A DNA stretch of 64,000 nucleotides. Source: Caulobacter sp. FWC2. GTDB lineage: Bacteria; Pseudomonadota; Alphaproteobacteria; Caulobacterales; Caulobacteraceae. This document shows positions 1 to 64,000 of this stretch, piece by piece. The notes under the pieces were generated by a model. The model made no database searches and had not been told where the DNA came from. It was given only the letters and a program-made list of their open reading frames with translations. The stretch is from positions 1,674,001 to 1,738,000 of the forward strand of contig NZ_PEBF01000001.1 in assembly GCF_002742625.1 (NCBI RefSeq). Direction: 5' to 3'. Both the position numbers and the translations under genes were made by a program. The stretch's first letter is position 1; each line of letters opens with the position of its first letter.

Positions 1-391
1 CCACCGGCCAGGCGGCGCTGAGCAGCACGCCGTAGAAGGTAGCCACGCCCTTGCCGCCCTTGAACTTCAGCCAGACGGGGAACAGGTGGCCCAGGAACGC
101 CGCGCCGCCGGCCAGGGCGATCACCGCCGCGTTGCCGTGGGTCAGGTAGCGGGCCAACAGCACCGCCACGACGCCCTTGCCGGCGTCGCCCAGCAGGGTG
201 ATGGCCGCCAGGTCCTTGCGGCCCGAGCGCAACACGTTCGTCGCGCCGATATTGCCCGAGCCGATTTGGCGGATGTCGCCGGCCCCGCCCAGCCGCGTGG
301 CGATCAGCCCGAACGGAATGGATCCGAGCAGGTAGCTGCCCACGATGGTGATGGCGAGCGTCAGATAGGTGGCGGCGGCGAGATCTTGCAC
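1..391 (-). CDS. plsY: PlsY, acyl-phosphate:glycerol-3-phosphate acyltransferase (partial, C-terminus outside window)
   Basis: PlsY is the inner-membrane enzyme that transfers an acyl group from acyl-phosphate to glycerol-3-phosphate, the first step of phospholipid synthesis. The gene runs leftward and leaves the window at base 1, so about 130 of the usual ~200 residues are present. Visible family signatures are GSIPFGLI in the first membrane segment, [17 protein letters not shown] and [17 protein letters not shown], which form the substrate-binding loops. The start is GTG at 391-389, preceded by AAGG. An in-frame TAA lies only three codons further upstream, so no longer start exists. It lies downstream of, and in the same direction as, the pyrB/pyrC-like pair, with a membrane-protein gene between. 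Confidence 0.96.
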
Positions 392-494
392 GGATCGACC
401 TTAAGGCGAGTTGCGCGCGAATTCAACCGCTGCGCAAGCGAGAGTTGTGACGCCTAGGTGTAGTGCAGACTCGGAGCCGGGGCAAAACCGGCGG

Positions 495-1217
495 TCAGGC
501 GCCTTGCACCAGTTTCAGCAAGGCTTGGCCGGGCGGCGAGAAGGCCAGCGGCGCGACCAGCACGTTGCTGAGGACGATCGCGGCCAGGCCCCAGGCATAG
601 GCGGGGTGCACGCGCTTGCGGGTCACGAGGTCGGCGACAGGGCCGGCCAGGCCGAACAGCAGGATGACGCCGAACATCACCAGAGGCGCGGCCTCGCCGA
701 AGGACGGCATCGGCAGCAGACGGCCCAGGCCAGGGCCGAGTATGGTGATGGTCGCGCACAGCATCAGACGCTTGTGCCATTCGGCCTTGCGCCGCAGGGC
801 GACGCCGCCCGCGATCAGCCCGGCGAAGGCCATGACGCCCAGCAGATTCAGGAACAGGAAGATGGCGGGCGGGAAGAACGGCGGGACCCGGCCGTAGCGG
901 ATCGCGAACAGCGTCGCGACCAAGGCCATGATCGCCATCAGTCCCGCCAGCCCGGCGCCCACCATGCCCACCTGACGGTGCAGCTTCAGCGATCCGCGCG
1001 CGATGAAGGCGGGTTGGGCCACGAACAACAGCACCCAGCAGGTCGAGATCGCGCCGTGGACATGAAGCAGCAGCGGCAGGCCCGGCGGCGCGAAGTCGCC
1101 CGGCACCGTCGTAGAGAAGCCGCCCACGAACACGGCCGCCATCAGCAGCGACATGATCAGGTAGAATCGGCGACCGACGCTTGCTGCGGGCCGACGGCTC
1201 ATCTCCATCGCGGTCAT
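495..1217 (-). CDS. Conserved multi-pass membrane protein of unknown function
   Basis: This gene encodes 240 residues with about seven hydrophobic segments: roughly 17-37, 48-68, 82-104, 115-138, 148-170, 176-197 and 205-225. There is no cleavable signal. HVHG near residue 53 and an LHRQVGM stretch near residue 80 resemble His-bearing membrane families, but I cannot assign a function. ATG 1217 was chosen; ATG 1205 (MEMSRR) is an alternative. It sits about 100 bases after the dihydroorotase-like gene in the same direction and may be read through from the pyrimidine operon. An overlapping longer frame in another phase on the same strand lacks membrane-protein character and is a GC-rich shadow. 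Confidence 0.8.
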   Translation of the reverse strand: MTAMEMSRRPAASVGRRFYLIMSLLMAAVFVGGFSTTVPGDFAPPGLPLLLHVHGAISTCWVLLFVAQPAFIARGSLKLHRQVGMVGAGLAGLMAIMALVATLFAIRYGRVPPFFPPAIFLFLNLLGVMAFAGLIAGGVALRRKAEWHKRLMLCATITILGPGLGRLLPMPSFGEAAPLVMFGVILLFGLAGPVADLVTRKRVHPAYAWGLAAIVLSNVLVAPLAFSPPGQALLKLVQGA

Positions 1218-1324
1218 CTGGCTCCCCCCGGATACGCGTGCGGGGAGAGTGCTGGAGACTGGGTCTTTTTACAATGGGAGACCGGTGATATTCGAAATCG
1301 TTTCCGCGACTGCCGTCGAAGGCG

Positions 1325-2622
1325 TCACCCCTCCGCCCGGTGCACGACACGCCCGTCGACCACGGTCATAAGCACCTGGCCTTGCAGGCGGCGTCCGTCG
1401 AACGGCGAGTTCTTGGACTTCGACAGCAGGCGGGCGGCGTCGACGATGATCGGGGCGTCGATGTCGCACAGCACCAGATCCGCCGGCGCGCCCGGAGCGA
1501 TGCGGCCGCCGCGCAGGCCCAGCAGCTCGGCCGGGGCCAGGGTGACGGCGCGGATCAGGTCGACCAGGGCGATGCGCTCGTCGTGATACAGCGACAGCAG
1601 GGCCGGCAGCAGGGTTTCAAGGCCCACGGCGCCGGGCACGGCCTCGTCGAACGGCAGGCGCTTGTCCTCGGCCGGGGCCGGGCTGTGCGACGAGACGACG
1701 ATGTCGATCAGGCCGCTGGCCAGGGCCTCGATCAGCGCCTGGCGGTCGTCCTCGCCGCGCAGGGGCGGGTTGAGCTTGGCGAAGGTGCGGTAGTCGCCGA
1801 TGTCCAGCTCGTTGAACGAGAGGTGGTTGATCGACACCGAGGCGCTGATCCGCAGGCCCTTTTTCTTGGCGCGCTGAAGCGTCTCCAACGCCTGGGCCGA
1901 GGTGATCTGGTCGACCAGGAGCCGGCCGCCGGTGGCTTCCAGCAGGGCGACGTCGCGCTCCAGCATGATCCGCTCGGCCATCGGCGAGATCGAGGGCAGG
2001 CCCATGCGGCCGGCGAACTCGCCGCCGATCGCAGCCCCGCCCTTGGCCAGCCACGGGTCCATCGGACGGTGGGCCAGCAGGGTGTCGAAGCCCTTGGCGT
2101 AGGTCAGGACGCGCTGCATGACCTTGCTGTCGACGATCGGCTTGCCCGCGTCGGTGATGTAAACGCAGCCGGCCTCGCGCATCAGGCCGATCTCGGCCAT
2201 CTGCTCGCCGTGCAGGCCCTTGGTCGCCGCGCCGGCCACCAGGATGCGGGCGCTGTCGATGTCGCGGGCCCGGCGCAGAATGAAGTCGACGACGCTGGGG
2301 TCGTCGATGGCGGGAGCCGTGTCGGGCTGGACCACCATCGAGGTGACGCCGCCTGCCGCCGCGGCCTTCGCCGCCGAAGCCAGGGTTTCCTTGGTCTCGG
2401 CCCCGGGCTCGCCGGTGCGGACGCGCAGGTCGATCAGGCCAGGAGCCAGCAGCGCCCCGCCGCAGTCGATGACGCGCACGGCCTTCGACAGCTTGCCGAA
2501 CTCGCGGCCCTTGGCGACGTCGGCGATGACGCCTTCGGAGACGATGACGCCGCCGGGACCGTCATAGCCGCTCTCGGGGTCGACCAGGCGAGCGTTGACG
2601 AGGGCGATGGGCTGGGCGGACG

Positions 2623-2626
<4 letters not shown>
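1325..2626 (-). CDS. pyrX: Non-catalytic dihydroorotase homologue (PyrC-prime/PyrX type)
   Basis: This 433-residue protein has the amidohydrolase fold of dihydroorotase but has lost its zinc site. The canonical D-x-H-x-H near the N-terminus reads [13 protein letters not shown] (residues 63-75), with both histidines replaced by arginine. The normal DHAPH motif reads SSHSPAP near residue 312, and the conserved PHH block reads INHLSF. In Pseudomonas and relatives such a dead PyrC-prime is a structural subunit needed by aspartate transcarbamoylase, so the same role is inferred here. Its ATG overlaps the pyrB stop by four bases (ATGA, 2623-2626), which implies translational coupling and near-equal expression. 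An active dihydroorotase must be encoded elsewhere. Automated annotation would probably call this gene pyrC. Confidence 0.9.
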
Positions 2627-3618
<992 letters not shown>

Positions 3619-3768
3619 GAGCTCGCCTCATAGGCGGCTTTGACGGGGAAGGGAAGCGCGCGGGCCGGCGCGCCGCAGACTGTCCTCAGGAATATTCACG
3701 AAGTTTGACATATGGCGCGCGCTTCCGGGGCCGCTTGCGCTTGTTGCCGGAGGTCTAAGGTGGGTACT

Positions 3769-4323
3769 GTGACCCATGCGTTTCGCACAGGCTCCTCGGG
3801 GGTGGCCATGCTGTTGCTCTTGATCGCCTTGCTGCAGACCGCCGAGCCGTCGTCCCAGGAGACGAAGGCGACGTTGCAGTCTTGCGAAACGACCGAGAAG
3901 GGCTGGGTCTGCCACTATCAGATCCCGCAGGCGACGATCGTGCGCCCACTGGATCCGGCGCCGCCCACCACCATGGTCCCGCCGCCGCCGGCCACGCTGA
4001 CGGTTCCCGGGCCGCAGGCGCCTCAACAGCCGCCGCAAGCGCCCGTCGTCGCGCCGATCGACAACCGCGCCGAGGCCGCGCGCCAGACGCGCCTGATCGC
4101 CCGCTGCGCCGACGCCAAGTGGTACTCGCCGTGCCTGCCCGGCGAGCGCAAGGAAGCCCAGATCCTGCGTGAAGCCGCGCTGAACGCCGCGGCCCTGCGG
4201 GGCCATGTCACGACCCTGCTCAGCGAAAAGCGCTGCGACGACGCGGTGAAGACCGCGCTGGAAGGCGGCGACCTCGCCCTGGCGCGCGAAGCCCGCGAGT
4301 TCTGCGCGGTCCCGCAACACTAG
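3769..4323 (+). CDS. Small exported proline-rich protein, unknown function
   Basis: I do not recognise this family. Taking the GTG at 3769, which has AAGG eight bases upstream, the product is 184 residues: an N-terminal hydrophobic stretch (VAMLLLLIALLQTAEPSSQ) that looks like a signal peptide, a proline-rich linker near residues 60-100 (APPTTMVPPPPATLT), and a helical C-terminal part with four spaced cysteines (ARCADAKWYSPCLPG, KRCDD, EFCAVP). The paired cysteines and signal suggest a periplasmic protein with disulfides. An alternative ATG at 3808 would leave no positive charge in front of the hydrophobic core, so GTG is preferred. It is a single gene, divergent from pyrB and followed by a strong hairpin. 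Confidence 0.72.
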   Translation: MTHAFRTGSSGVAMLLLLIALLQTAEPSSQETKATLQSCETTEKGWVCHYQIPQATIVRPLDPAPPTTMVPPPPATLTVPGPQAPQQPPQAPVVAPIDNRAEAARQTRLIARCADAKWYSPCLPGERKEAQILREAALNAAALRGHVTTLLSEKRCDDAVKTALEGGDLALAREAREFCAVPQH

Positions 4324-4336
4324 AGCATTCCACAAC

Positions 4337-4372
4337 GAAAAGAGGCGGGAGGCTCGCAGCCTCCCGCCTCGA
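4337..4372 (-). terminator. Intrinsic terminator between convergent genes
   Basis: A perfect 13-bp stem (4342-4354 with 4358-4370) with a three-base CGC loop. On the minus strand it is followed at once by TTTT (complement of 4338-4341), so it terminates the leftward gene ending at 4395. On the plus strand the sequence after the stem is only weakly T-rich, so it may serve the gene ending at 4323 less well. Confidence 0.88.
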
Positions 4373-4394
4373 TTCTGTTCGGCGAACCGTGCGC

Positions 4395-4876
4395 CTAGTG
4401 GCGCGGCGGAGCCGGTTCGCAGCGCACGCCGTCGGCGCAGCCCGTGAAGTGGATTTCCGGCGCCTCGACCGTCACGGCCGACGGACGGACGAAGACTTCC
4501 GGACGGTGCAGGTAGATCTGCGGCGCGGCCACGCGGACCGGCGGCGCGTCGACATAGACCGGCGGGCCCTGGATATCGATGCGGCCCGACGGCACGACCA
4601 CCGGCTCGCCGATGACGCGGACGCCCGGCGAGGCGACGGTGATGTCGCCATAGCCCGAGGTCGGGCCGTAGAAGACGACAGCGCGGGTGCACAGGCAGTC
4701 GATGCCGGTCGGGCCCGACGGCGGCGGCGGGGGGGCGGATAGCCCTGCGGCGGCGGCGCCGGCGCATAGCGCGGAACCGGTCGCGGCGCATAGTTGCGTC
4801 CGTCGGCCATCGCCGAACTGACCGACAAACCGGCGACGGCGAACGCCATCAACCCCATCAAGACCTTTTTAGTCAT
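4395..4876 (-). pseudogene. Secreted small protein with a frameshift at a C7 tract
   Basis: Two frames join to make one sensible protein. The first starts at ATG 4876 with a clear signal peptide (MTKKVLMGLMAFAVAGLSVS...SAMA) and a proline-rich segment up to GYPPP. After that it becomes an arginine-serine-rich shadow. One frame over, the C-terminal half reads as a normal protein (SGPTGIDCLCTRAVVFYG, GRIDIQGPPVYVDAPPV, TVEAPEIHFTGC) up to the TAG at 4395-4397. The switch lies at a run of seven G on the plus strand (4729-4735, C7 in the gene). One extra C restores a continuous frame through PPPPPPPSGPTG. The cause could be a real mutation, slipped-strand variation or a sequencing error. Function unknown; probably cell-envelope. 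Confidence 0.7.
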
Positions 4877-5087
4877 CCCAGCCCCTCGTTGCCCTCAACC
4901 CAGGTACACACCATCAAAGAGCGAACCTGGGGTTCGTTCTGGGGCGCGACCTTAACCATATTCAAAGACAGAACAATGTTGTCTCGGTTTTTCCCCAGGG
5001 AGGGGAGTTATCCGCTCCCCGAAATGAGTGGAACTCGCGTCGCGGGATATGTTGGGCCCCGTCAACGCAAGTCACGGCTGAACGCGT

Positions 5088-5714
5088 TTAGCGGTCGCGT
5101 CTGGCGGGAAGGCCGCCGTTGCACGAGATGACCTGCCAGACGAAGCTGGCGTCCCGAATCTTCCGCTGCTTGGTGACCGTGCGGTAGGCCGACTGGATCG
5201 GACGTTGCTCGGTCATGGTGCGGTACTCGGCAGGGATTGTGCGCTGCTCGACATGAGCAGGCGAGACCATCACCTGACGGGTCACGGTGCGGTATTCGGC
5301 GGGGACATCGACCAAGCAAAGCACCTCGCCATTGGGCAGCATTCGGGTCTGGCCGGGCGCCATCTGGGTGCGGTCCAGCAGAATGCCGCGCTTCCATTCG
5401 GTGTGGGCCGGACGCACAAGGACCTGCTCGTCGATGGTCTGATAGACCGCCGGGACGGTGTAGCGCTCGACATAGGCCTCGCGGACCAGCACCCGCCGCT
5501 CCTCGACCTGATACGAGGATTGGTCCAGCGCCTGGTCGACATAGCTCTCGTATTGAGCGGGCCGGTAGACCTTCTCGTAGCACTTGCCGGGCTCGGGATT
5601 GGGCGGGCAGTCGTCGCCTGTCCCGGCCAGGCTGGAGCCGGCCATCAGGGCGACGAGCAGCACGGCGCTCGCCGTGGCGACCTGCCTGGATCGTCCGAAC
5701 CGCCTGGCCTTCAT
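5088..5714 (-). CDS. Exported protein with PAxY-T-x-x-x-V repeats
   Basis: The product is about 208 residues with an N-terminal signal (hydrophobic core ASAVLLVALMAGSSLAG). The mature part is built from a degenerate repeat of about 25 residues in the pattern PAxYxTxxxQVxVxPAH: RPAQYESYVDQA, VPAVYQTIDEQVLVRPAHTEW, VPAEYRTVTRQVMVSPAH, IPAEYRTMTEQ and SAYRTVTKQ. Cysteines lie at the ends (DDCPP, GKCYEK, LCLVD, ISCNGG). Such repeats occur in secreted or periplasmic proteins of Caulobacterales; the role is unknown to me. Start ATG 5714 was chosen because the extension up to 5741 adds nothing typical of a signal. It is a single leftward gene between the frameshifted gene and the FAD protein. Confidence 0.75.
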   Translation of the reverse strand: MKARRFGRSRQVATASAVLLVALMAGSSLAGTGDDCPPNPEPGKCYEKVYRPAQYESYVDQALDQSSYQVEERRVLVREAYVERYTVPAVYQTIDEQVLVRPAHTEWKRGILLDRTQMAPGQTRMLPNGEVLCLVDVPAEYRTVTRQVMVSPAHVEQRTIPAEYRTMTEQRPIQSAYRTVTKQRKIRDASFVWQVISCNGGLPARRDR

Positions 5715-5881
5715 GCCCATCCCCGCCCGCGAATTAACCAAGCTTATCCATAAGAGGCGGATTCCAAAAAGCGCGGATTTTCTGGCGTCAGGGGAAAAGA
5801 ACGGCGCCTCGCTATTCGCCCTTAGGTTTTTGTCTTCAGTTGTAATGCCTTTTGGGTTGCTTTTGTTAAGGAAAGAGGGGT

Positions 5882-7255
5882 TTGAATAAAGGTAGGGGGC
5901 GGGTCAGGGGAGCGGACATTCCGTTGCGAGACCCGTGCGGGGCAGTGAAAAAAGAAAATCTTGAAGTATACGACGCCGTCGTGCTTGGCGCGGGCGTATC
6001 GGGTCTTGTCGCAGCGTCGCTTTTGCTTGAAAGCGGCTGCGCAAGCGTCCTCGTACTAGAAGAATTTGACCGGATCGGCGGCAACCATATCGGGGTAAAC
6101 ATCGGGGAATACACCTTCGACGTGGGATCATTTTTCTTTCAGGATGACTCTCCTTTCCTCAGACATTTTCCCGAAATTCTGCCGCTTTACCTGCCCGGCG
6201 AATACACAATCGGACGCTTGACACCTCAAGGGCGTGTCGTTCGCTATCCAGCATCGCTGAAAGACGATGTGCTCAAGGCTGGGCCTGTCGAATGGCTACG
6301 CCTGGCCGCCTCCGTCGGTATGGCCAGGACGTTTGGCAAGCGGGACGCTAACGCCCTGTCCTTTGCGGAGTACTGGCTCGGCCGCCACTTCGTGCGTCGC
6401 TCCGGCCTCGCCAGCTACATGTACCGCTTCTACGGTGTTGAGCCCAGTCGGATGGAGGCTTCATTCGCCAGTAAGCGCATGGGTTGGATCGCCGAGCATG
6501 CATCTATTGGCGGAGCCTTGCGCAACGGCCTTTCCAGACAGCGCGCCGTCAAGGCAAACCGGGAATTGGTCAGGCCTCGTGAGGGCTTTCATGTGCTCTA
6601 CGAGGCTGTCGCTGCATCACTGACGTCGCGCGGAGCGATCTTCCGCCTGGACGAGCCCTTGGTTGGACTGGAGCAGCGCGGGAAAGGCATGATCGCTATT
6701 AAGACAGCGTTCCGTGAGGTAGAGACCCGTCGCCTTGTCTCTACCGTCCCAGTACGCCGCGCGCTGGCTCTGGCTGGGCTCGATGACGAGGAAGCGCTGA
6801 GCGCCGTGGATTTGTTGACGCTGTTCTACAGCCACGCTGGTCCACGGGGATTCGATCAGCATGTGCTTTACAATTTTGACACGGAGGGCGCTTGGAAGCG
6901 CCTGACCATGCATTCGGACTTCTACGGCGAAGTGGAGGGGCGGTCCTACTTCTCAGTTGAAGTGAACGCCGCGCACGTGGGGGCAAGCGCGGTGCGCGCC
7001 GATCGCGACTTCCGTGACCATACGTCGAAGCACAGCCTGTTCGAGGGTGATCTCGTCCTGGAAGGCAGTCGGCTGACGCAGAGTGCTTACCCTGTCTACC
7101 TTTCTGGTGCGACTGACGCCGCGCAGGGCGCGTTGAAGAAATTGAGGGATTTCGGAACATTGTCGTTCGGCCGACAGGGAGGGTTTGACTATCAGCCGAC
7201 CGCGCGTGTCTCGACCCAAGTCGCCGAGCGTGAAATCTTGGGCAGGGAGCTCTAA
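5882..7255 (+). CDS. FAD/NAD(P)-binding amine-oxidase-like oxidoreductase (UDP-galactopyranose-mutase-like fold)
   Basis: This 457-residue protein opens with a Rossmann dinucleotide site, YDAVVLGAGVSGLVAAS, followed by an acidic residue (LEEFDRIGGNH) as in NAD(P)-binding Rossmann/amine-oxidase and UDP-galactopyranose mutase families. The middle segment (RFYGVEPSRMEASFASKRM) and the C-terminal block (YPVYLSGATDA) are compatible with that group. The substrate is unknown; sugar-nucleotide or isoprenoid substrates are possible. The best start is TTG 5882 with AAGGA nine bases upstream; GTG 5945 would also give an intact FAD site. The gene is clearly less GC-rich and has different codon use from its neighbours, and its stop overlaps the convergent ruvX stop. 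Both point to acquisition by transfer. Confidence 0.75.
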   Translation: MNKGRGRVRGADIPLRDPCGAVKKENLEVYDAVVLGAGVSGLVAASLLLESGCASVLVLEEFDRIGGNHIGVNIGEYTFDVGSFFFQDDSPFLRHFPEILPLYLPGEYTIGRLTPQGRVVRYPASLKDDVLKAGPVEWLRLAASVGMARTFGKRDANALSFAEYWLGRHFVRRSGLASYMYRFYGVEPSRMEASFASKRMGWIAEHASIGGALRNGLSRQRAVKANRELVRPREGFHVLYEAVAASLTSRGAIFRLDEPLVGLEQRGKGMIAIKTAFREVETRRLVSTVPVRRALALAGLDDEEALSAVDLLTLFYSHAGPRGFDQHVLYNFDTEGAWKRLTMHSDFYGEVEGRSYFSVEVNAAHVGASAVRADRDFRDHTSKHSLFEGDLVLEGSRLTQSAYPVYLSGATDAAQGALKKLRDFGTLSFGRQGGFDYQPTARVSTQVAEREILGREL

Positions 7256-7722
7256 AGCCCTCGTAGCCGCTCCAGCGCGCCCTGCAGGATCCAGCCGGCG
7301 GCCATCTTGTCGACGACCTCGTCGCGGCGCTTGCGCGAGACGTCGTGCTCGTCGATCAGCACCCGGGTCACCGCCGCCGTCGACAGGCGTTCGTCCCAGA
7401 AGGTGATCGGCAGGTCGGGCTTCAGGCGCAGGAGATTGCGGCCCAGCGCCCGGTTTGACTGGCAGCGCACCCCCTCGGTGCCGTCCATGTTCATGGGCAG
7501 GCCGATGACGATGCCGATGGCGCCGCGGCTGTCCATCAGCTTGAACAGTTGCTCGGCGTCCTTGCTGAACTTGGTCTTCTCGATCAGCGCCATGGGGCTG
7601 GCGACCGTGCGGGTGACGTCCGAGACGGCCACGCCGATGGTCTTCTCGCCAGGGTCCAGGCCGACGATGGCGGCGTACTCGGGCAGGGCGGCGGCGAAGT
7701 CTTCGATGGAAAGAACGGGCAT
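7252..7722 (-). CDS. ruvX: RuvX/YqgF, putative pre-16S rRNA nuclease or Holliday junction resolvase
   Basis: YqgF-family RNase H-fold nuclease, 156 residues, a normal length. The acidic catalytic positions are visible in IVGLDPGEKTIGVAVSD (residues 19-35), GLPMNMDGTEG near 77, TFWDERLST near 108 and DEVVDKMAA near 134. The family is implicated in 16S rRNA 5-prime maturation and was earlier described as a Holliday junction resolvase. Its TAG shares bases with the TAA of the convergent FAD gene (7252-7255), so the two converge with no spacer. Upstream, the stop of the M28 peptidase gene is about 10 bases away in the same direction, so the two may be co-transcribed. Confidence 0.95.
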   Translation of the reverse strand: MPVLSIEDFAAALPEYAAIVGLDPGEKTIGVAVSDVTRTVASPMALIEKTKFSKDAEQLFKLMDSRGAIGIVIGLPMNMDGTEGVRCQSNRALGRNLLRLKPDLPITFWDERLSTAAVTRVLIDEHDVSRKRRDEVVDKMAAGWILQGALERLRGL

Positions 7723-7731
7723 GGCGGCTTC

Positions 7732-9366
7732 TTAAGGCTTCGGCGCTCCGGAGTCTTTGAAGATACTGTCCGCGTTCCAGGTCGGTTTCACCGGATTGTC
7801 GGCGATCTTCAGCGTCAGGGCCGTGACATAGGCGTTGAAGTCGGCCGCCGCGGACAGGTCGACGGGCTGGCTGAGGTTGTCGGCCGGTGAGTGGTAGCGG
7901 TTGGTCCGCCAGTCCTTCTCGATCTGATAGGCCGGCGTGCCGACCGGGTATCCGAACTTCAGGGCCAGGGACGGCACACCGGCCTTCACGAAGCTGTACT
8001 GATCGGTGCGCACGAACGAGTTGCGGTCGGGATACGGATCGCTGGTCAGGGCGTAGCCCATGGCCTTGGCCACGGCGTCGGCCTCGCCGCCCAGCGAGCT
8101 TTCCGAAGCGCCCTGGATCAGCAGGTATTTGAGCGGCCAGAGCGGCAGGGGCATGTCCATGTTGACGTCGGCCACCAGGCTGGACCTGGGTACGGTCGGC
8201 TTGAGGGCGAAATAGCGCGAGCCCAACAGACCCTTTTCCTCGGCGGTCACGATCACGAACAGCACCGAGCGCTTGGGCTTGGCCTTCTGGCGCTTCATGG
8301 CCCGGGCGATCTCTATGACCGAAGCCACGCCCGAGGCGTCGTCCATGGCGCCGTGATAGATCGAATCGCCATTGATCGGCGCGCCAACGCCCAAATGGTC
8401 GATATGGGCGGAGACCACGACGTTCTCGGCGGCCAGCTTTGGGTCCGACCCCGGCAGGCGGGCGATGATATTGGCCGAGGCGACGTCGCTGACCTCGGTC
8501 TTCACGCTCGCGCGCAGCGACAGGTTCAGCGGGAATCGCTCCAGCTTCTGTCCGGCCTCGGCGGCGGCCAGCAGGGCGGCGAAGTCGTGACCGGACTTGA
8601 TAAACAGCTTGGCCGCCTGGGCCGGATTGACGCTGGCCGTGAAGCGCGGGCCCGCGACATCGCCCAGCGACGGGTCGGCCAGATACATGCCCGGCTGTGA
8701 GGCCAGCAGCATCTGGCGGGTCCAGGGCACGTCCATGCCCTTGGGGGTAGGGAGGGTGATCAGGCCCACGGCCCCCGCGGCCTCCAGGGCTTTCCAGGTC
8801 CGAGCGCTGCGGGCGTGCGACTTGACGGGACCCGAAAGCTCCGCTGGTCCGCCGTTGATGACCACGGCGATCTTTCCGCGCAGGTCGAGGCCCGCCAGCT
8901 CGTCATGGCCATATTCGGGGATGACCAGGCCATAGCCGATGAAGACCAGCGGCGCCTCGATCATCGTGGGCTGGGGCAGGCGGGCGGACAACAGCATGTC
9001 GGGGCCCAGGGACAGGGGCGTGGCGACTTCGCCGTCGACCAGGGCGACGCTGGACTGGTCGGCCAGCACGCGCTGGGCCTTGAACGCCACCGGCTGGAAA
9101 TAGCCCTCGGTCCCGGCCGGTTGCAGGCCCAAGGCCTTGAACCGGGCGGCGACATATTCGGCTGAGGCCTTTTCGCCCGGGCTGCCGGTCAGGCGGCCCT
9201 GCTGGGCGTCAGCGGCCATGAATTCGATATGCGCCCACCATGCCTTGCCGGACGCTACGCGGTCCGGGGTCTGAGCCTGGGCGGCCGAGAAGGCGATGCA
9301 GGCCGCAACACTGGCGAGAAGAACCGATTTCAAGGCGCGCCTCCGGGATTTCAGCGAACGTTGCAT
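7732..9366 (-). CDS. Exported M28-family zinc peptidase with PA domain
   Basis: A 544-residue secreted aminopeptidase-like protein. The signal peptide follows ATG 9366 (basic SLKSRRRALKS, then VLLASVAACIAFSAAQAQ). A protease-associated insert is present around residues 130-260. The M28 zinc ligands can be followed in order: H and D of VVSAHIDHLG, D of GAMDDASGVAS, EE of TAEEKGLLGS, D of DVNMDMP and H of RYHSPADN. It therefore looks catalytically complete, cutting N-terminal residues or small peptides in the periplasm. A longer frame upstream of 9366 lacks signal-peptide character, so ATG 9366 is preferred. Divergent from gatC with 166 bases between. Confidence 0.92.
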   Translation of the reverse strand: MQRSLKSRRRALKSVLLASVAACIAFSAAQAQTPDRVASGKAWWAHIEFMAADAQQGRLTGSPGEKASAEYVAARFKALGLQPAGTEGYFQPVAFKAQRVLADQSSVALVDGEVATPLSLGPDMLLSARLPQPTMIEAPLVFIGYGLVIPEYGHDELAGLDLRGKIAVVINGGPAELSGPVKSHARSARTWKALEAAGAVGLITLPTPKGMDVPWTRQMLLASQPGMYLADPSLGDVAGPRFTASVNPAQAAKLFIKSGHDFAALLAAAEAGQKLERFPLNLSLRASVKTEVSDVASANIIARLPGSDPKLAAENVVVSAHIDHLGVGAPINGDSIYHGAMDDASGVASVIEIARAMKRQKAKPKRSVLFVIVTAEEKGLLGSRYFALKPTVPRSSLVADVNMDMPLPLWPLKYLLIQGASESSLGGEADAVAKAMGYALTSDPYPDRNSFVRTDQYSFVKAGVPSLALKFGYPVGTPAYQIEKDWRTNRYHSPADNLSQPVDLSAAADFNAYVTALTLKIADNPVKPTWNADSIFKDSGAPKP

Positions 9367-9532
9367 GCCGAACGAGGCCGCGACAGTCTTCAAGGTCTGA
9401 CTTGGCGAAATCTGGCCATGCGCCCCAATTTTTGGCGATGAGAAAGCCTGCGCGCGGCTCGATGGCCGGGAAGCGCTTGTCAAAGCGCCCCTCGCACGGC
9501 TAACCCACGCACTCGAATTTCAGGAGGCTCCC

Positions 9533-9820
9533 ATGGCCATTGACGCCGCCACCGTGCGGAAGGTCGCCCGGCTCGCCCGCATCGCCACGCCAGAAGAACG
9601 CCTGGAGCCTCTGGCCCAGGAGCTCAACGGCATCATGGCCTGGATCGAGCAACTGGCCGAGGTCGACACCGACGGCTGCGAGCCGCTGACCAGCGTCGTG
9701 GCCGCCGGCCTGCCGCTGCGTGAGGACGTCGTCACCATGGGCGGCGATCCTGCCCGCGTGACCAGCAACGCGCCCAAGTCCGTGAACAACTTCTTCGTCG
9801 TGCCGAAGGTGGTCGAATAA
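9533..9820 (+). CDS. gatC: Asp-tRNA(Asn)/Glu-tRNA(Gln) amidotransferase subunit C
   Basis: GatC is the small clamp of the GatCAB complex that converts Glu-tRNA(Gln) and Asp-tRNA(Asn) to the amidated forms. The 95-residue product has the standard length and the family opening [10 protein letters not shown], then [11 protein letters not shown] and the C-terminal [18 protein letters not shown] lies eight bases before the ATG. Its TAA overlaps the ATG of gatA by one base (TAATG), so translation is coupled. Confidence 0.97.
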
Positions 9821-11292
9821 TGAGCGCGCTCACGAAGCTGACCCTGGCCAGCGCCCTTGATGGCCTGGCCAAGCGCGAGTTCACCTCGGTCGAACTGACC
9901 AGGGCCCATATCGAGGCCGTCGAGGCCGCGCGTGGCCTGAACGCCTACATCCTGGAAACCCCGGACAAGGCGCTGGACATGGCCGCCAAGTCCGACGCCC
10001 GCCGGGCGTTTGGCGAAGCGGGCCCTCTGGAAGGCGCGCCGCTGGGCATCAAGGACCTGTTCTGCACCGAAGGCGTGCGGACCACGGCCTGCTCGAAGAT
10101 CCTCGAGACCTTCATCCCGACCTATGAGTCGACGGTCACCAGCCAGCTGTGGCGCGACGGCGCGGTGATGCTGGGCAAGCTGAACCTCGACCAGTTCGCC
10201 ATGGGCTCGTCGAACGAGACCTCGTATTTCGGTCCGGTGACCAACCCCTGGCGCGGCAAGGGCAGCAACAAGGCCCTGACCCCGGGCGGCTCGTCGGGCG
10301 GTTCGGCCGCGGCCGTCGCCGCCGACCTGTGCCTGGGCGCCACGGCGACCGACACCGGCGGCTCGATCCGCCAGCCCGCCGCCTTCACCGGCACCGTGGG
10401 GATCAAGCCGACCTATGGCCGCTGCTCGCGCTGGGGCGTCGTCGCCTTCGCCAGCTCGCTGGACCAGGCCGGCCCGATCGCCAAGACCGTTGAGGACGCG
10501 GCCCTGCTGCTGACCTCGATGTCGGGCCATGACCCCAAGGACTCGACCAGCCTCGACATCGCCGTGCCGGACTTCACCCAGTTTGTGGGCAAGTCGGTGA
10601 AGGGCCTGCGGATCGGTATCCCCAAGGAATACCGCGTCGACAACATGCCGGCCGAGATCGAGAAGCTCTGGTCCGACGGCATCGCCTGGCTCAAGGAGGC
10701 CGGCTGCGAGATCGTCGACATCAGCCTGCCGCACACCAAGTACGCCCTGCCGGCCTACTATATCGTGGCCCCGGCCGAGGCGTCGTCGAACCTCGCCCGC
10801 TACGACGGCATGCGCTACGGCCTGCGCGAGGACGGCGCCAACCTGACCGAGATCTACGAGAACACCCGCGCGTCGGGCTTCGGCGACGAGGTCAAGCGCC
10901 GCATCCTGATCGGCACCTATGTGCTGAGCGCCGGCTATTACGACGCCTACTACCTCAAGGCCCTCAAGGTGCGCCGTCGCATTGCCGAGGACTTCGACAA
11001 CGCCTGGACCAAGGTCGACGCGATCCTCACCCCGACCGCGCCCTCGGCGGCGTTTGGCCTGGGCGAGAACAGCAACGACCCGATCGCCATGTACCTGAAC
11101 GATGTCTTCACGGTGACGACGAACCTGGCGGGCCTGCCGGGCCTGTCCCTGCCGGCGGGGCTCGACGCTAACGGCCTGCCGCTGGGTCTGCAGATCATCG
11201 GCAAGCCTCTGGACGAGGCCACGGTGTTCTCGGTCGCCGGAGCGGTCGAGAAGGCGGCGGGGTTCTCCGCCAAGGCCGAAAAGTGGTGGTGA
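9820..11292 (+). CDS. gatA: Asp-tRNA(Asn)/Glu-tRNA(Gln) amidotransferase subunit A
   Basis: GatA releases ammonia from glutamine for tRNA-bound Glu or Asp amidation. The 490-residue protein carries the amidase signature with the Ser-cis-Ser-Lys triad: lysine 78 in GIKDLFC, serines 158/159 in [12 protein letters not shown] and the nucleophile near 182 in [10 protein letters not shown]. The C-terminal part has the normal [12 protein letters not shown] and LGLQIIGK motifs. The gene directly follows gatC and ends at a strong terminator, so gatB (12599) is not in the same transcription unit, unlike in many bacteria. Confidence 0.98.
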
Positions 11293-11301
11293 TCTAAGGA
11301 A

Positions 11302-11335
11302 AAGGGCGGCTCCGGTGGAGCCGCCCTTCTTCATT
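11302..11335 (+). terminator. Terminator after gatCA
   Basis: A 12-bp stem (AAGGGCGGCTCC, 11302-11313, with 11317-11328) and three-base loop, followed by TCTTCATTCT. It lies ten bases after the gatA stop and closes the gatCA unit. Confidence 0.88.
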
Positions 11336-11354
11336 CTGAGGGTGTGGGACCCTG

Positions 11355-11963
11355 TTATTGCGGGACGGTCGCCTGGGGCTCCGGCGTTGGGGCCGGAGCC
11401 GCCGGAGCCGGGATCACCAGCGGCGCAGGTTCGGCGATCGGGGCGCTGACGGTCGGCGGCGCGGCCGGGACCGTGGCGCTGACGTTCGCCGAGGCGCTGG
11501 AGGCGTCCGGAGCGCTGGTTTCGACCGGCGCGGCGCGACGGGCGACCGTACGGGCCGGAGCGGCGGCGCGCGGAGCCGAGCGGGCGAGCGGGGCGGGCGC
11601 CGCCGGTTCATTGCCGGCCAGCTCGGTTGGCTGCGGGATCGGCGACGGCGTGGCCGAAGCGCTGGCGGGAACCGGCGTCGTGGAGACCGGAGCCGGGCTT
11701 TGTGCGGCGGCGGTCTGCAGCGACTGCGGATCGGTCGGCGCCTCGGTGCGATTGGCGCTCATGCCCCAGATCAGGGCGCCAGCGGCGACGGCCAGCACCG
11801 GCACACCGATCAGAAGCGGCAGGTTGCCGGACGCCTTCTTCTTCGGCGTGCGAGCATAGACCGGCTGGCTCGGAAACATCGCCGAAGCATTGGGATCGGC
11901 CGCGACGACCGGCTCCGGCGCATCGAAGTTCAGAGTGGGGCGGGTAGTGTAAGCGGTGGGCAT
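11355..11963 (-). CDS. Single-pass membrane protein with Ala/Pro-rich periplasmic domain
   Basis: The 202-residue product has a cytoplasmic N-terminus of about 45 residues ending in basic TPKKKASG, one transmembrane segment (LPLLIGVPVLAVAAGALIWG, about 49-68), and a long low-complexity Ala/Pro/Ser/Thr tail. The start ATG 11963 has GGAGG seven bases upstream; an extension to 12023 is unlikely. I recognise no domain. Such tails usually span periplasm or the peptidoglycan layer. It lies between gatCA and the repeat-flanked DUF559 gene, on the opposite strand. Confidence 0.75.
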   Translation of the reverse strand: MPTAYTTRPTLNFDAPEPVVAADPNASAMFPSQPVYARTPKKKASGNLPLLIGVPVLAVAAGALIWGMSANRTEAPTDPQSLQTAAAQSPAPVSTTPVPASASATPSPIPQPTELAGNEPAAPAPLARSAPRAAAPARTVARRAAPVETSAPDASSASANVSATVPAAPPTVSAPIAEPAPLVIPAPAAPAPTPEPQATVPQ

Positions 11964-12097
11964 TTCTACCTCCGTGAATGATCTGTTCGAGAAATAAACG
12001 GCGCGATAACTCGACGGTTCCACTGCCCCGCAATGGCGCCAATCGTGACAAGAAAGCGCCGTTTTTTAACTCGACGCCCTTGAGGCTCCACTGAATA

Positions 12098-12147
12098 CTC
12101 CCTCCCCTTTATGGGGAGGGTGGCCGCGAAGCGGTCGGGTGGGGCAG
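12098..12147 (+). repeat. REP-like repeat, left inverted copy
   Basis: About 48 bases (CTCCCTCCCC, then ATGGGGAGGG, then TGGCCGCGAAGCGGTCGGG) form two internal hairpins: CTCCCC with GGGGAG, and CCGC with GCGG. The same sequence in inverse orientation, with two or three mismatches, lies at 12487-12538. The two copies frame the DUF559 gene. Confidence 0.85.
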
Positions 12148-12151
12148 CGCC

Positions 12152-12595
12152 GTGAGTGTCCAACGCGCCAGAACTCTTCTGAAGGCCATGAGTTTCGCCG
12201 AAGTCCGCCTTTGGGCGCGGCTTCGGAAGCTGCGTAGCGACGGCTTCCATATCCGCCGGCAGGCTCCATTCCGAGGCTATATCCTCGACTTCGTCTGCTT
12301 CGATCGCCGGCTGGTCATCGAAGTGGACGGCCCGCACCATGACGAGCCGGAGCAGCAGGAGCACGATGCGTTTCGTGACCGCGTCCTGCGTCGGGAGGGC
12401 TTCAAAACCTTGCGCTTCCCGGGGCGTGCGGTGCATGAGGAGATCGACGCCGTGATGGACGTGATTTGTCACGCCCTGAGCGCCGCGAGCCCCACCCGGC
12501 CGCTTCGCGGCCACCCTCCCCATGAAGGGGAGGGAGGAGATGTCAGCCGGCCGCTCCTGCGGCGAACCCTCCCGTCCGGGGAGGGAGGAAGCTAA
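12152..12595 (+). CDS. DUF559 domain protein (Vsr-like endonuclease fold)
   Basis: A 147-residue frame starting with GTG 12152, just outside the left repeat. Residues 1-115 match the DUF559 family: RARTLLKAMSFAEVRLW, FHIRRQAPFRGYILDF, RLVIEVDGPHH and GFKTLRF. This is a restriction-endonuclease-like fold related to very-short-patch repair nucleases; E/D of IEVDG and D of ILDF would be metal ligands. No biochemical role is established for the family. The last 35 residues (SPTRPLRGHPPHEGEGG and following) are simply the translated right-hand repeat, so the functional protein probably ends near residue 112. Alternative start ATG 12188 would cut the conserved N-terminal motif. Confidence 0.82.
   Translation: MSVQRARTLLKAMSFAEVRLWARLRKLRSDGFHIRRQAPFRGYILDFVCFDRRLVIEVDGPHHDEPEQQEHDAFRDRVLRREGFKTLRFPGRAVHEEIDAVMDVICHALSAASPTRPLRGHPPHEGEGGDVSRPLLRRTLPSGEGGS
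12487..12538 (-). repeat. REP-like repeat, right inverted copy
   Basis: This is the reverse complement of the repeat at 12098-12147 with two or three differences, and it lies inside the 3-prime end of the DUF559 frame. It contains the internal palindrome GGCCGCTTCGCGGCC and CTCCCCATGAAGGGGAG. Confidence 0.85.
12545..12590 (-). repeat. Diverged third copy of the same repeat, supplying the gatB Shine-Dalgarno
   Basis: CGGCCGCTCCTGCGGCGAA followed by CCCTCCCGTCCGGGGAGGG has the same architecture as the flanking repeats (GGCCGC-xx-GCGG, then CCCTCCC-x-GGGGAGGG) but with many substitutions. Its terminal GGGAGG is the only purine-rich ribosome binding sequence ahead of gatB ATG 12599. Confidence 0.65.
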
Positions 12596-12598
12596 GAG

Positions 12599-14104
<1,506 letters not shown>

Positions 14105-14130
14105 GCTTCTCGACCAGCCAGACATGACGA

Positions 14131-14163
14131 GGGCCCGCGGTGGAAACCGTGGGCCCTTCTTCG
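14131..14163 (+). terminator. Terminator after gatB
   Basis: An 11-bp stem (GGGCCCGCGGT, 14131-14141, with 14146-14156, one G-T pair) with GGAA loop, followed by TTCTTCGTT. It lies 26 bases after the gatB stop and just before the end of the convergent gene. Confidence 0.85.
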
Positions 14164-14180
14164 TTGATGCGAACTTTGAA

Positions 14181-14534
14181 TTATTGCGGCTGGGCCGGGG
14201 TCGGCTCTTCGGCCGTCTTCTTGTGCCTCTTGGCCTTCTTGGCGGCCTTCTCGTCGGCGGCGGGCGCGGTCTTCTCGTCGGTCATGGCCGGCGCCGTGGC
14301 CGAGGTCGGCGCGCCAGCGGAGTCGGCCGGTGTGGCGGTCTCGGAGGCCGGCGGCGCGGACGGCTCGGTCGTCGGCGCGACCGTCGAGGGATCGTTGGTC
14401 GGAGCCGGCATGGTCATGCTCGGCTGCGGATTGGCCGGAGAGGTCTGGGGCAAGGTCGTCTGAGCCAGGGCCGAGCCGGCATAGGCGGCGGCCGCCAGGG
14501 TAAGGGCGGCGGTGGTGATGCGCAGGGTCTTCAT
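14181..14534 (-). CDS. Secreted Ala/Pro/Thr-rich small protein
   Basis: A 117-residue protein with a clear Sec signal (MKTLRITTAALTLAAAA, cleavage after GSALA). The mature part is low-complexity (repeats of AP, TP, PS) ending in a basic block, EKAAKKAKRHKKTAEE. No domain is recognisable. Charge and composition suggest an envelope-associated or intrinsically disordered periplasmic protein. It converges on gatB and shares the terminator region. Confidence 0.72.
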   Translation of the reverse strand: MKTLRITTAALTLAAAAYAGSALAQTTLPQTSPANPQPSMTMPAPTNDPSTVAPTTEPSAPPASETATPADSAGAPTSATAPAMTDEKTAPAADEKAAKKAKRHKKTAEEPTPAQPQ

Positions 14535-14664
14535 GGTGGGGACCGTGTTGCTTCAGCGTCGTTGTGTGACGCGAGGCCTACGCTGGCCCGTCAATGCGGT
14601 CGAAATGACTTCGCAATCGGGCGCTTGGGCCTCACTCGCGGCAGGGTCGAGGCGCTTGTGGCCG

Positions 14665-14702
14665 CAAAACGGCGTCCCAGGCAAAGCCCAGGACGCCGTC
14701 TC
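14665..14702 (-). terminator. Terminator of the RcnB-like gene
   Basis: ACGGCGTCC (14669-14677) pairs with GGACGCCGT (14691-14699). On the minus strand the stem is followed by TTTT (complement of 14665-14668). It lies 24 bases after the stop of the leftward gene at 14726. Confidence 0.8.
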
Positions 14703-14725
14703 GATGCCGCAAAAGCAGGTCAGGT

Positions 14726-15250
14726 CTAGCGGTTGGCGATGACGTCGAAGATCAGGCCGGTCGCGATGGCGGCCAGGACGTAGTCATTGCCCGTACGGTA
14801 CCAATAGTAGCCCCGGGGCGGCTGGCGCAGGCTATAGCGATAGTAATCGTTCACCACATAGCCGCCGCCGCGATAGTAGCTGGGCAGATAGGCGCCGCGA
14901 CGCCACGAGGTATAGCCTGGGCGGAAGCCCGGACGGCCATAATAGGCGGGCGGCGGCGGGCCGTAGGACCAGCGGTTGTTATAGTAGTAGCCGTTGTGGC
15001 GGCCGCCGTCCCAACGGTCCCCGCGGCCATAGTCGCCGCGCCCGTAGTCGCCACGACCGCGATCACGGTCGTAGTCGCGACGGTCATGATCCCGGCCACG
15101 ATTATAGTCCCGGCCACGATCATAGTCGCCGCGCCCGCGGTCATTGTGTTCCCAGCGGCCGCGATCCTGGGCGGCGGCGTCGGTGGCCGTCAGAGCCATC
15201 GGGCCCGCCACGGAGGCTACGGCGGCGATGGTGAGCAGCAGACGTTTCAT
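14726..15250 (-). CDS. RcnB-family periplasmic protein
   Basis: The product is 174 residues. A signal peptide (MKRLLLTIAAVASVAGPMAL, cleavage near AAAQ) is followed by an Arg/Asp/Gly/Tyr-rich repeat region (DRGRGDYDRGRDYNRG type, about 30-85) and a C-terminal RcnB-like domain: YRGGGYVVNDYYRYSLRQPP, then YYWYRTGNDYVLAAIATG. RcnB in E. coli is a periplasmic protein affecting nickel/cobalt efflux, but most alphaproteobacterial members are uncharacterised. The charged repeat could bind metal or polyanions. It stands alone, with its own terminator. Confidence 0.85.
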   Translation of the reverse strand: MKRLLLTIAAVASVAGPMALTATDAAAQDRGRWEHNDRGRGDYDRGRDYNRGRDHDRRDYDRDRGRGDYGRGDYGRGDRWDGGRHNGYYYNNRWSYGPPPPAYYGRPGFRPGYTSWRRGAYLPSYYRGGGYVVNDYYRYSLRQPPRGYYWYRTGNDYVLAAIATGLIFDVIANR

Positions 15251-15447
15251 CTCGTCTTCTCCTAGTGGTCGGGCGGCGCCTGCGAGACGTCGCCTAGAAA
15301 CTTCCCTCGACCTTGAAACGCACGATCGCCCTGTTCGGCTGAACCCAGCCTGAACGCCGCCGTCAGGCTTTTACGCAAGGAAGCCTTGGCGGGGAGCGCG
15401 CGCGCGGCCATCTTCCGTCCCAGCAACGATAACGGGAGGGAAGGCCA

Positions 15448-16173
15448 ATGAGCCGTCCGATCGAACTGCACTATTGGCCCACACCCAACGGCTGGAAGAT
15501 CTCCATCGCCCTGGAGGAGATGGGCCTGCCGTACGAGATGATCCCGGTGAACATCGGGACCGGCGAGCAGTTCAAGCCGGAGTTCCTGGCCATCAGCCCC
15601 AACAACCGCATGCCGGCGATCGTCGATCCCGATGGTCCCGACGGCCAGCCGATCTCGATCTTCGAGTCTGGCGCCATCCTGCAGTACCTGGCCCGCAAGA
15701 CCGGCCAGTTCTACGGCGAGACCGAGCGCGACCGCGTCAATATCGACCAGTGGGTGATGTGGCAGATGGGGGGCTTGGGTCCCATGGCCGGCCAGACCCA
15801 CCATTTCCGCCAGTACGCCGCGTTGATCATCGCCGACCAGCGCCAGATCGCCTACGGCGCCATTCGCTACACCAACGAGACCCACCGCCTGTACGGGGTG
15901 CTCAACAAGCAGCTGGAAGGCCGCGATTTCATCTGCGGCCAATTGTCCATCGCCGACTTCATGAGCTGGCCGTGGATCGTGCCGTGGAAAAATCAGGGCA
16001 TCATTCTGGACGAGTTCCCCAATTTGAGGACATGGTTCGAGCGCGTCGGCGCGCGCGAAGCGGTCCAGAAGGGCTTCAAGCTGGGCGCCGAATTGCGGTC
16101 CGCCGGCCTGCAAGCATCGGGAAAAGCGGCGGAAGAGGCCCGAAAAGTGCTTTTCGGCCAGCGTGCCCGTTAA
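15448..16173 (+). CDS. Glutathione S-transferase family protein (YfcG/Nu-class like)
   Basis: A 241-residue cytoplasmic GST. The thioredoxin-like domain reads IELHYWPTPNGWKISIALEE, with the Thr-Pro-Asn-Gly-Trp-Lys block of YfcG/Nu-class enzymes in place of a catalytic Tyr/Ser/Cys. It continues with PNNRMPAIVD and the SIFESGAILQYLA glutathione-gamma-Glu site. The helical domain follows (LEGRDFICGQLSIADF, the usual N-capping motif). Nu-class members act as disulfide reductases using glutathione. GGGAGGGAAGG lies just before the ATG. It is monocistronic and divergent from the RcnB-like gene. Confidence 0.93.
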   Translation: MSRPIELHYWPTPNGWKISIALEEMGLPYEMIPVNIGTGEQFKPEFLAISPNNRMPAIVDPDGPDGQPISIFESGAILQYLARKTGQFYGETERDRVNIDQWVMWQMGGLGPMAGQTHHFRQYAALIIADQRQIAYGAIRYTNETHRLYGVLNKQLEGRDFICGQLSIADFMSWPWIVPWKNQGIILDEFPNLRTWFERVGAREAVQKGFKLGAELRSAGLQASGKAAEEARKVLFGQRAR

Positions 16174-16345
16174 CGCTCTGTAGACTCGTGTTTACGTCCA
16201 GTAATCACCTTGAATAACTAGTATACTTGTTGTGGCGTTCATGATGTCCGCGCGCTTAACTATATGTTCAGTGGCGGTGGACTTTTCTTCTCTCAGGCTC
16301 TGATCCGTCAGAACGGCGGGGCGAGCTTGAGAGAGGAGACTAGCC

Positions 16346-16624
16346 ATGATGATGATGCAAGAACCGCCAGCCGCCGTGGCGATGCTGCCGCTGCCGACCG
16401 CCGAATCCACCGGCGACGAACTGTTCCGCATGGGCCTGCTGTACTCGACCGGCCAAGGTGGCGCGCCGCTGGACTACGTGTCGGCGCACATGCTGTTCAA
16501 TCTGGCCGCCATGCGCGGTTCGGTCGAAGCCAAGGTCTACCGCAAGGAACTGTCGCAGGAGATGGCCAGCGACGAGGTCGCCGAAGCCCAGCGTCAGGCC
16601 CGCCAATGGCTCGCCCACGGCTGA
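16346..16624 (+). CDS. Small Sel1-like repeat protein
   Basis: A 92-residue protein with one or two Sel1/TPR-like helical repeats (ELFRMGLLYSTGQGG, then DYVSAHMLFNLAAMRGSVEA). Such repeats are protein-interaction modules. There is no signal peptide. The start is the first of four in-frame ATG codons, with GAGAGGAG eight bases upstream. The preceding 170 bases are unusually AT-rich for this genome and probably contain the promoter. It converges with hfsD; two hairpins lie in the short gap. A role in holdfast synthesis is only suggested by position. Confidence 0.8.
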   Translation: MMMMQEPPAAVAMLPLPTAESTGDELFRMGLLYSTGQGGAPLDYVSAHMLFNLAAMRGSVEAKVYRKELSQEMASDEVAEAQRQARQWLAHG

Positions 16625-16673
16625 ACCCAGCTGCCTGGGTTCGGACTGCTCGCCGGTCCTGTGGAGGACCGGC
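16623..16673. terminator. Two tandem hairpins between convergent genes
   Basis: GAACCCAG-CTGC-CTGGGTTC (16623-16642) and GCCGGTCCT-GTGG-AGGACCGGC (16652-16673) are perfect stems with four-base loops. There is no T-run, so they may be factor-independent pause sites or mRNA 3-prime end protectors rather than classic terminators. Confidence 0.6.
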
Positions 16674-17435
16674 TCAGTTGCCGTTGACGTTGCCGTTGAT
16701 CGCGTAGCTGAAGCTGATGGGCAGCAGGTCCCGGAAGTACTGCTGCATGAACAGACCCGCTTCCGACACGCCGCTGCGCGGCACGTAGACGATGTCGAAG
16801 CGCCGCAACGGCACCAGATCCGCGCCGCCCGCGCGCGTCAGGCCCGCCAGCAGGTCGACCGTCCGCATCATCGCCCGCCCGTCGGGGCCGCGACGAATGA
16901 TCACCACCTGATTGCGCTTGGCGCCATTGGTGAACCCGCCGGCCTGGATGATGGCCCGCAACGCGTCGCTGTCGCCCGCCATGTCGAACACCCCGGCGTT
17001 CTTGACCTCGCCGCCGATGAACACCTTGAGCGGCGTGGCCGTCTTCACCGAAACCTGGATCTGAGGCCGCAACAGCGTGCCCGCATAGGCCTGGCTGATC
17101 GAGCCTTCCAACTCGTCGATGGTGCGATCGGCGGCCATCACCGGCGCGACCAGCGGCAAGGTGATGCGGCCGTCGGGCTGCACGACCACGGACTTGTTGA
17201 GTTCAGGAGCCGACGGCACGGCCACCTCGACCTCGTCGCCCGGGTAGAACCGGTACGACGGCTCGCTCTCGCTCCAGTCGGCGTAACCGATATTGGAGAA
17301 GTTGGCGGTCGGTCGGGGACCCGGGGTGATCGGTTCGGCGTCGATGTGCCCGCAAGCGGAAAGCCCGCCGGCCATCAGGACCACGGCCCAAATCGCCTTC
17401 AAGGGGACCATCTTGAGATGCGTGCGGCTCTGCAT
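16674..17435 (-). CDS. hfsD: HfsD, outer-membrane polysaccharide export lipoprotein (Wza-like)
   Basis: HfsD forms the outer-membrane channel for holdfast polysaccharide. The 253-residue product has a lipoprotein signal (KAIWAVVLMAGGLSAC, lipobox LSAC), the polysaccharide export (Poly_export) domain (YRFYPGDEVEVAVPSAPELN, VVQPDGRITLPLV) and SLBB-type repeats (VFIGGEVKNAGVFDMAG, AIIQAGGFTNGAK). It ends with an amphipathic segment (FMQQYFRDLLPISFSY), as expected for the membrane-spanning helix of Wza. Start ATG 17435; 17411 is possible and would also keep the lipobox. It is divergent from hfsA with 85 bases between, which must hold both promoters. Confidence 0.93.
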   Translation of the reverse strand: MQSRTHLKMVPLKAIWAVVLMAGGLSACGHIDAEPITPGPRPTANFSNIGYADWSESEPSYRFYPGDEVEVAVPSAPELNKSVVVQPDGRITLPLVAPVMAADRTIDELEGSISQAYAGTLLRPQIQVSVKTATPLKVFIGGEVKNAGVFDMAGDSDALRAIIQAGGFTNGAKRNQVVIIRRGPDGRAMMRTVDLLAGLTRAGGADLVPLRRFDIVYVPRSGVSEAGLFMQQYFRDLLPISFSYAINGNVNGN

Positions 17436-17520
17436 GCGACAAGTCTTAACAGGAATGGGTAACGAACCCTTAAGGCTGGCCGCTCCAGGGTGAGAGACAG
17501 ATTGAACCGCCCGGATTCGA

Positions 17521-19026
17521 ATGTCGACGAGCCCTTGGATCAGCGTACCGCACGACCCGCCGCCTCGCATGGCGGCGGGACGAGGCGGCGCGCGTCCCAA
17601 GTACGCCCCGGCCGACTTCGTCACCCTGCTGTGGCGCGAGCGTTTTCTGATGCTGGTCGTCTTCGTGGTGATCGTGGCGCTGGGCTTCGGCTTCGCCACC
17701 ACGCTGAAGAAGAACTACACGGCCCAATCCAGCCTGTTCGTCCGCCTGGGCCAGGAATATGTCTACGAACCCCGGGCCGGCGACGCCGGTCGCGGCGCGG
17801 TGCCCAACAACGACGAAGTCATCCAGTCGGAAGCCGAGATCCTGGGCAGCGGCGAGCTGCGCGAGCGGGTGATCCGCAAGATCGGCTTCGCCAAGATCTT
17901 CCCACAGGCGGCTCGGAAGTACGCCGGCGCCACGCCGGAAGGTAAGCGCAAGCTGATCGCCGAGGGCCGCGACTCGATCGCCAAGAGCCTTAAGATCGAG
18001 ACCGCGCCGGACAATTCGATCATCCGTCTGGCCTATCAGGACAGCGATCCCGAAATGGCCGAGAAGGTGCTCAACACCTTGCTCGAGGAATATCTGATCT
18101 ATCGCCGCAGCCTGCTGATCGGCGGCGGCGACAACGTGCTGCAGCGGCAGCGCGATATTTTCTCGCAGAAGCTGGCGGACGCCGACACGGCCTATCAGTC
18201 GTTCCTGACCACCAACGACATCGGCGACTTCACCGCCCAGAAGACCACGCTGATCCAGCTGCAGTCCCAGGTCGAGCAGCAGAAGTATTCGGTCGACGCT
18301 CAGTTGCAGGACCGCGTGGGCCGCCTGGCCGCCGTCGAGGCGGAGCTGTCGCGCACGCCGGCCGAGTCGGTGCTATATCGCGACACCGACATGTCGGCCT
18401 CGACCAAGCTGGCCCAGCTGAAGCTGGACCGCGAAGGCCTGTTGGCCCGCTACACCGCTGGCGCGCCGCCGGTGCAGGACATCAACGCCCAGATCGCTCA
18501 GCTGGAAGCCGGCCTCGCCGCCGGTCGCACCAATGGCGAAGGCGCGCGCCGCAGCGGTCCGAACCCGATCTGGCAGACCCTGACCACCACCCGCAACGAC
18601 CTGCGGGCCGAGGTCGCGGCCTTGCGGCAGTCGCAGGCGACCTATGCCCAACAGGTGACGGACGTGAATTCGCGCCTGCTGCGCCTGGCCGGGCTAGAGC
18701 CGCAATTCAACGAGCTGTCGCGCGACCGCGACGTCCTGTCCGCGAACGTGCGCGATTTCACGGTCAAGGAGCAGCAGGACGAAGCTCAGCGGCAGATGTC
18801 GTCCCAGAGCAGCGACAATATCCGCATCGTTCAGCGCGCCGTGGCCCCGTCGACCGGCAAGAGCCTGAAGAAGCCGGTGCTGATCCTGGCCGTCCTGTTC
18901 GCGGGCTTCGCGGCGCTGTGCGTCGGGCTGGTCCGCATGTTCACGCGCCCCGGCCTGCAGACGCCGGAATCGGCCTCGCGCACCCTGGGCGTGCCGGTCC
19001 TGGCAACGGCCGGGGTCAAACGGTGA
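17521..19026 (+). CDS. hfsA: HfsA, polysaccharide co-polymerase (Wzz/Wzc type without kinase domain)
   Basis: HfsA controls chain length and export of holdfast polysaccharide at the inner membrane. The 501-residue protein has a Wzz domain starting near residue 33 (DFVTLLWRERFLMLVVF), a first transmembrane segment at about 43-62, a long periplasmic coiled-coil region at about 200-420 (YQSFLTTNDIGDFTAQKTTL), and a second membrane segment at about 446-466 (VLILAVLFAGFAALCVGLV). There is no C-terminal ATPase; the separate HfsB supplies the related domain. Start ATG 17521. In the same direction as hfsB, 74 bases away. Confidence 0.93.
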   Translation: MSTSPWISVPHDPPPRMAAGRGGARPKYAPADFVTLLWRERFLMLVVFVVIVALGFGFATTLKKNYTAQSSLFVRLGQEYVYEPRAGDAGRGAVPNNDEVIQSEAEILGSGELRERVIRKIGFAKIFPQAARKYAGATPEGKRKLIAEGRDSIAKSLKIETAPDNSIIRLAYQDSDPEMAEKVLNTLLEEYLIYRRSLLIGGGDNVLQRQRDIFSQKLADADTAYQSFLTTNDIGDFTAQKTTLIQLQSQVEQQKYSVDAQLQDRVGRLAAVEAELSRTPAESVLYRDTDMSASTKLAQLKLDREGLLARYTAGAPPVQDINAQIAQLEAGLAAGRTNGEGARRSGPNPIWQTLTTTRNDLRAEVAALRQSQATYAQQVTDVNSRLLRLAGLEPQFNELSRDRDVLSANVRDFTVKEQQDEAQRQMSSQSSDNIRIVQRAVAPSTGKSLKKPVLILAVLFAGFAALCVGLVRMFTRPGLQTPESASRTLGVPVLATAGVKR

Positions 19027-19100
19027 GCGCTTTCGTCGCCTTTCGCCCCTAGGGTTAATATCGCAAGTTGCGATCTTCTGAGTACGTGGCGATTCGGTAG

Positions 19101-19802
19101 ATGGTGGATTTGAACGTCGAGATGACGGAGTTGTGGGGGGCGCTTGGCGCGCCGCCCGCCGGACGTCCGCACGTCATCCAGTTCATCTCCGCGCGGCGCG
19201 GAGAGGGGACCTCGACGGTCGCCCGGGAGTTCGCCCGTTTCACGTCCCGTCGCGCAGGCCGCAAGACCTGGCTTATCGACCTGGATCTCGACAGCCCCAG
19301 CCAGTTTCGCGAGATCGCCGCCGATCCGAACCGCTTCGGTCCGCTGGGTCCGCCGGTGGCGGCCTCGCCCGACGGCTCGACCTTCTTCACCGTGCAGCCG
19401 CCCGCGCCGCGCGCCGAGGGCGGGGTCTGGCCGGACTCCAAATTCCTGACGGGCCACAGCGTCGGCGGTCCGAACCTGTGGATCACCCGATTCAACCGAG
19501 AGGCTCTGCGCGGCCGCCAGCAGGCCCACGTCATTCCGTCGGCGGACTATTGGCGGGCGCTGCGCAAGCACGCCGAGATCATCGTCGTCGACAGTCCTTC
19601 GCTGGACCGATCGCAGTCTGGGCCGAGCCTCGCCCAGCACATGGACCAGACGGTGATGGTGGTCTCGGCCGACCAGCCGGATGTGCGACAGCCGGCCATG
19701 CTGCGTGACGCCCTGACGGCGGCCGGCGGTCGCTGCGCGGGCATGTTCTTCAACAAGGTCTCGGTCACGCCGCCCGCCTTCCTGAAGGCCATCCTGCCTT
19801 AG
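19101..19802 (+). CDS. hfsB: HfsB, tyrosine-autokinase-like partner of HfsA
   Basis: A 233-residue cytoplasmic protein resembling the BY-kinase/CpsD family. The P-loop position reads ISARRGEGTSTVA: the lysine of the usual GxGK[ST] is threonine here. The Walker A-prime equivalent is WLIDLDLDSPS and the Walker B region is EIIVVDSPSLD. A C-terminal tyrosine cluster is absent. It may therefore be a structural or regulatory paralogue rather than an active kinase, which is inferred from the missing lysine. The gene follows hfsA and converges with hfsH after 37 bases. In C. crescentus hfsC follows here; no hfsC is present in this window. Confidence 0.88.
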   Translation: MVDLNVEMTELWGALGAPPAGRPHVIQFISARRGEGTSTVAREFARFTSRRAGRKTWLIDLDLDSPSQFREIAADPNRFGPLGPPVAASPDGSTFFTVQPPAPRAEGGVWPDSKFLTGHSVGGPNLWITRFNREALRGRQQAHVIPSADYWRALRKHAEIIVVDSPSLDRSQSGPSLAQHMDQTVMVVSADQPDVRQPAMLRDALTAAGGRCAGMFFNKVSVTPPAFLKAILP

Positions 19803-19839
19803 CCGGCTCTCCGCCGCCCGAGCGCTGCCAAAGGCGCGG

Positions 19840-20613
19840 CTAGAGGCCGATCCGCTTGGCGCCTTCAGCGACCGTCACGACATCGAAGCCGTCCGCCACC
19901 GCGCGGTCGATCAGCCGCTCCAGCGCGCCCGTCGTACAGCCCCACTGGGAGGGCTCGTCCGCCACGTCGTGGGTGTAGAGGATGAGCCAGGCCTTGCGGG
20001 TCTTGGCCTTGTCCAGCCAGCCCTTGGCCACCGCCTCGCCGTCCTCGCCCTCGATGCCGACGGCCGGGGCCTGGTTGAGATCGGCCCCGTCGGCGATCAG
20101 GCCGTGGTGCAGGGCGCGCAGGGTCTTGAAGCGGCCGGCCAGGGCCGTCTTGGCCGGCGCGCCGACGTCGCCGTAGGGATAGGCGAAGCTGACCGGATCG
20201 CTCGCGCCCCAGGCCGCCAGGCTTTCGGCGTTCTGGTCGACATCGGCGATCGTGACGGCCTTCGATGACTGGCCGCAGTCCAGGTGCGAGAAGGTGTGGC
20301 AGGCGATCTCATGTCCGGCGTCGTGCAGGCGGCGAGCATCGGCGCCGGTGGCGAAGCGGCCCATCGGCCCGTCCCGTCCGGCCAGGCCCGCGGCGAAATA
20401 GTAGGTGCCGCGCAGGCCGCGCGCCTCCAGCGCCCTGGCCCCGGCCTCGCAGGCCGTGGCTGGCGCGTCGTCGAAGCTGAACGACACCATCGGCCGCTCC
20501 AGCGCCACCTTGGCCGGCCGGCGGTAGGCCAGGCGGATCAGCCGGCGGCGCAGCTTGCCCTTCAGGGTCCGGTCGGGCTCGTAGGCGTCGACCTTCTCGA
20601 ATTCGACCTGCAT
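19840..20613 (-). CDS. hfsH: HfsH, holdfast polysaccharide deacetylase
   Basis: HfsH removes acetyl groups from N-acetylglucosamine in the holdfast, needed for adhesion and cohesion. The 257-residue product has the polysaccharide deacetylase (NodB) motifs: MVSFSFDDAPATA (Asp-Asp of motif 1), IACHTFSHLD (His-x3-His metal ligands of motif 2), FAYPYGDVGAP and a C-terminal LILYTHDVADEP. It has no signal peptide, so it acts in the cytoplasm or at the inner face. Start ATG 20613 overlaps the hfsG stop by one base (TGATG), so a longer frame to 20934 is a shadow. Confidence 0.95.
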   Translation of the reverse strand: MQVEFEKVDAYEPDRTLKGKLRRRLIRLAYRRPAKVALERPMVSFSFDDAPATACEAGARALEARGLRGTYYFAAGLAGRDGPMGRFATGADARRLHDAGHEIACHTFSHLDCGQSSKAVTIADVDQNAESLAAWGASDPVSFAYPYGDVGAPAKTALAGRFKTLRALHHGLIADGADLNQAPAVGIEGEDGEAVAKGWLDKAKTRKAWLILYTHDVADEPSQWGCTTGALERLIDRAVADGFDVVTVAEGAKRIGL

Positions 20614-21542
20614 CAGACGGCCTCTATGTAGAGCGACGCGCGGTACAGCCGCATGGCGAACGCGCGAAGGGAAACGGGGGCGGCCTCGGCCAGGGCGACG
20701 CGCTTCAGCATCGGCCGCCAGACGCCGCGCAGCGGGAAGGGCTTCAGGGCCTTGGCGACCTTGTAGCTGGGATAGGCGCTGACGATGTCGCGGTGGCTGG
20801 CCACGACGCGCGCGAAATTGGCCGCCGACTGCTCGTACTTGGCGGCCATGGTCGTCGCGGCGTCCAGGCCCAGATGGGTGGCGGTATTGTCGATGTGCAG
20901 GATCGGATGCTGGCGCACCACCCGCATCGCCCACTCGACATCCTCCCAGCCCCAGCCGGCGAAGCCTTCGTCGAAGCCGATGGTCTCGAAGACATCGCGA
21001 CGGACCAGCAGGTTCGAGGTGAAGACGTGCTTTTCCGGCGCCTTGGCGCGCTCGGGCGCGGGCGTGCAGTCGCTCTTCAGCGCCATGGCTCTGTGCAGGG
21101 CGGTCTCGGGCCGCTGCGGCGTCTGGTCCAGGGTGAAGCCGCCGAACGCCACAGGCGCGCCGCTCTCGGCCACGGCGGCCCAGCGGCTGAGGAAGTCTGG
21201 GGTGTCGGGCAGCATGTCGCTGTCCAGGAACAGCAAGTGCTCGCCGCGCGCATGGCTGGCCAGGCGGTTGCGGCCCTTGGCGCGCCCCTCGTTGCTGGAG
21301 AGGCGCACGAAGCGGGCCGGGACGCGCAGCTTCTCGATACGGCGGGCGATGCGTTCGGCCAGGGCGTCATCGCCGCCGCCGTCGTCCAGCACCACGATCT
21401 CGGCGTGGGCGCCGGGATCGTCCAGCGCCTTGAGCAGGGCGCTGGGATCGTCGCGGAAGGTCGGGATCAGCACCGACAGGCGCGGTCGGGCGCTGGCCCA
21501 GGCGGCGTTCTCGATGCGGATTTCGGTGATGGGGGCGGTCAT
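20613..21542 (-). CDS. hfsG: HfsG, family 2 glycosyltransferase of holdfast synthesis
   Basis: A 309-residue GT-A glycosyltransferase that adds a sugar to the lipid-linked holdfast repeat unit (N-acetylglucosamine in Caulobacter). Visible motifs are LSVLIPTFRDDP, EIVVLDDGGGDD, the metal-binding LLFLDSDMLPD and the acceptor-site region GFAGWGWEDVEWAMRV. No membrane anchor is evident. It overlaps hfsF by four bases (ATGA, 21539-21542) and hfsH by one, so hfsF-G-H are translationally coupled. Confidence 0.95.
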   Translation of the reverse strand: MTAPITEIRIENAAWASARPRLSVLIPTFRDDPSALLKALDDPGAHAEIVVLDDGGGDDALAERIARRIEKLRVPARFVRLSSNEGRAKGRNRLASHARGEHLLFLDSDMLPDTPDFLSRWAAVAESGAPVAFGGFTLDQTPQRPETALHRAMALKSDCTPAPERAKAPEKHVFTSNLLVRRDVFETIGFDEGFAGWGWEDVEWAMRVVRQHPILHIDNTATHLGLDAATTMAAKYEQSAANFARVVASHRDIVSAYPSYKVAKALKPFPLRGVWRPMLKRVALAEAAPVSLRAFAMRLYRASLYIEAV

Positions 21543-22978
21543 AGGGCAGGGGCCCTCCGACGAAGTAGACCAGAAACCTTGCCGCGCAGGCCGCCGACAT
21601 CAAGGCCCAGCACGATCGCGCCATAGACCGCCGCGCCGACGCCGGCCTTCAGGGCCAGCTCCAGCAGGCCGCCGGGCGCGGGCAGGAGCCGCACCACCAG
21701 CGCCATGGCCACGCACGCGGTCCCGGCCTTGGCCAGCACCGCCCACGGGATCGGCAACGGGCAGGCGCGGCGGCCCAGGGCCCAGGCGGCGACGGCGCCA
21801 AGGCCGTAGCTGACCGTCGTGGCCCACAGGGCGCCGTCCAGGCCCAGGCGCGGGATCAGGACGAGGTTGAGAAGGACGTTGGCGATGGCCGGCGCGCTCA
21901 TGCTGACGATCAGCAGAGGCGTCCGGCGCGCCAGGGTGAAGGCTTGCAGCAGATAGTAGGTGGTCACGCCCGACAGCCAGCCGCTGGCGGCGATCCAGGG
22001 CGTCACGTGGCTGGCTCCGGCTCGCAGGTCCTCGCCGATCATCAGCTCGGCCAGGGGGCGGGCGACAAGGGCCAGGCCGACGGCGGCGGGCAGGGTCAGC
22101 AGGGTCATGAAGCTGGCCTGTTCGTGGGCGGCCTCGGTCAGGGCCGACTGGCCGCCGCGCTCGAGCGCCGAGATCAGGGCGGGCGCGCCGGCCATGCCCA
22201 GCCAGATGAAGACCACGTCCAGCGTGCGGCTGCCCAGCGAATAGCCGGCGTGATAGACGCCGACCGTCGTCTCGTTGAGGAACACGCCCAGCAGCAGCCG
22301 GTCGGTGCTGGCCAGCACCAGGGCCAGGATCAGCGACAGGGCGACGGGCAGTCCGTAGGCGGCATAGGTTCTGGCCAGCGCCTTGTCGAACTTGCCGCCG
22401 ACCATGTGCTTGAGTTCTCGCGGCAGGATCAGGGCCAGGCACAGCACCGAGATCAGGCCCGAACCCAGGCTCGGCGCGGCGCCGCCCAGGCCGGTGAGCG
22501 CCAGCGCCAGGCCCAGGGCGAAGCCGCCCGCGACCTGGATGATGGTCAGCACGGCCGCCCCCGAGACCTCCCCGGCGGCGCGGCGGCGCTCCAGGGCCAG
22601 CTTCATCAGGCTGCCGACCAGGATGGAGCCGAGCGCCGCGAAGATGGCGCTCTTGAGGGCCGCGTTCAGCGGCAGCGCCGCCACGACGACGCCAACGACC
22701 GGCACGGCAAGGGCCGCAATGATCCACAGGAGATAGAGCGTGGCGAAATGGTCGGCGATCCGGCCATCCTCAGCGCGGGTCGCCAGGAAGCGGGCCATGG
22801 ACGCCTCGGTCCAGGCCAGCATGGCGGTCTGGGTCAGGCTGCCGACCGAGAAAGCCAGGGCGTAGACGCCGTACTGGGCCGGATCCAGCACGCGCGTGAA
22901 CAGCACGATGGTGAGCAGCCCCACCACGCCTTGCACCACATTGACCGGCAGATAACCGAGGACGCCGCGCCAGAACAT
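21539..22978 (-). CDS. hfsF: HfsF, lipid-linked oligosaccharide flippase (Wzx)
   Basis: A 479-residue polytopic protein of the polysaccharide transporter (PST/Wzx) family with 12-14 predicted membrane segments starting at residue 8 (LPVNVVQGVVGLLTIVLFTR). The motif VGVYHAGYSLGS near residue 240 and FTRVLDPAQYGVYALAFSVG at the N-terminus are typical. It moves undecaprenyl-linked holdfast subunits across the inner membrane for polymerisation. Its start lies ten bases after the hfsE stop. Confidence 0.95.
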   Translation of the reverse strand: MFWRGVLGYLPVNVVQGVVGLLTIVLFTRVLDPAQYGVYALAFSVGSLTQTAMLAWTEASMARFLATRAEDGRIADHFATLYLLWIIAALAVPVVGVVVAALPLNAALKSAIFAALGSILVGSLMKLALERRRAAGEVSGAAVLTIIQVAGGFALGLALALTGLGGAAPSLGSGLISVLCLALILPRELKHMVGGKFDKALARTYAAYGLPVALSLILALVLASTDRLLLGVFLNETTVGVYHAGYSLGSRTLDVVFIWLGMAGAPALISALERGGQSALTEAAHEQASFMTLLTLPAAVGLALVARPLAELMIGEDLRAGASHVTPWIAASGWLSGVTTYYLLQAFTLARRTPLLIVSMSAPAIANVLLNLVLIPRLGLDGALWATTVSYGLGAVAAWALGRRACPLPIPWAVLAKAGTACVAMALVVRLLPAPGGLLELALKAGVGAAVYGAIVLGLDVGGLRGKVSGLLRRRAPAL

Positions 22979-22988
22979 CGCCAGCCGC

Positions 22989-24503
22989 CTAGCGCACCGC
23001 CGACCGGTCCCCGAGCAGGCAGGGGATGGTCATGACGATGACGTAGAGGTCCAGCCAGAAGGACTGGCGCTCGATATATTCGACGTCGAGGGCCACGCGC
23101 AGGCGGACGCTCTCAGGCGTGTCGACGGGGCCGCGCGAGCCCTTGATGGCCGCCCAGCCGGTCAGGCCCGGCTTCATGCGGTGGCGGTGGGCGTATTCGG
23201 CGACCAGCTTGGCTGACTCGACGCCGCCGGTCTTCATGCCGATGGCGTGGGGGCGGGGACCGACGATCGACATCTCGCCGGCCAGCACGTTGAACAGCTG
23301 CGGCAGCTCGTCGAGGCTGGTCTTGCGGATGAACTTGCCGACCTTGGTGACGCGGTCGTCATTGGCGCTGATCTGGCGCGCGGCGTGGGCGTCGGCCATC
23401 TCGTGGCGCATGGAGCGGAACTTCCAGACCAGGATCGCCTCGTTGTTGAAGCCGTGTCGGCGCTGGCGGAAGAAGATCGGACCGGGGCTGTCCAGCTTGA
23501 CCGCCAGGGCGACGATCAGCATGACCGGGCCGGCGACCAGCAGGCCCGCGCTCGCCACGACCAGGTCCTGGGCCCGCTTGATCCACGCCTGGCGCGCGCC
23601 GGTGGCGGCTCCCGACAGTTCGTTCTCGCCGCCGGCCACGATGCGGGCCAGGGCGGCGTCGTCCTCGGCGGGGCCGCCGACGTCGATGAAGAGGTTCACA
23701 GGATTGGGCAGCACGCCCAGCTTCTCGACCAGCTGGCGGACGCGGCCCTGGGCCGCCGACTCCACCGCGATCACCACGCGGTCGACATAGGGCATGATGC
23801 GGTGGTCGAGCAGGGCGGTGGTGTCGCCCAGCACCGGCACGCCCATGATGTTTCCGGGTGCGCGGTCCATGCGGTCGTCGAACACGCCCAGGACATTGGC
23901 TTCGCCCGTGCGAAGGGCCGCCCCGATCAGGCGCTCGGCGTTGGTCGTGGCGCCGACGACGATGATGTTGGGGGTCAGGCGGCCCAGCTGGCGGCCGCGC
24001 GCGATGATCGTCCACCAGGCGACGTGCAGGGCGGCGACGCCGGCCGTCGCGGCTAGCAGCGTCCAGACGACCGGCGCCTCGACGCCGCCCGACGGCAGCA
24101 GCGCCACGGCGGCGGCCAGCAGGCCCACGCCCAGCGCCAGGCCCGTCCGGGCCATGTGCCGCAAAAGGTCCTGCTTGCGCGGGAAGGCGTAGGCGCCGAG
24201 CATCCGCAAGGCGACCAGTCCGGTCACCGCCCACAGGCCGGCGACCAGGGGATGGTCCTCCAAGGTCAGCGCCAGCGCGACGCCAGCGGCGGTCAGGACG
24301 TCGACGATGCGGAAGGTGCGCGACAGGAGCCGCGCCTCGAGCCGAGCCCGCGACGGGATCAACTGTCCAGGCCGGAACGGTCCGCGCCGCGCCCGCCCCG
24401 GATCGCCGCTAGCGCCGCCCGAAACGCGCGTCCCCATTTCCGTTCCGCCCACGAAGGCGACAGCGGATTCGGCGGACGAAGCGGGGGAGGGGATCGGACG
24501 CAT
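22989..24503 (-). CDS. hfsE: HfsE, undecaprenyl-phosphate sugar-1-phosphate transferase
   Basis: HfsE starts holdfast synthesis by transferring a sugar phosphate to undecaprenyl phosphate. The 504-residue protein has an N-terminal four-helix membrane domain (about 65-165), a Rossmann-like linker (NIIVVGATTNAERLIGAAL), and the bacterial sugar-transferase domain after one membrane helix: KLDSPGPIFFRQRRHG, VWKFRSMRHEM, RKTSLDELPQLFNVL, MSIVGPRPHAIGM and MKPGLTGWAAI. Start ATG 24503 was taken; longer frames to 24596 run into the tRNA-proximal region. It is the first gene of the leftward hfsEFGH operon, with its promoter in the 130 bases before the tRNA. Confidence 0.95.
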   Translation of the reverse strand: MRPIPSPASSAESAVAFVGGTEMGTRVSGGASGDPGRARRGPFRPGQLIPSRARLEARLLSRTFRIVDVLTAAGVALALTLEDHPLVAGLWAVTGLVALRMLGAYAFPRKQDLLRHMARTGLALGVGLLAAAVALLPSGGVEAPVVWTLLAATAGVAALHVAWWTIIARGRQLGRLTPNIIVVGATTNAERLIGAALRTGEANVLGVFDDRMDRAPGNIMGVPVLGDTTALLDHRIMPYVDRVVIAVESAAQGRVRQLVEKLGVLPNPVNLFIDVGGPAEDDAALARIVAGGENELSGAATGARQAWIKRAQDLVVASAGLLVAGPVMLIVALAVKLDSPGPIFFRQRRHGFNNEAILVWKFRSMRHEMADAHAARQISANDDRVTKVGKFIRKTSLDELPQLFNVLAGEMSIVGPRPHAIGMKTGGVESAKLVAEYAHRHRMKPGLTGWAAIKGSRGPVDTPESVRLRVALDVEYIERQSFWLDLYVIVMTIPCLLGDRSAVR

Positions 24504-24635
24504 GGCACTCGTCGTTGGAAAAACCCTGTTCAACCTAGCGAGGCCGTCTGAGCACCGCGTTAACAGGCGAATTTTCCGCATAAGCGCCGTTGTCATCCTG
24601 AAGCGAACAGGCTATCCAGCCGCTCCCTCTCAGGA

Positions 24636-24726
24636 GGAGACGTGGCCGAGAGGCTGAAGGCACCGCTTTGCTAAAGCGGCATACCTCAAAAGGGTATCGA
24701 GGGTTCGAATCCCTCCGTCTCCGCCA
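24636..24726 (+). tRNA. tRNA-Ser (anticodon GCU)
   Basis: A complete class II tRNA with long variable arm. Acceptor stem GGAGACG pairs with CGTCTCC (24716-24722), the anticodon stem CCGCT/AGCGG encloses loop TTGCTAA with GCT, the T-loop is GGTTCGAATCC, and a CCA is encoded at 24724-24726. It reads AGC/AGU codons. It marks the change from conserved chromosomal genes to accessory content. Confidence 0.98.
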
Positions 24727-24837
24727 ACTTCCCATTCAACCTGCTGTTTTCATTGTAAGTATGCAGCTTTGATCTGAGCCGGCCCCACTTTTGGTCCCAC
24801 TTCGTCAAGTTGGGCTGGGTCGATCTAGAGGAAAGCG

Positions 24838-25125
24838 TCAGCGCGATCGCGCTTGTCGGCGCGCCCGCAGTGTGAGGACGGCCACGACCAATACTGCTGA
24901 GATCGTTAGCAGACCGGCCCAAACTACGGCGCCGTAGGCTGGCCCATGGGCGATGGCCTGGATCAGGTAGGCCAGCACGATCCCCCCGTAGCCGCCGATC
25001 CGCATCGCCTGAATGATACGGCGCGGCAGGTCGCGGCCTAGCAGGTCGCGCTGGTGGCGGGTCAGGCTGAGGCACAGGGCCAGGAAGCTGACCACGCCCA
25101 CGATCAGGGTGAGGAGCGCGATCAT
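24838..25125 (-). CDS. DUF3325 small membrane protein of iron-uptake operon
   Basis: A 95-residue protein with three hydrophobic segments (about 2-19, 42-62, 66-84), a pattern typical of DUF3325 members. The motif CLSLTRHQRDLLGRDLPRR after the first helix is characteristic. The family occurs with siderophore TonB receptors and PepSY proteins; no biochemical function is established. Its ATG overlaps the stop of the PepSY gene by four bases, so it is the last gene of the receptor operon. Confidence 0.82.
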   Translation of the reverse strand: MIALLTLIVGVVSFLALCLSLTRHQRDLLGRDLPRRIIQAMRIGGYGGIVLAYLIQAIAHGPAYGAVVWAGLLTISAVLVVAVLTLRARRQARSR

Positions 25126-26681
25126 GCGGCGACCGCCTCCCGCCCCTTGGCCGGACGTTTGGCGGCGGCCTTGGGCTTGTGGGTGTGCGCTTTCCAGGCC
25201 GCCCAGCCGATCAGGCCGGCCAGGACCAGCAGGGTCAAGTCAAAGCCCGCGAACACCCGGTCGCCGCGCATCAGGCTGGCGAACAGATTGCGCGGGGTGG
25301 TCAGGGCGTTGACCACCGGCACGGCCGCAAACAAGATTGCGGCGGCGCCCAGGGCCTCGACCCAGGCCCGCTTGGCTGGCCGGGTTAGGGTCCAGACCAG
25401 CACCGCGCCCCAGGCGATGAACAGGCTGTCGACTTCCCAGTCGGCGCGGCGCGGCATTTGCAGCGGCAACAGGCGGTTGGCCAGAAAATAGACGGCGATG
25501 CCGGCCGGTAGACCGGCGATGGTGGCGATGTTCAGCCGTTCGACCAGCGAGAAGCCGAAGTGCGGCTTGGCCGGGTCAGCCAGGCGCCCGCGTCGCTTGA
25601 CGGTCCACAGCACCAGGCCTGTGGCGATCATGGTCGCTCCGCCCAGGCCAGACAGGAAATACAGCCAGCGCAGCAGGCTCCTGGCGTAGCGACCGGCGTG
25701 CAAGCCGATCATCACGCTCTCGGTCTTGGCCGCCGCGCCGGCGTTGTTTGGGCTGGCCAGCAACGCGCCGCTGATCCCGTCGAACACCAGGGTCTCGCCC
25801 CGGTTGGCCATACGGTCGTTGCTGGAGCGAGTCAGGCTGACGCGGGCGTTGGCGTCGCCAGGATTTGTGATCGAGACATAGCCTATGCCGGCGCCGTTCC
25901 ACTGGCTGCGGGCCGTTTCGAACATCGGGGCCAGCGGAGCCTGGGCGACGGAGCGCCCGACCCGCTCGACCGGCGGGGCGGAAGGGAAGGCCTGGTCGAA
26001 GAAGGTCGCCCGGTCCTTGTAGACCGCCGCGACGCCGAACGGCATGTACTGCCGGTCCAGGGTGACCAGACCCGTGTAGGTGATCATCAGATAGAAGGGC
26101 AGGGCGAGCACAGCGGTGACATTGTGGGCGTCCAGCCAGCTCCGCTGCCCCTTACCGAAACGCAGCGTGAAGAAGTCGACGAAGATCTTCTTGTGGGTGA
26201 CCACGCCCGACAGGATCGCGACCAGCATGACCATAGCGCACGCCCCGACAATGTAGCGAGCCCACATCACCGGCAGGTAGTGCAGGTCAAAATGGAAGCG
26301 GTAGAGGAAGAAGCCGCCCTGGGTGGCGCGGGTCGTCACCTCGCGACCGTCACCGTCGAGGATCGCCTCGGTCTGGCGGCCTGTGGCGGGCGCGTGGGCC
26401 GGCGACTGCCAGTAGACCTGGGTGGCGGCGCTGCGGCGACCCGGCACGCTGATGAACCAACTCTGGGCGTTCGGCGAGGTTCGTTGCAGGAAGGCGATAG
26501 CGTTCTGGGTGGCGATCTCCGGGGAGGCGGCGGCGGTGATTTCAGGCTGCATCCAGCGGGTGATCTCCTCCTGGAAATAGGCCGCCGTGCCGGTGGTGAA
26601 GATGGCCAGCAGTATCCAGCCGACCACCAGGCCCGACCATGTGTGCAGCCACGCCATGGACTGCCGGAACCCGCCCTTCAC
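25122..26681 (-). CDS. PepSY-associated membrane protein (putative ferric-siderophore reductase)
   Basis: A 519-residue inner-membrane protein with four main membrane anchors (about 10-30, 150-172, 202-224, 358-380) and more at the C-terminus. Large periplasmic loops carry PepSY-type sequence, and helix-flanking histidines in MAWLHTWSGLVVGW, RFHFDLHYL and LDAHNVTAV are typical of the family that includes FsrB/PiuB-like proteins. These are thought to reduce ferric siderophores in the periplasm using heme-bound electrons. The start is GTG 26681, whose GTGA overlaps the DUF3649 stop; a frame up to 26756 is a shadow of that gene. Second-last gene of the Fur-boxed receptor operon. Confidence 0.88.
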   Translation of the reverse strand: MKGGFRQSMAWLHTWSGLVVGWILLAIFTTGTAAYFQEEITRWMQPEITAAASPEIATQNAIAFLQRTSPNAQSWFISVPGRRSAATQVYWQSPAHAPATGRQTEAILDGDGREVTTRATQGGFFLYRFHFDLHYLPVMWARYIVGACAMVMLVAILSGVVTHKKIFVDFFTLRFGKGQRSWLDAHNVTAVLALPFYLMITYTGLVTLDRQYMPFGVAAVYKDRATFFDQAFPSAPPVERVGRSVAQAPLAPMFETARSQWNGAGIGYVSITNPGDANARVSLTRSSNDRMANRGETLVFDGISGALLASPNNAGAAAKTESVMIGLHAGRYARSLLRWLYFLSGLGGATMIATGLVLWTVKRRGRLADPAKPHFGFSLVERLNIATIAGLPAGIAVYFLANRLLPLQMPRRADWEVDSLFIAWGAVLVWTLTRPAKRAWVEALGAAAILFAAVPVVNALTTPRNLFASLMRGDRVFAGFDLTLLVLAGLIGWAAWKAHTHKPKAAAKRPAKGREAVAA

Positions 26682-27007
26682 AACCGGCCTCCCAGATGGA
26701 TCGACAGCCACAAGACCGCGCCCAGCACCATCACGGCGCTGGTCATCCAGGCCCAAACGGTCAGGGTGCGACGGGCCGAGAAGGCCAGCAGGATAATGAC
26801 CGCATAGATCGCGAACGAGGCCAGGGTGGCGGTCGTGGCCGCCTCGCTGGGGGCCATCGGTAGGCCCCGAGCCAGCAGACCGACCACCAAGCTAGTGACG
26901 AGGTAGCCGCCGGGGATCGCCGCCACGGCGCGCGCGGCGATGTCCAGCCTCTCGCGGGTTTCCAGGCTTTTGGCGGGACGAGCCCCCGCTGGCTTTACGC
27001 TCATCAT
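26678..27007 (-). CDS. DUF3649 small membrane protein of iron-uptake operon
   Basis: A 109-residue protein with a short basic N-terminus and three membrane segments (AAIPGGYLVTSLVVGLLARG, LASFAIYAVIILLAF, WMTSAVMVLGAVLWLSI). The glycine-tyrosine of PGGYLVTS and the AFSARRTLTVWAW loop are DUF3649 hallmarks. The family accompanies TonB siderophore receptors; role unknown, perhaps a subunit of the PepSY reductase. Start ATG 27007 (or 27004) is 11 bases after the receptor stop; the end overlaps the PepSY start. Confidence 0.84.
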   Translation of the reverse strand: MMSVKPAGARPAKSLETRERLDIAARAVAAIPGGYLVTSLVVGLLARGLPMAPSEAATTATLASFAIYAVIILLAFSARRTLTVWAWMTSAVMVLGAVLWLSIHLGGRL

Positions 27008-27018
27008 GCCCCGCGATC

Positions 27019-29127
27019 CTAGAAGCTGCGGCGCAGGCTCAGGCGCCAGTTGCGCGGCGCCCCGGGGGTGATCCGGTCCAAGCAGCAGGCGTCGGGGAAG
27101 TAGCGTTTGTCGGTCAAATTGTCGGCGGTCAAGTTCAGGTCCCACGGACCCAAGTCATAGGACAGGCCGGCGTTCAGCAAGGTGTAGGAGGGCAGGGTAT
27201 AGAGCTGGCCTTCGTACAGGTGCTTGTCGCTATTGTAGAGTAGGCCCAGGCTCATCCCCAGGCGCGCGAAGATCCCCTCCTGCACCGTGTACTTGCCCCA
27301 GAGGTTCAGGCTGTTTTCCGGGAAGTTGGCCAGCGGCAGACCGACGGGCAGGGTGTTGTCCTTGGTGACCTTGGCGTTGATATGGGCGTAGGCCGCCGTG
27401 ACCACGACAGCGGTGGTCGGGCGCCAGGCGCCCTCGACCTCGACGCCTCGGCTGCGCTGCTCGCCGGTGACCACATAGAAGAACAGGTGATCGGGATCGT
27501 CGGTGGCCACGTTCTGGCGGGTCAGCTGGTAGGCGGCGATCGAACCCGACAGCATGCCGTCCTCGGTTCGCACCTTCAGCCCTGCCTCGATGTTCTGGCC
27601 GGTCTCGGGCGGCAGTAGGCTGCCGTCGAACGTCGTCTGCCAGCTCGGCGTCGGGGTGAACGACTTGGAATAATTGGCGTAGAGCGAAGCGCCCGGGGTT
27701 AGCGACCAAGTGGCGCCGGCGCTGGGGCTGAACTTCTTGTCCTCCTGGCCGCCCGACTTTGCCTGGTCCCAGCGGCCGCCAACCGTCAGCGTCAGGTGCT
27801 CGCCAATGGTGATGTGGTCGTGCAGGTAGAAGCCCAACTGGCTGGTCTTGCCCTTGGTCGGCGACAGGGCGTCTGTGTTGGGTACATGGGGCGCGTCGTA
27901 GTCCGGGTTCAGGATGTCTAGCGCGTTGTCGGAGGGATTGTAGTTGCCGACTCCGGCATTGACGTTGCGCATGCGGTGATAGTCGAGGCCGGCCAGAACC
28001 TTGTGGCCGATGGCGCCGGTGTTGAAGGTCGCCGTCAGACGGCTGTCGGCCCCGAACTCCTTGTCGGTCTCGAAGAACGGCCCGTAGAGGTAGCGGCCCA
28101 GCACATGGCCCTGCTGCACGCCATCGACGACATTGTCGTCCATGAAACCCGCCACGAACATCCAACGGTTCCAATAGGTCTGACGCTTCTCGTAGCGGAC
28201 CGTTTGGCTGAATTTGAAGGTGTCGCTGAAGCGGTGATCGAACACATAGCCGATCTGCTTGGCGTTGAGGTTGTTGATCGCCCGCTCGGCGCCCCGGCTG
28301 TTGACGTCGAAATCGAGCGGCAGCGGACCGTGAGCGCTGGGCAGGATCGTGCCCCAAGCGCTGAGCGGCGACCACGGGCTGTCATAATCCCGCTGGTAGC
28401 GGCCCAGGAGGGTCAGGCGGGTGTCTGCGCCGATCTTCCAGGTCAGGGCTGGGGCGATGTAGATTCGCTGCGAATGGGAGTTCTTCACGAAGGCGTCGGC
28501 GTCGCGATAGACGAGGTTGACGCGACCCAGCAGCGACCCGTCCTTGGTCAGGGCGTGGTTGGCGTCGACGGTGATTTCGCGCAGGTCGTAAGAGCCGGTG
28601 GCGACGCCGACATCCAGCAGGGGCTCTGCCTTCGGCCGCTTACTGACCAGGTTGACCACCCCGCCTAGCGGCGAGGCGCCAAACAGCACCGAGGCCGGCC
28701 CCTTGACCACCTCGACCTGCTCAAGCCCGGCCAGCTCGTTGACAGCCCCTGCGACATTGCCGCTGGTCAGGCCGTCCAGGAAGATGCTGCCGTAAGCCGC
28801 GTCGTAGCCGCGGATCTGAAAGGCGTCGAAATAGCCGTAGGTGCTGCTGCGCGATACGCCCGCGACGTTCCGCAAGGCGTCGGCTAGGCGGGTGATCCCC
28901 TGTTCCTGCAAGGTCTGGGCAGTGATCACGGAGATCGCGCGGGCTGTTTCCAGAGGGGGAATGTCGGTCTTCAGGCTGGCCGGCTCGCCGGGACGGATCC
29001 CGGTCACGGTCACGCTCTCGACCTCCGTGCGCTGCTGATCGATGGCTGGCGCATCGGCGGCCATGGCCGCGCCCGCGACGAGGAAGCCCGTCGAGCCAGC
29101 AAACAACGCCCTTTTGATCCCACCCAT
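27019..29127 (-). CDS. TonB-dependent siderophore receptor
   Basis: A 702-residue outer-membrane beta-barrel receptor. A signal peptide (AGSTGFLVAGAAMAADA) precedes a TonB box-like stretch (VESVTVTGI) and the plug domain: ISVITAQTLQEQGITRLADA, the DGL of IFLDGLTSGN, and VEVVKGPASVLFGASPLGGV. The barrel ends with the expected terminal aromatic motif LSLRRSF. The substrate is a ferric siderophore by family; which one is unknown. A perfect palindromic Fur-like site lies 21 bases before the start codon. The three small membrane-protein genes downstream support a complete ferric-siderophore import and reduction unit, although no periplasmic binding protein or ABC permease is nearby. Confidence 0.95.
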   Translation of the reverse strand: MGGIKRALFAGSTGFLVAGAAMAADAPAIDQQRTEVESVTVTGIRPGEPASLKTDIPPLETARAISVITAQTLQEQGITRLADALRNVAGVSRSSTYGYFDAFQIRGYDAAYGSIFLDGLTSGNVAGAVNELAGLEQVEVVKGPASVLFGASPLGGVVNLVSKRPKAEPLLDVGVATGSYDLREITVDANHALTKDGSLLGRVNLVYRDADAFVKNSHSQRIYIAPALTWKIGADTRLTLLGRYQRDYDSPWSPLSAWGTILPSAHGPLPLDFDVNSRGAERAINNLNAKQIGYVFDHRFSDTFKFSQTVRYEKRQTYWNRWMFVAGFMDDNVVDGVQQGHVLGRYLYGPFFETDKEFGADSRLTATFNTGAIGHKVLAGLDYHRMRNVNAGVGNYNPSDNALDILNPDYDAPHVPNTDALSPTKGKTSQLGFYLHDHITIGEHLTLTVGGRWDQAKSGGQEDKKFSPSAGATWSLTPGASLYANYSKSFTPTPSWQTTFDGSLLPPETGQNIEAGLKVRTEDGMLSGSIAAYQLTRQNVATDDPDHLFFYVVTGEQRSRGVEVEGAWRPTTAVVVTAAYAHINAKVTKDNTLPVGLPLANFPENSLNLWGKYTVQEGIFARLGMSLGLLYNSDKHLYEGQLYTLPSYTLLNAGLSYDLGPWDLNLTADNLTDKRYFPDACCLDRITPGAPRNWRLSLRRSF

Positions 29128-29148
29128 GAACTTCGTCCCTAAGCCGTG

Positions 29149-29165
29149 TTGCGAATTATTCGCAA
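29149..29165 (-). promoter_or_regulatory. Fur-like operator, perfect 8-1-8 palindrome
   Basis: TTGCGAAT-T-ATTCGCAA is a perfect inverted repeat 21 bases upstream of the TonB receptor start. Sequence and position fit alphaproteobacterial Fur boxes, which commonly contain TGCxAAT-ATTxGCA halves. Confidence 0.75.
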
Positions 29166-29190
29166 GGCCTATAGGGAGGCGGCGATCTTA

Positions 29191-29207
29191 ATGCAAACGA
29201 TTCGCAA
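29191..29207 (-). promoter_or_regulatory. Second, imperfect Fur-like site
   Basis: ATGCAAACGATTCGCAA shares the ATTCGCAA half with the first palindrome and has one main mismatch in the other half. Two sites spaced about 42 bases apart (start to start) suggest cooperative repression of the receptor operon. Confidence 0.55.
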
Positions 29208-29644
29208 TCTTATGTATGGGCGCCGCTTCCTATCTCATCGGGTCGAGCGGTCGATCCAACTCGGCCCGGTGCGCGTCGAGGGGGAAGGCGGCGCCGGCGC
29301 CGGTCCGGCGATTCCGTCGACCGGCAACCTCGGCTCCACCAAGGGCCCGGAATAAGCGTCTGAATTCACTTATGAATGTGAGTGGAGACCATCCGTCGCC
29401 CCACAGATTTCCCCTCACTTCAATTGAGCTTCGCAGGCACTTACTCGGCCAATCTGAGACCGCATGGGAAAGTGTCCAGCCGCCATTAGGCTAGCGGACA
29501 AGCGTCTTGACAGCGGCCCTACCCTCCGAAGGCCAAGCAATACGTTTCGAATCGTGTTGGGTGCCCAGTTCTTCTTTCGATCGAGGCCGCGTAAAAGCCC
29601 GCTGGCCGCCGAGGCTTCGCAAGAAGGCGCGAGTGTTGCGAGGC
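29208..29644 (+). other. Gene-poor stretch with possible receptor-gene remnant
   Basis: The 440 bases between the receptor promoter and the LysR stop hold no convincing gene. At 29248-29355 the plus strand reads VERSIQLGPVRVEGEGGAG...PSTGNLGSTKGPE and then stop, which resembles the N-terminal end of a mature TonB receptor (beta-strand plus VEGEG). It could be a remnant. The rest (29356-29644) shows nothing I can name. Confidence 0.3.
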
Positions 29645-30583
29645 TCAAGAGCGAGCGCAAACCTCCCGTACCGCTTGCCGCAAGAACTGATGCCCCGCGT
29701 CCTTGTCGAAGCGGGGATGCCAAGCCTGCCCGATGACGACAGGCTCAAGCGTCAGAGGCAAATCGAATGCCCGTAATCGCGCACCCATGGCTTCGGCGGA
29801 GCGGCGGACATGGTTCGGCACCGGGGCGATCAAGTCGCTGTCGGGAAGAGCGGCCAGAGCGGTCTTGGGGAATGGCACAATCAGAACAACGCGGCGTTTC
29901 ATGCCGAGATCAGCCAACACCTTGTCCACCGGACCAAGCGCGCGGCCACGCCGAGAGGCGCTAATCTGATCGTATTGGCAGAAGCGCTCCGGCGTGATCG
30001 GCGCATCGAAGATCGGATGATCCGCTCGCGCCATTCCGACGAAATGGTCGCGGAACACGGTTTGGATACGCACCTCCGGCCCCATCTCGCGCAGGGCGCC
30101 GATATCGAGGTCGATCCGGCCTTCGCGTAGGGCGTCGTCGTCGCTCTCCCCCTCCGGCGCGAAGCGCAGCTCGACCATGGGCGCTTCGGCGCGAAGGCGC
30201 GCGAGCAGGCGGCTCGCGAACGCCCCCACGAAGCCGTCATTGGCTCGCACGGCGAAGCGGCGTTCCAGCGTCGCCAGATCGAGCGTGGCGGGGCGCAGCA
30301 AGGCGGCGGCGTCCTCGACCACACGATGCACATCGTCATGCAGTTCCAGCGCCCGCGCGGTCGGCACCAAGTCGCGTCCGGCGCGGACCAGCAAGGGATC
30401 GCCTGTGACTTGGCGCAAGCGTGCGAGCACCCGGCTGACCGATGGCGCGCTGACGCCAAGCCGCTCCGCCGAGCGGGTGACGCTCCGTTCTTCCAACAGA
30501 ATGTCGAGGACGGACAGTAGTTTGAGGTCAGCGGCGGACAAGGCTCGGTCGATCCTGATTTCAATTTCCGAAACTATAGACAA
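29645..30583 (-). CDS. LysR-family transcriptional regulator
   Basis: A 312-residue regulator. The winged helix-turn-helix is at about 18-76 (LKLLSVLDILLEERSVTRSA, then APSVSRVLARLRQ), with the usual LysR linker helix. The effector domain follows (RFAVRANDGFVGAFASRLL, RIDLDIGALREMG). It is divergent from, and only 70 bases from, the tripartite efflux operon at 30654, the classic arrangement for a regulator controlling its neighbour. The inducer is unknown. The preceding AT-rich 70 bases, with ATAGACAATCACACCTAT, are the likely operator. Confidence 0.92.
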   Translation of the reverse strand: MSIVSEIEIRIDRALSAADLKLLSVLDILLEERSVTRSAERLGVSAPSVSRVLARLRQVTGDPLLVRAGRDLVPTARALELHDDVHRVVEDAAALLRPATLDLATLERRFAVRANDGFVGAFASRLLARLRAEAPMVELRFAPEGESDDDALREGRIDLDIGALREMGPEVRIQTVFRDHFVGMARADHPIFDAPITPERFCQYDQISASRRGRALGPVDKVLADLGMKRRVVLIVPFPKTALAALPDSDLIAPVPNHVRRSAEAMGARLRAFDLPLTLEPVVIGQAWHPRFDKDAGHQFLRQAVREVCARS

Positions 30584-30653
30584 TCACACCTATCATTTTT
30601 GAAGGTCAAAAGCGCAGGCATTTTCGGAGCCGACCCTCATTCGGACCCGTTTC

Positions 30654-32129
30654 ATGCGCGATTTCAATTTCCCGTCCCGGCCCAACCGGTGCGCGACCTT
30701 GCTGGCCTGCGGTTGCCTATTCGCGCTGTCTGCCTGTGCGGGCGGCGGCCAGTCGATCCCGACCGTTGAAACACTGGCGGATGTAGCGCCCCTCTCATCG
30801 GGAAAGGACGTTGCTGGGGCGGTCGCGCAGCCGGGCGGGCCGGTCGCAAAATCCTGGTGGGCGATCTGGGGCGATCCACAGCTTGACCGCCTGATCGCAT
30901 CCGAGGCTTCGACCGCACCGTCGATCGCTGTGGCGGCCGCGCGGATGCGCCGCGCCGCCGCCGGTCTCGATAGCGTCACCGCCGATCGGCTCCCGACCAT
31001 CAATGGTTCTGGCCGGGCGGTCGGCGAGCGCTTTCCCGATCATAGCACCTATTCTTCGGCCTATGCCGGCAGCTGGGGCAGCGATGGCGCGCTTATCGCG
31101 AACGCCAATTATGCGCTCGACTTTTGGGGCAAGCGACGTGAGGCGTGGGCCGCCGCCGCCGCGCGCCTGAACACGGCCCGCGCCGAGGCGGACGACGCAA
31201 CGCTCATTCTGCGCGCGGCCGTGGCCGATGCCTATGTCCGTCTCGACGCTGCCTATCGTCAGCGAGACCTGGCGACCAAAGGAATGGCGCGGCGGCAGGG
31301 CGTCATCGACCTGATCGTCACCCGCGAGCGCGCTGGCCTCGCGACCGGGATCGAAACCTCCCAGGCGCGCGAAGCGATGACCGCCACCCGCGATGAAATC
31401 GCTCGGCTCGATGGTGAGATCGCCGCGCGCCGTCATCAGATCGCGGCTCTGCTGGGCCGCGATCCGGCGTTCGCGGATGCGCTTGCCCGTCCGTCGCTCC
31501 AAGCCATCACCGATCCAGCGCCATCCTCCGATATCCCGGCCAATCTGCTGGGCGCGCGCCCGGACGTGGCAGCGGCACGTGCGGCGGTCGAGGTCACTGC
31601 GCGCGACGTCGGCATCGCCAGGGCCGCTTTCTACCCGGATGTCAATCTGATCGCCTTTGCCGGCGTGCAGAGTCTCGGTTTGGGGTCGTTGCTTCGCGCC
31701 GGGAGCTTAGCCACGGGCGCAGGGCCGGCCGTGTCACTGCCGATCTTCGACGGCGGACGCCTACGCGCCAATCTGCGCGGTAAGGCGGCCGACTATGACG
31801 CCGCCGTGGCGGCCTATAACGGCGCGCTCACCGAAGCGCTCCGTCAGACCGCCGATGGCGTGGCCGGCCTGGCGACGGAACGCGCCCGGCAAGGCGAGGC
31901 ACAGGCCGCCGTCGTGCACTGGTCACGCATCCTTGACCTTCAGCGATTGCGTGAACGGCAGGGCCTATCGAGCGCCGCCGATCGCCTCTCGGCGGAAACC
32001 GCGCTGCTGATGTCCGAACGCCACGCAGCGGAAGCCGATGCGCGCGTCGCTATCGCCCAGATCGCGCTGATCCGCGCGCTCGGCGGAGCCTGGACGCCTT
32101 CCCCCTCTCTTTCAGGACAAACACAATGA
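30654..32129 (+). CDS. Outer-membrane efflux lipoprotein (NodT/OprM type)
   Basis: A 491-residue TolC-like outer-membrane factor. The signal ends in a lipobox (LFALSACAGGG), so it is lipid-anchored. Two outer-membrane efflux-protein repeats can be followed: WGDPQLDRLIASEASTAPS then NYALDFWGKRREAWAAAAA, and DVAAARAAVEVTARDVGIAR then AGPAVSLPIFDGGRLRANL. It provides the exit duct for the fusion protein and pump encoded next. Its TGA overlaps the next ATG (ATGA). Confidence 0.94.
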   Translation: MRDFNFPSRPNRCATLLACGCLFALSACAGGGQSIPTVETLADVAPLSSGKDVAGAVAQPGGPVAKSWWAIWGDPQLDRLIASEASTAPSIAVAAARMRRAAAGLDSVTADRLPTINGSGRAVGERFPDHSTYSSAYAGSWGSDGALIANANYALDFWGKRREAWAAAAARLNTARAEADDATLILRAAVADAYVRLDAAYRQRDLATKGMARRQGVIDLIVTRERAGLATGIETSQAREAMTATRDEIARLDGEIAARRHQIAALLGRDPAFADALARPSLQAITDPAPSSDIPANLLGARPDVAAARAAVEVTARDVGIARAAFYPDVNLIAFAGVQSLGLGSLLRAGSLATGAGPAVSLPIFDGGRLRANLRGKAADYDAAVAAYNGALTEALRQTADGVAGLATERARQGEAQAAVVHWSRILDLQRLRERQGLSSAADRLSAETALLMSERHAAEADARVAIAQIALIRALGGAWTPSPSLSGQTQ

Positions 32130-33286
32130 CCGATACGCCCCCTTCTTCCGCCGCCGATCCGGCGGCTGTCCGCCGCAGACGCCTCCTGCTAATTGGCGCT
32201 GGCCTTGCGGTCATCGCGCTGGGTTGGGGTGGATATGGCTGGCTGTCGAGCGACGATAGCCGCTCGACAGACGACGCCTATGTCAACGGCCATGTCGTGG
32301 CCGTAACCCCTCAAGTGGCCGGCGCTGTTATCCGCATCGGCGCCGAGAATAGCGACCGCGTGGCGGCGGGGACGCCGCTGGTCGAGATCGACCCCAGCGA
32401 CGCCCGCGTTGCGCTCGCCGCGGCTGAGGCCGATCTAGCGCGCGCCATGCGCAACGTGCGTGGGCTGTTCGCCACCGATGCCCGGTTCGATGCGGAGCTC
32501 GGCGTCGCGCAGGCCAATTTCGACAAGGCCCGCGCGGACCTGTCGCAGCGGCAGGCCATCGCCGATACCGGCGCGGTGACGGGCGAGGATGTCCGTCACG
32601 CCCGCGACGCCGTCCGCAGCACGCAAGCCACGCTCGCCGCCGCCCGCGAAGCCCGGGCGCAGGCGCTTGTCCAAACCAACGGCGCTACACTGGCCTCGCA
32701 TCCCGATGTGCAGGCCGCCGCCGAGCGGGTCCGCGCCGCCGCGCTGGCGCTCGCCCGCGCCCGCATCGTCGCGCCCGTGGGCGGGATGGTCGCGCAGCGC
32801 AGCGTCCAGCTCGGCCGCCGTGTCGCGCCGGGCGACCGGCTAATGGCTGTCGTGCCGCTCGACGGGTTGTGGATCGACGCCAATTTCAAGGAAGTTCAGC
32901 TCGACGGTATCTGTCCAGGCCAGTCCGCCACCGTGACCGCCGACGTGTACGGCCGCCGCGTCACCTATCACGGCCGCGTCGCCGACATCGAAGCGGGCAG
33001 CGGCGCAGCCTTCGCGCTGCTCCCGGCGCAGAACGCGACCGGCAACTGGATCAAGGTTGTGCAGCGCGTGCCGGTCCGCATCCGGCTCAACCCAGCCGAA
33101 CTGACGCGCAACCCGCTGCGCATAGGACTGTCGGCGAGGGTCACGGTCGAGACAGGCCGCTGCGACCGCAAGGCTCCGCCCGCCGCCCCGCAGTCCGAAA
33201 GCATAGCGCTCTATGACGCGCAGGCGCACGAAGCCGACGCGACCGTTGCGCGTGTCATCGCCGCCAATATCGGGCGTCAGCCATGA
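32126..33286 (+). CDS. HlyD/EmrA-family membrane fusion protein
   Basis: A 386-residue periplasmic adaptor with one N-terminal membrane helix (about 14-34, LLLIGAGLAVIALGWGGYGW) followed by the biotinyl-lipoyl half-motif (STDDAYVNGHVVAVTPQVAG), an alanine-rich coiled-coil hairpin (about 95-200), and the second half (IVAPVGGMVAQRSVQLGRRV). The C-terminal beta-barrel carries LWIDANFKEVQL. It connects the pump to the outer-membrane factor. The gene overlaps both neighbours by four bases. Confidence 0.94.
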   Translation: MTDTPPSSAADPAAVRRRRLLLIGAGLAVIALGWGGYGWLSSDDSRSTDDAYVNGHVVAVTPQVAGAVIRIGAENSDRVAAGTPLVEIDPSDARVALAAAEADLARAMRNVRGLFATDARFDAELGVAQANFDKARADLSQRQAIADTGAVTGEDVRHARDAVRSTQATLAAAREARAQALVQTNGATLASHPDVQAAAERVRAAALALARARIVAPVGGMVAQRSVQLGRRVAPGDRLMAVVPLDGLWIDANFKEVQLDGICPGQSATVTADVYGRRVTYHGRVADIEAGSGAAFALLPAQNATGNWIKVVQRVPVRIRLNPAELTRNPLRIGLSARVTVETGRCDRKAPPAAPQSESIALYDAQAHEADATVARVIAANIGRQP

Positions 33287-34818
33287 CCGCAAAACAACCC
33301 ATTGTCCCCCTTGAGGGGAGCAAGCTGGCGCTGGCGGCGGTGACGCTGGGGCTGGCCTCTTTCATGGCCGTGGTGGACATCACCATCGCCAATGTTTCTG
33401 TGCCCACCATATCCGGCAACCTTGGCGTCGGATCGGAAGAGGGTGAATGGGCGATTACCTCGTTCGCCATCGCCAACGCCATCTGCATCCCCTTGACCGG
33501 CTGGCTTGGCCGCCGCTTCGGGCAGGTGCGATTGTTCATCGGCGCCGTGGCCGCGTTCACACTAGCGTCGGTGCTTTGCGGCCTGGCCTGGTCGTTCGAC
33601 TCGCTGCTGCTGTTCCGCGTGCTGCAAGGCGCGGTGTCGGGGCCGATCGTGCCACTGAGCCAGGCGCTGCTGGTGGCGGTCTTCCCGCCGCAAAAGCGCA
33701 CTTTCGCGGTTGCGATGTGGGCGATGACCAACATGGCCGGGCCGGTGGCTGGGCCGCTGCTCGGCGGGTGGATCACCGACACTTACAGTTGGCCGTGGAT
33801 ATTTCTCGTCAACGCGCCGGTCGGCTTGTTCGTCGTCTTCTCGACCATGACGGTGCTCAAGGGGCGCGACACTCCGTCGATGCGATTGCCGGTGGATCTG
33901 CGCGGGTTAGGACTGCTGGCGTTGGGCGTCGGCTGTTTGCAGGTGACGCTTGATCGCGGGCGCACGCTCGACTGGTTCTCCTCGCCCTTCATCTGCATCA
34001 CCGCGACCCTGGCCGTCGTCAGCCTCGTCACGCTGGTGATCTGGGAGCTGGGCGAGGCGCATCCGATCGTCGACCTACGCCTGTTCGCGCATCGCAACTT
34101 CGCGGTCGGGACGGTCGCGGTCGCGGCGGGGTTCGGCCTCTACTTTGCCTCGCTGGTGCTGATCCCGCTCTGGCTCCAGACCAATCTCGGCTACAGCTCG
34201 ACCTGGGCTGGTCTCGTCACCGCGCCGATGGGGCTGTTTGGCATCCTGCTGGCGCCCTTTCTGGGCCGCTGGGTGGCGAAGGGCGACGCCCGCATCTACG
34301 CCAGCATTGCATTCCTCGCCTGGGCGGTGGTGGCCTGGTGGCGGTCGGGCGCGACCACCGGGATCGATGCCGGCACGATCGCGGGCATGCATCTGGCGCA
34401 GGGAATCGGCATCGGCTTCTTCCTGACGCCGGTTGTCAGCCTGTCGCTTGCGGGCCTGCCGGGCGAGAAGTTGGCTTCGGCCTCGGGCCTTCAGACCGCC
34501 ATCCGCATGATGTCGGGCAGCCTGATCGCCAGCTTGGCCGCGACCTTCTGGGACAGCCGATCGCGATTCCACCAGACCCACCTTGTCGAGCGACTGAACC
34601 CCTTCGATGAGCGAAGTGCCGGCGCCGTCGCCAACCTGCGTTCCTCTGGCCTGTCGGACGAGCAGGCATGGAGCGTGATCGCCCGCGCGCAGGACGTGCA
34701 GGCGCACATGCTCGCGCTCAACGACTTCTTCTTTTTCTCCAGCTTCGCCTTCCTCGCCGCGCTCGCGATTCTCTGGTTCGCCCGGAATCCTCACGTAGCG
34801 CCGCCGCGCAAAGCCTGA
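33283..34818 (+). CDS. EmrB/QacA-type MFS efflux pump (14 membrane segments)
   Basis: A 511-residue DHA2-family drug:H+ antiporter. Motifs: FMAVVDITIANVSVPTISGN in helix 1 (motif D1), GWLGRRFGQVRLF (motif A), the motif-B-like LFRVLQGAVSGPIVPLSQAL and the motif C-like GPVAGPLLGGWITD. Together with the two upstream genes it forms an EmrAB-TolC-like tripartite system. The substrate is unknown; the flavoreductase gene directly downstream hints at siderophore or other chelator traffic rather than drugs. Confidence 0.95.
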   Translation: MTAKQPIVPLEGSKLALAAVTLGLASFMAVVDITIANVSVPTISGNLGVGSEEGEWAITSFAIANAICIPLTGWLGRRFGQVRLFIGAVAAFTLASVLCGLAWSFDSLLLFRVLQGAVSGPIVPLSQALLVAVFPPQKRTFAVAMWAMTNMAGPVAGPLLGGWITDTYSWPWIFLVNAPVGLFVVFSTMTVLKGRDTPSMRLPVDLRGLGLLALGVGCLQVTLDRGRTLDWFSSPFICITATLAVVSLVTLVIWELGEAHPIVDLRLFAHRNFAVGTVAVAAGFGLYFASLVLIPLWLQTNLGYSSTWAGLVTAPMGLFGILLAPFLGRWVAKGDARIYASIAFLAWAVVAWWRSGATTGIDAGTIAGMHLAQGIGIGFFLTPVVSLSLAGLPGEKLASASGLQTAIRMMSGSLIASLAATFWDSRSRFHQTHLVERLNPFDERSAGAVANLRSSGLSDEQAWSVIARAQDVQAHMLALNDFFFFSSFAFLAALAILWFARNPHVAPPRKA

Positions 34819-34829
34819 GGATGAAGCCC

Positions 34830-35555
34830 ATGCTCTCGCTCAAATCTCGAACGCTCCATGACGCCCGCGTCATCGGTATCGAGGACGTCACGCCAAGGAT
34901 GCGGCGCATTAGCGTCGCCGACGAGGGTCTCAAGGCCATGCCCATTGATCGTCCAGCGATGTGGATGAAGCTGTTCTTCCCGATGCCGTCCAATATCAAG
35001 CCGCAGGGCCGCGCCTATACCGTCCGCGCCTATAACGCCGCGCAGGGCTGGATGGCGTTTGATTTCGCTCTGCATGGCGATCAGGGGCCAGCCGCATGGT
35101 GGATTGCCCGCGTCCGCGAAGGTGACACGCTAAAGCTTGCCGGTCCGAGGTCGGGCTACTGGATCGATCCGTCGCGGCGCGAGCGGGTGCTGATCGGCGA
35201 CGCCACGGCGCTGCCCGCGATTGCGGGGATCGTCGAACGGCTCCCCACCGGCACACGGGCGCAAGTGTTCATCGAGATCGCCGACGCCGGTGAGGAACAA
35301 ACGCTCATTTCTCCGGCGGATCTGACAATCCACTGGGTCTACTCCGGCTCGGCCTTCCCTGGCACGACAGGTAAGCTCGAACTGGTGGTGCAACAGGCAG
35401 ACCTGCCACGCGACTGCCAGGTCTTCCTCGCCGGCGAGGCGTTCATGGTGCGTGCGCTACGCACCCACCTTTTGGTCGACCGTGTCATCCCGCATACCTC
35501 AATCGACGCCAAGGGCTATTGGCAGCTGGGAATGGCTGATCATCGTGGTGAGTGA
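34830..35555 (+). CDS. Siderophore-interacting FAD flavoreductase (SIP/ViuB family)
   Basis: SIP proteins use FAD and NAD(P)H or ferredoxin to reduce Fe(III) in imported siderophores, in the cytoplasm. The 241-residue product shows the FAD-binding GRAYTVRAYN, the FDFALHGDQGPAAWWIARV block and RVLIGDATALPAIAGIVERL of the NAD(P)-binding half, and the usual C-terminal KGYWQLGMADHRGE. ATG 34830 is preferred because GAGG lies nine bases upstream; ATG 34821 directly abuts the GAGG. It is 11 bases after the pump stop, so it is the fourth gene of that operon, which is unusual company for an efflux system. Confidence 0.9.
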   Translation: MLSLKSRTLHDARVIGIEDVTPRMRRISVADEGLKAMPIDRPAMWMKLFFPMPSNIKPQGRAYTVRAYNAAQGWMAFDFALHGDQGPAAWWIARVREGDTLKLAGPRSGYWIDPSRRERVLIGDATALPAIAGIVERLPTGTRAQVFIEIADAGEEQTLISPADLTIHWVYSGSAFPGTTGKLELVVQQADLPRDCQVFLAGEAFMVRALRTHLLVDRVIPHTSIDAKGYWQLGMADHRGE

Positions 35556-35748
35556 CGGCAGAAACAATTTGGGGCGAGACCTTCCCGGCGCTTCCTACGG
35601 GTCGAAGCACGCCTTGGGCTCCCGGCCGACAAGCGGGCATTCAGATCGCCACCAGAAGCCCGAGGCGTGCTCCGATCCTTAGCGGGAGTCGTGACGGTCC
35701 CGTTAAAGCTCCTTCGCAACGGTCTACACTTGTCGTTTGGAGTCCAGC

Positions 35749-36846
35749 ATGGCCTCGGTTGCGATTTGGCGCGCTTTGCGGCACCTCCCCCTCTGGATGT
35801 TCGTCGGGGCAGTGATGGCAGCGTCCACCGCCCTTGGCCAATCTGCTGAGTCGACCTCCGGTCCGTATGCCGTCACCGCGCCTAACGGCGTCGATGAGGA
35901 GGCCCTGGTCGAGATCGGCGGGATCAAACAATGGGTCACGATCCGGGGCGCGGACAGGGCAAATCCCATACTGCTCATCGTCGGCGGGACCCAGGTCGAT
36001 GGACCCCGCGCGATCCTGAGCCCCTATGTCCGAACCTTCCAGCCCTGGGAGAAAGACTTCACCGTCGTGCAGTGGGACCCACGCGGCGCCGGCAAGACTT
36101 TCGTCGCGGCGGGCAAAACCATCGGCCCGGACCTCACAATTGATCGCCTCGTCCAGGACGGCATCGAGCTGAGCCAGTTTTTGCGCGACCGGCTCGGCAA
36201 GAAGAAGATCGTGCTGTTGGGGATCAACTTCGGCTCAACTTTGAGTGTGAAGATGATCATGGCTCAGCCGACCCTGTTCTCGGCCTATGTCGCAGCGGGC
36301 CAAATCGCAAATCCCCGCGCCGAGCGGGAGCGCTTTGGCTATCAGCGGTTGATGCGTCTGGCGACAACGGCGAACGACGAGGCGTCGTTAGCTGACCTAA
36401 AGCTCGCCGGTGCCGACGTTTGGCGCGAGCCTCGCAATCCCGCCCGTATAGCGGCGTTCCAGAGGGTATTCGTAAAATACCGTCCACCGGTGCCCGCCAA
36501 CCCTATGCAGGAGGCGATCAGCGCGCCGCACTGGACAATGGACGACCTGATCGCCGCTCAGGCGGCGGCGGCTCAGAACGAGCGGGTGCTAGGCCGGGCT
36601 TGGGGTGAGAACTTCGACTACGGCTCACTTGGACCGCGTCTGCGGGTCCCGGTGTTCGTGATACAAGGCGAGGAGGCCACCAGTTCGCCGGCGCCGATGG
36701 CCAAGGTCTGGCTGGACGGGCTTAAGGCCCCTCGAAAGGTGTTTGTCACAATCCCGGGAGCGGGCAATCACGCTATCGAAACTCACGCGGTGGAGTTCCT
36801 GGCATTGCTAGACCGATACGTGCGCCCGGTGGCTGTCGCAAAATAG
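35749..36846 (+). CDS. Exported alpha/beta-hydrolase-fold protein with catalytic Ser replaced by Asn
   Basis: A 365-residue protein with signal peptide (LPLWMFVGAVMAASTALGQS) and the fold of the proline iminopeptidase group: oxyanion region TVVQWDPRGAGKTF, nucleophile elbow VLLGINFGSTLSVKM and the C-terminal GAGNHAIETHAV with the histidine. The elbow should read G-x-S-x-G-S-T-L, but residue 160 is asparagine (AAC at 36226-36228), one base change from AGC serine. Everything else in the elbow is conserved. It may be inactive, a binding protein, or recently mutated. GGAG lies eight bases before ATG 35749. It stands alone between the efflux operon and the glycoside locus. Confidence 0.85.
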   Translation: MASVAIWRALRHLPLWMFVGAVMAASTALGQSAESTSGPYAVTAPNGVDEEALVEIGGIKQWVTIRGADRANPILLIVGGTQVDGPRAILSPYVRTFQPWEKDFTVVQWDPRGAGKTFVAAGKTIGPDLTIDRLVQDGIELSQFLRDRLGKKKIVLLGINFGSTLSVKMIMAQPTLFSAYVAAGQIANPRAERERFGYQRLMRLATTANDEASLADLKLAGADVWREPRNPARIAAFQRVFVKYRPPVPANPMQEAISAPHWTMDDLIAAQAAAAQNERVLGRAWGENFDYGSLGPRLRVPVFVIQGEEATSSPAPMAKVWLDGLKAPRKVFVTIPGAGNHAIETHAVEFLALLDRYVRPVAVAK

Positions 36847-37106
36847 CGATCGGTTACGCCCCACGAACAGGCCCTCAACATGTCCCCCGCCAGCGCCGGC
36901 GACCGAGCTTTGCCAGCGTCGGTGCACTCCCTCATTTCAGCGCGGGAGTTCACCGGGACCGACAATTGCTCGCGGTGAAAATCTTAACGTCCGCCTCTCG
37001 ACGGGACTGTACCTAGCGGCTCGATCCTAACGTCTCCCGCCCGCGCTTGCGGGCGGCGAGAATGGCGTCACCCAATGCATGATCGCTCTCAACGCTCTCC
37101 ATTCCG
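36847..37106. other. Intergenic region between convergent genes, no recognisable feature
   Basis: About 260 bases between the alpha/beta hydrolase stop and the end of the leftward TIM-barrel gene. I see no strong hairpin with a T-run, no conserved frame and no copy of the ATGAGATCGATCTCAT palindrome. Confidence 0.5.
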
Positions 37107-38114
37107 TCAGCGCCGCTTGGCGAAAAGGCCCGACAGATAGGTGAAGGCCGTGTTTGCCGATGCGAGCGGCGAGTTGGGAAAAGGCGGTTCCTGTTCAACG
37201 AACAGATGCTGAATATCGAAACGCTGGATCAGTCCCTTCAGCGCCTCCCATGGAACGATCCCCGCGCCGACATCGGCGGGCGCCATTTCCATGCTGTTTG
37301 TGGAGACGGCGGCGACATCCTTCATGTGCATCATCGTCACGCGCCGGCCGACGCGGGTCAGCAGCTCGACGACATCCTGCCCGGCGGCGGCCACCCATCC
37401 CACGTCCATTTCGAACGACACCAGCGCCGGGTCGGTCCTCGCGAGCAGCAGATCATAGCCGGTGCCGCCGCCCGCCAGCGGCAGGAATTCGAAGGCATGG
37501 TTATGATAGGCAAGCCCAACGCCTGACTTCGCCAGGCGGGTCGCGCGATCGTTCAGCAGATCCGCCGCCCGCTTCCAGTCATCGGCGGTCAGCGTGCGGA
37601 CCAGCTTGTCGAGCGCGTCCATATCGTAACCGCCCGCCGGCGGATGAGAGAGCGCTTCGCGCACGCGTTCTGGGAAAGGCGCGATAGCGACGACCGCCCG
37701 GCTAGCCCCCAGCGCGCGGATATTGGCGGCCAAGGCGGGGATGTCGCCCTCCAGGTGCCATGCGTCCGGCGTCGCTTCGGGAACCACATGGATGGCCGGG
37801 CATCGCAGGCCTGCCTTCTGAATTGCGCGGCGCAATTCGGCCGGCTGGCGCCCGTAGGGGCCGGGCAGCTCCACTTCGCGATAGCCGATCTGCGCCACCT
37901 GGCGCAGCGTGCCCTCGAGATCGGTCTTCGCCGCGTCGCCCAGCGTATAAAGCTGAAGGCCGGGGGGCCAAGACGGGCTCGCGGCGCGCGCCATCGCCGC
38001 CCCGCCCGAGAGCCCGGGCAGGAGCGCCGCGCCGGTGAGGGCGCCGACCGAACCGATGATATGGCGGCGCGTATGGGCGACGATCGTTTGATCTTTATCC
38101 ATGGTCTTCCTCAT
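37107..38114 (-). CDS. Exported sugar isomerase/epimerase-like TIM-barrel protein
   Basis: A 335-residue xylose-isomerase-like TIM barrel carrying an N-terminal twin-arginine-like signal (HTRRHIIGSVGALTGAALLPG). The metal-site strands are visible: GLAYHNHAFEF, SFEMDVGWVAAAG, VTMMHMKD and LFVEQEPPF. Family members next to sugar 3-dehydrogenases act as 3-keto-glycoside epimerases, lyases or hydratases, and a periplasmic copy fits oxidation occurring outside the cytoplasm; the exact reaction is inferred. The start ATG 38114 overlaps the stop of the upstream serine hydrolase (ATGA), so the two are coupled and presumably act on the same substrate. Confidence 0.88.
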   Translation of the reverse strand: MRKTMDKDQTIVAHTRRHIIGSVGALTGAALLPGLSGGAAMARAASPSWPPGLQLYTLGDAAKTDLEGTLRQVAQIGYREVELPGPYGRQPAELRRAIQKAGLRCPAIHVVPEATPDAWHLEGDIPALAANIRALGASRAVVAIAPFPERVREALSHPPAGGYDMDALDKLVRTLTADDWKRAADLLNDRATRLAKSGVGLAYHNHAFEFLPLAGGGTGYDLLLARTDPALVSFEMDVGWVAAAGQDVVELLTRVGRRVTMMHMKDVAAVSTNSMEMAPADVGAGIVPWEALKGLIQRFDIQHLFVEQEPPFPNSPLASANTAFTYLSGLFAKRR

Positions 38115-39730
38115 GTCGCCATCCGGCCAGTCAGGACGGGCCTGATTTCACGGTGAGCGGCGGCCAGTTTGGTGATGCTGTTGCTGAAGGCGATACGGAT
38201 ATGGTCGCCCCCGATCGTACAGGTGACGACGTCAAAATGCGGCGTCTCATTGTAGCGCCATTGCATGTCGAGCACTTGGTTGCTCGACCATGCCGCCGCG
38301 GCGGCGACCCGGATCGGACCGGGCATGCGGTTGAGGGCGCCGATCAGCTCGGTAAATTCGGGCGGTGTTCCGGGCAGGTCGGTGAAGCCTTCTCGCCACC
38401 CGTCAAGGCCGGCCCGGACAGACGAGCGGCGCCCGGCGATTTCCAGCTCAAAAGCGCAGGATGCGTCATCGAAATGCAGCGTCACCGCGACTGCGCCCAT
38501 GGCATTGGGTTCGAGGACGAAGCGACGTCCCCCGATACGCGCGGCCTCGGGCGAGCGCGACGCGCCTTTGGGGACAGGCAGCGTCAGGCCGGCCAGCTTG
38601 TCACGCAGCCGGGCGGGCGCCGCCGGATCGGACGTGAGCGGGGCCTCGCGCAGACCGGGCAGCAGATTCTGCCAGACGAGGTTCAGCAGGCCCTGCATAT
38701 CGAGGGTGCAACTGGTGAGCGCGACGACGGTTCGCTTGTCCGGCAGCACGATGCAATATTGCCCGAACGCGCCGTCGCCTCGGAAGGCGTCGTGGCGGCA
38801 GCGCCAGAACTGGTAGCCATAGCCCTGATGCCAGTCGCTGGTCGCGGGCAGGGCGGAGGGATCGACGCCGGGCGGCGCGCCGGTCAAGGGTTGGCGTACC
38901 TGGGCGCGGGTCGCTTCAGCCACCCAGGATCGCGAGACGATTTGCCGTCCGCCATAGCGTCCCTGGTCGAGATAGAGCTGGCCGAACCGGCTCAAGGCCC
39001 CGGTGGTGAGCTTCAGGCCCCAGCCGCCCGTGTTGATCCCCATCGGGCAGGTCGCCCAGCGCGCGTCGGCGATCCCCAACGGATCGAAAAGCCGGGGACG
39101 AAGATAGGCGTCGAGCGGCTTGCCGACGACCTTCTGGACGGTCGCGGAGAGCATGTAGGACGCGCCGCTGTCGTACAGAAAGACGCTGCCCGGCGCATGG
39201 ACGATGGGCTGGGCGAGGAAGGCGCGCGCCCAGTCCTGCTCACGGGTGATGATGGGTGTCGAATCCGCGCCGTGCCCGACGGTCATCGTCAGCAAGTGCC
39301 GCAGGCGCAAGGCCGCCAGATTGGCGTCGACCGTCGCGGGGCGCTGTTCGGGAAAGAAGTCGATCACGCGATCATCGAGATGCAGGCGACCTTCATCGAT
39401 CGCGATGCCGACCGCCGTGCCGGTGACGCTCTTGCTGAGCGAATAGAGCAACTGAGGTACGTCGGCCCGGTAGGGCGCCCACCATCCGCCGGCCACCGTG
39501 TGTCCGTCGCGCGCGATCATGATGCTGTGCGGTTCGTGCGGTGAGGCCTCGAGCGCCGCGAGAAGGTCGAGGATCGCTCCGGAATCCACGCCAACCTTCT
39601 CAGGCGGTGCCGTGGGCAGGTCGCCCCAACCGGGCGCATGACGGGTTTGCGCGGCCGCCGCCGCTCGTCCGGTCGCCATGGCCGCGCCGACGCCCAGCCC
39701 GGCGAGGACGAATCGACGCGGCGGGTTCAT
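38111..39730 (-). CDS. Exported beta-lactamase-family serine hydrolase (esterase-like)
   Basis: A 539-residue protein with an RR-containing signal (NPPRRFVLAGLGVGAAMATG). The class C beta-lactamase/esterase fold is marked by LLYSLSKSVTGTA (Ser-x-x-Lys nucleophile) and a Tyr-x-Ser/Asn equivalent in FLYDSGASYML. A C-terminal beta domain of about 150 residues (RRFVLEPNAMGAVAVTLHFD) is typical of the family fused to lipocalin-like folds. In this context a deacylase or esterase acting on an acylated glycoside is more likely than antibiotic resistance. ATG 39730 starts the signal; a longer frame to 39835 is not credible. Divergent from the GMC dehydrogenase gene. Confidence 0.87.
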   Translation of the reverse strand: MNPPRRFVLAGLGVGAAMATGRAAAAAQTRHAPGWGDLPTAPPEKVGVDSGAILDLLAALEASPHEPHSIMIARDGHTVAGGWWAPYRADVPQLLYSLSKSVTGTAVGIAIDEGRLHLDDRVIDFFPEQRPATVDANLAALRLRHLLTMTVGHGADSTPIITREQDWARAFLAQPIVHAPGSVFLYDSGASYMLSATVQKVVGKPLDAYLRPRLFDPLGIADARWATCPMGINTGGWGLKLTTGALSRFGQLYLDQGRYGGRQIVSRSWVAEATRAQVRQPLTGAPPGVDPSALPATSDWHQGYGYQFWRCRHDAFRGDGAFGQYCIVLPDKRTVVALTSCTLDMQGLLNLVWQNLLPGLREAPLTSDPAAPARLRDKLAGLTLPVPKGASRSPEAARIGGRRFVLEPNAMGAVAVTLHFDDASCAFELEIAGRRSSVRAGLDGWREGFTDLPGTPPEFTELIGALNRMPGPIRVAAAAAWSSNQVLDMQWRYNETPHFDVVTCTIGGDHIRIAFSNSITKLAAAHREIRPVLTGRMAT

Positions 39731-40101
39731 CGCGTAGCCTCGGGGCGGCGCAATCCGCCAAACGTCGCAACACCATGACTGGCCACGCGCCACCTCTCCT
39801 GCCGCGCCGATCACGCCCGATCCGGGGCGTCTCACGCTTGAAACGAGACTGTCACCCCTTGCCGCAAGGGAAATCTACGCCTGAATTTGCCGAAGCCAGC
39901 TACCCAATTGCCCTTGTGCGGCGGGGCGATGGGAGGGAGGCGAGAAAAGTATCGGCCCGGCGGCAAACGCCGCGTTGAACCGGGATGTCAGGCGAGAATA
40001 GACTTGGTCTCAACCCGCGACCTTGTCCGGATATGCGGGGCGGAGGGAATGCGTGACCACGGCAAGCGATGTTTCCACGGGCTTTTCAGGGAGGGCGACG
40101 C
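39731..40101. promoter_or_regulatory. Divergent promoter region of the glycoside oxidation genes
   Basis: 370 bases separate the leftward hydrolase/TIM-barrel pair from the rightward GMC operon, with no credible gene. It contains a short palindrome CCCTTGC-C-GCAAGGG (39856-39870), a possible operator, and a GGGAGG ribosome site before 40102. The LacI-type palindrome seen at 47081 and 52820 is absent here. Confidence 0.5.
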
Positions 40102-41796
40102 ATGCCTCTGCCTGATGGCTACGTCCCTGAGGTCATCGTTGTCGGCTCGGGCGCTTCGGGCGGCATGGCGGCCTACGTGTTGGCCAAGGCGGGCGTCCGG
40201 ACCTTGTTGCTCGAAGCGGGGCGGAACTACGACCCGGCCGAGACGCCGATGTTCGATCGTTCGCGCGAGGCGCCGCTGGCCGGGACCGGCACCGACGACA
40301 AGCCCTTTGGATATTACGATGCGACGGTAAACGGCGGCTGGCAGGTGCCGGGCGAGCCCTACACGTCGGCCGAGGGGAGTCATTTCCGCTGGTGGCGCGC
40401 GCGGATGCTGGGCGGACGGACCAATCATTGGGGGCGGCATGTGCCGCGTTTTGGTCCCTATGACTTCAAGGGGCGGTCGCGCGACGGACATGGCGTCGAT
40501 TGGCCGATCGGCTATGAGGATGTCGCCCCGTTCTACGACCGGGTCGAAAAGCTCGTCGGGGTCTGCGGCAGTCAGATCGATCTGGAGAATCATCCGGCGT
40601 CGCCGCCGGGCGTGCTCCACGAAGCGCCGAAGCCGCGCGTTCCCGAACTCCTGGTCGAGGCGGCGTGCAACGCGCTCGATATCCCCTGCATCCCGACGCG
40701 GATGGCGATCCTGACGCATGATCTACCCGACGAGCACAGCCCGCGTCAGGCCTGTTTCAACGCCACCGATTGCACGCGGGGCTGCTCGATCGGCGCCGCG
40801 TTCCAGACGACGACATCGCTGCTGCCGATGGCGCTGGCGACCGGCAACTTGCGGATCCTGACCAACGCCATGGCCGCGCGAGTCCGGACCGACACGAACG
40901 GTCGCGCCACCGGTGTGGACTATTTCGAGGATGGGACGCCCAGGTTCGTGGCGGCCCGCGTCGTCGTCCTGGGGGCAAGCGCGTGCGAAACGGCGCGCAT
41001 CCTGCTCAATTCCATCGGCGATCACGCGCCCCAGGGCCTAGCCAACAGCAGCGGCCAGGTCGGGCGCAACCTGACCGATACGGTCGGCGCCGACGTCCAG
41101 GCGACGATCCCGGCTTTGTTCGACCGGCCGCGCTACAATGAAGACGGCATCTGGATGCCGCATCGCTACATCCCGTTCTGGCTCTACAAGGAGCAGGCGG
41201 CGGGCCAGCTGGATTTCAAGAGGGCCTACCATATCGAGTTCGCCGGCCGGTTCGTGGACCCGGTCCTGGCCCTGGGCGGCGGCGGGGACGGTTATGGCGC
41301 GCCGCTCAAGGCCGACATCCACCGCACCTTCGGCGCTAGGATAAACTTCGCGGTGCGCGGCGAGATGCTGGCCAACGAGAACAGCTATTGCGACCTGGAT
41401 CCGACCGTAAAGGACAGGTTCGGCCTGCCGGTTCTGCGCTTTCACTGGAAATGGGGCGATGAGGAACTGCGCATGGTCGATCATGCGTCCCATACCATCG
41501 CTCGGATCGTCGAGCGGATGGGCGCCAAGCTCGACGCGCCTTTGCCCAGCCCCGAGCAAATGATCAGCGAAGGCGGCAGTATCATCCATGAGCTGGGCAC
41601 AGCGCGCATGGGAAGCGACCCGCGGACTTCGGTCGTGAACCAATACGGCCAGACCTGGGACGTGCCCAATCTGTTTCTGGTGGATGGCGCGGTGTTCGCT
41701 TCCAACCCGCACAAGAATGCGACGCTGACCATGATGGCGCTGGCGATGCGTGGCATGGAGCACCTCGTCACGCAGTTGAGGAAGGGCGCATTGTGA
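40102..41796 (+). CDS. GMC-family FAD sugar dehydrogenase, probable glycoside 3-dehydrogenase large subunit
   Basis: A 564-residue flavoprotein. The FAD site is EVIVVGSGASGGMAAYVLA at residues 9-27; a second GMC block is RMLGGRTNHWGRHVPRF. Active-site His lies in HELGTARMG and the His-Lys-Asn motif in SNPHKNATLT (537-539). Cysteines 218, 224 and 228 form C-x5-C-x3-C, the pattern that binds a 3Fe-4S cluster in bacterial FAD glucose dehydrogenase. It should oxidise a sugar hydroxyl (C3 in characterised glucoside dehydrogenases, including the Caulobacter lactose system) and pass electrons to a cytochrome c. It has no signal of its own; the small subunit encoded next carries one. GGGAGG precedes ATG 40102. 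Confidence 0.92.
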   Translation: MPLPDGYVPEVIVVGSGASGGMAAYVLAKAGVRTLLLEAGRNYDPAETPMFDRSREAPLAGTGTDDKPFGYYDATVNGGWQVPGEPYTSAEGSHFRWWRARMLGGRTNHWGRHVPRFGPYDFKGRSRDGHGVDWPIGYEDVAPFYDRVEKLVGVCGSQIDLENHPASPPGVLHEAPKPRVPELLVEAACNALDIPCIPTRMAILTHDLPDEHSPRQACFNATDCTRGCSIGAAFQTTTSLLPMALATGNLRILTNAMAARVRTDTNGRATGVDYFEDGTPRFVAARVVVLGASACETARILLNSIGDHAPQGLANSSGQVGRNLTDTVGADVQATIPALFDRPRYNEDGIWMPHRYIPFWLYKEQAAGQLDFKRAYHIEFAGRFVDPVLALGGGGDGYGAPLKADIHRTFGARINFAVRGEMLANENSYCDLDPTVKDRFGLPVLRFHWKWGDEELRMVDHASHTIARIVERMGAKLDAPLPSPEQMISEGGSIIHELGTARMGSDPRTSVVNQYGQTWDVPNLFLVDGAVFASNPHKNATLTMMALAMRGMEHLVTQLRKGAL

Positions 41797-42485
41797 CCGA
41801 GCCGTTCCCCACGCTGACTCGCCGGCGGACGATCGCCTGGTTCACCGCGGCGCTGGCAAGCCCGATGGCCCTGCCAACGGGTCCGGCGCGCGCCGCGAGC
41901 ATCGGCTGGCCCGCTCTGATGCTGAAGCCGATAGCCGCCCCCGGCTACGGCGCGGATCCGAACATGAGCGAGAAGAAGGTGACTTGGCCGCTTTCGCTCA
42001 GCCCAGAGCAGCGGGCGCTCATCCGCATCTGCGCCGACATCGTTCTTCCTCCGCCTGCCGGACGGAAACCGCCGAGCGCCCTGGGGATCGACGCGTTCGT
42101 CGATGAGTGGGTCAGCGCGCCCTATGCGCGACAGGCGGCGGATCGCACGCTGATCCTGGCGGGGCTTGTCTGGATGGACGCCCAAGCAATGGAAAGATTT
42201 TCCAAGTCCTTCGCATGCGCCACCGACGCGCAGCGGCGCGTGATCTTCGACATGATCGCCTGGCGCGATCGCATCGCCCCCGGTTGCGAACAGGCGGCGG
42301 CGTTCTTCGCCAGCCTGCGCGCCATTGTCGTGCTTGGCTACTACACCCTACCCGAGGGCGAAGAGGAACTCGGCTTCGTGGGAAATACGCCATACGAGGG
42401 CGTCTATCCCGGCCCCGGCCCCGAGCCGCTGCGGCATCTCGAACAGCAGCTCGCCCGGCTCGGCCTGACGATGCCGAAGTTCTGA
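41793..42485 (+). CDS. Gluconate 2-dehydrogenase subunit 3-family protein, Tat-targeted small subunit
   Basis: A 230-residue protein with a twin-arginine signal (TRRRTIAWFTAALASPMALP, RR at residues 7-10). The family (gluconate 2-dehydrogenase subunit 3) forms the gamma subunit of FAD sugar dehydrogenases and carries the folded large subunit through the Tat pathway. The body shows the expected helical pattern (LSPEQRALIRICADIVLPPP, RRVIFDMIAW, GYYTLPEGEEELGF). The start is GTG 41793, overlapping the GMC stop by four bases, so the two subunits are coupled. Confidence 0.92.
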   Translation: MTEPFPTLTRRRTIAWFTAALASPMALPTGPARAASIGWPALMLKPIAAPGYGADPNMSEKKVTWPLSLSPEQRALIRICADIVLPPPAGRKPPSALGIDAFVDEWVSAPYARQAADRTLILAGLVWMDAQAMERFSKSFACATDAQRRVIFDMIAWRDRIAPGCEQAAAFFASLRAIVVLGYYTLPEGEEELGFVGNTPYEGVYPGPGPEPLRHLEQQLARLGLTMPKF

Positions 42486-42553
42486 GGACGCCTATCACCG
42501 CGGAGGCGGAGTCCTGCGTGGACTCGCGGCGCAACCATTGGAGGCCGATTGTC

Positions 42554-43732
42554 ATGACCATCTCTGCTCGCTGGACGATGCTTCCAGCGTTGGGCGTCGC
42601 CGCCTTGCTGGCGACCGCCGGTCCTAGCTGGAGTCAGTCCCCGACCCGACCTGGCGCATCAGCTGAAAAGGTCGGCGGGCTGATCGACCGAATGCCGCTG
42701 ACCGAGGTCGCTCCGAGCATTCGCGCGACCGGGGCGACGCCCTTCCGTATCCGCTACACCTCGGTATCGGCGTGGAACGGCGCGCCCATTACCGTGTCCG
42801 CGAGCGCTTTCCTGCCGGCGGGGCCGCCGCCGCAAGGGGGATGGACCGTGGTCGCGATCGGGCACGGCACGACCGGGATACTGCCCGAATGCGCGCCGTC
42901 CCTGTCGCCGGACCTAAGCGGAATCGCGCCCTTGGTGGCGCAATTCCTCGCTCAGGGTTTCGCCGTGACGATGGCCGACTATGAAGGTCTGGGCGAGCCT
43001 GGCGTCCATGCCTACCTGAATGCCGAGGCCGCCGGGCGGAACATCATCGACTCGGTGCGGGCGTTGCGACAATTGCGGCCCGGCGCGGTTTCCAATCGCT
43101 GGCTGGCGGTTGGCGGATCACAGGGCGGCGGCGCGGTGTGGGGCGCCAACGAAGTGGCCGCGGCCTATGCGCCCGACCTCAACCTGCTGGGCGTCTTCGC
43201 CTTCGCGCCCGCCGCGCGGTTCACCGACTATGTTGATATCGCAGCCGTCGGCAAGCTGAACCCGGACCAGACCGCCGCCTATGTCTGGATGCTGATGTCG
43301 CTCAGCCGCGGACGTCCGGATTTCGATCTTGGCCCGTATCGCCGCGGATCGGTCGCGCGCAACTGGACAAAGCTATCCTATTGCACCGGACCGCACGCGG
43401 GCGAGCGGCTCGAGGCGTTGAAGCAGATCACGCCCGACGAACTGAAGCCGGCCTCGTTGGCCGCACGGCGACAGATGAAGGCGATCATGGCGGGTCTGGC
43501 GCTGCCGAAGCGCCGCGCGGCGGCGCCGATGTTGGTTCTCTATGGCGGCCGCGACAGTTTCCTCGATCCCGCCTGGACCGCGCAGGCGGTGCGACAGGCC
43601 TGCCACCTGGGCTCGAAGGTGCAGGGAATCCTGCAGCCGGAAAAAGAACACGGCAATCTCGACCTGACCCCATCCGTCGAATGGCTCGCCCACAGGCTGG
43701 CGGGCGAGCCGGTGTCGAACAGCTGCGGCTGA
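42554..43732 (+). CDS. Exported alpha/beta hydrolase (secretory-lipase-like esterase)
   Basis: A 392-residue protein with signal peptide (WTMLPALGVAALLATAGPSW). The fold is a secretory lipase or tannase-like alpha/beta hydrolase: GWTVVAIGHGTTGILPECAP, VTMADYEGLGEPG, nucleophile elbow LAVGGSQGGGAVW, aspartate in LYGGRDSFLD and histidine in PEKEHGNLDL. A paired cysteine, ECAPS with KLSYCTGP, may form a disulfide. The likely role is to cleave acyl esters from a glycoside before rhamnosidase action, inferred from position between the dehydrogenase and GH78 genes. Frames upstream of ATG 42554 overlap the Tat-subunit gene and are shadows. Confidence 0.85.
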   Translation: MTISARWTMLPALGVAALLATAGPSWSQSPTRPGASAEKVGGLIDRMPLTEVAPSIRATGATPFRIRYTSVSAWNGAPITVSASAFLPAGPPPQGGWTVVAIGHGTTGILPECAPSLSPDLSGIAPLVAQFLAQGFAVTMADYEGLGEPGVHAYLNAEAAGRNIIDSVRALRQLRPGAVSNRWLAVGGSQGGGAVWGANEVAAAYAPDLNLLGVFAFAPAARFTDYVDIAAVGKLNPDQTAAYVWMLMSLSRGRPDFDLGPYRRGSVARNWTKLSYCTGPHAGERLEALKQITPDELKPASLAARRQMKAIMAGLALPKRRAAAPMLVLYGGRDSFLDPAWTAQAVRQACHLGSKVQGILQPEKEHGNLDLTPSVEWLAHRLAGEPVSNSCG

Positions 43733-43773
43733 TCGCGCCGCGGGCCGGTCAAAACGAACAGGGAGGGGAAGAC

Positions 43774-46700
43774 ATGTCGACGCACGAGACATCCCGGCGC
43801 GGGTTCATGGCCATTGTCGGCGCGGGCGCGATGGCCACGCAATCGTTCGGCGCCCCCGCGTCTGGCGCGTTGCTGGTGTCAGATCTTCAGGTCGATTCCC
43901 TGGTCGAGCCGAGGGCGCTGCACTCGCAGCAGGTCAGGCTTTCCTGGAAGATCGCGTCGGGTCGGCGCGATACGGCTCAACGGGCCTATCGCATCGGGGT
44001 CGCGAGCAGCCGAGAGCAAGCGGCGGCGGGCGCGTACGATCTCTGGGATAGCGGATGGGTGGAGAGCCCTCGCTGTTTCGATATTCCCTATGGCGGGGCC
44101 AAGCTTCCGTCGCGAGCGCGCTGCTTCTGGAAGGTTGTCGTCCGGGATGACCGTGGCGCAACGGCCTCCAGCACGGTCGCGAGCTGGGAGATGGGACTGC
44201 TCGAACCCGATGACTGGAAGGGTGGGTGGGTCGGCGCCGAGACGCGCTCGTTCCGCGACGACCGGCTGGCAGGGTTCAACTGGATCGGCGGGAAGGAGCT
44301 GGCCGGCGCCGAAGGGCGCTGCTTTCGCCTGGCCTTCGATCTGCCCGAGGCGGCGGAACTCCTGATCTACACCATTAGCAACCGCCCCGCCGAGGCGGTG
44401 CTCGACGGCGCGGTGCTGCCGCTGCCGCCGCGCGATCCGGCTGCGTTCGGCGCGCCGCCCCCCAGTCGCACCGCGCTATCCCTCGCGCCGGGCAAGCATC
44501 TGCTGGCGCTGTTCATGTCCGGCGACGCGCGCAACGAGGATCCCTTTCGGGAGCCCCGCGCGGCGATACTGATCCGTGCGACGCTCGCCTCGGGCCGTGT
44601 TCTGCATGTGCCTGGCGAACGTTCGCGAACGACCGTCGGCAAGCCGGCCGGATGGGATCGGCAGGCGTTCGACGACAGCGCCTGGCCGATGGCGAACCCC
44701 GGCGGGGGGGAAGCGTCTTTGCCCGGTAACGGGGCCTTCCTGCTCCGCAAACCGTTCGAAGTCGTCAAGGCCGTGCGTTCGGCGCGGCTCTACATCGCGG
44801 CGCTTGGCGCATATGCGCCATTGATCAATGGAGAGCGGGTCGGCGACGCGCTGCTGGCGCCCGAATGGACTGATTTCAGCCGGCATGTGCTCTATCGCAG
44901 CTATGACGTGACCGATCTTATCCGACCGGGCGGCAATCTGCTCGGCGCGATGGTCGGCGACGGCTGGTATGGAAGCTATCTGGCGCCGGGCGGGCGCTAC
45001 GGCTTTGGTGGCCCGCCGCTGCGCCTGCGCGCGCAGCTTGAACTCGACTATGTCGATGGTCAGCATGAGATCGTGGCCCCCGATCAGGGATGGTCGGTCG
45101 CGCGGTCATCGATCACCTACAGCGATATCTACGATGGCGAGGATGTCGACGCCCGGCTCGAGCAGCCCGGCTGGGCGACCGTGTCGTTCGATCCTGATGA
45201 CCGCTGGGAGGCGGCGCGGACCGTCGAAACGTCGCCGGTCGCGATGGTCGGATCAGCGGTGCAGCCGATTACCGCGTCTCTCACCTTGCGGCCGAAGGCG
45301 ATCTCGCCGAAGGGCGGTGGAAGCGTCGTGGTCGACTTCGGCCAGAACTTCGCCGGTTGGATTCGCGTGCGGTCCAAGGGCGAGGCTGGGCGGCGCATCA
45401 CGATGCGCTTCGGTGAGCTGCTCAAGCCCGATGGAAGCATCGACCAATCCAACCTGCGTGCGGCGCGCGCGACGGATACGTGGATATTGCGCGGCGATGC
45501 GGCGAGCGAGAGGTTCGAGCCGTCTTTCACCTATCATGGCTTTCGCTATGTCCAGATCGATGGACTGGCCGGGGCGCTCGCGCCGGACGATATCGAGGCG
45601 GTCGTCGTCCGCAGCAGCCTGCCGGAGACCGGGCAACTGAAGCTGGGTCAATATGTGCCCCAGCGCCTTTGGTTGAACGGGCTGTGGAGCCAGCGGTCGA
45701 ACTTCATGGGCATCCCGACCGATTGCCCCCAGCGCGACGAGCGGCTTGGCTGGATGGGCGACGCCCATGTCTTTTGGGACGCCGCCTGCTTCAACATGGA
45801 CACCGCCGCCTTCACGCGGAAGTTCATGCGCGACGTGCGCGATGGGCAGCGCGCCGACGGCGCGTTCCCGGATATCGCGCCCGACACCGATCGTGCGCAT
45901 TTCACCCAGCCGGGCTCCTCGCCGGGCTGGGCCGACACCGGCGTCTTCCTGCCCTGGACGAGTTGGCGGCGTTACGGCGACACGGCCGTTATCGATGAGC
46001 ATTGGGAGGCGATGGAGCGCTTCCTGGAGTCGATCCGCGTCGCCAACCCGGACCTGCTCTGGAAGACCAAGCGCGGCAACGACTACGGCGACTGGTTGGC
46101 GCTTGATGCAAAGCAGCCCGGCGACCCGACGACCCCCAAGGATCTGGTGGGTACGGCCTTCTGGAAGGGGGCGGCCGACGCCATGGCCGAGATGGCGCAG
46201 GCGACCGGCCGCGCCGAGGCCGTCCGACGTTACCGCGCCCTGTCAGAAGCGATCGCCCGCGCCTTCAACCAGAGCTACGTGCGACCCGATGGCGTCGTCG
46301 GCAACGGATCGCAGACGGGCTATATCCTCGCCCTGCATTTTGACATTCTGCCGACGCCTTTGCGCGCCAACGCGGCCGACCGCCTGGTCGCCGATATCCG
46401 ACGACGCGGCACGCTTCTATCGACCGGCTTTCTCGGCACGCCCTACAGTCTCGACGTCCTGGCCGAGGCGGGGCACCACGCGCTGGTCTACGACCTGCTG
46501 CTGAGGACCGCCTACCCCTCCTGGGGCTATATGATCGCGCGCAACGCCACGACGATCTGGGAGCGCTGGAACGGCGATGTCGGTGACCGCGAGATGAACT
46601 CGTTCAACCATTATGCGCTGGGCGCTGTGGCTGGCTTCATGTTCCGGCGCATCGCCGGGATCGATCCGATCGAGCCGGGCTTTACCCGCTTTCGCTTCGA

Positions 46701-46998
46701 CCCCGTCTATGATCCCCGCCTGCCGACGGGCGGAGCGCGGTTCGAAAGCCGGACCGGGTTGATCGCAACGCAGTGGTCGCGAGAAAAGGGTGCGTTCAGC
46801 CTGGACCTGAGCATACCGGCCAACGCGCGCTGTGAGCTCTTGCTACCCGCGCGAACCACGGCGCAAATCCGCGAAGGCGGTCGCCCGCTTCGGCGAGACA
46901 AGGCGATGGCGTCCACCAACGCGGGCGAAAGGGTGCGGCTCGATCTTGGGTCGGGCGACTATCGTTTTCGGGTCGAGCGCGCCGATTTCACGCGTTAG
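43774..46998 (+). CDS. GH78 alpha-L-rhamnosidase
   Basis: A 1074-residue exported glycoside hydrolase. The N-terminus has a Tat-like motif (TSRRGFMAIVGAGAMATQSF). Domains in order: N-terminal beta domains (about 40-460; RLYIAALGAYAPLINGERVG, then GGNLLGAMVGDGWYGSYLAP), the concanavalin-like domain (VVDFGQNFAGWIRV, DTWILRGD), the six-hairpin catalytic barrel beginning near residue 648 with the signature TDCPQRDERLGWMGDAH, and a C-terminal beta domain (FTRFRFDPVYDPRLP). The general acid lies in the DxxxxE segment of that signature by family. It removes terminal L-rhamnose from flavonoid, saponin or pectin-type glycosides. GGGAGGGG precedes ATG 43774; the longer frame upstream is a shadow of the lipase-like gene. 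Confidence 0.95.
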   Translation: MSTHETSRRGFMAIVGAGAMATQSFGAPASGALLVSDLQVDSLVEPRALHSQQVRLSWKIASGRRDTAQRAYRIGVASSREQAAAGAYDLWDSGWVESPRCFDIPYGGAKLPSRARCFWKVVVRDDRGATASSTVASWEMGLLEPDDWKGGWVGAETRSFRDDRLAGFNWIGGKELAGAEGRCFRLAFDLPEAAELLIYTISNRPAEAVLDGAVLPLPPRDPAAFGAPPPSRTALSLAPGKHLLALFMSGDARNEDPFREPRAAILIRATLASGRVLHVPGERSRTTVGKPAGWDRQAFDDSAWPMANPGGGEASLPGNGAFLLRKPFEVVKAVRSARLYIAALGAYAPLINGERVGDALLAPEWTDFSRHVLYRSYDVTDLIRPGGNLLGAMVGDGWYGSYLAPGGRYGFGGPPLRLRAQLELDYVDGQHEIVAPDQGWSVARSSITYSDIYDGEDVDARLEQPGWATVSFDPDDRWEAARTVETSPVAMVGSAVQPITASLTLRPKAISPKGGGSVVVDFGQNFAGWIRVRSKGEAGRRITMRFGELLKPDGSIDQSNLRAARATDTWILRGDAASERFEPSFTYHGFRYVQIDGLAGALAPDDIEAVVVRSSLPETGQLKLGQYVPQRLWLNGLWSQRSNFMGIPTDCPQRDERLGWMGDAHVFWDAACFNMDTAAFTRKFMRDVRDGQRADGAFPDIAPDTDRAHFTQPGSSPGWADTGVFLPWTSWRRYGDTAVIDEHWEAMERFLESIRVANPDLLWKTKRGNDYGDWLALDAKQPGDPTTPKDLVGTAFWKGAADAMAEMAQATGRAEAVRRYRALSEAIARAFNQSYVRPDGVVGNGSQTGYILALHFDILPTPLRANAADRLVADIRRRGTLLSTGFLGTPYSLDVLAEAGHHALVYDLLLRTAYPSWGYMIARNATTIWERWNGDVGDREMNSFNHYALGAVAGFMFRRIAGIDPIEPGFTRFRFDPVYDPRLPTGGARFESRTGLIATQWSREKGAFSLDLSIPANARCELLLPARTTAQIREGGRPLRRDKAMASTNAGERVRLDLGSGDYRFRVERADFTR

Positions 46999-47080
46999 GC
47001 CTCGCGAGACGCGACAGATCGGCCCCATTTCAAAGGTATCTTGACGACATCGGATGTTTGCTTCACCAATAATTTAAAGA

Positions 47081-47098
47081 AATGAGATCGATCTCATT
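47081..47098. promoter_or_regulatory. 18-bp perfect palindrome, probable LacI-type operator, copy 1
   Basis: AATGAGATCGATCTCATT is a perfect even palindrome with a central CG, as in LacI-family operators. It lies 13 bases before the AraC-type start codon. The 16-bp core recurs exactly at 52821-52836. Confidence 0.8.
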
Positions 47099-47111
47099 CA
47101 GGGAGGGGATG

Positions 47112-48035
47112 ATGCTGGACTGGGGGACAGGTGCGTCTGCACGACCGTTTTGCAGCGTGCGGTTATCCTCGGGCGGTTTAGCCGGCCATGATGCGTGGCA
47201 TCATCATCCGGAATATGAGCTCGGGTGGATTGTCAGGGGACAAGGGACGCGGTTCGTCGGCGACAGCGTCGAGCCCTATCGTGCCAGAGACCTCGTCCTG
47301 CTCGGCCCCAATTTCCCGCATTTCTACCACGATGACACCTCGCCGCTGGCCCCCTGGGCTCGGCCGGAATTGACCACGCTGCAATTTCGGCCCGAAGTCG
47401 TCGATACGCACTTTCTCGGATTGCCCGAAGCCCGCGACATCGCCGCGCTGCTTCGCATCGCGTCGCAAAGGGGGCTGCAGGTTCAGGGCGAAACCGCCGC
47501 GAGGGTCCAGGAGACCATCTCGGGGCTTTCCGCCAAGGTCGGCATGGCCCGGCTGATCGGCCTGCTCGAGATCCTCGAGACCCTGGCGCAGGGTGGCGAT
47601 GATCTCCGCCCGCTGGCCAGCTCCGGCTATTCCACCGGCAAAGGCAGCGCGACCACCACCCGTCGGCGGATCGAACAGATCGACCGCCATGTTCGCGAGA
47701 ACCTCGGGCAGGAAATCAAGCAAGTGGATGTGGCCGGCCTCGTCGGGCTGACCCCGCATGCCTTCAGCCGCTTTTTCCGGAAGGCGACCGGGCTGACCTT
47801 CGTTGGCTTCGTCAATCGATTACGCATCAACGAAGCGTGTCATCGGCTGCTGGAGACGGATGATGGCATCACCGAGATCGCATTTGGTTGTGGCTACTGG
47901 AGCATCGCCAATTTCAACCGCCAGTTTCTAAATCTGAAGGGGGTGAACCCCTCTCGATTCCGGGAGAAACGGCTGCGGACCATCGAGGCGACAACCCTCA
48001 CACAAATCGCGGAGCCGTACCTGGAGATCGCGTGA
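47112..48035 (+). CDS. AraC-family transcriptional regulator
   Basis: A 307-residue regulator with an N-terminal cupin-type ligand domain (HDAWHHHPEYELGWIVRGQG, then DSVEPYRARDLVLLGPNFPH) and two C-terminal helix-turn-helix motifs (IKQVDVAGLVGLTPHAFSRF and EIAFGCGYWSIANFNRQF). The ligand is probably a sugar from the glycoside locus. Start ATG 47112 has GGAGG five bases upstream. An upstream ATG at 47082 lies inside the palindromic operator and lacks a ribosome site. It sits between the rhamnosidase gene and the TonB receptor gene, both likely targets. Confidence 0.92.
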   Translation: MLDWGTGASARPFCSVRLSSGGLAGHDAWHHHPEYELGWIVRGQGTRFVGDSVEPYRARDLVLLGPNFPHFYHDDTSPLAPWARPELTTLQFRPEVVDTHFLGLPEARDIAALLRIASQRGLQVQGETAARVQETISGLSAKVGMARLIGLLEILETLAQGGDDLRPLASSGYSTGKGSATTTRRRIEQIDRHVRENLGQEIKQVDVAGLVGLTPHAFSRFFRKATGLTFVGFVNRLRINEACHRLLETDDGITEIAFGCGYWSIANFNRQFLNLKGVNPSRFREKRLRTIEATTLTQIAEPYLEIA

Positions 48036-48145
48036 AGCACTCCTCGGCCTCGTGCGGTCCGGGGCGTTTGCCCCGGGCCATCCGCACCCGCCGGAATTCA
48101 ATGCGGGGATAAGACCAACCATAATAACGAAAGGGAGCAGGGAAC

Positions 48146-50440
48146 ATGAAGAAAACTCGGGGGAATGCAGGGTTGTTGGCGGCGCTGATGGCCGGATGCG
48201 CGGGGGCGGCCTTTGTCGCGCCGGCCTGGGCGCAGACAGTGAAGACCCAGATACCTGCATCGCAGGCGGACGACAGCAAGTCGTCCCCTGAATCCTCACT
48301 GGTCTCGGACATCGTCGTCACCGGCTATCGCGTCGATGCCACGACCAGTGCGACGGGCCTAGTTACCGCCATCGTCGATACGCCGATGTCGATCTCCGCC
48401 GTCACCGACAAGTTCTTGCGCGACACTGGATCGACCCAGTTGATGGATGCGATCGGCTCGCTGACGGGCGTCACAGGCCAGAGCAACAGCGGCGAAACGC
48501 CGACCAATTTCAGTGTGCGCGGTTATGCGGTCGCGCCGCAGATCGACGGGTTCAGCACCTTGTCGATCACCGGCGGGCTCGGCTCGTCCGTCGCGGTCGA
48601 GCGGATCGAGGTCTTGAAGGGGCCATCGGCCGTCTTCAATGGCAACGTGCCGCCCGGCGGCACGATCAACATCATCTACAAGCGCCCCTCGTTCAAATCG
48701 GAAAGCTATGTTGAGCTGACTGGCGGCAGCTGGAACTACAAGAGCGCGGAGCTTTTCTCGACTGGCGCGCTCGTGCCCGACAAGGTCGCCTATCTGATCG
48801 ACGGTTATGTCAAGGACAGCGACGGCTGGGTGGACTGGACCAAGCATGATGAGCGGACGATCGTCGGCGCGCTCCGCGTTGAACCGATCAAATCGCTCCG
48901 CTTCGATGTGGGCGTCCGCAAGACCTCTCATGAGATGCAGATCTCGACCCTGCCGGTGAGCCACGAAGGCTATATCGGTTCCGGCTCGCCCTGGGGGGTG
49001 CCCCTCGACGCCTGGGTCGCGCAGAACTACGGCCCGCTTGAGCCGCCACAGACGATCACCGTGCCGCAATATGTGCCGAACGGGCGGCGCGGCAACGTGC
49101 TCGGGCCGCAGAATTTCAACAAGTCGGACCTGACGGTCTTCGAGGGGGGAGTTCATTTCTCGCCCAACGACGCCATCGAACTGCGCGATGTCTTCATCAG
49201 CCAGAAGTACAACTGGGACGGCCTCACCATCTTGCAAAGCGGCGCGAAGGTCATCGGTGCGGATAGAAAGTCCAGCGTCATTTCCGGGTTGCTCGCTGGC
49301 GACATCGCTGGCAGCGGCTGGGAGAACAAGCTTGAAGCCGCACTGCATTTCGATACCGGACCGATCAACCACGAAACACTGATCGGCTATCAGTTGGCGC
49401 ACAGCCAGTCGGATCACTATCGCGTCTGGGTTGGTGGGCCGGCGCTCAATTCAAGCGGTCAGCCTTGGGACTATTTCGTCGACGGACCGCGCTTGCTGGG
49501 GAAGGAATTCGCTGCGCTGACGGCGGCCAATCCCAACCCCGTAATCAATCTTTCGAAGACTTCGAAGGTAAGGACGCACGCCTTCTATGTCGCCGAACAG
49601 GCATCAGCCTTTGATGGACGCGTCCGGGTCGTCGTGGGCGGGCGGTACAGCAAGACCTCGACCGACAAACTGGGCGTCCACGCCTTCACGCCGCAGGCCG
49701 CGATCCTGATCAAGCCGTTCGACCCGACCTCGCGCCTCGCCGAGACGTCGTTCTTCCTGAACTATTCCAAATCGTTCACCCCCTCAGGCCTGGTCGAGCC
49801 GAATACGGGAGATGTTGTGCCGCCGGCGCGCGGCATAGGCAAAGAGATCGGCGTCAAAACTTCCTGGTTCGGTGGGCGGCTGGCCAGCACCGTCTCCTAT
49901 TTCCAGGATGAATTGCACGACATCGCGACCCCGGACTATTCGCAGCAGGGGCAAACCGGCATGGCCGTCTTCCATCTCGGAGGGGCCGGTCGGGTCGAAG
50001 GCGTGGAAGGGGATATTGTCTGGACGCCTAGCAGCGCGTTGCAGATCAGCGCCAACTACACCTATCTGCCCACCGCGAAGTACACCAGTTATCCCAACGT
50101 GCCACAGCAGGAGGGGCTTCGCTTCCCCTCGACCCCGAAGCGCGCTTTCAACCTATCGGCGCGCTATGCCTTGCCGGAAGGGGCGCTCAAAGGAACCTAT
50201 GTCGGCGGCTGGCTCCACACCCAGTCGTCCACGCGCGGTGTGCTCAATTCGGACTGGCAGTACAACGTCGTCATTCCCACCCAGACCGACGTCGATGCGT
50301 TTCTCGGCTACCAGTTCGGCAATTGCGATCTCCGCCTCAACGTGAAGAACCTGCTCAATCGCGACGGCTATGTCGCAGGCAACGCCTTCCAGCCGGCGTC
50401 GCCCCGATCGGCCTTCTTGACCCTGCGGATCGCGCGCTGA
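48146..50440 (+). CDS. TonB-dependent receptor of the glycoside locus
   Basis: A 764-residue outer-membrane receptor. Signal peptide LLAALMAGCAGAAFVAPAWA; TonB box-like SDIVVTGYRV; plug domain VDTPMSISAVTDKFLRDTGS, then VERIEVLKGPSAVFNGNVPP; barrel ending SPRSAFLTLRIAR. Sequence style is that of siderophore-type receptors, but location among rhamnosidase, dehydrogenase and esterase genes argues for import of an aryl or rhamnosyl glycoside. Such receptors replace porins for sugars in Caulobacter. No Fur-like box is evident upstream. It is about 110 bases downstream of the araC-type gene in the same direction. Confidence 0.93.
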   Translation: MKKTRGNAGLLAALMAGCAGAAFVAPAWAQTVKTQIPASQADDSKSSPESSLVSDIVVTGYRVDATTSATGLVTAIVDTPMSISAVTDKFLRDTGSTQLMDAIGSLTGVTGQSNSGETPTNFSVRGYAVAPQIDGFSTLSITGGLGSSVAVERIEVLKGPSAVFNGNVPPGGTINIIYKRPSFKSESYVELTGGSWNYKSAELFSTGALVPDKVAYLIDGYVKDSDGWVDWTKHDERTIVGALRVEPIKSLRFDVGVRKTSHEMQISTLPVSHEGYIGSGSPWGVPLDAWVAQNYGPLEPPQTITVPQYVPNGRRGNVLGPQNFNKSDLTVFEGGVHFSPNDAIELRDVFISQKYNWDGLTILQSGAKVIGADRKSSVISGLLAGDIAGSGWENKLEAALHFDTGPINHETLIGYQLAHSQSDHYRVWVGGPALNSSGQPWDYFVDGPRLLGKEFAALTAANPNPVINLSKTSKVRTHAFYVAEQASAFDGRVRVVVGGRYSKTSTDKLGVHAFTPQAAILIKPFDPTSRLAETSFFLNYSKSFTPSGLVEPNTGDVVPPARGIGKEIGVKTSWFGGRLASTVSYFQDELHDIATPDYSQQGQTGMAVFHLGGAGRVEGVEGDIVWTPSSALQISANYTYLPTAKYTSYPNVPQQEGLRFPSTPKRAFNLSARYALPEGALKGTYVGGWLHTQSSTRGVLNSDWQYNVVIPTQTDVDAFLGYQFGNCDLRLNVKNLLNRDGYVAGNAFQPASPRSAFLTLRIAR

Positions 50441-50549
50441 CGGTGGGCGAAGCCCAGGGACTGAACGGCGTCCCTGGGCTTTCGCTTGCGCGCTGGCGCG
50501 CGTGTGCAAGCAGCCGTTTCCCGTCTCCAAACCAGCCGGAAGGAGAGCC

Positions 50550-51545
50550 ATGCGCCTGTTACCGCGCGATCCACCAAACGTCCTGGCACGGAGCATCGCC
50601 GCCGCCCGCCGATCAGCATTTGCCTTACTGGGGGCGTGTGCGCTGCTCACGTCTCCCGCGATCGGAGCACCGGCCAACGCCTTGCAGTCCTTGCGCGTCG
50701 ATACGCCCGCCGCGTTGCGCCACGAGAGCTACCGATTGTGGGACGGGCGTGCGCCAGGCTCGACGGGGGATACGGCGGACGACGTCCCGAGCCTGACGAT
50801 CTACCGACCCGCCGCGCAGCGCGGCACCAGCCCCGCCGTCGTGATCGCCCCTGGCGGAGGGTATGTGATGCTGGCCTCTGGTCTGGAAGGCAGCGATCCT
50901 GCGGCGTGGTTCGCGGCGCGAGGCGTAACCGCTTTTGTCCTGACCTACCGAACCGGCAAAGCGGCGCGGTTGCCGACCGTTCTTGAGGACGGTGCGCGCA
51001 GCATCCGTTTCGTCAGGACCCATGCCAAAGACTTCGGGATTGACCCGTCACGGATCGCCATGATGGGCTTCTCGGCTGGCGGACACCTGGCGGCGAGCAC
51101 CGCGGTCTACGCGACGGCCGGCGACGCGCGATCCGCCGACGAGGTCGAGCGGGTCAGCAGCCGCCCCGACTACCTGATCCTCGGATATCCCTGGCTGGAA
51201 GGGACCATCATCGCCAAGGATGGCACATCCCAATATTGCCTATTCGCGCTGGAAAAGCAGGTCCCCTGTCTTCCAGAAGACTATACCCGGTTCGTCCCAA
51301 CCCGGAGCGTGACAGGAAAGGAACCGCCTACCTTCATATACCATACCACGACGGATACTCTTGTTTCTGTCGCGGGCGCCGTGCGTCTGTACATGGCGCT
51401 TCAAGAAAAGGGCGTACCGGTGGAGATGCATGATTTCGCACAGGGCGAGCATGGCACCGGGCTGGGTGGGTCAGACCCGTTGCTATCAATTTGGCCGCTT
51501 CTGCTAGAAAACTGGCTCCGCGCCCAAGGCTTCTTTCGGCCATAG
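50550..51545 (+). CDS. Exported alpha/beta-hydrolase carbohydrate-esterase-like protein
   Basis: A 331-residue protein with signal peptide (SAFALLGACALLTSPAIGAP). The fold is the BD-FAE/acetyl-esterase group: VVIAPGGGYVMLASGLEG (oxyanion HGGG variant), the nucleophile elbow IAMMGFSAGGHLAAS, aspartate in YHTTTDTLVSV and histidine in QGEHGTGLGG. It contains two cysteines near SQYCLFALEKQVPCLPED. The family deacetylates polysaccharides or removes feruloyl groups. AAGGAG lies just before ATG 50550; a longer frame to 50502 lacks this site. It follows the TonB receptor gene by about 110 bases. Confidence 0.88.
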   Translation: MRLLPRDPPNVLARSIAAARRSAFALLGACALLTSPAIGAPANALQSLRVDTPAALRHESYRLWDGRAPGSTGDTADDVPSLTIYRPAAQRGTSPAVVIAPGGGYVMLASGLEGSDPAAWFAARGVTAFVLTYRTGKAARLPTVLEDGARSIRFVRTHAKDFGIDPSRIAMMGFSAGGHLAASTAVYATAGDARSADEVERVSSRPDYLILGYPWLEGTIIAKDGTSQYCLFALEKQVPCLPEDYTRFVPTRSVTGKEPPTFIYHTTTDTLVSVAGAVRLYMALQEKGVPVEMHDFAQGEHGTGLGGSDPLLSIWPLLLENWLRAQGFFRP

Positions 51546-51761
51546 CGGCGCGTTGCGACCCCTGGCGCCCGTTCGTTCACCTGTGAGACGACAAGGTTTC
51601 GCATGGGCGTGACGGGTACGTACTCGGCACCGGCCAGGCGCTCTATAATTAGCTTGTAAAAAGAACGGGCCCATCTCAGTCTCAATCACAGTGCCTCATT
51701 TTCGCGCCGCTATCGTCCGCCGAGTATCATCTTTCGAGAGAGCCGAAGGCATCGTCACGCC

Positions 51762-52769
51762 ATGACCACTGTCCGCGACGTCGCGATCGCCGCGGGCGTT
51801 TCGCGGGCGACCGCCGCCCGCGTCATCGCCAATCCTGAAATGGTGGCGGAGGCAACGCGGCTGCGGGTTCTCAAGGTGGTCGAAGAGCTCGGCTATATCC
51901 GCAACTCCGTCGCGGCCAGCCTGCGCACGACGCGGACGGGCCGCATCATCGTGACCGTGCCCGATATCGCCAATCCGTTCTTCTCACACGTCATCCGCGG
52001 GGTTGAGGAAGCAGCGCAAAAGGCGGGCTATGCCGTCCTCTTGGGCGACACGCGCAACGAGCGCGAGCGTGAGGAGCAGTACGCGGACATGCTCAACCGC
52101 AAGGAGGCGGACGGCTTCATCTTCCTCGGCCATCGCCTGCCCGCGACGCTGGCGAAGGTCCTGGCGCGCCAAGGCGGCCGTGCGCCGATCGTCAACGGCT
52201 GCGAGTTCACGCCTTCACTCGGCGTTTCGAGCGCCCACATCGACAACGCTAAAGCCAGTTACGAGGTCATGCAGGCGCTCTACGACAGAGGTCATCGCGA
52301 TATCGCGCTGATTGTCGGGCCGGCCGACAGCCCGCTGACGCGCGATCGGCTGACCGGCGCGCGAGCGGCGGCCGAGGACTACGGTATCGTCGCCAGGCTG
52401 ATGGTCGAGGCGGGCGATTTCTCGATCGAATCAGGTCGCGCCGCCGCCCTGTTGCTGTTCGCGCGCGCACCGCGGCCGACTGCGATCTTCTGCTTCAGCG
52501 ACGAGATGGCGATCGGCGCGCTCGCGGCGGCGCGTTCTGCCGGAATACCCTGTCCAGACGCCGTCTCCGTGGTGGGCTTCGACGACATTCAGATGACCCG
52601 TTATGTCGATCCGCCCTTGGCCACCGTGCGTCAGCCGATGGCGGAGATCGGCCGGAAAACCGTCGAACTTCTGCTGGGCATCCTGACCGGCCAGCAAATC
52701 GATCCCATCTACGCGACATTGCCGCACCAGATCATCGTGCGGGAGAGCCTTGGCCGCGGCCCAGAGTAG
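51762..52769 (+). CDS. LacI-family transcriptional regulator
   Basis: A 335-residue repressor. The DNA-binding headpiece is TTVRDVAIAAGVSRATAARV (residues 2-21) with hinge helix NSVAASLRTTRTG, followed by the periplasmic-binding-protein-like sensor domain (IIVTVPDIANPFFSHVIRGV, IVNGCEFTPSLGVSSAH, AIFCFSDEMAIGALAAAR, VSVVGFDDIQMTRYVDPPL). The effector is probably a sugar. It is the best candidate to bind the palindrome ATGAGATCGATCTCAT located 50 bases after its stop and again before the araC-type gene. Start ATG 51762. Confidence 0.93.
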   Translation: MTTVRDVAIAAGVSRATAARVIANPEMVAEATRLRVLKVVEELGYIRNSVAASLRTTRTGRIIVTVPDIANPFFSHVIRGVEEAAQKAGYAVLLGDTRNEREREEQYADMLNRKEADGFIFLGHRLPATLAKVLARQGGRAPIVNGCEFTPSLGVSSAHIDNAKASYEVMQALYDRGHRDIALIVGPADSPLTRDRLTGARAAAEDYGIVARLMVEAGDFSIESGRAAALLLFARAPRPTAIFCFSDEMAIGALAAARSAGIPCPDAVSVVGFDDIQMTRYVDPPLATVRQPMAEIGRKTVELLLGILTGQQIDPIYATLPHQIIVRESLGRGPE

Positions 52770-52819
52770 ACCCTCTCGATTTCATGATCGCTGGCCGACG
52801 AGCGCCTTTTTCGGATTGT

Positions 52820-52837
52820 CATGAGATCGATCTCATG
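52820..52837. promoter_or_regulatory. 18-bp perfect palindrome, probable LacI-type operator, copy 2
   Basis: CATGAGATCGATCTCATG shares the identical 16-bp core with the site at 47082-47097. It lies 133 bases upstream of the permease start. TTGTCA at 52816-52821 overlaps its left edge and could be a -35 element that repressor binding would block. Confidence 0.8.
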
Positions 52838-52970
52838 TTTGATGGTTCCAAACACCGCCTAAGCGCGGATGGAGAGGAAACGGCATCGGAAGAGCGTCCA
52901 AATGACCCACTCCCGATGTGCGATTGAGGGGCTGCCAGGGTGACGCCCTGGCTCGGGGGAGGCAACGGTG

Positions 52971-54245
52971 ATGGTCAAGTTGCGACTGTCGATCATGATG
53001 TTCGCGCAGTATTTCGCCTGGGGCGTCTGGTTCGTGCCGCTCGGCGCCTACATGAGCAAGGGCCTGCATTTCGATACGATCATCGGCGCGGCCTATGGCA
53101 TGGCCGGTGTTGCGACGATTCTCTCAACCCTGTTTGTCGGCATGATCGCGGATCGCTTCGTCGCGGCGGAAAAGCTCCTCGGCATATTGTCGATCTTGGC
53201 CGGCGCGGCCTTGCTTTGGGTGTCGACGATCCGCACGTCGCCGTCGCTCTTCCTGTTCGGCTGCCTCCTGCATTTCATCTTCTATGCCTCGACCATTCCG
53301 CTCGCCACGGCGATCGCCTTCAACGCCATGACCGATGTCGGCAAGGAGTTTCCGGGCATCCGCGTGTGGGGCACGGTGGGCTGGATCGTCGCCGGCCTGC
53401 TGGTCGGCATCGTGGCCGGCGCCGCGCAGACGGCGATGCCGATGTGGATCGCCGCTGGCATCTATATTGCGCTCGGGCTCTACGCCTTCATCCTGCCCAA
53501 CACGCCGCCGCGCGCAACCGGCCGGGTTGTCAGCCTTCCCGCGCTCTTTGGGCTGGACGTCATCTTGCGCCACCGTGAACCCGCGCTTTGGATTTTTATC
53601 GCCTGCACTCTGACGCTGATGATCCCGCGCAGCTTCTACGACACCTATGCCAACGCCTTCTTTGCCGACAAGGATCTGCACTTGACGCTGCTCGGCATTC
53701 GGTTTGAGGCGACGGGCATCCAGACGGCAGGTCAGATCTTCGAGTCGCTGATCCTGGTCAGCCTTCCGTTTCTACTCGGACGATTGGGCATCAAGCATGT
53801 GCTGATGATCGGCATGGGCGCTTGGGGTGTTCGCTTTCTGCTCTTTGCTTTTGGCTATCAGGGCGGAAGCGTGATTATGCCAATGGTGTTGCTGGGCATC
53901 ATTATCCACGGCGTCTGCTACGATTTCCTGATCGTGTCCGGCCAGATCTATGTCGATCGCAAGTTCGATGCGGAGGCCCGGTCGCGAGCCCAGTCCTTCT
54001 TCAATCTCATCACCCAAGGTATCGGCGTCGTCGTCGGATCCAACATTGCCGGCGTCGTCTACGCGATGAATGTTGAAGTGGGTGGCGGCCACGACTGGAA
54101 GACGATCTGGATCGTACCGGCGGTGATCGCCTGTGTCGCGATGCTCCTGTTCGCGTTCACCTTCCGCGAGACGCCGGGCGCCCAGCGGGCAGATCAAGCG
54201 GACGCGCGGCTTCCAGTTCGCGAACCGGGCAATACGCGCGGATGA
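52971..54245 (+). CDS. MFS permease, nucleoside:H+ symporter-like family
   Basis: A 424-residue transporter with 12 membrane segments. The opening VKLRLSIMMFAQYFAWGVWF, then FVGMIADRFVAAEKLLG and FPGIRVWGTVGWIVAGLLVG match the NupG-related family that, in sugar-oxidation loci, imports sugars or 3-keto sugars rather than nucleosides. It is the first gene of a four-gene operon with Gfo/Idh/MocA, TIM-barrel and cytochrome c genes. ATG 52971 has GGGGGAGG eight bases upstream; GTG 52968 is possible. The operator at 52820 lies in its promoter region. Confidence 0.91.
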   Translation: MVKLRLSIMMFAQYFAWGVWFVPLGAYMSKGLHFDTIIGAAYGMAGVATILSTLFVGMIADRFVAAEKLLGILSILAGAALLWVSTIRTSPSLFLFGCLLHFIFYASTIPLATAIAFNAMTDVGKEFPGIRVWGTVGWIVAGLLVGIVAGAAQTAMPMWIAAGIYIALGLYAFILPNTPPRATGRVVSLPALFGLDVILRHREPALWIFIACTLTLMIPRSFYDTYANAFFADKDLHLTLLGIRFEATGIQTAGQIFESLILVSLPFLLGRLGIKHVLMIGMGAWGVRFLLFAFGYQGGSVIMPMVLLGIIIHGVCYDFLIVSGQIYVDRKFDAEARSRAQSFFNLITQGIGVVVGSNIAGVVYAMNVEVGGGHDWKTIWIVPAVIACVAMLLFAFTFRETPGAQRADQADARLPVREPGNTRG

Positions 54246-55384
54246 CGCGGGAAGCTCTCCGGCTAGGCCTCATCGGCGGTGGCCCCGGCAGTTTCATTGG
54301 TCCGGTGCACCGCATGGCGGCGTGCCTCGACGCGCGATTTATCCTCGCGGCGGGCGCTTTCAGTCGTACGCGGGAAAAGTCGCTCGCCCAGGCGGCCCTC
54401 TGGGGCGTTTCCGCCGATCGCGCCTATGACAGCATCGAAGCTTTGATCGCGGGCGAACAACACCGAGACGACGCCGTCCAGGCCATCGCCATCGCGACGC
54501 CCAACGACAGCCACTATGCGATTGCCGCGGCGGCGATTCAGGCGGGCTTGCCGGTCATCTGCGACAAGCCGATGACCGCGACGCTGGCCGAGGCCGAGGC
54601 GTTGGCCGCTCTTGTGGCGCGGACCGGATGCCCCTTTGCGCTCACCTATGCCTATACGGGCTACGCGATGATCCGAGAGGCGCGCGCGCGGATCGCGTCC
54701 GGCGCGATCGGACGGGTCCGCAAGGTCATGGTCGATTACCCGCAGGGCTGGCTGTCCGACCCGATCGAGGCTGACAATGTCCAGGCCGCGTGGCGGACCG
54801 ATCCCAATCGCGCGGGCTGCGGCGGGGCGATCGGCGATATCGGCGTCCATGCTTTCCAGCTCGCGGAATATGTCAGCGGATTGAGGGTGGTGGAGTTGGT
54901 GGCGGACCTGTCCCGCGTCGTCGCCGGGCGGCGACTGGACGATGATTGCAATATCCTGCTGCGCTTCGAGGGCGGCGTGCCCGGCGTGCTGACCGCGTCG
55001 CAGATCGCGACGGGCGAGCGCAATGGGCTCAAGCTGCGCATCCATGGCGAGCAGGGCAGTCTCGAATGGCGGCATGACGCGCCGGCCGACCTGATTTTCC
55101 GATGGCCCGACGCGCGAACCGAAATCATTCACGCCGGCAGTCCCGGCCTGCACCCGACTGCGCAGCGCGCGATTCGCCTGCCGAGTGGGCATCCCGAAGG
55201 CTTCATTGAGGCCTTCGCAACGCTCTATGCCGGTTTCGCCGACGCCATCGAAGGCGCCCAGGATTCGCTGAACGACCTATTGCCCGGCATCGACGACGGC
55301 CTGCGATCGATGCGGTTGATCGATCGCGCCGTGCGCTCGAACGACGCCCGCGCGTGGCTGGCCTTTCCGGGGAACGGACAATGA
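54242..55384 (+). CDS. Gfo/Idh/MocA-family NAD(P)-dependent sugar oxidoreductase
   Basis: A 380-residue cytoplasmic dehydrogenase. Rossmann motif LRLGLIGGGPGSFIGPVHR (residues 5-23), the ICDKPMTATLAEAEAL catalytic-lysine block (EKP variant DKP) near residue 107, and CGGAIGDIGVHAFQLAEYVS with the active-site DxxxH near 200. Members in related loci reduce 3-keto sugars or oxidise sugars at C3. It overlaps the permease and the TIM-barrel gene by four bases each, so the three are coupled. With imported 3-keto sugar from periplasmic oxidation, a reductase role is plausible but inferred. Confidence 0.93.
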   Translation: MTREALRLGLIGGGPGSFIGPVHRMAACLDARFILAAGAFSRTREKSLAQAALWGVSADRAYDSIEALIAGEQHRDDAVQAIAIATPNDSHYAIAAAAIQAGLPVICDKPMTATLAEAEALAALVARTGCPFALTYAYTGYAMIREARARIASGAIGRVRKVMVDYPQGWLSDPIEADNVQAAWRTDPNRAGCGGAIGDIGVHAFQLAEYVSGLRVVELVADLSRVVAGRRLDDDCNILLRFEGGVPGVLTASQIATGERNGLKLRIHGEQGSLEWRHDAPADLIFRWPDARTEIIHAGSPGLHPTAQRAIRLPSGHPEGFIEAFATLYAGFADAIEGAQDSLNDLLPGIDDGLRSMRLIDRAVRSNDARAWLAFPGNGQ

Positions 55385-56487
55385 AGACGATCAAGGGCCC
55401 CGGGATCTTCCTGGCGCAGTTCCTATCCGACCAGCCGCCGTTCGATACGCTGGATCATCTGGCCGAATGGGCGGCCGGACTTGGCTATGTCGCCCTGCAG
55501 ATTCCCGCCACGCCGCACCTGATCGACCTCGAAACGGCGGCGGAAAGCCAGGCCTATTGCGACGACCTTCGCGCCCGGCTCGACAAGCACGGTCTCGTGG
55601 TGAGCGAGCTTTCGACCCATCTGCAGGGCCAACTGGTCGCGGTGCATCCCGCCTATGATCGGCTGTTCGACGGATTCTGCGCCGAGGCCGTGCGGGGCAA
55701 TCCGCAGGAACGACAAGCCTGGGCGGTCGAGCAGGTCAAGCTCGGCGCCCGCGCCAGCCAGCGGCTCGGCCTCGACGCGCACGCCACCTTCTCCGGCGCC
55801 TTGGCATGGCCCTATATGTATCCGTGGCCGCAGCGCCCATCTGGACTGATCGACGAGGCCTTCACGGAGCTTGCTCGGCGCTGGCGCCCGATCCTCGACA
55901 CCTTCGAGGACTGCGGCGTCGATTGCGCCTTTGAGATCCATCCAGGCGAGGATTTGCACGACGGCGCGACTTTCGAGCGGTTCCTCGATGGCGTCGATCA
56001 GCACCCCCGCGCGCGCATCCTCTACGACCCGAGCCATCTGCTGTTGCAACAGCTCGATTATCTGGCTTTTCTCGACATCTATCACACGCGGATTAGCTGC
56101 TTCCACGTCAAGGATGCGGAGTTCCGACCCAATGGTCGGAGCGGTCTCTATGGGGGCTATCAGAATTGGGTCGATCGCCCAGGGCGGTTCCGCTCGCCGG
56201 GCGACGGGCAGATCGAGTTCGGCGCGATCTTCTCGAAAATGGCCGCTAACGACTATTCGGGTTGGGCCGTGCTCGAATGGGAGTGCGCGCTTAAGCATCC
56301 CGAGGACGGCGCGCGCGAGGGAGCGCCGTTCATCCGTGACCACATTATCCGCGTCACGCCCCGCGCCTTCGACGATTTCACTTCAAGCGAGACTGATCGC
56401 AACGCCGATCGCGCGCTGCTCGGGCTTCCTCCCGAGCTTGGCCCGCAGGGCCCCACCAATCCCACTTCACAACCCGGAGCGCTTTGA
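55381..56487 (+). CDS. Cytoplasmic sugar epimerase/isomerase-like TIM barrel (YcjR-like)
   Basis: A 368-residue xylose-isomerase-like protein without signal. Metal ligands appear in DCAFEIHPGEDLHDG, RILYDPSHLLLQQLDYL, ISCFHVKDAEFRPNGRSG and WAVLEWECALKHPEDGA. This pattern is shared with the E. coli YcjR type, a 3-keto-sugar 4-epimerase, so a 3-keto-glycoside epimerase or lyase is likely. Start ATG 55381 overlaps the upstream stop (ATGA); a frame starting at 55354 is internal to the previous gene. It overlaps the cytochrome gene by four bases. Confidence 0.92.
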   Translation: MKTIKGPGIFLAQFLSDQPPFDTLDHLAEWAAGLGYVALQIPATPHLIDLETAAESQAYCDDLRARLDKHGLVVSELSTHLQGQLVAVHPAYDRLFDGFCAEAVRGNPQERQAWAVEQVKLGARASQRLGLDAHATFSGALAWPYMYPWPQRPSGLIDEAFTELARRWRPILDTFEDCGVDCAFEIHPGEDLHDGATFERFLDGVDQHPRARILYDPSHLLLQQLDYLAFLDIYHTRISCFHVKDAEFRPNGRSGLYGGYQNWVDRPGRFRSPGDGQIEFGAIFSKMAANDYSGWAVLEWECALKHPEDGAREGAPFIRDHIIRVTPRAFDDFTSSETDRNADRALLGLPPELGPQGPTNPTSQPGAL

Positions 56488-56873
56488 TGAGATGGATATA
56501 TGGCGCGCTAGCAGCTTTGGCCCCGGTCGCCGTGTTCAGCGCCAATGCAATGCCCGCCGCCCCGCCGGACAATGCCGCCGGCGCGCGGACCTTCAGCACC
56601 TGCCAAGCCTGCCACACGATCGAAAAAGGTGGACGCAACGGCATCGGTCCCAATCTGGGGGGCGTGATCGGTCGCCGCGCCGGCTCGGTCGCCGGCTTCA
56701 ACTATTCGGCGGCGATGAAGAATTCCGGCATCATATGGGATGCGAAGGTGCTCGACGAATTTCTCGCGGCACCGACCAAAAAAGTTCCGGGGACGAAGAT
56801 GCCGATCAGCGTCCTCGATCCGGCCAAGCGGGCCGCATTGATCGCGTATCTGTCGTCGAGGCCCGCCCAATAG
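56484..56873 (+). CDS. Periplasmic class I monoheme cytochrome c
   Basis: A 129-residue protein with signal peptide (IYGALAALAPVAVFSANAMP) and one heme site CQACH (residues 36-40), axial methionine in VPGTKMPISV near 100, and the helix PAKRAALIAYLSSR. It is the natural electron acceptor for the GMC/Tat-subunit sugar dehydrogenase encoded 15 kb upstream: in glucoside 3-dehydrogenases and the Caulobacter lactose system, large, small and cytochrome subunits act together. Its ATG overlaps the TIM-barrel stop (TGATG), making it the last gene of the permease operon. Confidence 0.94.
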   Translation: MMRWIYGALAALAPVAVFSANAMPAAPPDNAAGARTFSTCQACHTIEKGGRNGIGPNLGGVIGRRAGSVAGFNYSAAMKNSGIIWDAKVLDEFLAAPTKKVPGTKMPISVLDPAKRAALIAYLSSRPAQ

Positions 56874-56999
56874 GTTGTCGGCGCGGATGGCCGAGTTTGC
56901 CAGTATTGTACTTCTCCGCCGTGGTCCGCCTTCTTGAGGGCGGGTCCGGACGGGATGCCGCGCTCGTAAGCAGACATCATGAGCGCTCATAACGATCAG

Positions 57000-57320
57000 C
57001 TAAGCAAGAATTTGCAACCCGTGCTTCTGGACGATCGCCAGCAGCTTGAGCGCCACGCCGCTGGGCTTCTTGGCTCCGGCCTCCCACTTCTCCACGGTGC
57101 TTTCGCTGGTGTTGAGATAGCGAGCGAAGACCGGTTGGCTAACGTGATTGCTTTCGCGCAGCTGCTTGATCTGCGCGGGCTCAATCATCGGCGGCACGGT
57201 CAAGCACGTGGCGTCGAAGTCGCGCATCGTGGCCTTGTCGATCGTGCCGGCCCGGTGCATCCCGGCGACGGTGTCATGGATCGCCTCGAAGGCGTCGCTC
57301 TTAAACTTGCGCTTGGTCAT
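57000..57320 (-). CDS. XRE-family antitoxin (HigA-like)
   Basis: A 106-residue DNA-binding antitoxin. The helix-turn-helix is at about 55-95 (MIEPAQIKQLRESNHVSQPV, then FARYLNTSESTVEKWEAG). The N-terminal half (DAFEAIHDTVAGMHRAGTID) would bind the toxin. The start ATG 57320 lies inside the toxin gene, a 20-base overlap, with GGAGATC as ribosome site. The order toxin then antitoxin is that of higBA. Confidence 0.9.
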   Translation of the reverse strand: MTKRKFKSDAFEAIHDTVAGMHRAGTIDKATMRDFDATCLTVPPMIEPAQIKQLRESNHVSQPVFARYLNTSESTVEKWEAGAKKPSGVALKLLAIVQKHGLQILA

Positions 57321-57684
57321 GACAGATCTCCACAATCACCTTGGCCTGTAGCTCCCTGTCGATCTCCACATCGGTCTTTTCGGCGTAGAGGTCGGCCAGC
57401 TTGCGAAAGGCCTTCAATTCGTCGTCGTCGATATTCGCCCTGTCCTTCTTCGCGAACAGATAGGCGTAAACCCAATACCTTCGGCCCTTGGCCAGGATGA
57501 TGCTGCGGCTGCGGTTCTTGTCGAGGCGCTTTTTGAACACCCCGCCACCCAGATCATCGGCCTGGCCAGCCATGGCCGCCGCAACCGCCGCGCAAAGCTC
57601 GCTGTCTTTGATCAGTGCTTTCTTGGCCGCCTTGGTGAACCAAGCCGTCTTGAAGACCCGCGCGACGTCCTTGGCCTCGGTCAT
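57301..57684 (-). CDS. RelE/HigB-type toxin
   Basis: A 127-residue toxin of the RelE-like group (PF06296 type): VFKTAWFTKAAKKALIKDSE, GQADDLGGGVFKKRLDKN, RSIILAKGRRYWVYAYLFAK and DDELKAFRKLADLYAEK. By family it is a ribosome-dependent or ribosome-associated mRNA interferase, held inactive by the partner encoded immediately downstream. Start ATG 57684. A perfect 8-1-8 palindrome ten bases upstream of it is the likely autorepression site. The pair lies at the junction between the catabolic locus and the transfer genes, as stability modules of mobile elements often do. Confidence 0.9.
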   Translation of the reverse strand: MTEAKDVARVFKTAWFTKAAKKALIKDSELCAAVAAAMAGQADDLGGGVFKKRLDKNRSRSIILAKGRRYWVYAYLFAKKDRANIDDDELKAFRKLADLYAEKTDVEIDRELQAKVIVEICHDQAQV

Positions 57685-57693
57685 GTCAAATAT

Positions 57694-57710
57694 GTAGCAC
57701 TGAGTGCTAC
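57694..57710 (-). promoter_or_regulatory. Toxin-antitoxin operator, perfect palindrome
   Basis: GTAGCACT-G-AGTGCTAC is a perfect inverted repeat immediately upstream of the toxin start codon. The HigA-like protein would bind it to repress the pair. Confidence 0.75.
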
Positions 57711-57736
57711 CCCATTCAATGGCGAGGACATGCGCA

Positions 57737-58438
57737 TCATGGCGCGTTCAAGGAGTCCACGCTGATCAGGCAGCGCATTGCGCCCTTGGCTTTCTGAGCT
57801 GCCGTTACACACCGAGCCAACACGTCGCGGTTTTGCTCGACGATCCGCCGCGCGGCTTGCATCTCCCGCCAACGCTGCGAGTCAGCAACAGCCAGCAGCC
57901 GCTCACCAGCCGGCCACATATCGCGGTGAAGCACGCGGGCCGCCCTCCTCTCGGGCCAAGCCCATTGTTCTGGAGCCGCCTGCGCAACGATGACCGGAAA
58001 GCTCGCGCCCAAGATCGCGCCCCCGACCACACCGGCCAACGCCGCTTGCAACAATCGCCAGTTCTGCACGCTGGCCAAACGCGCCGTATCGACCCAGCCG
58101 CGAAGATCGCCGGCCGCCCGTTGAAGCATCTCCTGGGCTTGATGCAAGGTCGCGCGGTCCTGCCGGCGAGCCTCATCACCGGCCGCCGCGATCTGCCGCG
58201 CTATTTCACCGGGCATAGCCGCCAACGCTGGACTCGTCGCCAGCTTCCCTATCCGTCCAACCGCGACCCTCACGCCTTGAGCGATCTCCTCGAGCGTCTC
58301 GCTGTAGTCTGGCGCCGACGCGCGTTCGGCGGCTAGCCCTGTCAGAGCGACATTCAGCAAGGCCACCTCCCGCCGCAACGCCTCGAACGCGACCGCCGCC
58401 GGATCGACTGGCGCCTCTGATCCGATGTCCTGATCCAT
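57737..58438 (-). CDS. DUF6118 family protein
   Basis: A 233-residue protein of a family regularly found just after traA in mobilisation regions. It has an N-terminal helical part (VAFEALRREVALLNVALTGL), a coiled-coil-like middle and a single membrane segment near residues 130-150 (LLQAALAGVVGGAILGASF). The C-terminus is charged (WREMQAARRIVEQNRDVLA). No function is established. GGAGG lies just ahead of ATG 58438; the gap after traA is nine bases, so they form one operon. Confidence 0.82.
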   Translation of the reverse strand: MDQDIGSEAPVDPAAVAFEALRREVALLNVALTGLAAERASAPDYSETLEEIAQGVRVAVGRIGKLATSPALAAMPGEIARQIAAAGDEARRQDRATLHQAQEMLQRAAGDLRGWVDTARLASVQNWRLLQAALAGVVGGAILGASFPVIVAQAAPEQWAWPERRAARVLHRDMWPAGERLLAVADSQRWREMQAARRIVEQNRDVLARCVTAAQKAKGAMRCLISVDSLNAP

Positions 58439-58447
58439 CCCATCCTC

Positions 58448-61306
58448 CTACAAGCCAAGCCCTCGGCCGCGACCGATGCCGAGGTAGTCCGAGAGTCCCT
58501 GGCCCACGCTCCGCCCAATCTCTGCGGGGAGCCCAAGCTCGGGCCTGCGGGCGCGCAGCAGCGAGTCCACCTGCGGATCGCGCTCCAGGCTCTTGGCCAT
58601 CGCGCCCATGCGGTCCTTGACCTGGCCGGCCCCTGTCATGTCGCCCGCGCGATGCAGTGCTGAGCGCTGGCGCTCCAGGCCCTGCCAACGCTCGACGAAC
58701 CGATCGGCGCGCAGACGCGGATCGGCGCGAACCTCGGCCTCAAGCTGAAGGACTCGGATCGCCCGCTGCGTGCGGCCGGAGGCCGTCTCACCCGCTAAGC
58801 CTGGATCGCGGACATAAGCCCGCTCCAGATCCTTGGTGGCGTGCGCGCCGATCTTCCCCATCGCCTCGCGCGCCTCCTCCAGCGCCCGCCGCTGATGGGC
58901 GAGCACCGGCAAGCCGCGGTCGTTCATCCGCATGACGTCGGCCGCGGCGCGGGCGTGGCGCTCCATCGCCTGGCGCTGCGCAAGCTGGTCGTGATCGCGC
59001 GCCGGCGCCGCCGGCTGATGCGCTGGGCCGGCCGGCCGGAACCCGGCGAACATGCCGCGCTCGCGCTGCGGCTGATCCTTCGGGCGCATAGACGCCGGCA
59101 CGCGGATGTCGCGCCGCTCGGCGAAGTCACTGGCCATGTCCTTGACCCGCTCGCGCGACAGCACGCGGGTTAGCTTGCCCAGATCCTCGAACTCGTCACG
59201 GCCGTAATGGACCTGCACGCTGTCGCGATGCCGCGACAGGGCGACATAGGCGCCGTGGCGGTCCATACCCGGCGTCGCCAGCACATGGGTCCGATCGACG
59301 GTGACGCCCTGGCTCTTATGGATGGTGGCCGCATAGCCATGATCGACCTGGGCATAGTCCTTGAGATCGAAGGCCACCGACCGTCCGGCGTCGAGACGCA
59401 CGGTGATCTGGGTCGGCGAGACCTGCTCGATCTCACCCAACATGCCGTTCTTCACGCCAAGCCCGCGATCGTTCTTCAGGAACATCAGGCGGTCGCCGGC
59501 CGCGAAGGCGCGCTCGCCGCGCTCGGCCTTGACCGCCACGTCCTCCCCCAAGGCTCCAGCCTGGCGTAACCGCTCGCGCGCCGTCAGATTGAGATCGCGG
59601 ACCTCGTCATTGGTGTGGGTCAGGATGATCCGGCTCTTGCCCGGCTCGTTGAGTCGGTCGCGGTCCCACCGCGCGACCAGATCCTCGCGTGCCTGGTCGC
59701 GCGTTTCGGCCGCATGAACCATGCCGCGCGCGTCATAGGCCGCCAGCGCTTCGCCCGTCCGGCCGGTGGCCAGATGCCGCGTGGCGTCGCGCTGCCAGTC
59801 CTCATGCTGCCGGCGAACCTGAGTGATCTCGACGTGGGAATGACGCTCGGCGATCGACCGGAACGCCGCCCCGGCTTCGATCGCCTGAATCTGCTCGGGA
59901 TCGCCGACCAGCACCACCTTGGCCCCGGCCTTGTCGGCCGCCGACAGCAGCCGCTCCATCTGCCGCGATCCGATCATGCCGGCCTCGTCGATCACCAACA
60001 CGTCGCGGGCGTCCAGCAGTTCGCGCCCCTGGCTCCACTGATGCTCAAGACTGGCGATGGTGCGTGAGGCGATGCCCGATCCGCCCTCCAGGTTCTCGGC
60101 GGCGATGCCCGACAGCGCCAGACCCCGGACGTGATAGCCGGCGTCCTCCCAGGCCTCACGCGCCACGCCCAGCAACGCCGACTTGCCCGTGCCGGCATAG
60201 CCAACCACCACGCCCAGATCGCGGGACTGGGTGACGTGCTCGAACGCCGCCTTCTGCTCGCCGGAGAGGACGAGGCCGCGCTGCTCGGCCCGCGTCATGG
60301 CGCGGCGCTGATCCAGCTCGCTGACCCGGTGCGCCCGACGCTCCGCCATCAAGGTGGAGGCGCGATGCAGACGGTCCTCGACCGCGATCATCTCGCGGCT
60401 GGTGAACCGGTCCTGTCCGCGCCGGTCCTGACCCAAGGCGACGAGATCGGGCGAGGCCTGCACCGCGCCCATCGCCCGATCGAACTGCTCCTTGCCGTCC
60501 GAATGGCGGTGAATGAACATCGCCAGATCGCGGCGGGTGAAGGTCGCTTGGCTCTTGGTGATGGCGTCCAGGGCGATGCGCGGATCGGCGATGATCCGCT
60601 CGCCATTGGCTCGCGCGATCTCGTGATGTTCGTCGAGCCGATCGGCCTCCAGGCCTTCGTCCGCTCTGCGGCCAGCGGCGGGGCCGATCTTGTTCTGCGG
60701 CTCAAGGTCGATGCCCTGGTGTTCCAGGCTGCGGTGATCGATCCGCGCGTCGATGTCGAGTTGCGCTAGCCGCTCATTGACGTGATCGGCCCAGGCCTCG
60801 CGCCAATGCTCGACCAGCTCGGTGCGGTTCCAGTCGCGGACCTTGGCGCCGAACCCGTCTTCGCCCACTTCGCGCATCGACAGCATGACGTGGGCATGGG
60901 GCTTGGCCAGTCCGTCGGGGCCAATATCCCAATGCACATTGAGATCGGCGACCATGCCGCGATCGACCATCTCGCGCTGGACGAAGTCGCGGGCCAACTC
61001 GATGCCCTGCGCTTGATCCATCTCGCGCGGGATGGCGAACTCGACCTCGCGTGAGAGCTGGGCGTCCTTACGCTTCTCGCCGGCCTCGACCGTGTTCCAA
61101 AGCGTCGCGCGGTCCGACAGATGCCCGGGCGCGCCGTCCGGCAGCATGACCTCGGAATGGACGACGCCGCTCTTGTTGGTGAAGTCGTGGTCGCGATCCA
61201 GCCGCTCGTCGTGCAGCCGCGAGGCTGAGCGATAGGCGGCCGAGGCCACGGCGCTGGCCCCGGTGGCGCGGCTGATGACTTTGACGGAGAAGTGGAAGAT
61301 CGCCAT
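58448..61306 (-). CDS. traA: TraA, MOBQ-type conjugative relaxase-helicase
   Basis: A 952-residue fusion of relaxase and helicase. The MobA/MobL relaxase domain starts at residue 1 (MAIFHFSVKVISRATG) with candidate nucleophile Tyr25 in ASAAYRSAS and metal-binding His137/His139 in KPHAHVMLS. The superfamily I helicase follows, with Walker A GYAGTGKSALLG at about 369-380, Walker B VLVIDEAGMIG and VGDPEQIQAIEAG, and motif VI-like HGAYVALSRHRD. It nicks oriT and unwinds the transferred strand. Start ATG 61306; a longer frame to 61345 reaches into oriT. Divergent from traC across the 170-base oriT region. The frame is intact, so mobilisation may be functional. Confidence 0.96.
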   Translation of the reverse strand: MAIFHFSVKVISRATGASAVASAAYRSASRLHDERLDRDHDFTNKSGVVHSEVMLPDGAPGHLSDRATLWNTVEAGEKRKDAQLSREVEFAIPREMDQAQGIELARDFVQREMVDRGMVADLNVHWDIGPDGLAKPHAHVMLSMREVGEDGFGAKVRDWNRTELVEHWREAWADHVNERLAQLDIDARIDHRSLEHQGIDLEPQNKIGPAAGRRADEGLEADRLDEHHEIARANGERIIADPRIALDAITKSQATFTRRDLAMFIHRHSDGKEQFDRAMGAVQASPDLVALGQDRRGQDRFTSREMIAVEDRLHRASTLMAERRAHRVSELDQRRAMTRAEQRGLVLSGEQKAAFEHVTQSRDLGVVVGYAGTGKSALLGVAREAWEDAGYHVRGLALSGIAAENLEGGSGIASRTIASLEHQWSQGRELLDARDVLVIDEAGMIGSRQMERLLSAADKAGAKVVLVGDPEQIQAIEAGAAFRSIAERHSHVEITQVRRQHEDWQRDATRHLATGRTGEALAAYDARGMVHAAETRDQAREDLVARWDRDRLNEPGKSRIILTHTNDEVRDLNLTARERLRQAGALGEDVAVKAERGERAFAAGDRLMFLKNDRGLGVKNGMLGEIEQVSPTQITVRLDAGRSVAFDLKDYAQVDHGYAATIHKSQGVTVDRTHVLATPGMDRHGAYVALSRHRDSVQVHYGRDEFEDLGKLTRVLSRERVKDMASDFAERRDIRVPASMRPKDQPQRERGMFAGFRPAGPAHQPAAPARDHDQLAQRQAMERHARAAADVMRMNDRGLPVLAHQRRALEEAREAMGKIGAHATKDLERAYVRDPGLAGETASGRTQRAIRVLQLEAEVRADPRLRADRFVERWQGLERQRSALHRAGDMTGAGQVKDRMGAMAKSLERDPQVDSLLRARRPELGLPAEIGRSVGQGLSDYLGIGRGRGLGL

Positions 61307-61335
61307 GGCGACAGACCACCTACTACTCTGAGCGC

Positions 61336-61365
61336 ACGTCGGCACGACGTATAAGCGCGCCCTCC
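61336..61365 (+). other. oriT: hairpin plus IncQ/Ti-type nick region
   Basis: ACGTCG-GCA-CGACGT (61336-61350) forms a perfect hairpin directly followed by ATAAGCGCGCCCTCC (61351-61365). The latter matches the IncQ/Ti nick consensus TAAGTGCGCCCT except for one C for T. By analogy with RSF1010 the nick would fall between 61359 and 61360. The position between divergent traA and traC is where Ti-type oriT sits. Confidence 0.88.
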
Positions 61366-61477
61366 AAGATTAAAATCTCGGGAGGGACCGGGCCGTCCCA
61401 GTGTGTTCCGGCGACCTTACAGCATTCCGAGGCCCACTGTTTTATCCTGAGCGCATCCCGCCATCATGGAGACTGCG

Positions 61478-61744
61478 ATGCGCAAACCTCGGGACTTTGA
61501 TGTTGAACTTAAGACGCTGGAAGACAAGGCCAGGACGTTGAAGGAGCGGAAGATCAAGCAGCTCGGCGAGCTGGTGATCGCCACAGGAGCTGACGCCTTG
61601 GATGTCGAGACCTTGGCGGGCGGGCTGCTTGGTCTGGTCGAGACGAAGGACGCGGCCCGCAAGGCGGAGTGGCGCAAACACGGCGCGGGGTTCTTTCGCA
61701 GCGGGAAGGCAGAACCTCCGCGCGGCGCTGGCGGCGACCAATGA
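61478..61744 (+). CDS. traC: TraC-like conjugal transfer protein
   Basis: An 88-residue charged protein (RDFDVELKTLEDKARTLKER, then LGELVIATGADALDVETLAG) of the small TraC/TraD-type accessory family that lies divergently from traA in Ti-type systems and probably helps form the relaxosome at oriT. ATG 61478 has GGAG seven bases upstream; ATG 61466 lacks one. It ends in a GGDQ tail that overlaps the region before traD in another phase. Some annotations call this family TraD, so the symbol is tentative. Confidence 0.82.
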   Translation: MRKPRDFDVELKTLEDKARTLKERKIKQLGELVIATGADALDVETLAGGLLGLVETKDAARKAEWRKHGAGFFRSGKAEPPRGAGGDQ

Positions 61745-61817
61745 TGCCCTGCGCCGAACCACGGCGGCGCGACACCGACTTGCGGCGGGGCGAGCCAGGA
61801 CCGACACGCGGGCCTGG

Positions 61818-62036
61818 ATGATGCAGCGGCGCGAGCGAACGCACCACCTGATCGAGTTGGGCGGCTTGGTGCACAAGGCCGGACTCGTCGAGCTGACCGG
61901 CGATGATCGTGCCGCGCTCTATGGCGCGTTTCTGACGCTGGCGATGATACTTCAGGGCGAGGACCGCGAACACACCCTGGCCCTCTGGCGGCGGGGCGGA
62001 AAGCGAGCGTTCGACAACGAGGCGACGGGCCAGTGA
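61818..62036 (+). CDS. traD: TraD-like conjugal transfer protein
   Basis: A 72-residue protein matching the PF06412-type TraD: QRRERTHHLIELGGLVHKAG, then AALYGAFLTLAMILQGEDR and WRRGGKRAFD. Length agrees with the Ti plasmid protein. The frame stays open upstream to 61602 and overlaps traC, and the conserved-looking ALAATNDALRRTTAARHR before ATG 61818 suggests that a longer, perhaps atypically initiated form is used. ATG 61818 is the only ATG in frame with normal context near the core. No traG coupling-protein gene follows in the window. Confidence 0.78.
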   Translation: MMQRRERTHHLIELGGLVHKAGLVELTGDDRAALYGAFLTLAMILQGEDREHTLALWRRGGKRAFDNEATGQ

Positions 62037-62092
62037 GCTAAGGCGACGCGATCAGGCCGCCGAGAGGTCGACGACCTGATCGTCGTGGCCGC

Positions 62093-62554
62093 CTAGGCGC
62101 TTTTGGCGCGAGCCTTCGTGGTCTTGGTTGGCGCCTTAGCTGGCGCCTTGGCTTTGCGACCGCCTTGGCCAAGACCGAGCGCCTTAGCCATCGCGCTACG
62201 TGCTTCGCTGTAGGCCGGCGCCGTGGTCGGGTAGTCGTTGGGCAGTCCGAACCTGGCCTTGTACTCGGCGATCGTCACGCCGTGCGTGGTCAGGTGGCGC
62301 TTCAAGGTCTTGTAGGGCTTGCCATCTAGGAAGCTGATCAGCGCGTCGGGCGTGATGCTCTTGCGAATCTGCCCGGCGGTCGGCTTGACGATGTCCTCGG
62401 CCGCTTCAAGCGCCGGGGCCTCGGCGCCGGACAGGGCGGCGTGAACGGTCTTGATCAGGTTCGGCAGATCCGCGACCGCCACGGAATTGTTGCCGACAAA
62501 GGCGGCGACCACATCGGCGGTCAAACCGATCATCGCGGCGTTCTTCTCATCCAT
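62093..62554 (-). CDS. MucR/Ros-family transcriptional regulator lacking zinc cysteine
   Basis: A 153-residue regulator. The Ros/MucR core is IRKSITPDALISFLDGKPYK, then TLKRHLTTHGVTIAEYKARF and GLPNDYPTTAPAYSEARSAM. In zinc-binding members a cysteine sits just before the EDGK/LDGK turn; here it is phenylalanine and there is no cysteine near it, as in the zinc-independent rhizobial variants. The C-terminus is lysine-alanine rich (KAKAPAKAPTKTTKARAKSA), which could add nonspecific DNA affinity. Start ATG 62554; a longer frame to 62797 is a shadow. Confidence 0.9.
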   Translation of the reverse strand: MDEKNAAMIGLTADVVAAFVGNNSVAVADLPNLIKTVHAALSGAEAPALEAAEDIVKPTAGQIRKSITPDALISFLDGKPYKTLKRHLTTHGVTIAEYKARFGLPNDYPTTAPAYSEARSAMAKALGLGQGGRKAKAPAKAPTKTTKARAKSA

Positions 62555-62965
62555 AGTGCAGCCCTTCACTTCGAAAATAAGGGCGGGACCGTCGCACTGA
62601 CTGGCCGCGTTAACAACCAACCGTTCAACTGCGATTGTAAACTCTGGGCCAAGAGCCAGAACCTTCCTTAAGTGCATGCCGAGTCCTGGCCGGGCGGTCC
62701 GATGGCGGTCAAGGGCGGCTTGCCGTCGCGTAGCGAGGCGCGCGAAGCGCGCACCCTTGAGGGCCGTCGGACCGTCTGGCGTCCTTGCCGCAGGCACGGA
62801 AGTTCTGACTGGAGGGCCGGCCCAAAATGCGAACAGCGCTCGTGCCGGGGGAGAGCACGAGCGCTGCGCTTTGGGACGCGGGGGCCGGCGGGGGAAGACC
62901 GGCTTGTCTCGCTGTCGAACTTTAAATTGGTGGGACAGAGAGGCTTTGCAACGGCGCGATTGGGG
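62555..62965. other. Intergenic region with a strong perfect hairpin
   Basis: 410 bases upstream of the MucR-like gene, with no credible gene. The MucR promoter should lie in the AT-richer part at 62555-62660. At 62834-62866 CAGCGCTCGTGC and GCACGAGCGCTG form a perfect 12-bp stem with nine-base loop CGGGGGAGA. No T-run follows on either strand. It may be a structured RNA, a protein site or an element end. Confidence 0.6.
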
Positions 62966-63487
62966 TCATTTTGCGTTCGGCGGCGGCGGACGACTTTCGA
63001 CAATCGGTGCGCCGCAATGGGCGCATCGGACGTGCTGCATCTCGGCCACCGCGCCCTTAAACAACTCAAAGCCGTCGCCGCGTTCATGGTCCATGACCTT
63101 TACGGCGACCTGAAGCTTGCTGGCGATACCTCGCATGTCACGCGCGACCAGGGCCGGGAGGGCGTCGAGCCCTTGGCGTCGGTGCTCAAACAGCCCCTTC
63201 ACCTGCTTGTCGATGGCGTCCATTTCTTCGGTGGGCGACAAGGCCTCACGCTGATCGGGTGTCATCTCACGCCACCGCCTTTCCTTGACGAGCACGTTCT
63301 CCAGATCCGACCAGCGCGACAACAGCCGGTCGATCTCTGCGTCGAGCGCCAGCCATTCGTCACACCGGGCCGTGACGTCATTCGACGACGATGTTGAGCC
63401 TGCGTTGGCGAGGATCGGTGTGGCGCTGGCCGCGCCGATCAAGACCCGGCGGGAGACGGCGAAGGGATCATCCTTACTGTCAGACAT
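62966..63487 (-). CDS. Tat-signal-bearing protein of unknown function
   Basis: A 173-residue protein. The N-terminus has a twin-arginine-like motif (AVSRRVLIGAASATPILANA). The middle is helical and acidic (DEWLALDAEIDRLLSRWSDL). The C-terminus has a CAHC pair (VRCAHCGAPIVE), a likely metal or redox site needing only one partner. I do not recognise the family. GGAGG precedes ATG 63487. The stop codon of a truncated upstream frame overlaps its start by eight bases, suggesting that both were once coupled. Confidence 0.7.
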   Translation of the reverse strand: MSDSKDDPFAVSRRVLIGAASATPILANAGSTSSSNDVTARCDEWLALDAEIDRLLSRWSDLENVLVKERRWREMTPDQREALSPTEEMDAIDKQVKGLFEHRRQGLDALPALVARDMRGIASKLQVAVKVMDHERGDGFELFKGAVAEMQHVRCAHCGAPIVESRPPPPNAK

Positions 63488-63700
63488 GGCGAGCCTCCGG
63501 GCTGGACGCAGCGGCGCGTTGGGGGCGGACGCGCTCGATCAAGTCGATGGTTGAAGTAACCCGGCAGAGCGCCGAGGCCGTGTGCGCCTGGACGACTTCA
63601 ACCGTTAGGCCCAGGTGACGGCTGATCAGGGCGTAATCGAGCGCCTGGACGCAGCTCAGCAGGAAGACGTCTCGCGTGTCGCCGCGCAGGGTCGTGACGG
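63480..63700 (-). pseudogene. Truncated frame cut by the IS3 element
   Basis: The minus strand is open in one phase from the IS end to TGA at 63480-63482: VTVTTLRGDTRDVFLLSCVQ, then ALDYALISRHLGLTVEVV and TSTIDLIERVRP. It has normal protein composition and overlaps the start of the next gene by eight bases. Its 5-prime part is missing because the insertion sequence begins at about 63701-63706. Unknown family; low certainty. Confidence 0.4.
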
Positions 63701-64000
63701 TGACGTGACCCCCTGAAACTCCTCCAGGAATAACTAGAGTCCGCCCCAGGAAAGGGACGGACGAATGAAGCGATCACGGTTCACGGAAGAACAGATCATA
63801 GGGATCCTGCGTGAGCAGGAGGCGGGCGTCCCGGTGGCGGACCTGTGCCGCAAGCACGGGCTCAGCTCGCCGACCTTCTACAAGTGGAAGGCCAAGTACG
63901 GCGGGCTGGACGTGTCGGAGGCGCGGCGGCTAAAGGCGCTTGAAGACGAGAACGCCAAGCTCAAGCGGATGCTGGCCGACGCGATGCTCGACAATGTCGC
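63701..64000 (+). mobile_element. IS3-family insertion sequence, left end (partial)
   Basis: The element begins at TGACGTGACCCCC or, five bases later, TGACCCCCTGAAACTCC, with the terminal TG usual for the IS3 family. It continues past the window end. Its first gene starts at 63766. Confidence 0.8.
63766..64000 (+). CDS. IS3-family transposase OrfA (partial at window end)
   Basis: The first 78 residues of the helix-turn-helix subunit of an IS3-family transposase: KRSRFTEEQIIGILREQEAG, CRKHGLSSPTFYKWKAKYGG and the leucine-zipper-like RRLKALEDENAKLKRMLADA. In the family OrfA and OrfB are joined by -1 frameshifting to make the active DDE transposase. ATG 63766 has GAAAGGGA upstream. The rest lies outside the window. 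Confidence 0.94.

Follow-up and report, generated by a model that had tools for sequence, protein, structure and literature searches.

The locus occupies positions 37107..56873 of a 64,000-nucleotide stretch of the Caulobacter sp. FWC2 genome (the window). Pfam and NCBIfam profile searches confirmed the gene families that a sequence-only reading had proposed for it (Table 1). The starts given for the GMC, LIP, GH78, est, TIM2 and cytochrome genes are the likely ones, judged from reading frames and ribosome-site context; on the same basis, the AraC gene begins 27 bp inside the listed open reading frame. Export signals were read by eye for every protein assigned one. Tat-type RR motifs are seen in TIM1, GH78, subunit 3 and the beta-lactamase-family protein and Sec-type starts in LIP, est and the cytochrome; inspected in the same manner, GMC, Gfo and TIM2 display no export signal. 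The GMC, subunit, LIP and GH78 genes lie on one strand with intergenic gaps of 0–68 bp, which suggests a single transcript. There is no beta-glucosidase among the locus genes scanned, and no match to the 3-keto-disaccharide hydrolase family PF06439/DUF1080 among the window genes scanned (35737–61345; Pfam/NCBIfam).

Table 1. Genes, candidate operators and element features, in window coordinates
Feature	Position	Strand	Remark
Part in the window of the 43.7-kb element at tRNA-Ser(GCT)	24713..64000		Right repeat and integrase just past the window end
TIM1, exported beta-eliminase-like TIM barrel (AtOGE-like)	37107..38114	-	AP_endonuc_2
Beta-lactamase-family serine hydrolase/esterase, exported	38111..39730	-	4-bp overlap with TIM1 start
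GMC dehydrogenase large subunit, clade B	40102..41796	+	Pfam/NCBIfam
Gluconate_2-dh3-type small subunit (subunit 3), Tat-like signal	41793..42485	+	
LIP-family (secretory lipase) hydrolase, exported	42554..43732	+	
GH78 alpha-L-rhamnosidase, Tat-like signal	43774..46998	+	Five Pfam rhamnosidase-type domains
Candidate operator ATGAGATCGATCTCAT, copy 1	47082..47097		Directly before probable AraC start
AraC-family regulator	47109..48035	+	Start revised
TonB-dependent receptor, siderophore-like subfamily	48146..50440	+	
est, exported BD-FAE/acetylesterase-like hydrolase	50550..51545	+	
LacI-family repressor	51762..52769	+	
Candidate operator ATGAGATCGATCTCAT, copy 2	52821..52836		Before MFS operon (MFS-Gfo-TIM2-cytochrome)
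MFS permease (Nuc_H_symport; nucleoside/oligosaccharide:H+ symporter type)	52971..54245	+	
Gfo/Idh/MocA reductase, proposed 3-keto-hexose reductase	54242..55384	+	
TIM2, assigned as 2-hydroxy-3-keto-glucal hydratase orthologue	55381..56487	+	AP_endonuc_2
Single-haem cytochrome c, proposed electron acceptor	56487..56873	+	
Ti-type TraA relaxase of the element	58448..61345	-	

TIM1 and TIM2 are the only AP_endonuc_2 proteins of the whole genome. TIM2 matches the solved Agrobacterium tumefaciens hydratase 8RO4 over its full length (349 residues, E 2.5e-173) and is identified by sequence as an orthologue of that 2-hydroxy-3-keto-glucal hydratase. The match of TIM1 to the AtOGE structure 8BVK is weaker (E 4.5e-18); all eight AtOGE site residues tested, including the metal ligands and the catalytic His134 (His201 in TIM1), are kept, and the structural model of TIM1 fits AtOGE and the 3-keto-glycoside lyases 8TCD and 8TCT. 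We assign TIM1 as an exported relative of the A. tumefaciens O-glycoside beta-eliminase. The metal site of these TIM barrels is partly generic to the superfamily. YcjR and YcjS were ruled out as the nearest TIM-barrel relatives because AtHYD and AtOGE came first in the searches of solved structures. The gene for the reductase Gfo overlaps that of TIM2, and Gfo adjoins the hydratase in 79 of 80 loci of relatives.

The GMC protein has the active-site His and the Tat partner, and is 28–38% identical to the characterised type (approximately 32–33% to the enzymes of Agrobacterium and of Caulobacter vibrioides). It belongs to a distinct group, clade B. GMC relatives of 69–97% identity exist. The genome has no second GMC at E 1e-60, and a sequence scan of viral contigs found no encoded GMC relative.

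The locus is carried on a mobilisable element integrated at a tRNA gene. The element spans 24713–68393, ending 4.4 kb past the window, and has a flanking repeat, an integrase and a relaxase; the integration site is empty in two of the three congeners examined. As the locus is cargo of this element, the feature is larger than the stretch first singled out. No type IV secretion (conjugation) genes were found in the subset of element open reading frames scanned. A near-DNA search of plasmids with the locus returned seven records, none of which covers more than 6% of the query.

The perfect palindrome ATGAGATCGATCTCAT occurs twice in the 5.5-Mb genome at up to two mismatches, both times at the locus; the reversed control occurs nowhere. 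It is a candidate operator of the LacI regulator, to which we infer that the regulator binds. In relatives, the strict form gave three stray matches, and counts with a looser family pattern are descriptive only, as that pattern was derived from relatives and some of its counts come from those very loci; the count in the FWC2 genome is independent of it. No operator was found upstream of the GMC and beta-lactamase-family genes. The presence of the palindrome only before AraC and the MFS operon links both halves of the locus. This one operator type at both sides argues against the idea that two unrelated cargo blocks, a GMC–GH78 block and a 3-keto-sugar salvage block, merely share the element. 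The FWC2 eliminase gene does lie approximately 15 kb from the MFS-Gfo-hydratase operon and on the opposite strand, and in several relatives (L032, L124 and L182) the eliminase is found inside that operon. However, with no other AP_endonuc_2 gene and no other GMC (E 1e-60) in the genome, each block alone would be without partners, and we regard two separate blocks as very unlikely.

On balance we favour, as somewhat more probable than all other readings together, an oxidative deglycosylation module of the A. tumefaciens GlycDH-OGE-HYD-Gfo type that was acquired horizontally and is extended by the rhamnosidase and the esterases; this judgement applies to the explanation as a whole. A rhamnose-bearing glycoside would enter through the TonB receptor, the esterases would remove acyl groups, and GH78 would remove the terminal rhamnose. 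The GMC/small-subunit complex would then oxidise C3 of the exposed hexose, passing electrons to cytochrome c. Exported TIM1 would carry out beta-elimination, giving the free aglycone and 2-hydroxy-3-keto-glucal, which the MFS permease would import. TIM2 would hydrate it and Gfo would reduce the product to the hexose. The LacI repressor would control the AraC side and the MFS operon through the one operator type. We infer the order of the steps, the C3 specificity of the GMC enzyme, the imported form and the substrate; the gene set, the orthology of TIM2, the site residues of TIM1 and GH78, the operators and the ends of the element are demonstrated by the sequences. Formation of a 3-keto glycoside by oxidation followed by beta-elimination, already proposed in the sequence-only reading, stands as the best reading: both TIM barrels find their counterpart in A. 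tumefaciens, TIM2 in the hydratase and TIM1 in the eliminase. Several observations weigh against this explanation: the low identity of the GMC (approximately 32–33%), the lack of GH78 at 28 clade-B loci, the lack of an operator before GMC or the beta-lactamase-family gene, a siderophore-like receptor, the frequent location of GH78 relatives in pectin clusters and the partly generic TIM metal site.

The GH78 catalytic domain (PF17389) scores 393 bits, and Glu895 presumably matches the second catalytic-site glutamate. Glu656 aligns with Glu636 of SaRha78A, its catalytic acid (PMC4690510). The substrate is plausibly a rhamnosylated, perhaps acylated, glycoside; the acylation is suggested by the three esterase-like genes, which we do not count as proof. 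The nearest model of the TonB receptor is the siderophore subfamily TIGR01783, below cut-off (170.5 bits versus 223.5), so the receptor by itself does not point to a sugar. A plant flavonoid or saponin, as had been suggested for the substrate, is conjectural; among 14 loci with GH78 relatives of 50–54% identity, 6 contain pectin-type genes. These loci raise the alternative of a system for pectin (rhamnogalacturonan) or arabinogalactan oligosaccharides, in which GH78 takes rhamnose off polysaccharide fragments and leaves the remainder to the oxidative enzymes. The other GH78 of the genome lies within a pectin cluster, and the best NCBIfam match of est is the pectin acetylesterase PaeX, although below cut-off (165.1 versus 550). 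Against it, none of seven pectin-type query proteins matches the window, and the closest GH78 relatives (61–78%, among relatives at 57–78%) differ from those in the examined pectin loci. We consider a pectin system quite unlikely.

The expectation that GH78 would accompany the GMC/subunit-3 pair in other genomes was not borne out: the pairing is not conserved. GH78 is found at none of 28 clade-B GMC loci examined (out of 36 other clade-B GMC genomes) and at none of 80 hydratase loci. In a class-wide sample of 385 genomes, 33 have the hydratase, 6 GH78 and 2 both, with the two near each other only in FWC2 itself; among 82 genomes of another family (hydratase in 51, GH78 in 8), none has the two within 20 kb by listed positions. 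Four Sphingobium/Novosphingobium plasmid loci contain neither GH78 nor the operator. That the core genes are common at loci lacking GH78, and that GH78 is paired with a clade-B GMC once, would fit a conventional system of the LacABC kind that acts on disaccharides or simple beta-glucosides (lactose, cellobiose, salicin), GH78 and the esterases being carried along as passengers; Caulobacter LacABC is described as serving lactose and salicin (PMC9007349). The compact GMC-to-GH78 arrangement argues otherwise, as does the lack of PF06439 among the locus genes scanned, versus its presence at L117, L120, L124 and L182. In addition, two same-genus genomes (G211 and G212) carry another GH78 close to a related operon, whose GMC is also a different one. 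A LacABC-like system is therefore unlikely in our judgement.

A more specific version of the acquired module is put forward tentatively, with appreciably less confidence. The element would have come from sphingomonads into Caulobacter, bringing a self-contained periplasmic route without beta-glucosidase: GH78 would free glucose that carries a blocking rhamnose on O2 or O3, and the clade-B GMC and the exported eliminase would then release the aglycone before it reaches the cytoplasm, leaving the 3-keto glycal as the only part to enter the cell. If so, Caulobacteraceae and Pseudoalteromonas would possess, in clade-B GMC, a new sugar-dehydrogenase specificity.

AL1 and BT1 (PDB 8TCD and 8TCT) are reportedly Bacteroidota 3-keto-beta-glucopyranoside-1,2-lyases; the TIM1 model shares their fold at 20–22% identity. 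The A. tumefaciens GlycDH/AtOGE/AtHYD/Gfo operon encodes an oxidation-elimination-hydration-reduction pathway (Bitter et al., Nat Commun 2023, PMC10628242), and in Agrobacterium loci the LacI, hydratase, Gfo, eliminase, GMC and cytochrome homologues are consecutive. Identities to this operon are 67–68% for the hydratase, 47–48% for Gfo, 24–25% for the eliminase (with all named site residues), 32–33% for GMC, 38–39% for LacI and 45% for cytochrome c. The TIM2 and TIM1 matches and the Gfo, LacI, cytochrome c and GMC counterparts point to the same working type. Unlike that operon, the FWC2 locus has the other GMC group, extra GH78, esterase, TonB receptor, AraC and MFS genes, and sits on a tRNA-integrated element. 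PMC10628242 does not discuss the cellular site, and the words periplasm, transport and membrane do not occur in it.

Caulobacter LacABC (Price et al., PLoS Genet 2022, PMC9007349) is a periplasmic lactose 3-dehydrogenase with a DUF1080 hydrolase. The FWC2 locus resembles it in GMC, small subunit and cytochrome c and in the proposed periplasmic glycoside oxidation, and differs in having no DUF1080 gene among those scanned; its GMC is 32% identical to that of the C. vibrioides locus, presumed to be LacA. The levoglucosan pathway of B. smithii (LgdA-B1-B2-C; Sci Rep 2020, PMC7676230) also runs through oxidation, elimination, hydration and reduction with four enzymes; its first is an NAD-dependent LGDH instead of a GMC, and the accessible description includes no rhamnosidase. 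The saponin genes of Sphingobium RC1 share a GH78 used on plant glycosides, SpGH78-1; there, GH3, GH39, GH78 and GH106 hydrolyse the sugars off, and the available text mentions neither oxidoreductase nor isomerase (mBio 2023, PMC10653915).

No paper with the full gene set was found in the open-licence literature excluding preprints. The initial suggestion that the whole pathway is undescribed is ruled out by the TIM2 match to 8RO4 and the published A. tumefaciens set (PMC10628242), beside which stands the LacABC route (PMC9007349). Oxidation and beta-elimination survive from that interpretation; novelty of the pathway and GH78–GMC co-occurrence do not, and the flavonoid or saponin substrate is conjectural. 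New relative to the published pathway are the clade-B GMC, the added GH78, three esterase-like hydrolases and TonB receptor, the ATGAGATCGATCTCAT operator pair and the 43.7-kb tRNA-Ser element as carrier. The locus thus offers testable predictions for a dehydrogenase group of uncharacterised substrate and a candidate operator for the LacI regulator of the pathway. The exported eliminase and cytoplasmic hydratase suggest a cellular site for oxidative deglycosylation, a pathway that would here be packaged on a mobile element.

The window spans positions 1,674,001-1,738,000 of contig 1 in a genome of 5.51 Mb. The gene families that a sequence-only reading had reported at the locus were borne out, with some starts revised; the rhamnosylated glycoside named as substrate is an unproven candidate. 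The mechanism proposed there (oxidation to a 3-keto glycoside, β-elimination and import) is right in outline. TIM2, the hydratase-type TIM barrel, is matched across 349 residues by the solved A. tumefaciens hydratase 8RO4 (solved-structure search, E 2.5e-173), and the top solved relative of the exported TIM barrel, TIM1, by sequence is AtOGE, the A. tumefaciens O-glycoside β-eliminase (8BVK, E 4.5e-18). The structure model of TIM1 (25 input sequences, pLDDT 87.9) is closest in fold to Parabacteroides proteins of unstated function (ranks 1-3), followed by the 3-keto-β-glucopyranoside-1,2-lyases 8TCD, 8TCT and 8TCR (ranks 4-7) and AtOGE (ranks 8-9). The AtOGE site residues come from PMC10628242 and were located using the Agrobacterium L035 protein (530 bits to 8BVK) as reference. 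Glu39, His66, His132, His134, Glu161, Asp163, His189 and Glu233 are all retained in TIM1. Over an alignment of 44 rows (sequences outside 230-345 residues removed), six positions are invariant, with Glu39 present in 43 rows and Glu161 in 40. Retention of these residues supports the predicted eliminase assignment without proving it, since the metal site is partly generic to the superfamily.

A loose twin-arginine pattern was identified, by pattern and eye, in 31 of 48 TIM1-like ORFs, one of which (L016) has a plainly wrong start; the ORFs in L042, L046 and L072 look cytoplasmic, starting at the core. No export signal was seen in TIM2 or in Gfo, the Gfo/Idh/MocA reductase. This distribution suggests that elimination would occur in the periplasm, followed by import and by hydration and reduction in the cytoplasm. 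The AtOGE-type eliminase genes of Agrobacterium (L023:12361-13215 and L035:12360-13214) open with a Sec-like signal, so a periplasmic location is possible for the characterised enzyme as well. The 2023 paper on that enzyme (PMC10628242) makes no mention of periplasm, transport or membrane.

The GMC dehydrogenase was compared with 75 relatives of at least 480 aa taken from fetched loci. Identity is 28-38% in 43, 44-46% in one, 50-62% in 30 and approximately 23% in one, and the active-site His is present in all 76 sequences. Clade B, the group of the window enzyme, is matched (46-61%) in 36 genomes besides its own among 390 genomes of the family; by count from the search listing, it is absent from 74 other genomes of the genus. 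Relatives at 69-97% exist in the large protein database, and one at 57%, on a Pseudoalteromonas plasmid, is accompanied by Gfo, TIM2, MFS, a DUF1080 gene and the small subunit. No second GMC was found in the genome at E 1e-60; therefore, oxidation must fall to the window enzyme, if the pathway runs. Elsewhere in the genome (G000:C1:2442883-2443107), an open frame of 109 aa matches Gluconate_2-dh3 in part (profile 53-135). In L068, L117, L118 and L124, two GMC groups are adjacent (around 33% and 51-61% identity to the window GMC), which suggests different substrates.

The TIM2 genome scan kept 80 loci out of at least 592, and neighbours were counted by tblastn (E 1e-6) up to 10 kb from TIM2 or to the contig end. 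Gfo adjoins TIM2 in 79 loci, LacI in 47, TIM1-like genes in 34, GMC in 28, MFS in 23 and cytochrome in 13; GH78 and the esterase-like LIP and β-lactamase-family genes are each found in none. In L117, the locus of the closest fetched GMC (61%), the hydratase is followed by a BD-FAE esterase. Conserved co-occurrence of GH78 with GMC had been predicted; GH78 is present in 0 of 28 stretches (11-20 kb, from 28 of the 36 genomes) around clade B GMC. A GH78 and a GMC of any group lie within 20 kb at E 1e-60 in three of 390 genomes, the own genome, G211 and G212. As G211 and G212 carry a different GH78 (32%) near LacI-MFS-TIM-Gfo-TIM2-cytochrome-GMC, with a PF06439 gene between GH78 and operon in G211, the combination of GH78 and oxidative operon recurs, yet the window's own pairing was found once. 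Seven pectin-type queries gave matches (pectate lyase, GH28-type, RG-lyase-like or oligogalacturonate lyase) in 9 of 21 other GH78 loci, three of these being query source loci, and in 6 of 14 loci of GH78 relatives at 50-54%; they gave none in the window. The genome's other GH78 (L145, G000:C1:1464001-1484000) belongs to a cluster of pectin type, which also holds genes resembling pectate lyase and GH28. Verbascoside and naringin carry rhamnose on glucose O3 or O2, rutin and hesperidin on O6. Rhamnose removal would have to precede oxidation for O3 or O2, not for O6.

The two palindromes ATGAGATCGATCTCAT are the sole sites in the window with up to three mismatches (0.17 expected; two sites arose in 2 of 100 shuffles) and in the genome with up to two (reversed control, 0), and may define one putative regulon. 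No such site precedes the GMC gene; hence, it is conjecture that AraC controls the GMC-GH78 operon. Palindromes of the form TGNNATCGATNNCA, counted partly in loci where the pattern had been read, accompany related LacI genes in 27 of 47 LacI-bearing hydratase loci (no more than 450 bp from the LacI start in 24) and occur in 2 of 33 hydratase loci without LacI, with none in 18 control loci (347 kb) or 1.18 Mb of shuffled sequence. The 20 LacI loci lacking the site include Caulobacter L032 and L038 and Agrobacterium L023 and L035.

Features of the integrated element and its candidate operator sites (numbering continues beyond the window)
Feature	Position	Strand	Remark
tRNA-Ser(GCT), last 14 bases	24713-24726
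PepSY-TM protein and TonB receptor	25122-29127		left end of element; iron-uptake-like
LysR regulator; outer-membrane factor/HlyD-type adaptor/MFS operon	29645-34818		within element; efflux-like
Palindrome ATGAGATCGATCTCAT	47082-47097		perfect; directly before probable AraC start
Palindrome ATGAGATCGATCTCAT	52821-52836		perfect; before MFS operon
RelE-like and HTH genes	57000-57684		on element; probable toxin-antitoxin pair of the element
Ti-type TraA relaxase	58448-61345		on element
ROS/MucR-type regulator	62093-62797		carried by element
Tyrosine integrase	start 68192	minus	inside right end of element
Repeat of the 14 tRNA bases	68380-68393		43,667 bp from first copy

The locus is carried by a mobile element bounded by this repeat. 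The integration site is empty in two of three congeners examined (G212 and G260), where the tRNA runs straight into the sequence from 68380 onward, the overlap being the repeat. In the third, G228, different DNA fills the site (L220, G228:C11:70401-90400); it carries another integrase-like ORF and a second att-like copy, which makes the tRNA-Ser site look like an integration hotspot. To the right of the element, a pair of exopolysaccharide-type genes, judged from sequence to be UDP-glucose-dehydrogenase-like and epimerase-like, occurs twice, about 28 kb apart (L147, ~9512-11818; L148, ~17418-19727). Third-position GC is 0.72-0.82 in the locus, whereas many genes to the left of the element have 0.90-0.94. 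The hydratase tree, whose bootstrap is not fully settled, joins the window protein to Sphingomonas and Sphingobium (100/96) and separates it from Caulobacter; the G211 and G212 hydratases group with Caulobacter vibrioides. Novosphingobium rosa (68%) and Sphingomonas (63-65%) are among the named GH78 relatives, and of 87 plasmid records that match the TraA region, 29 are from Sphingobium. Together with the tree, this suggests that the element came from a sphingomonad.

Agrobacterium L023 and L035 have the order LacI, hydratase, Gfo, eliminase, GMC, cytochrome, which agrees with the A. tumefaciens operon described in PMC10628242; the pathway, taken by the sequence-only reading to be undescribed, is known as to its core. 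The right half of the window locus is closely resembled by a run on the Sphingobium TomMM7A plasmid, consisting of nucleoside permease, oxidoreductase, AP endonuclease (TIM2-like, 74%), hypothetical protein and cytochrome c.
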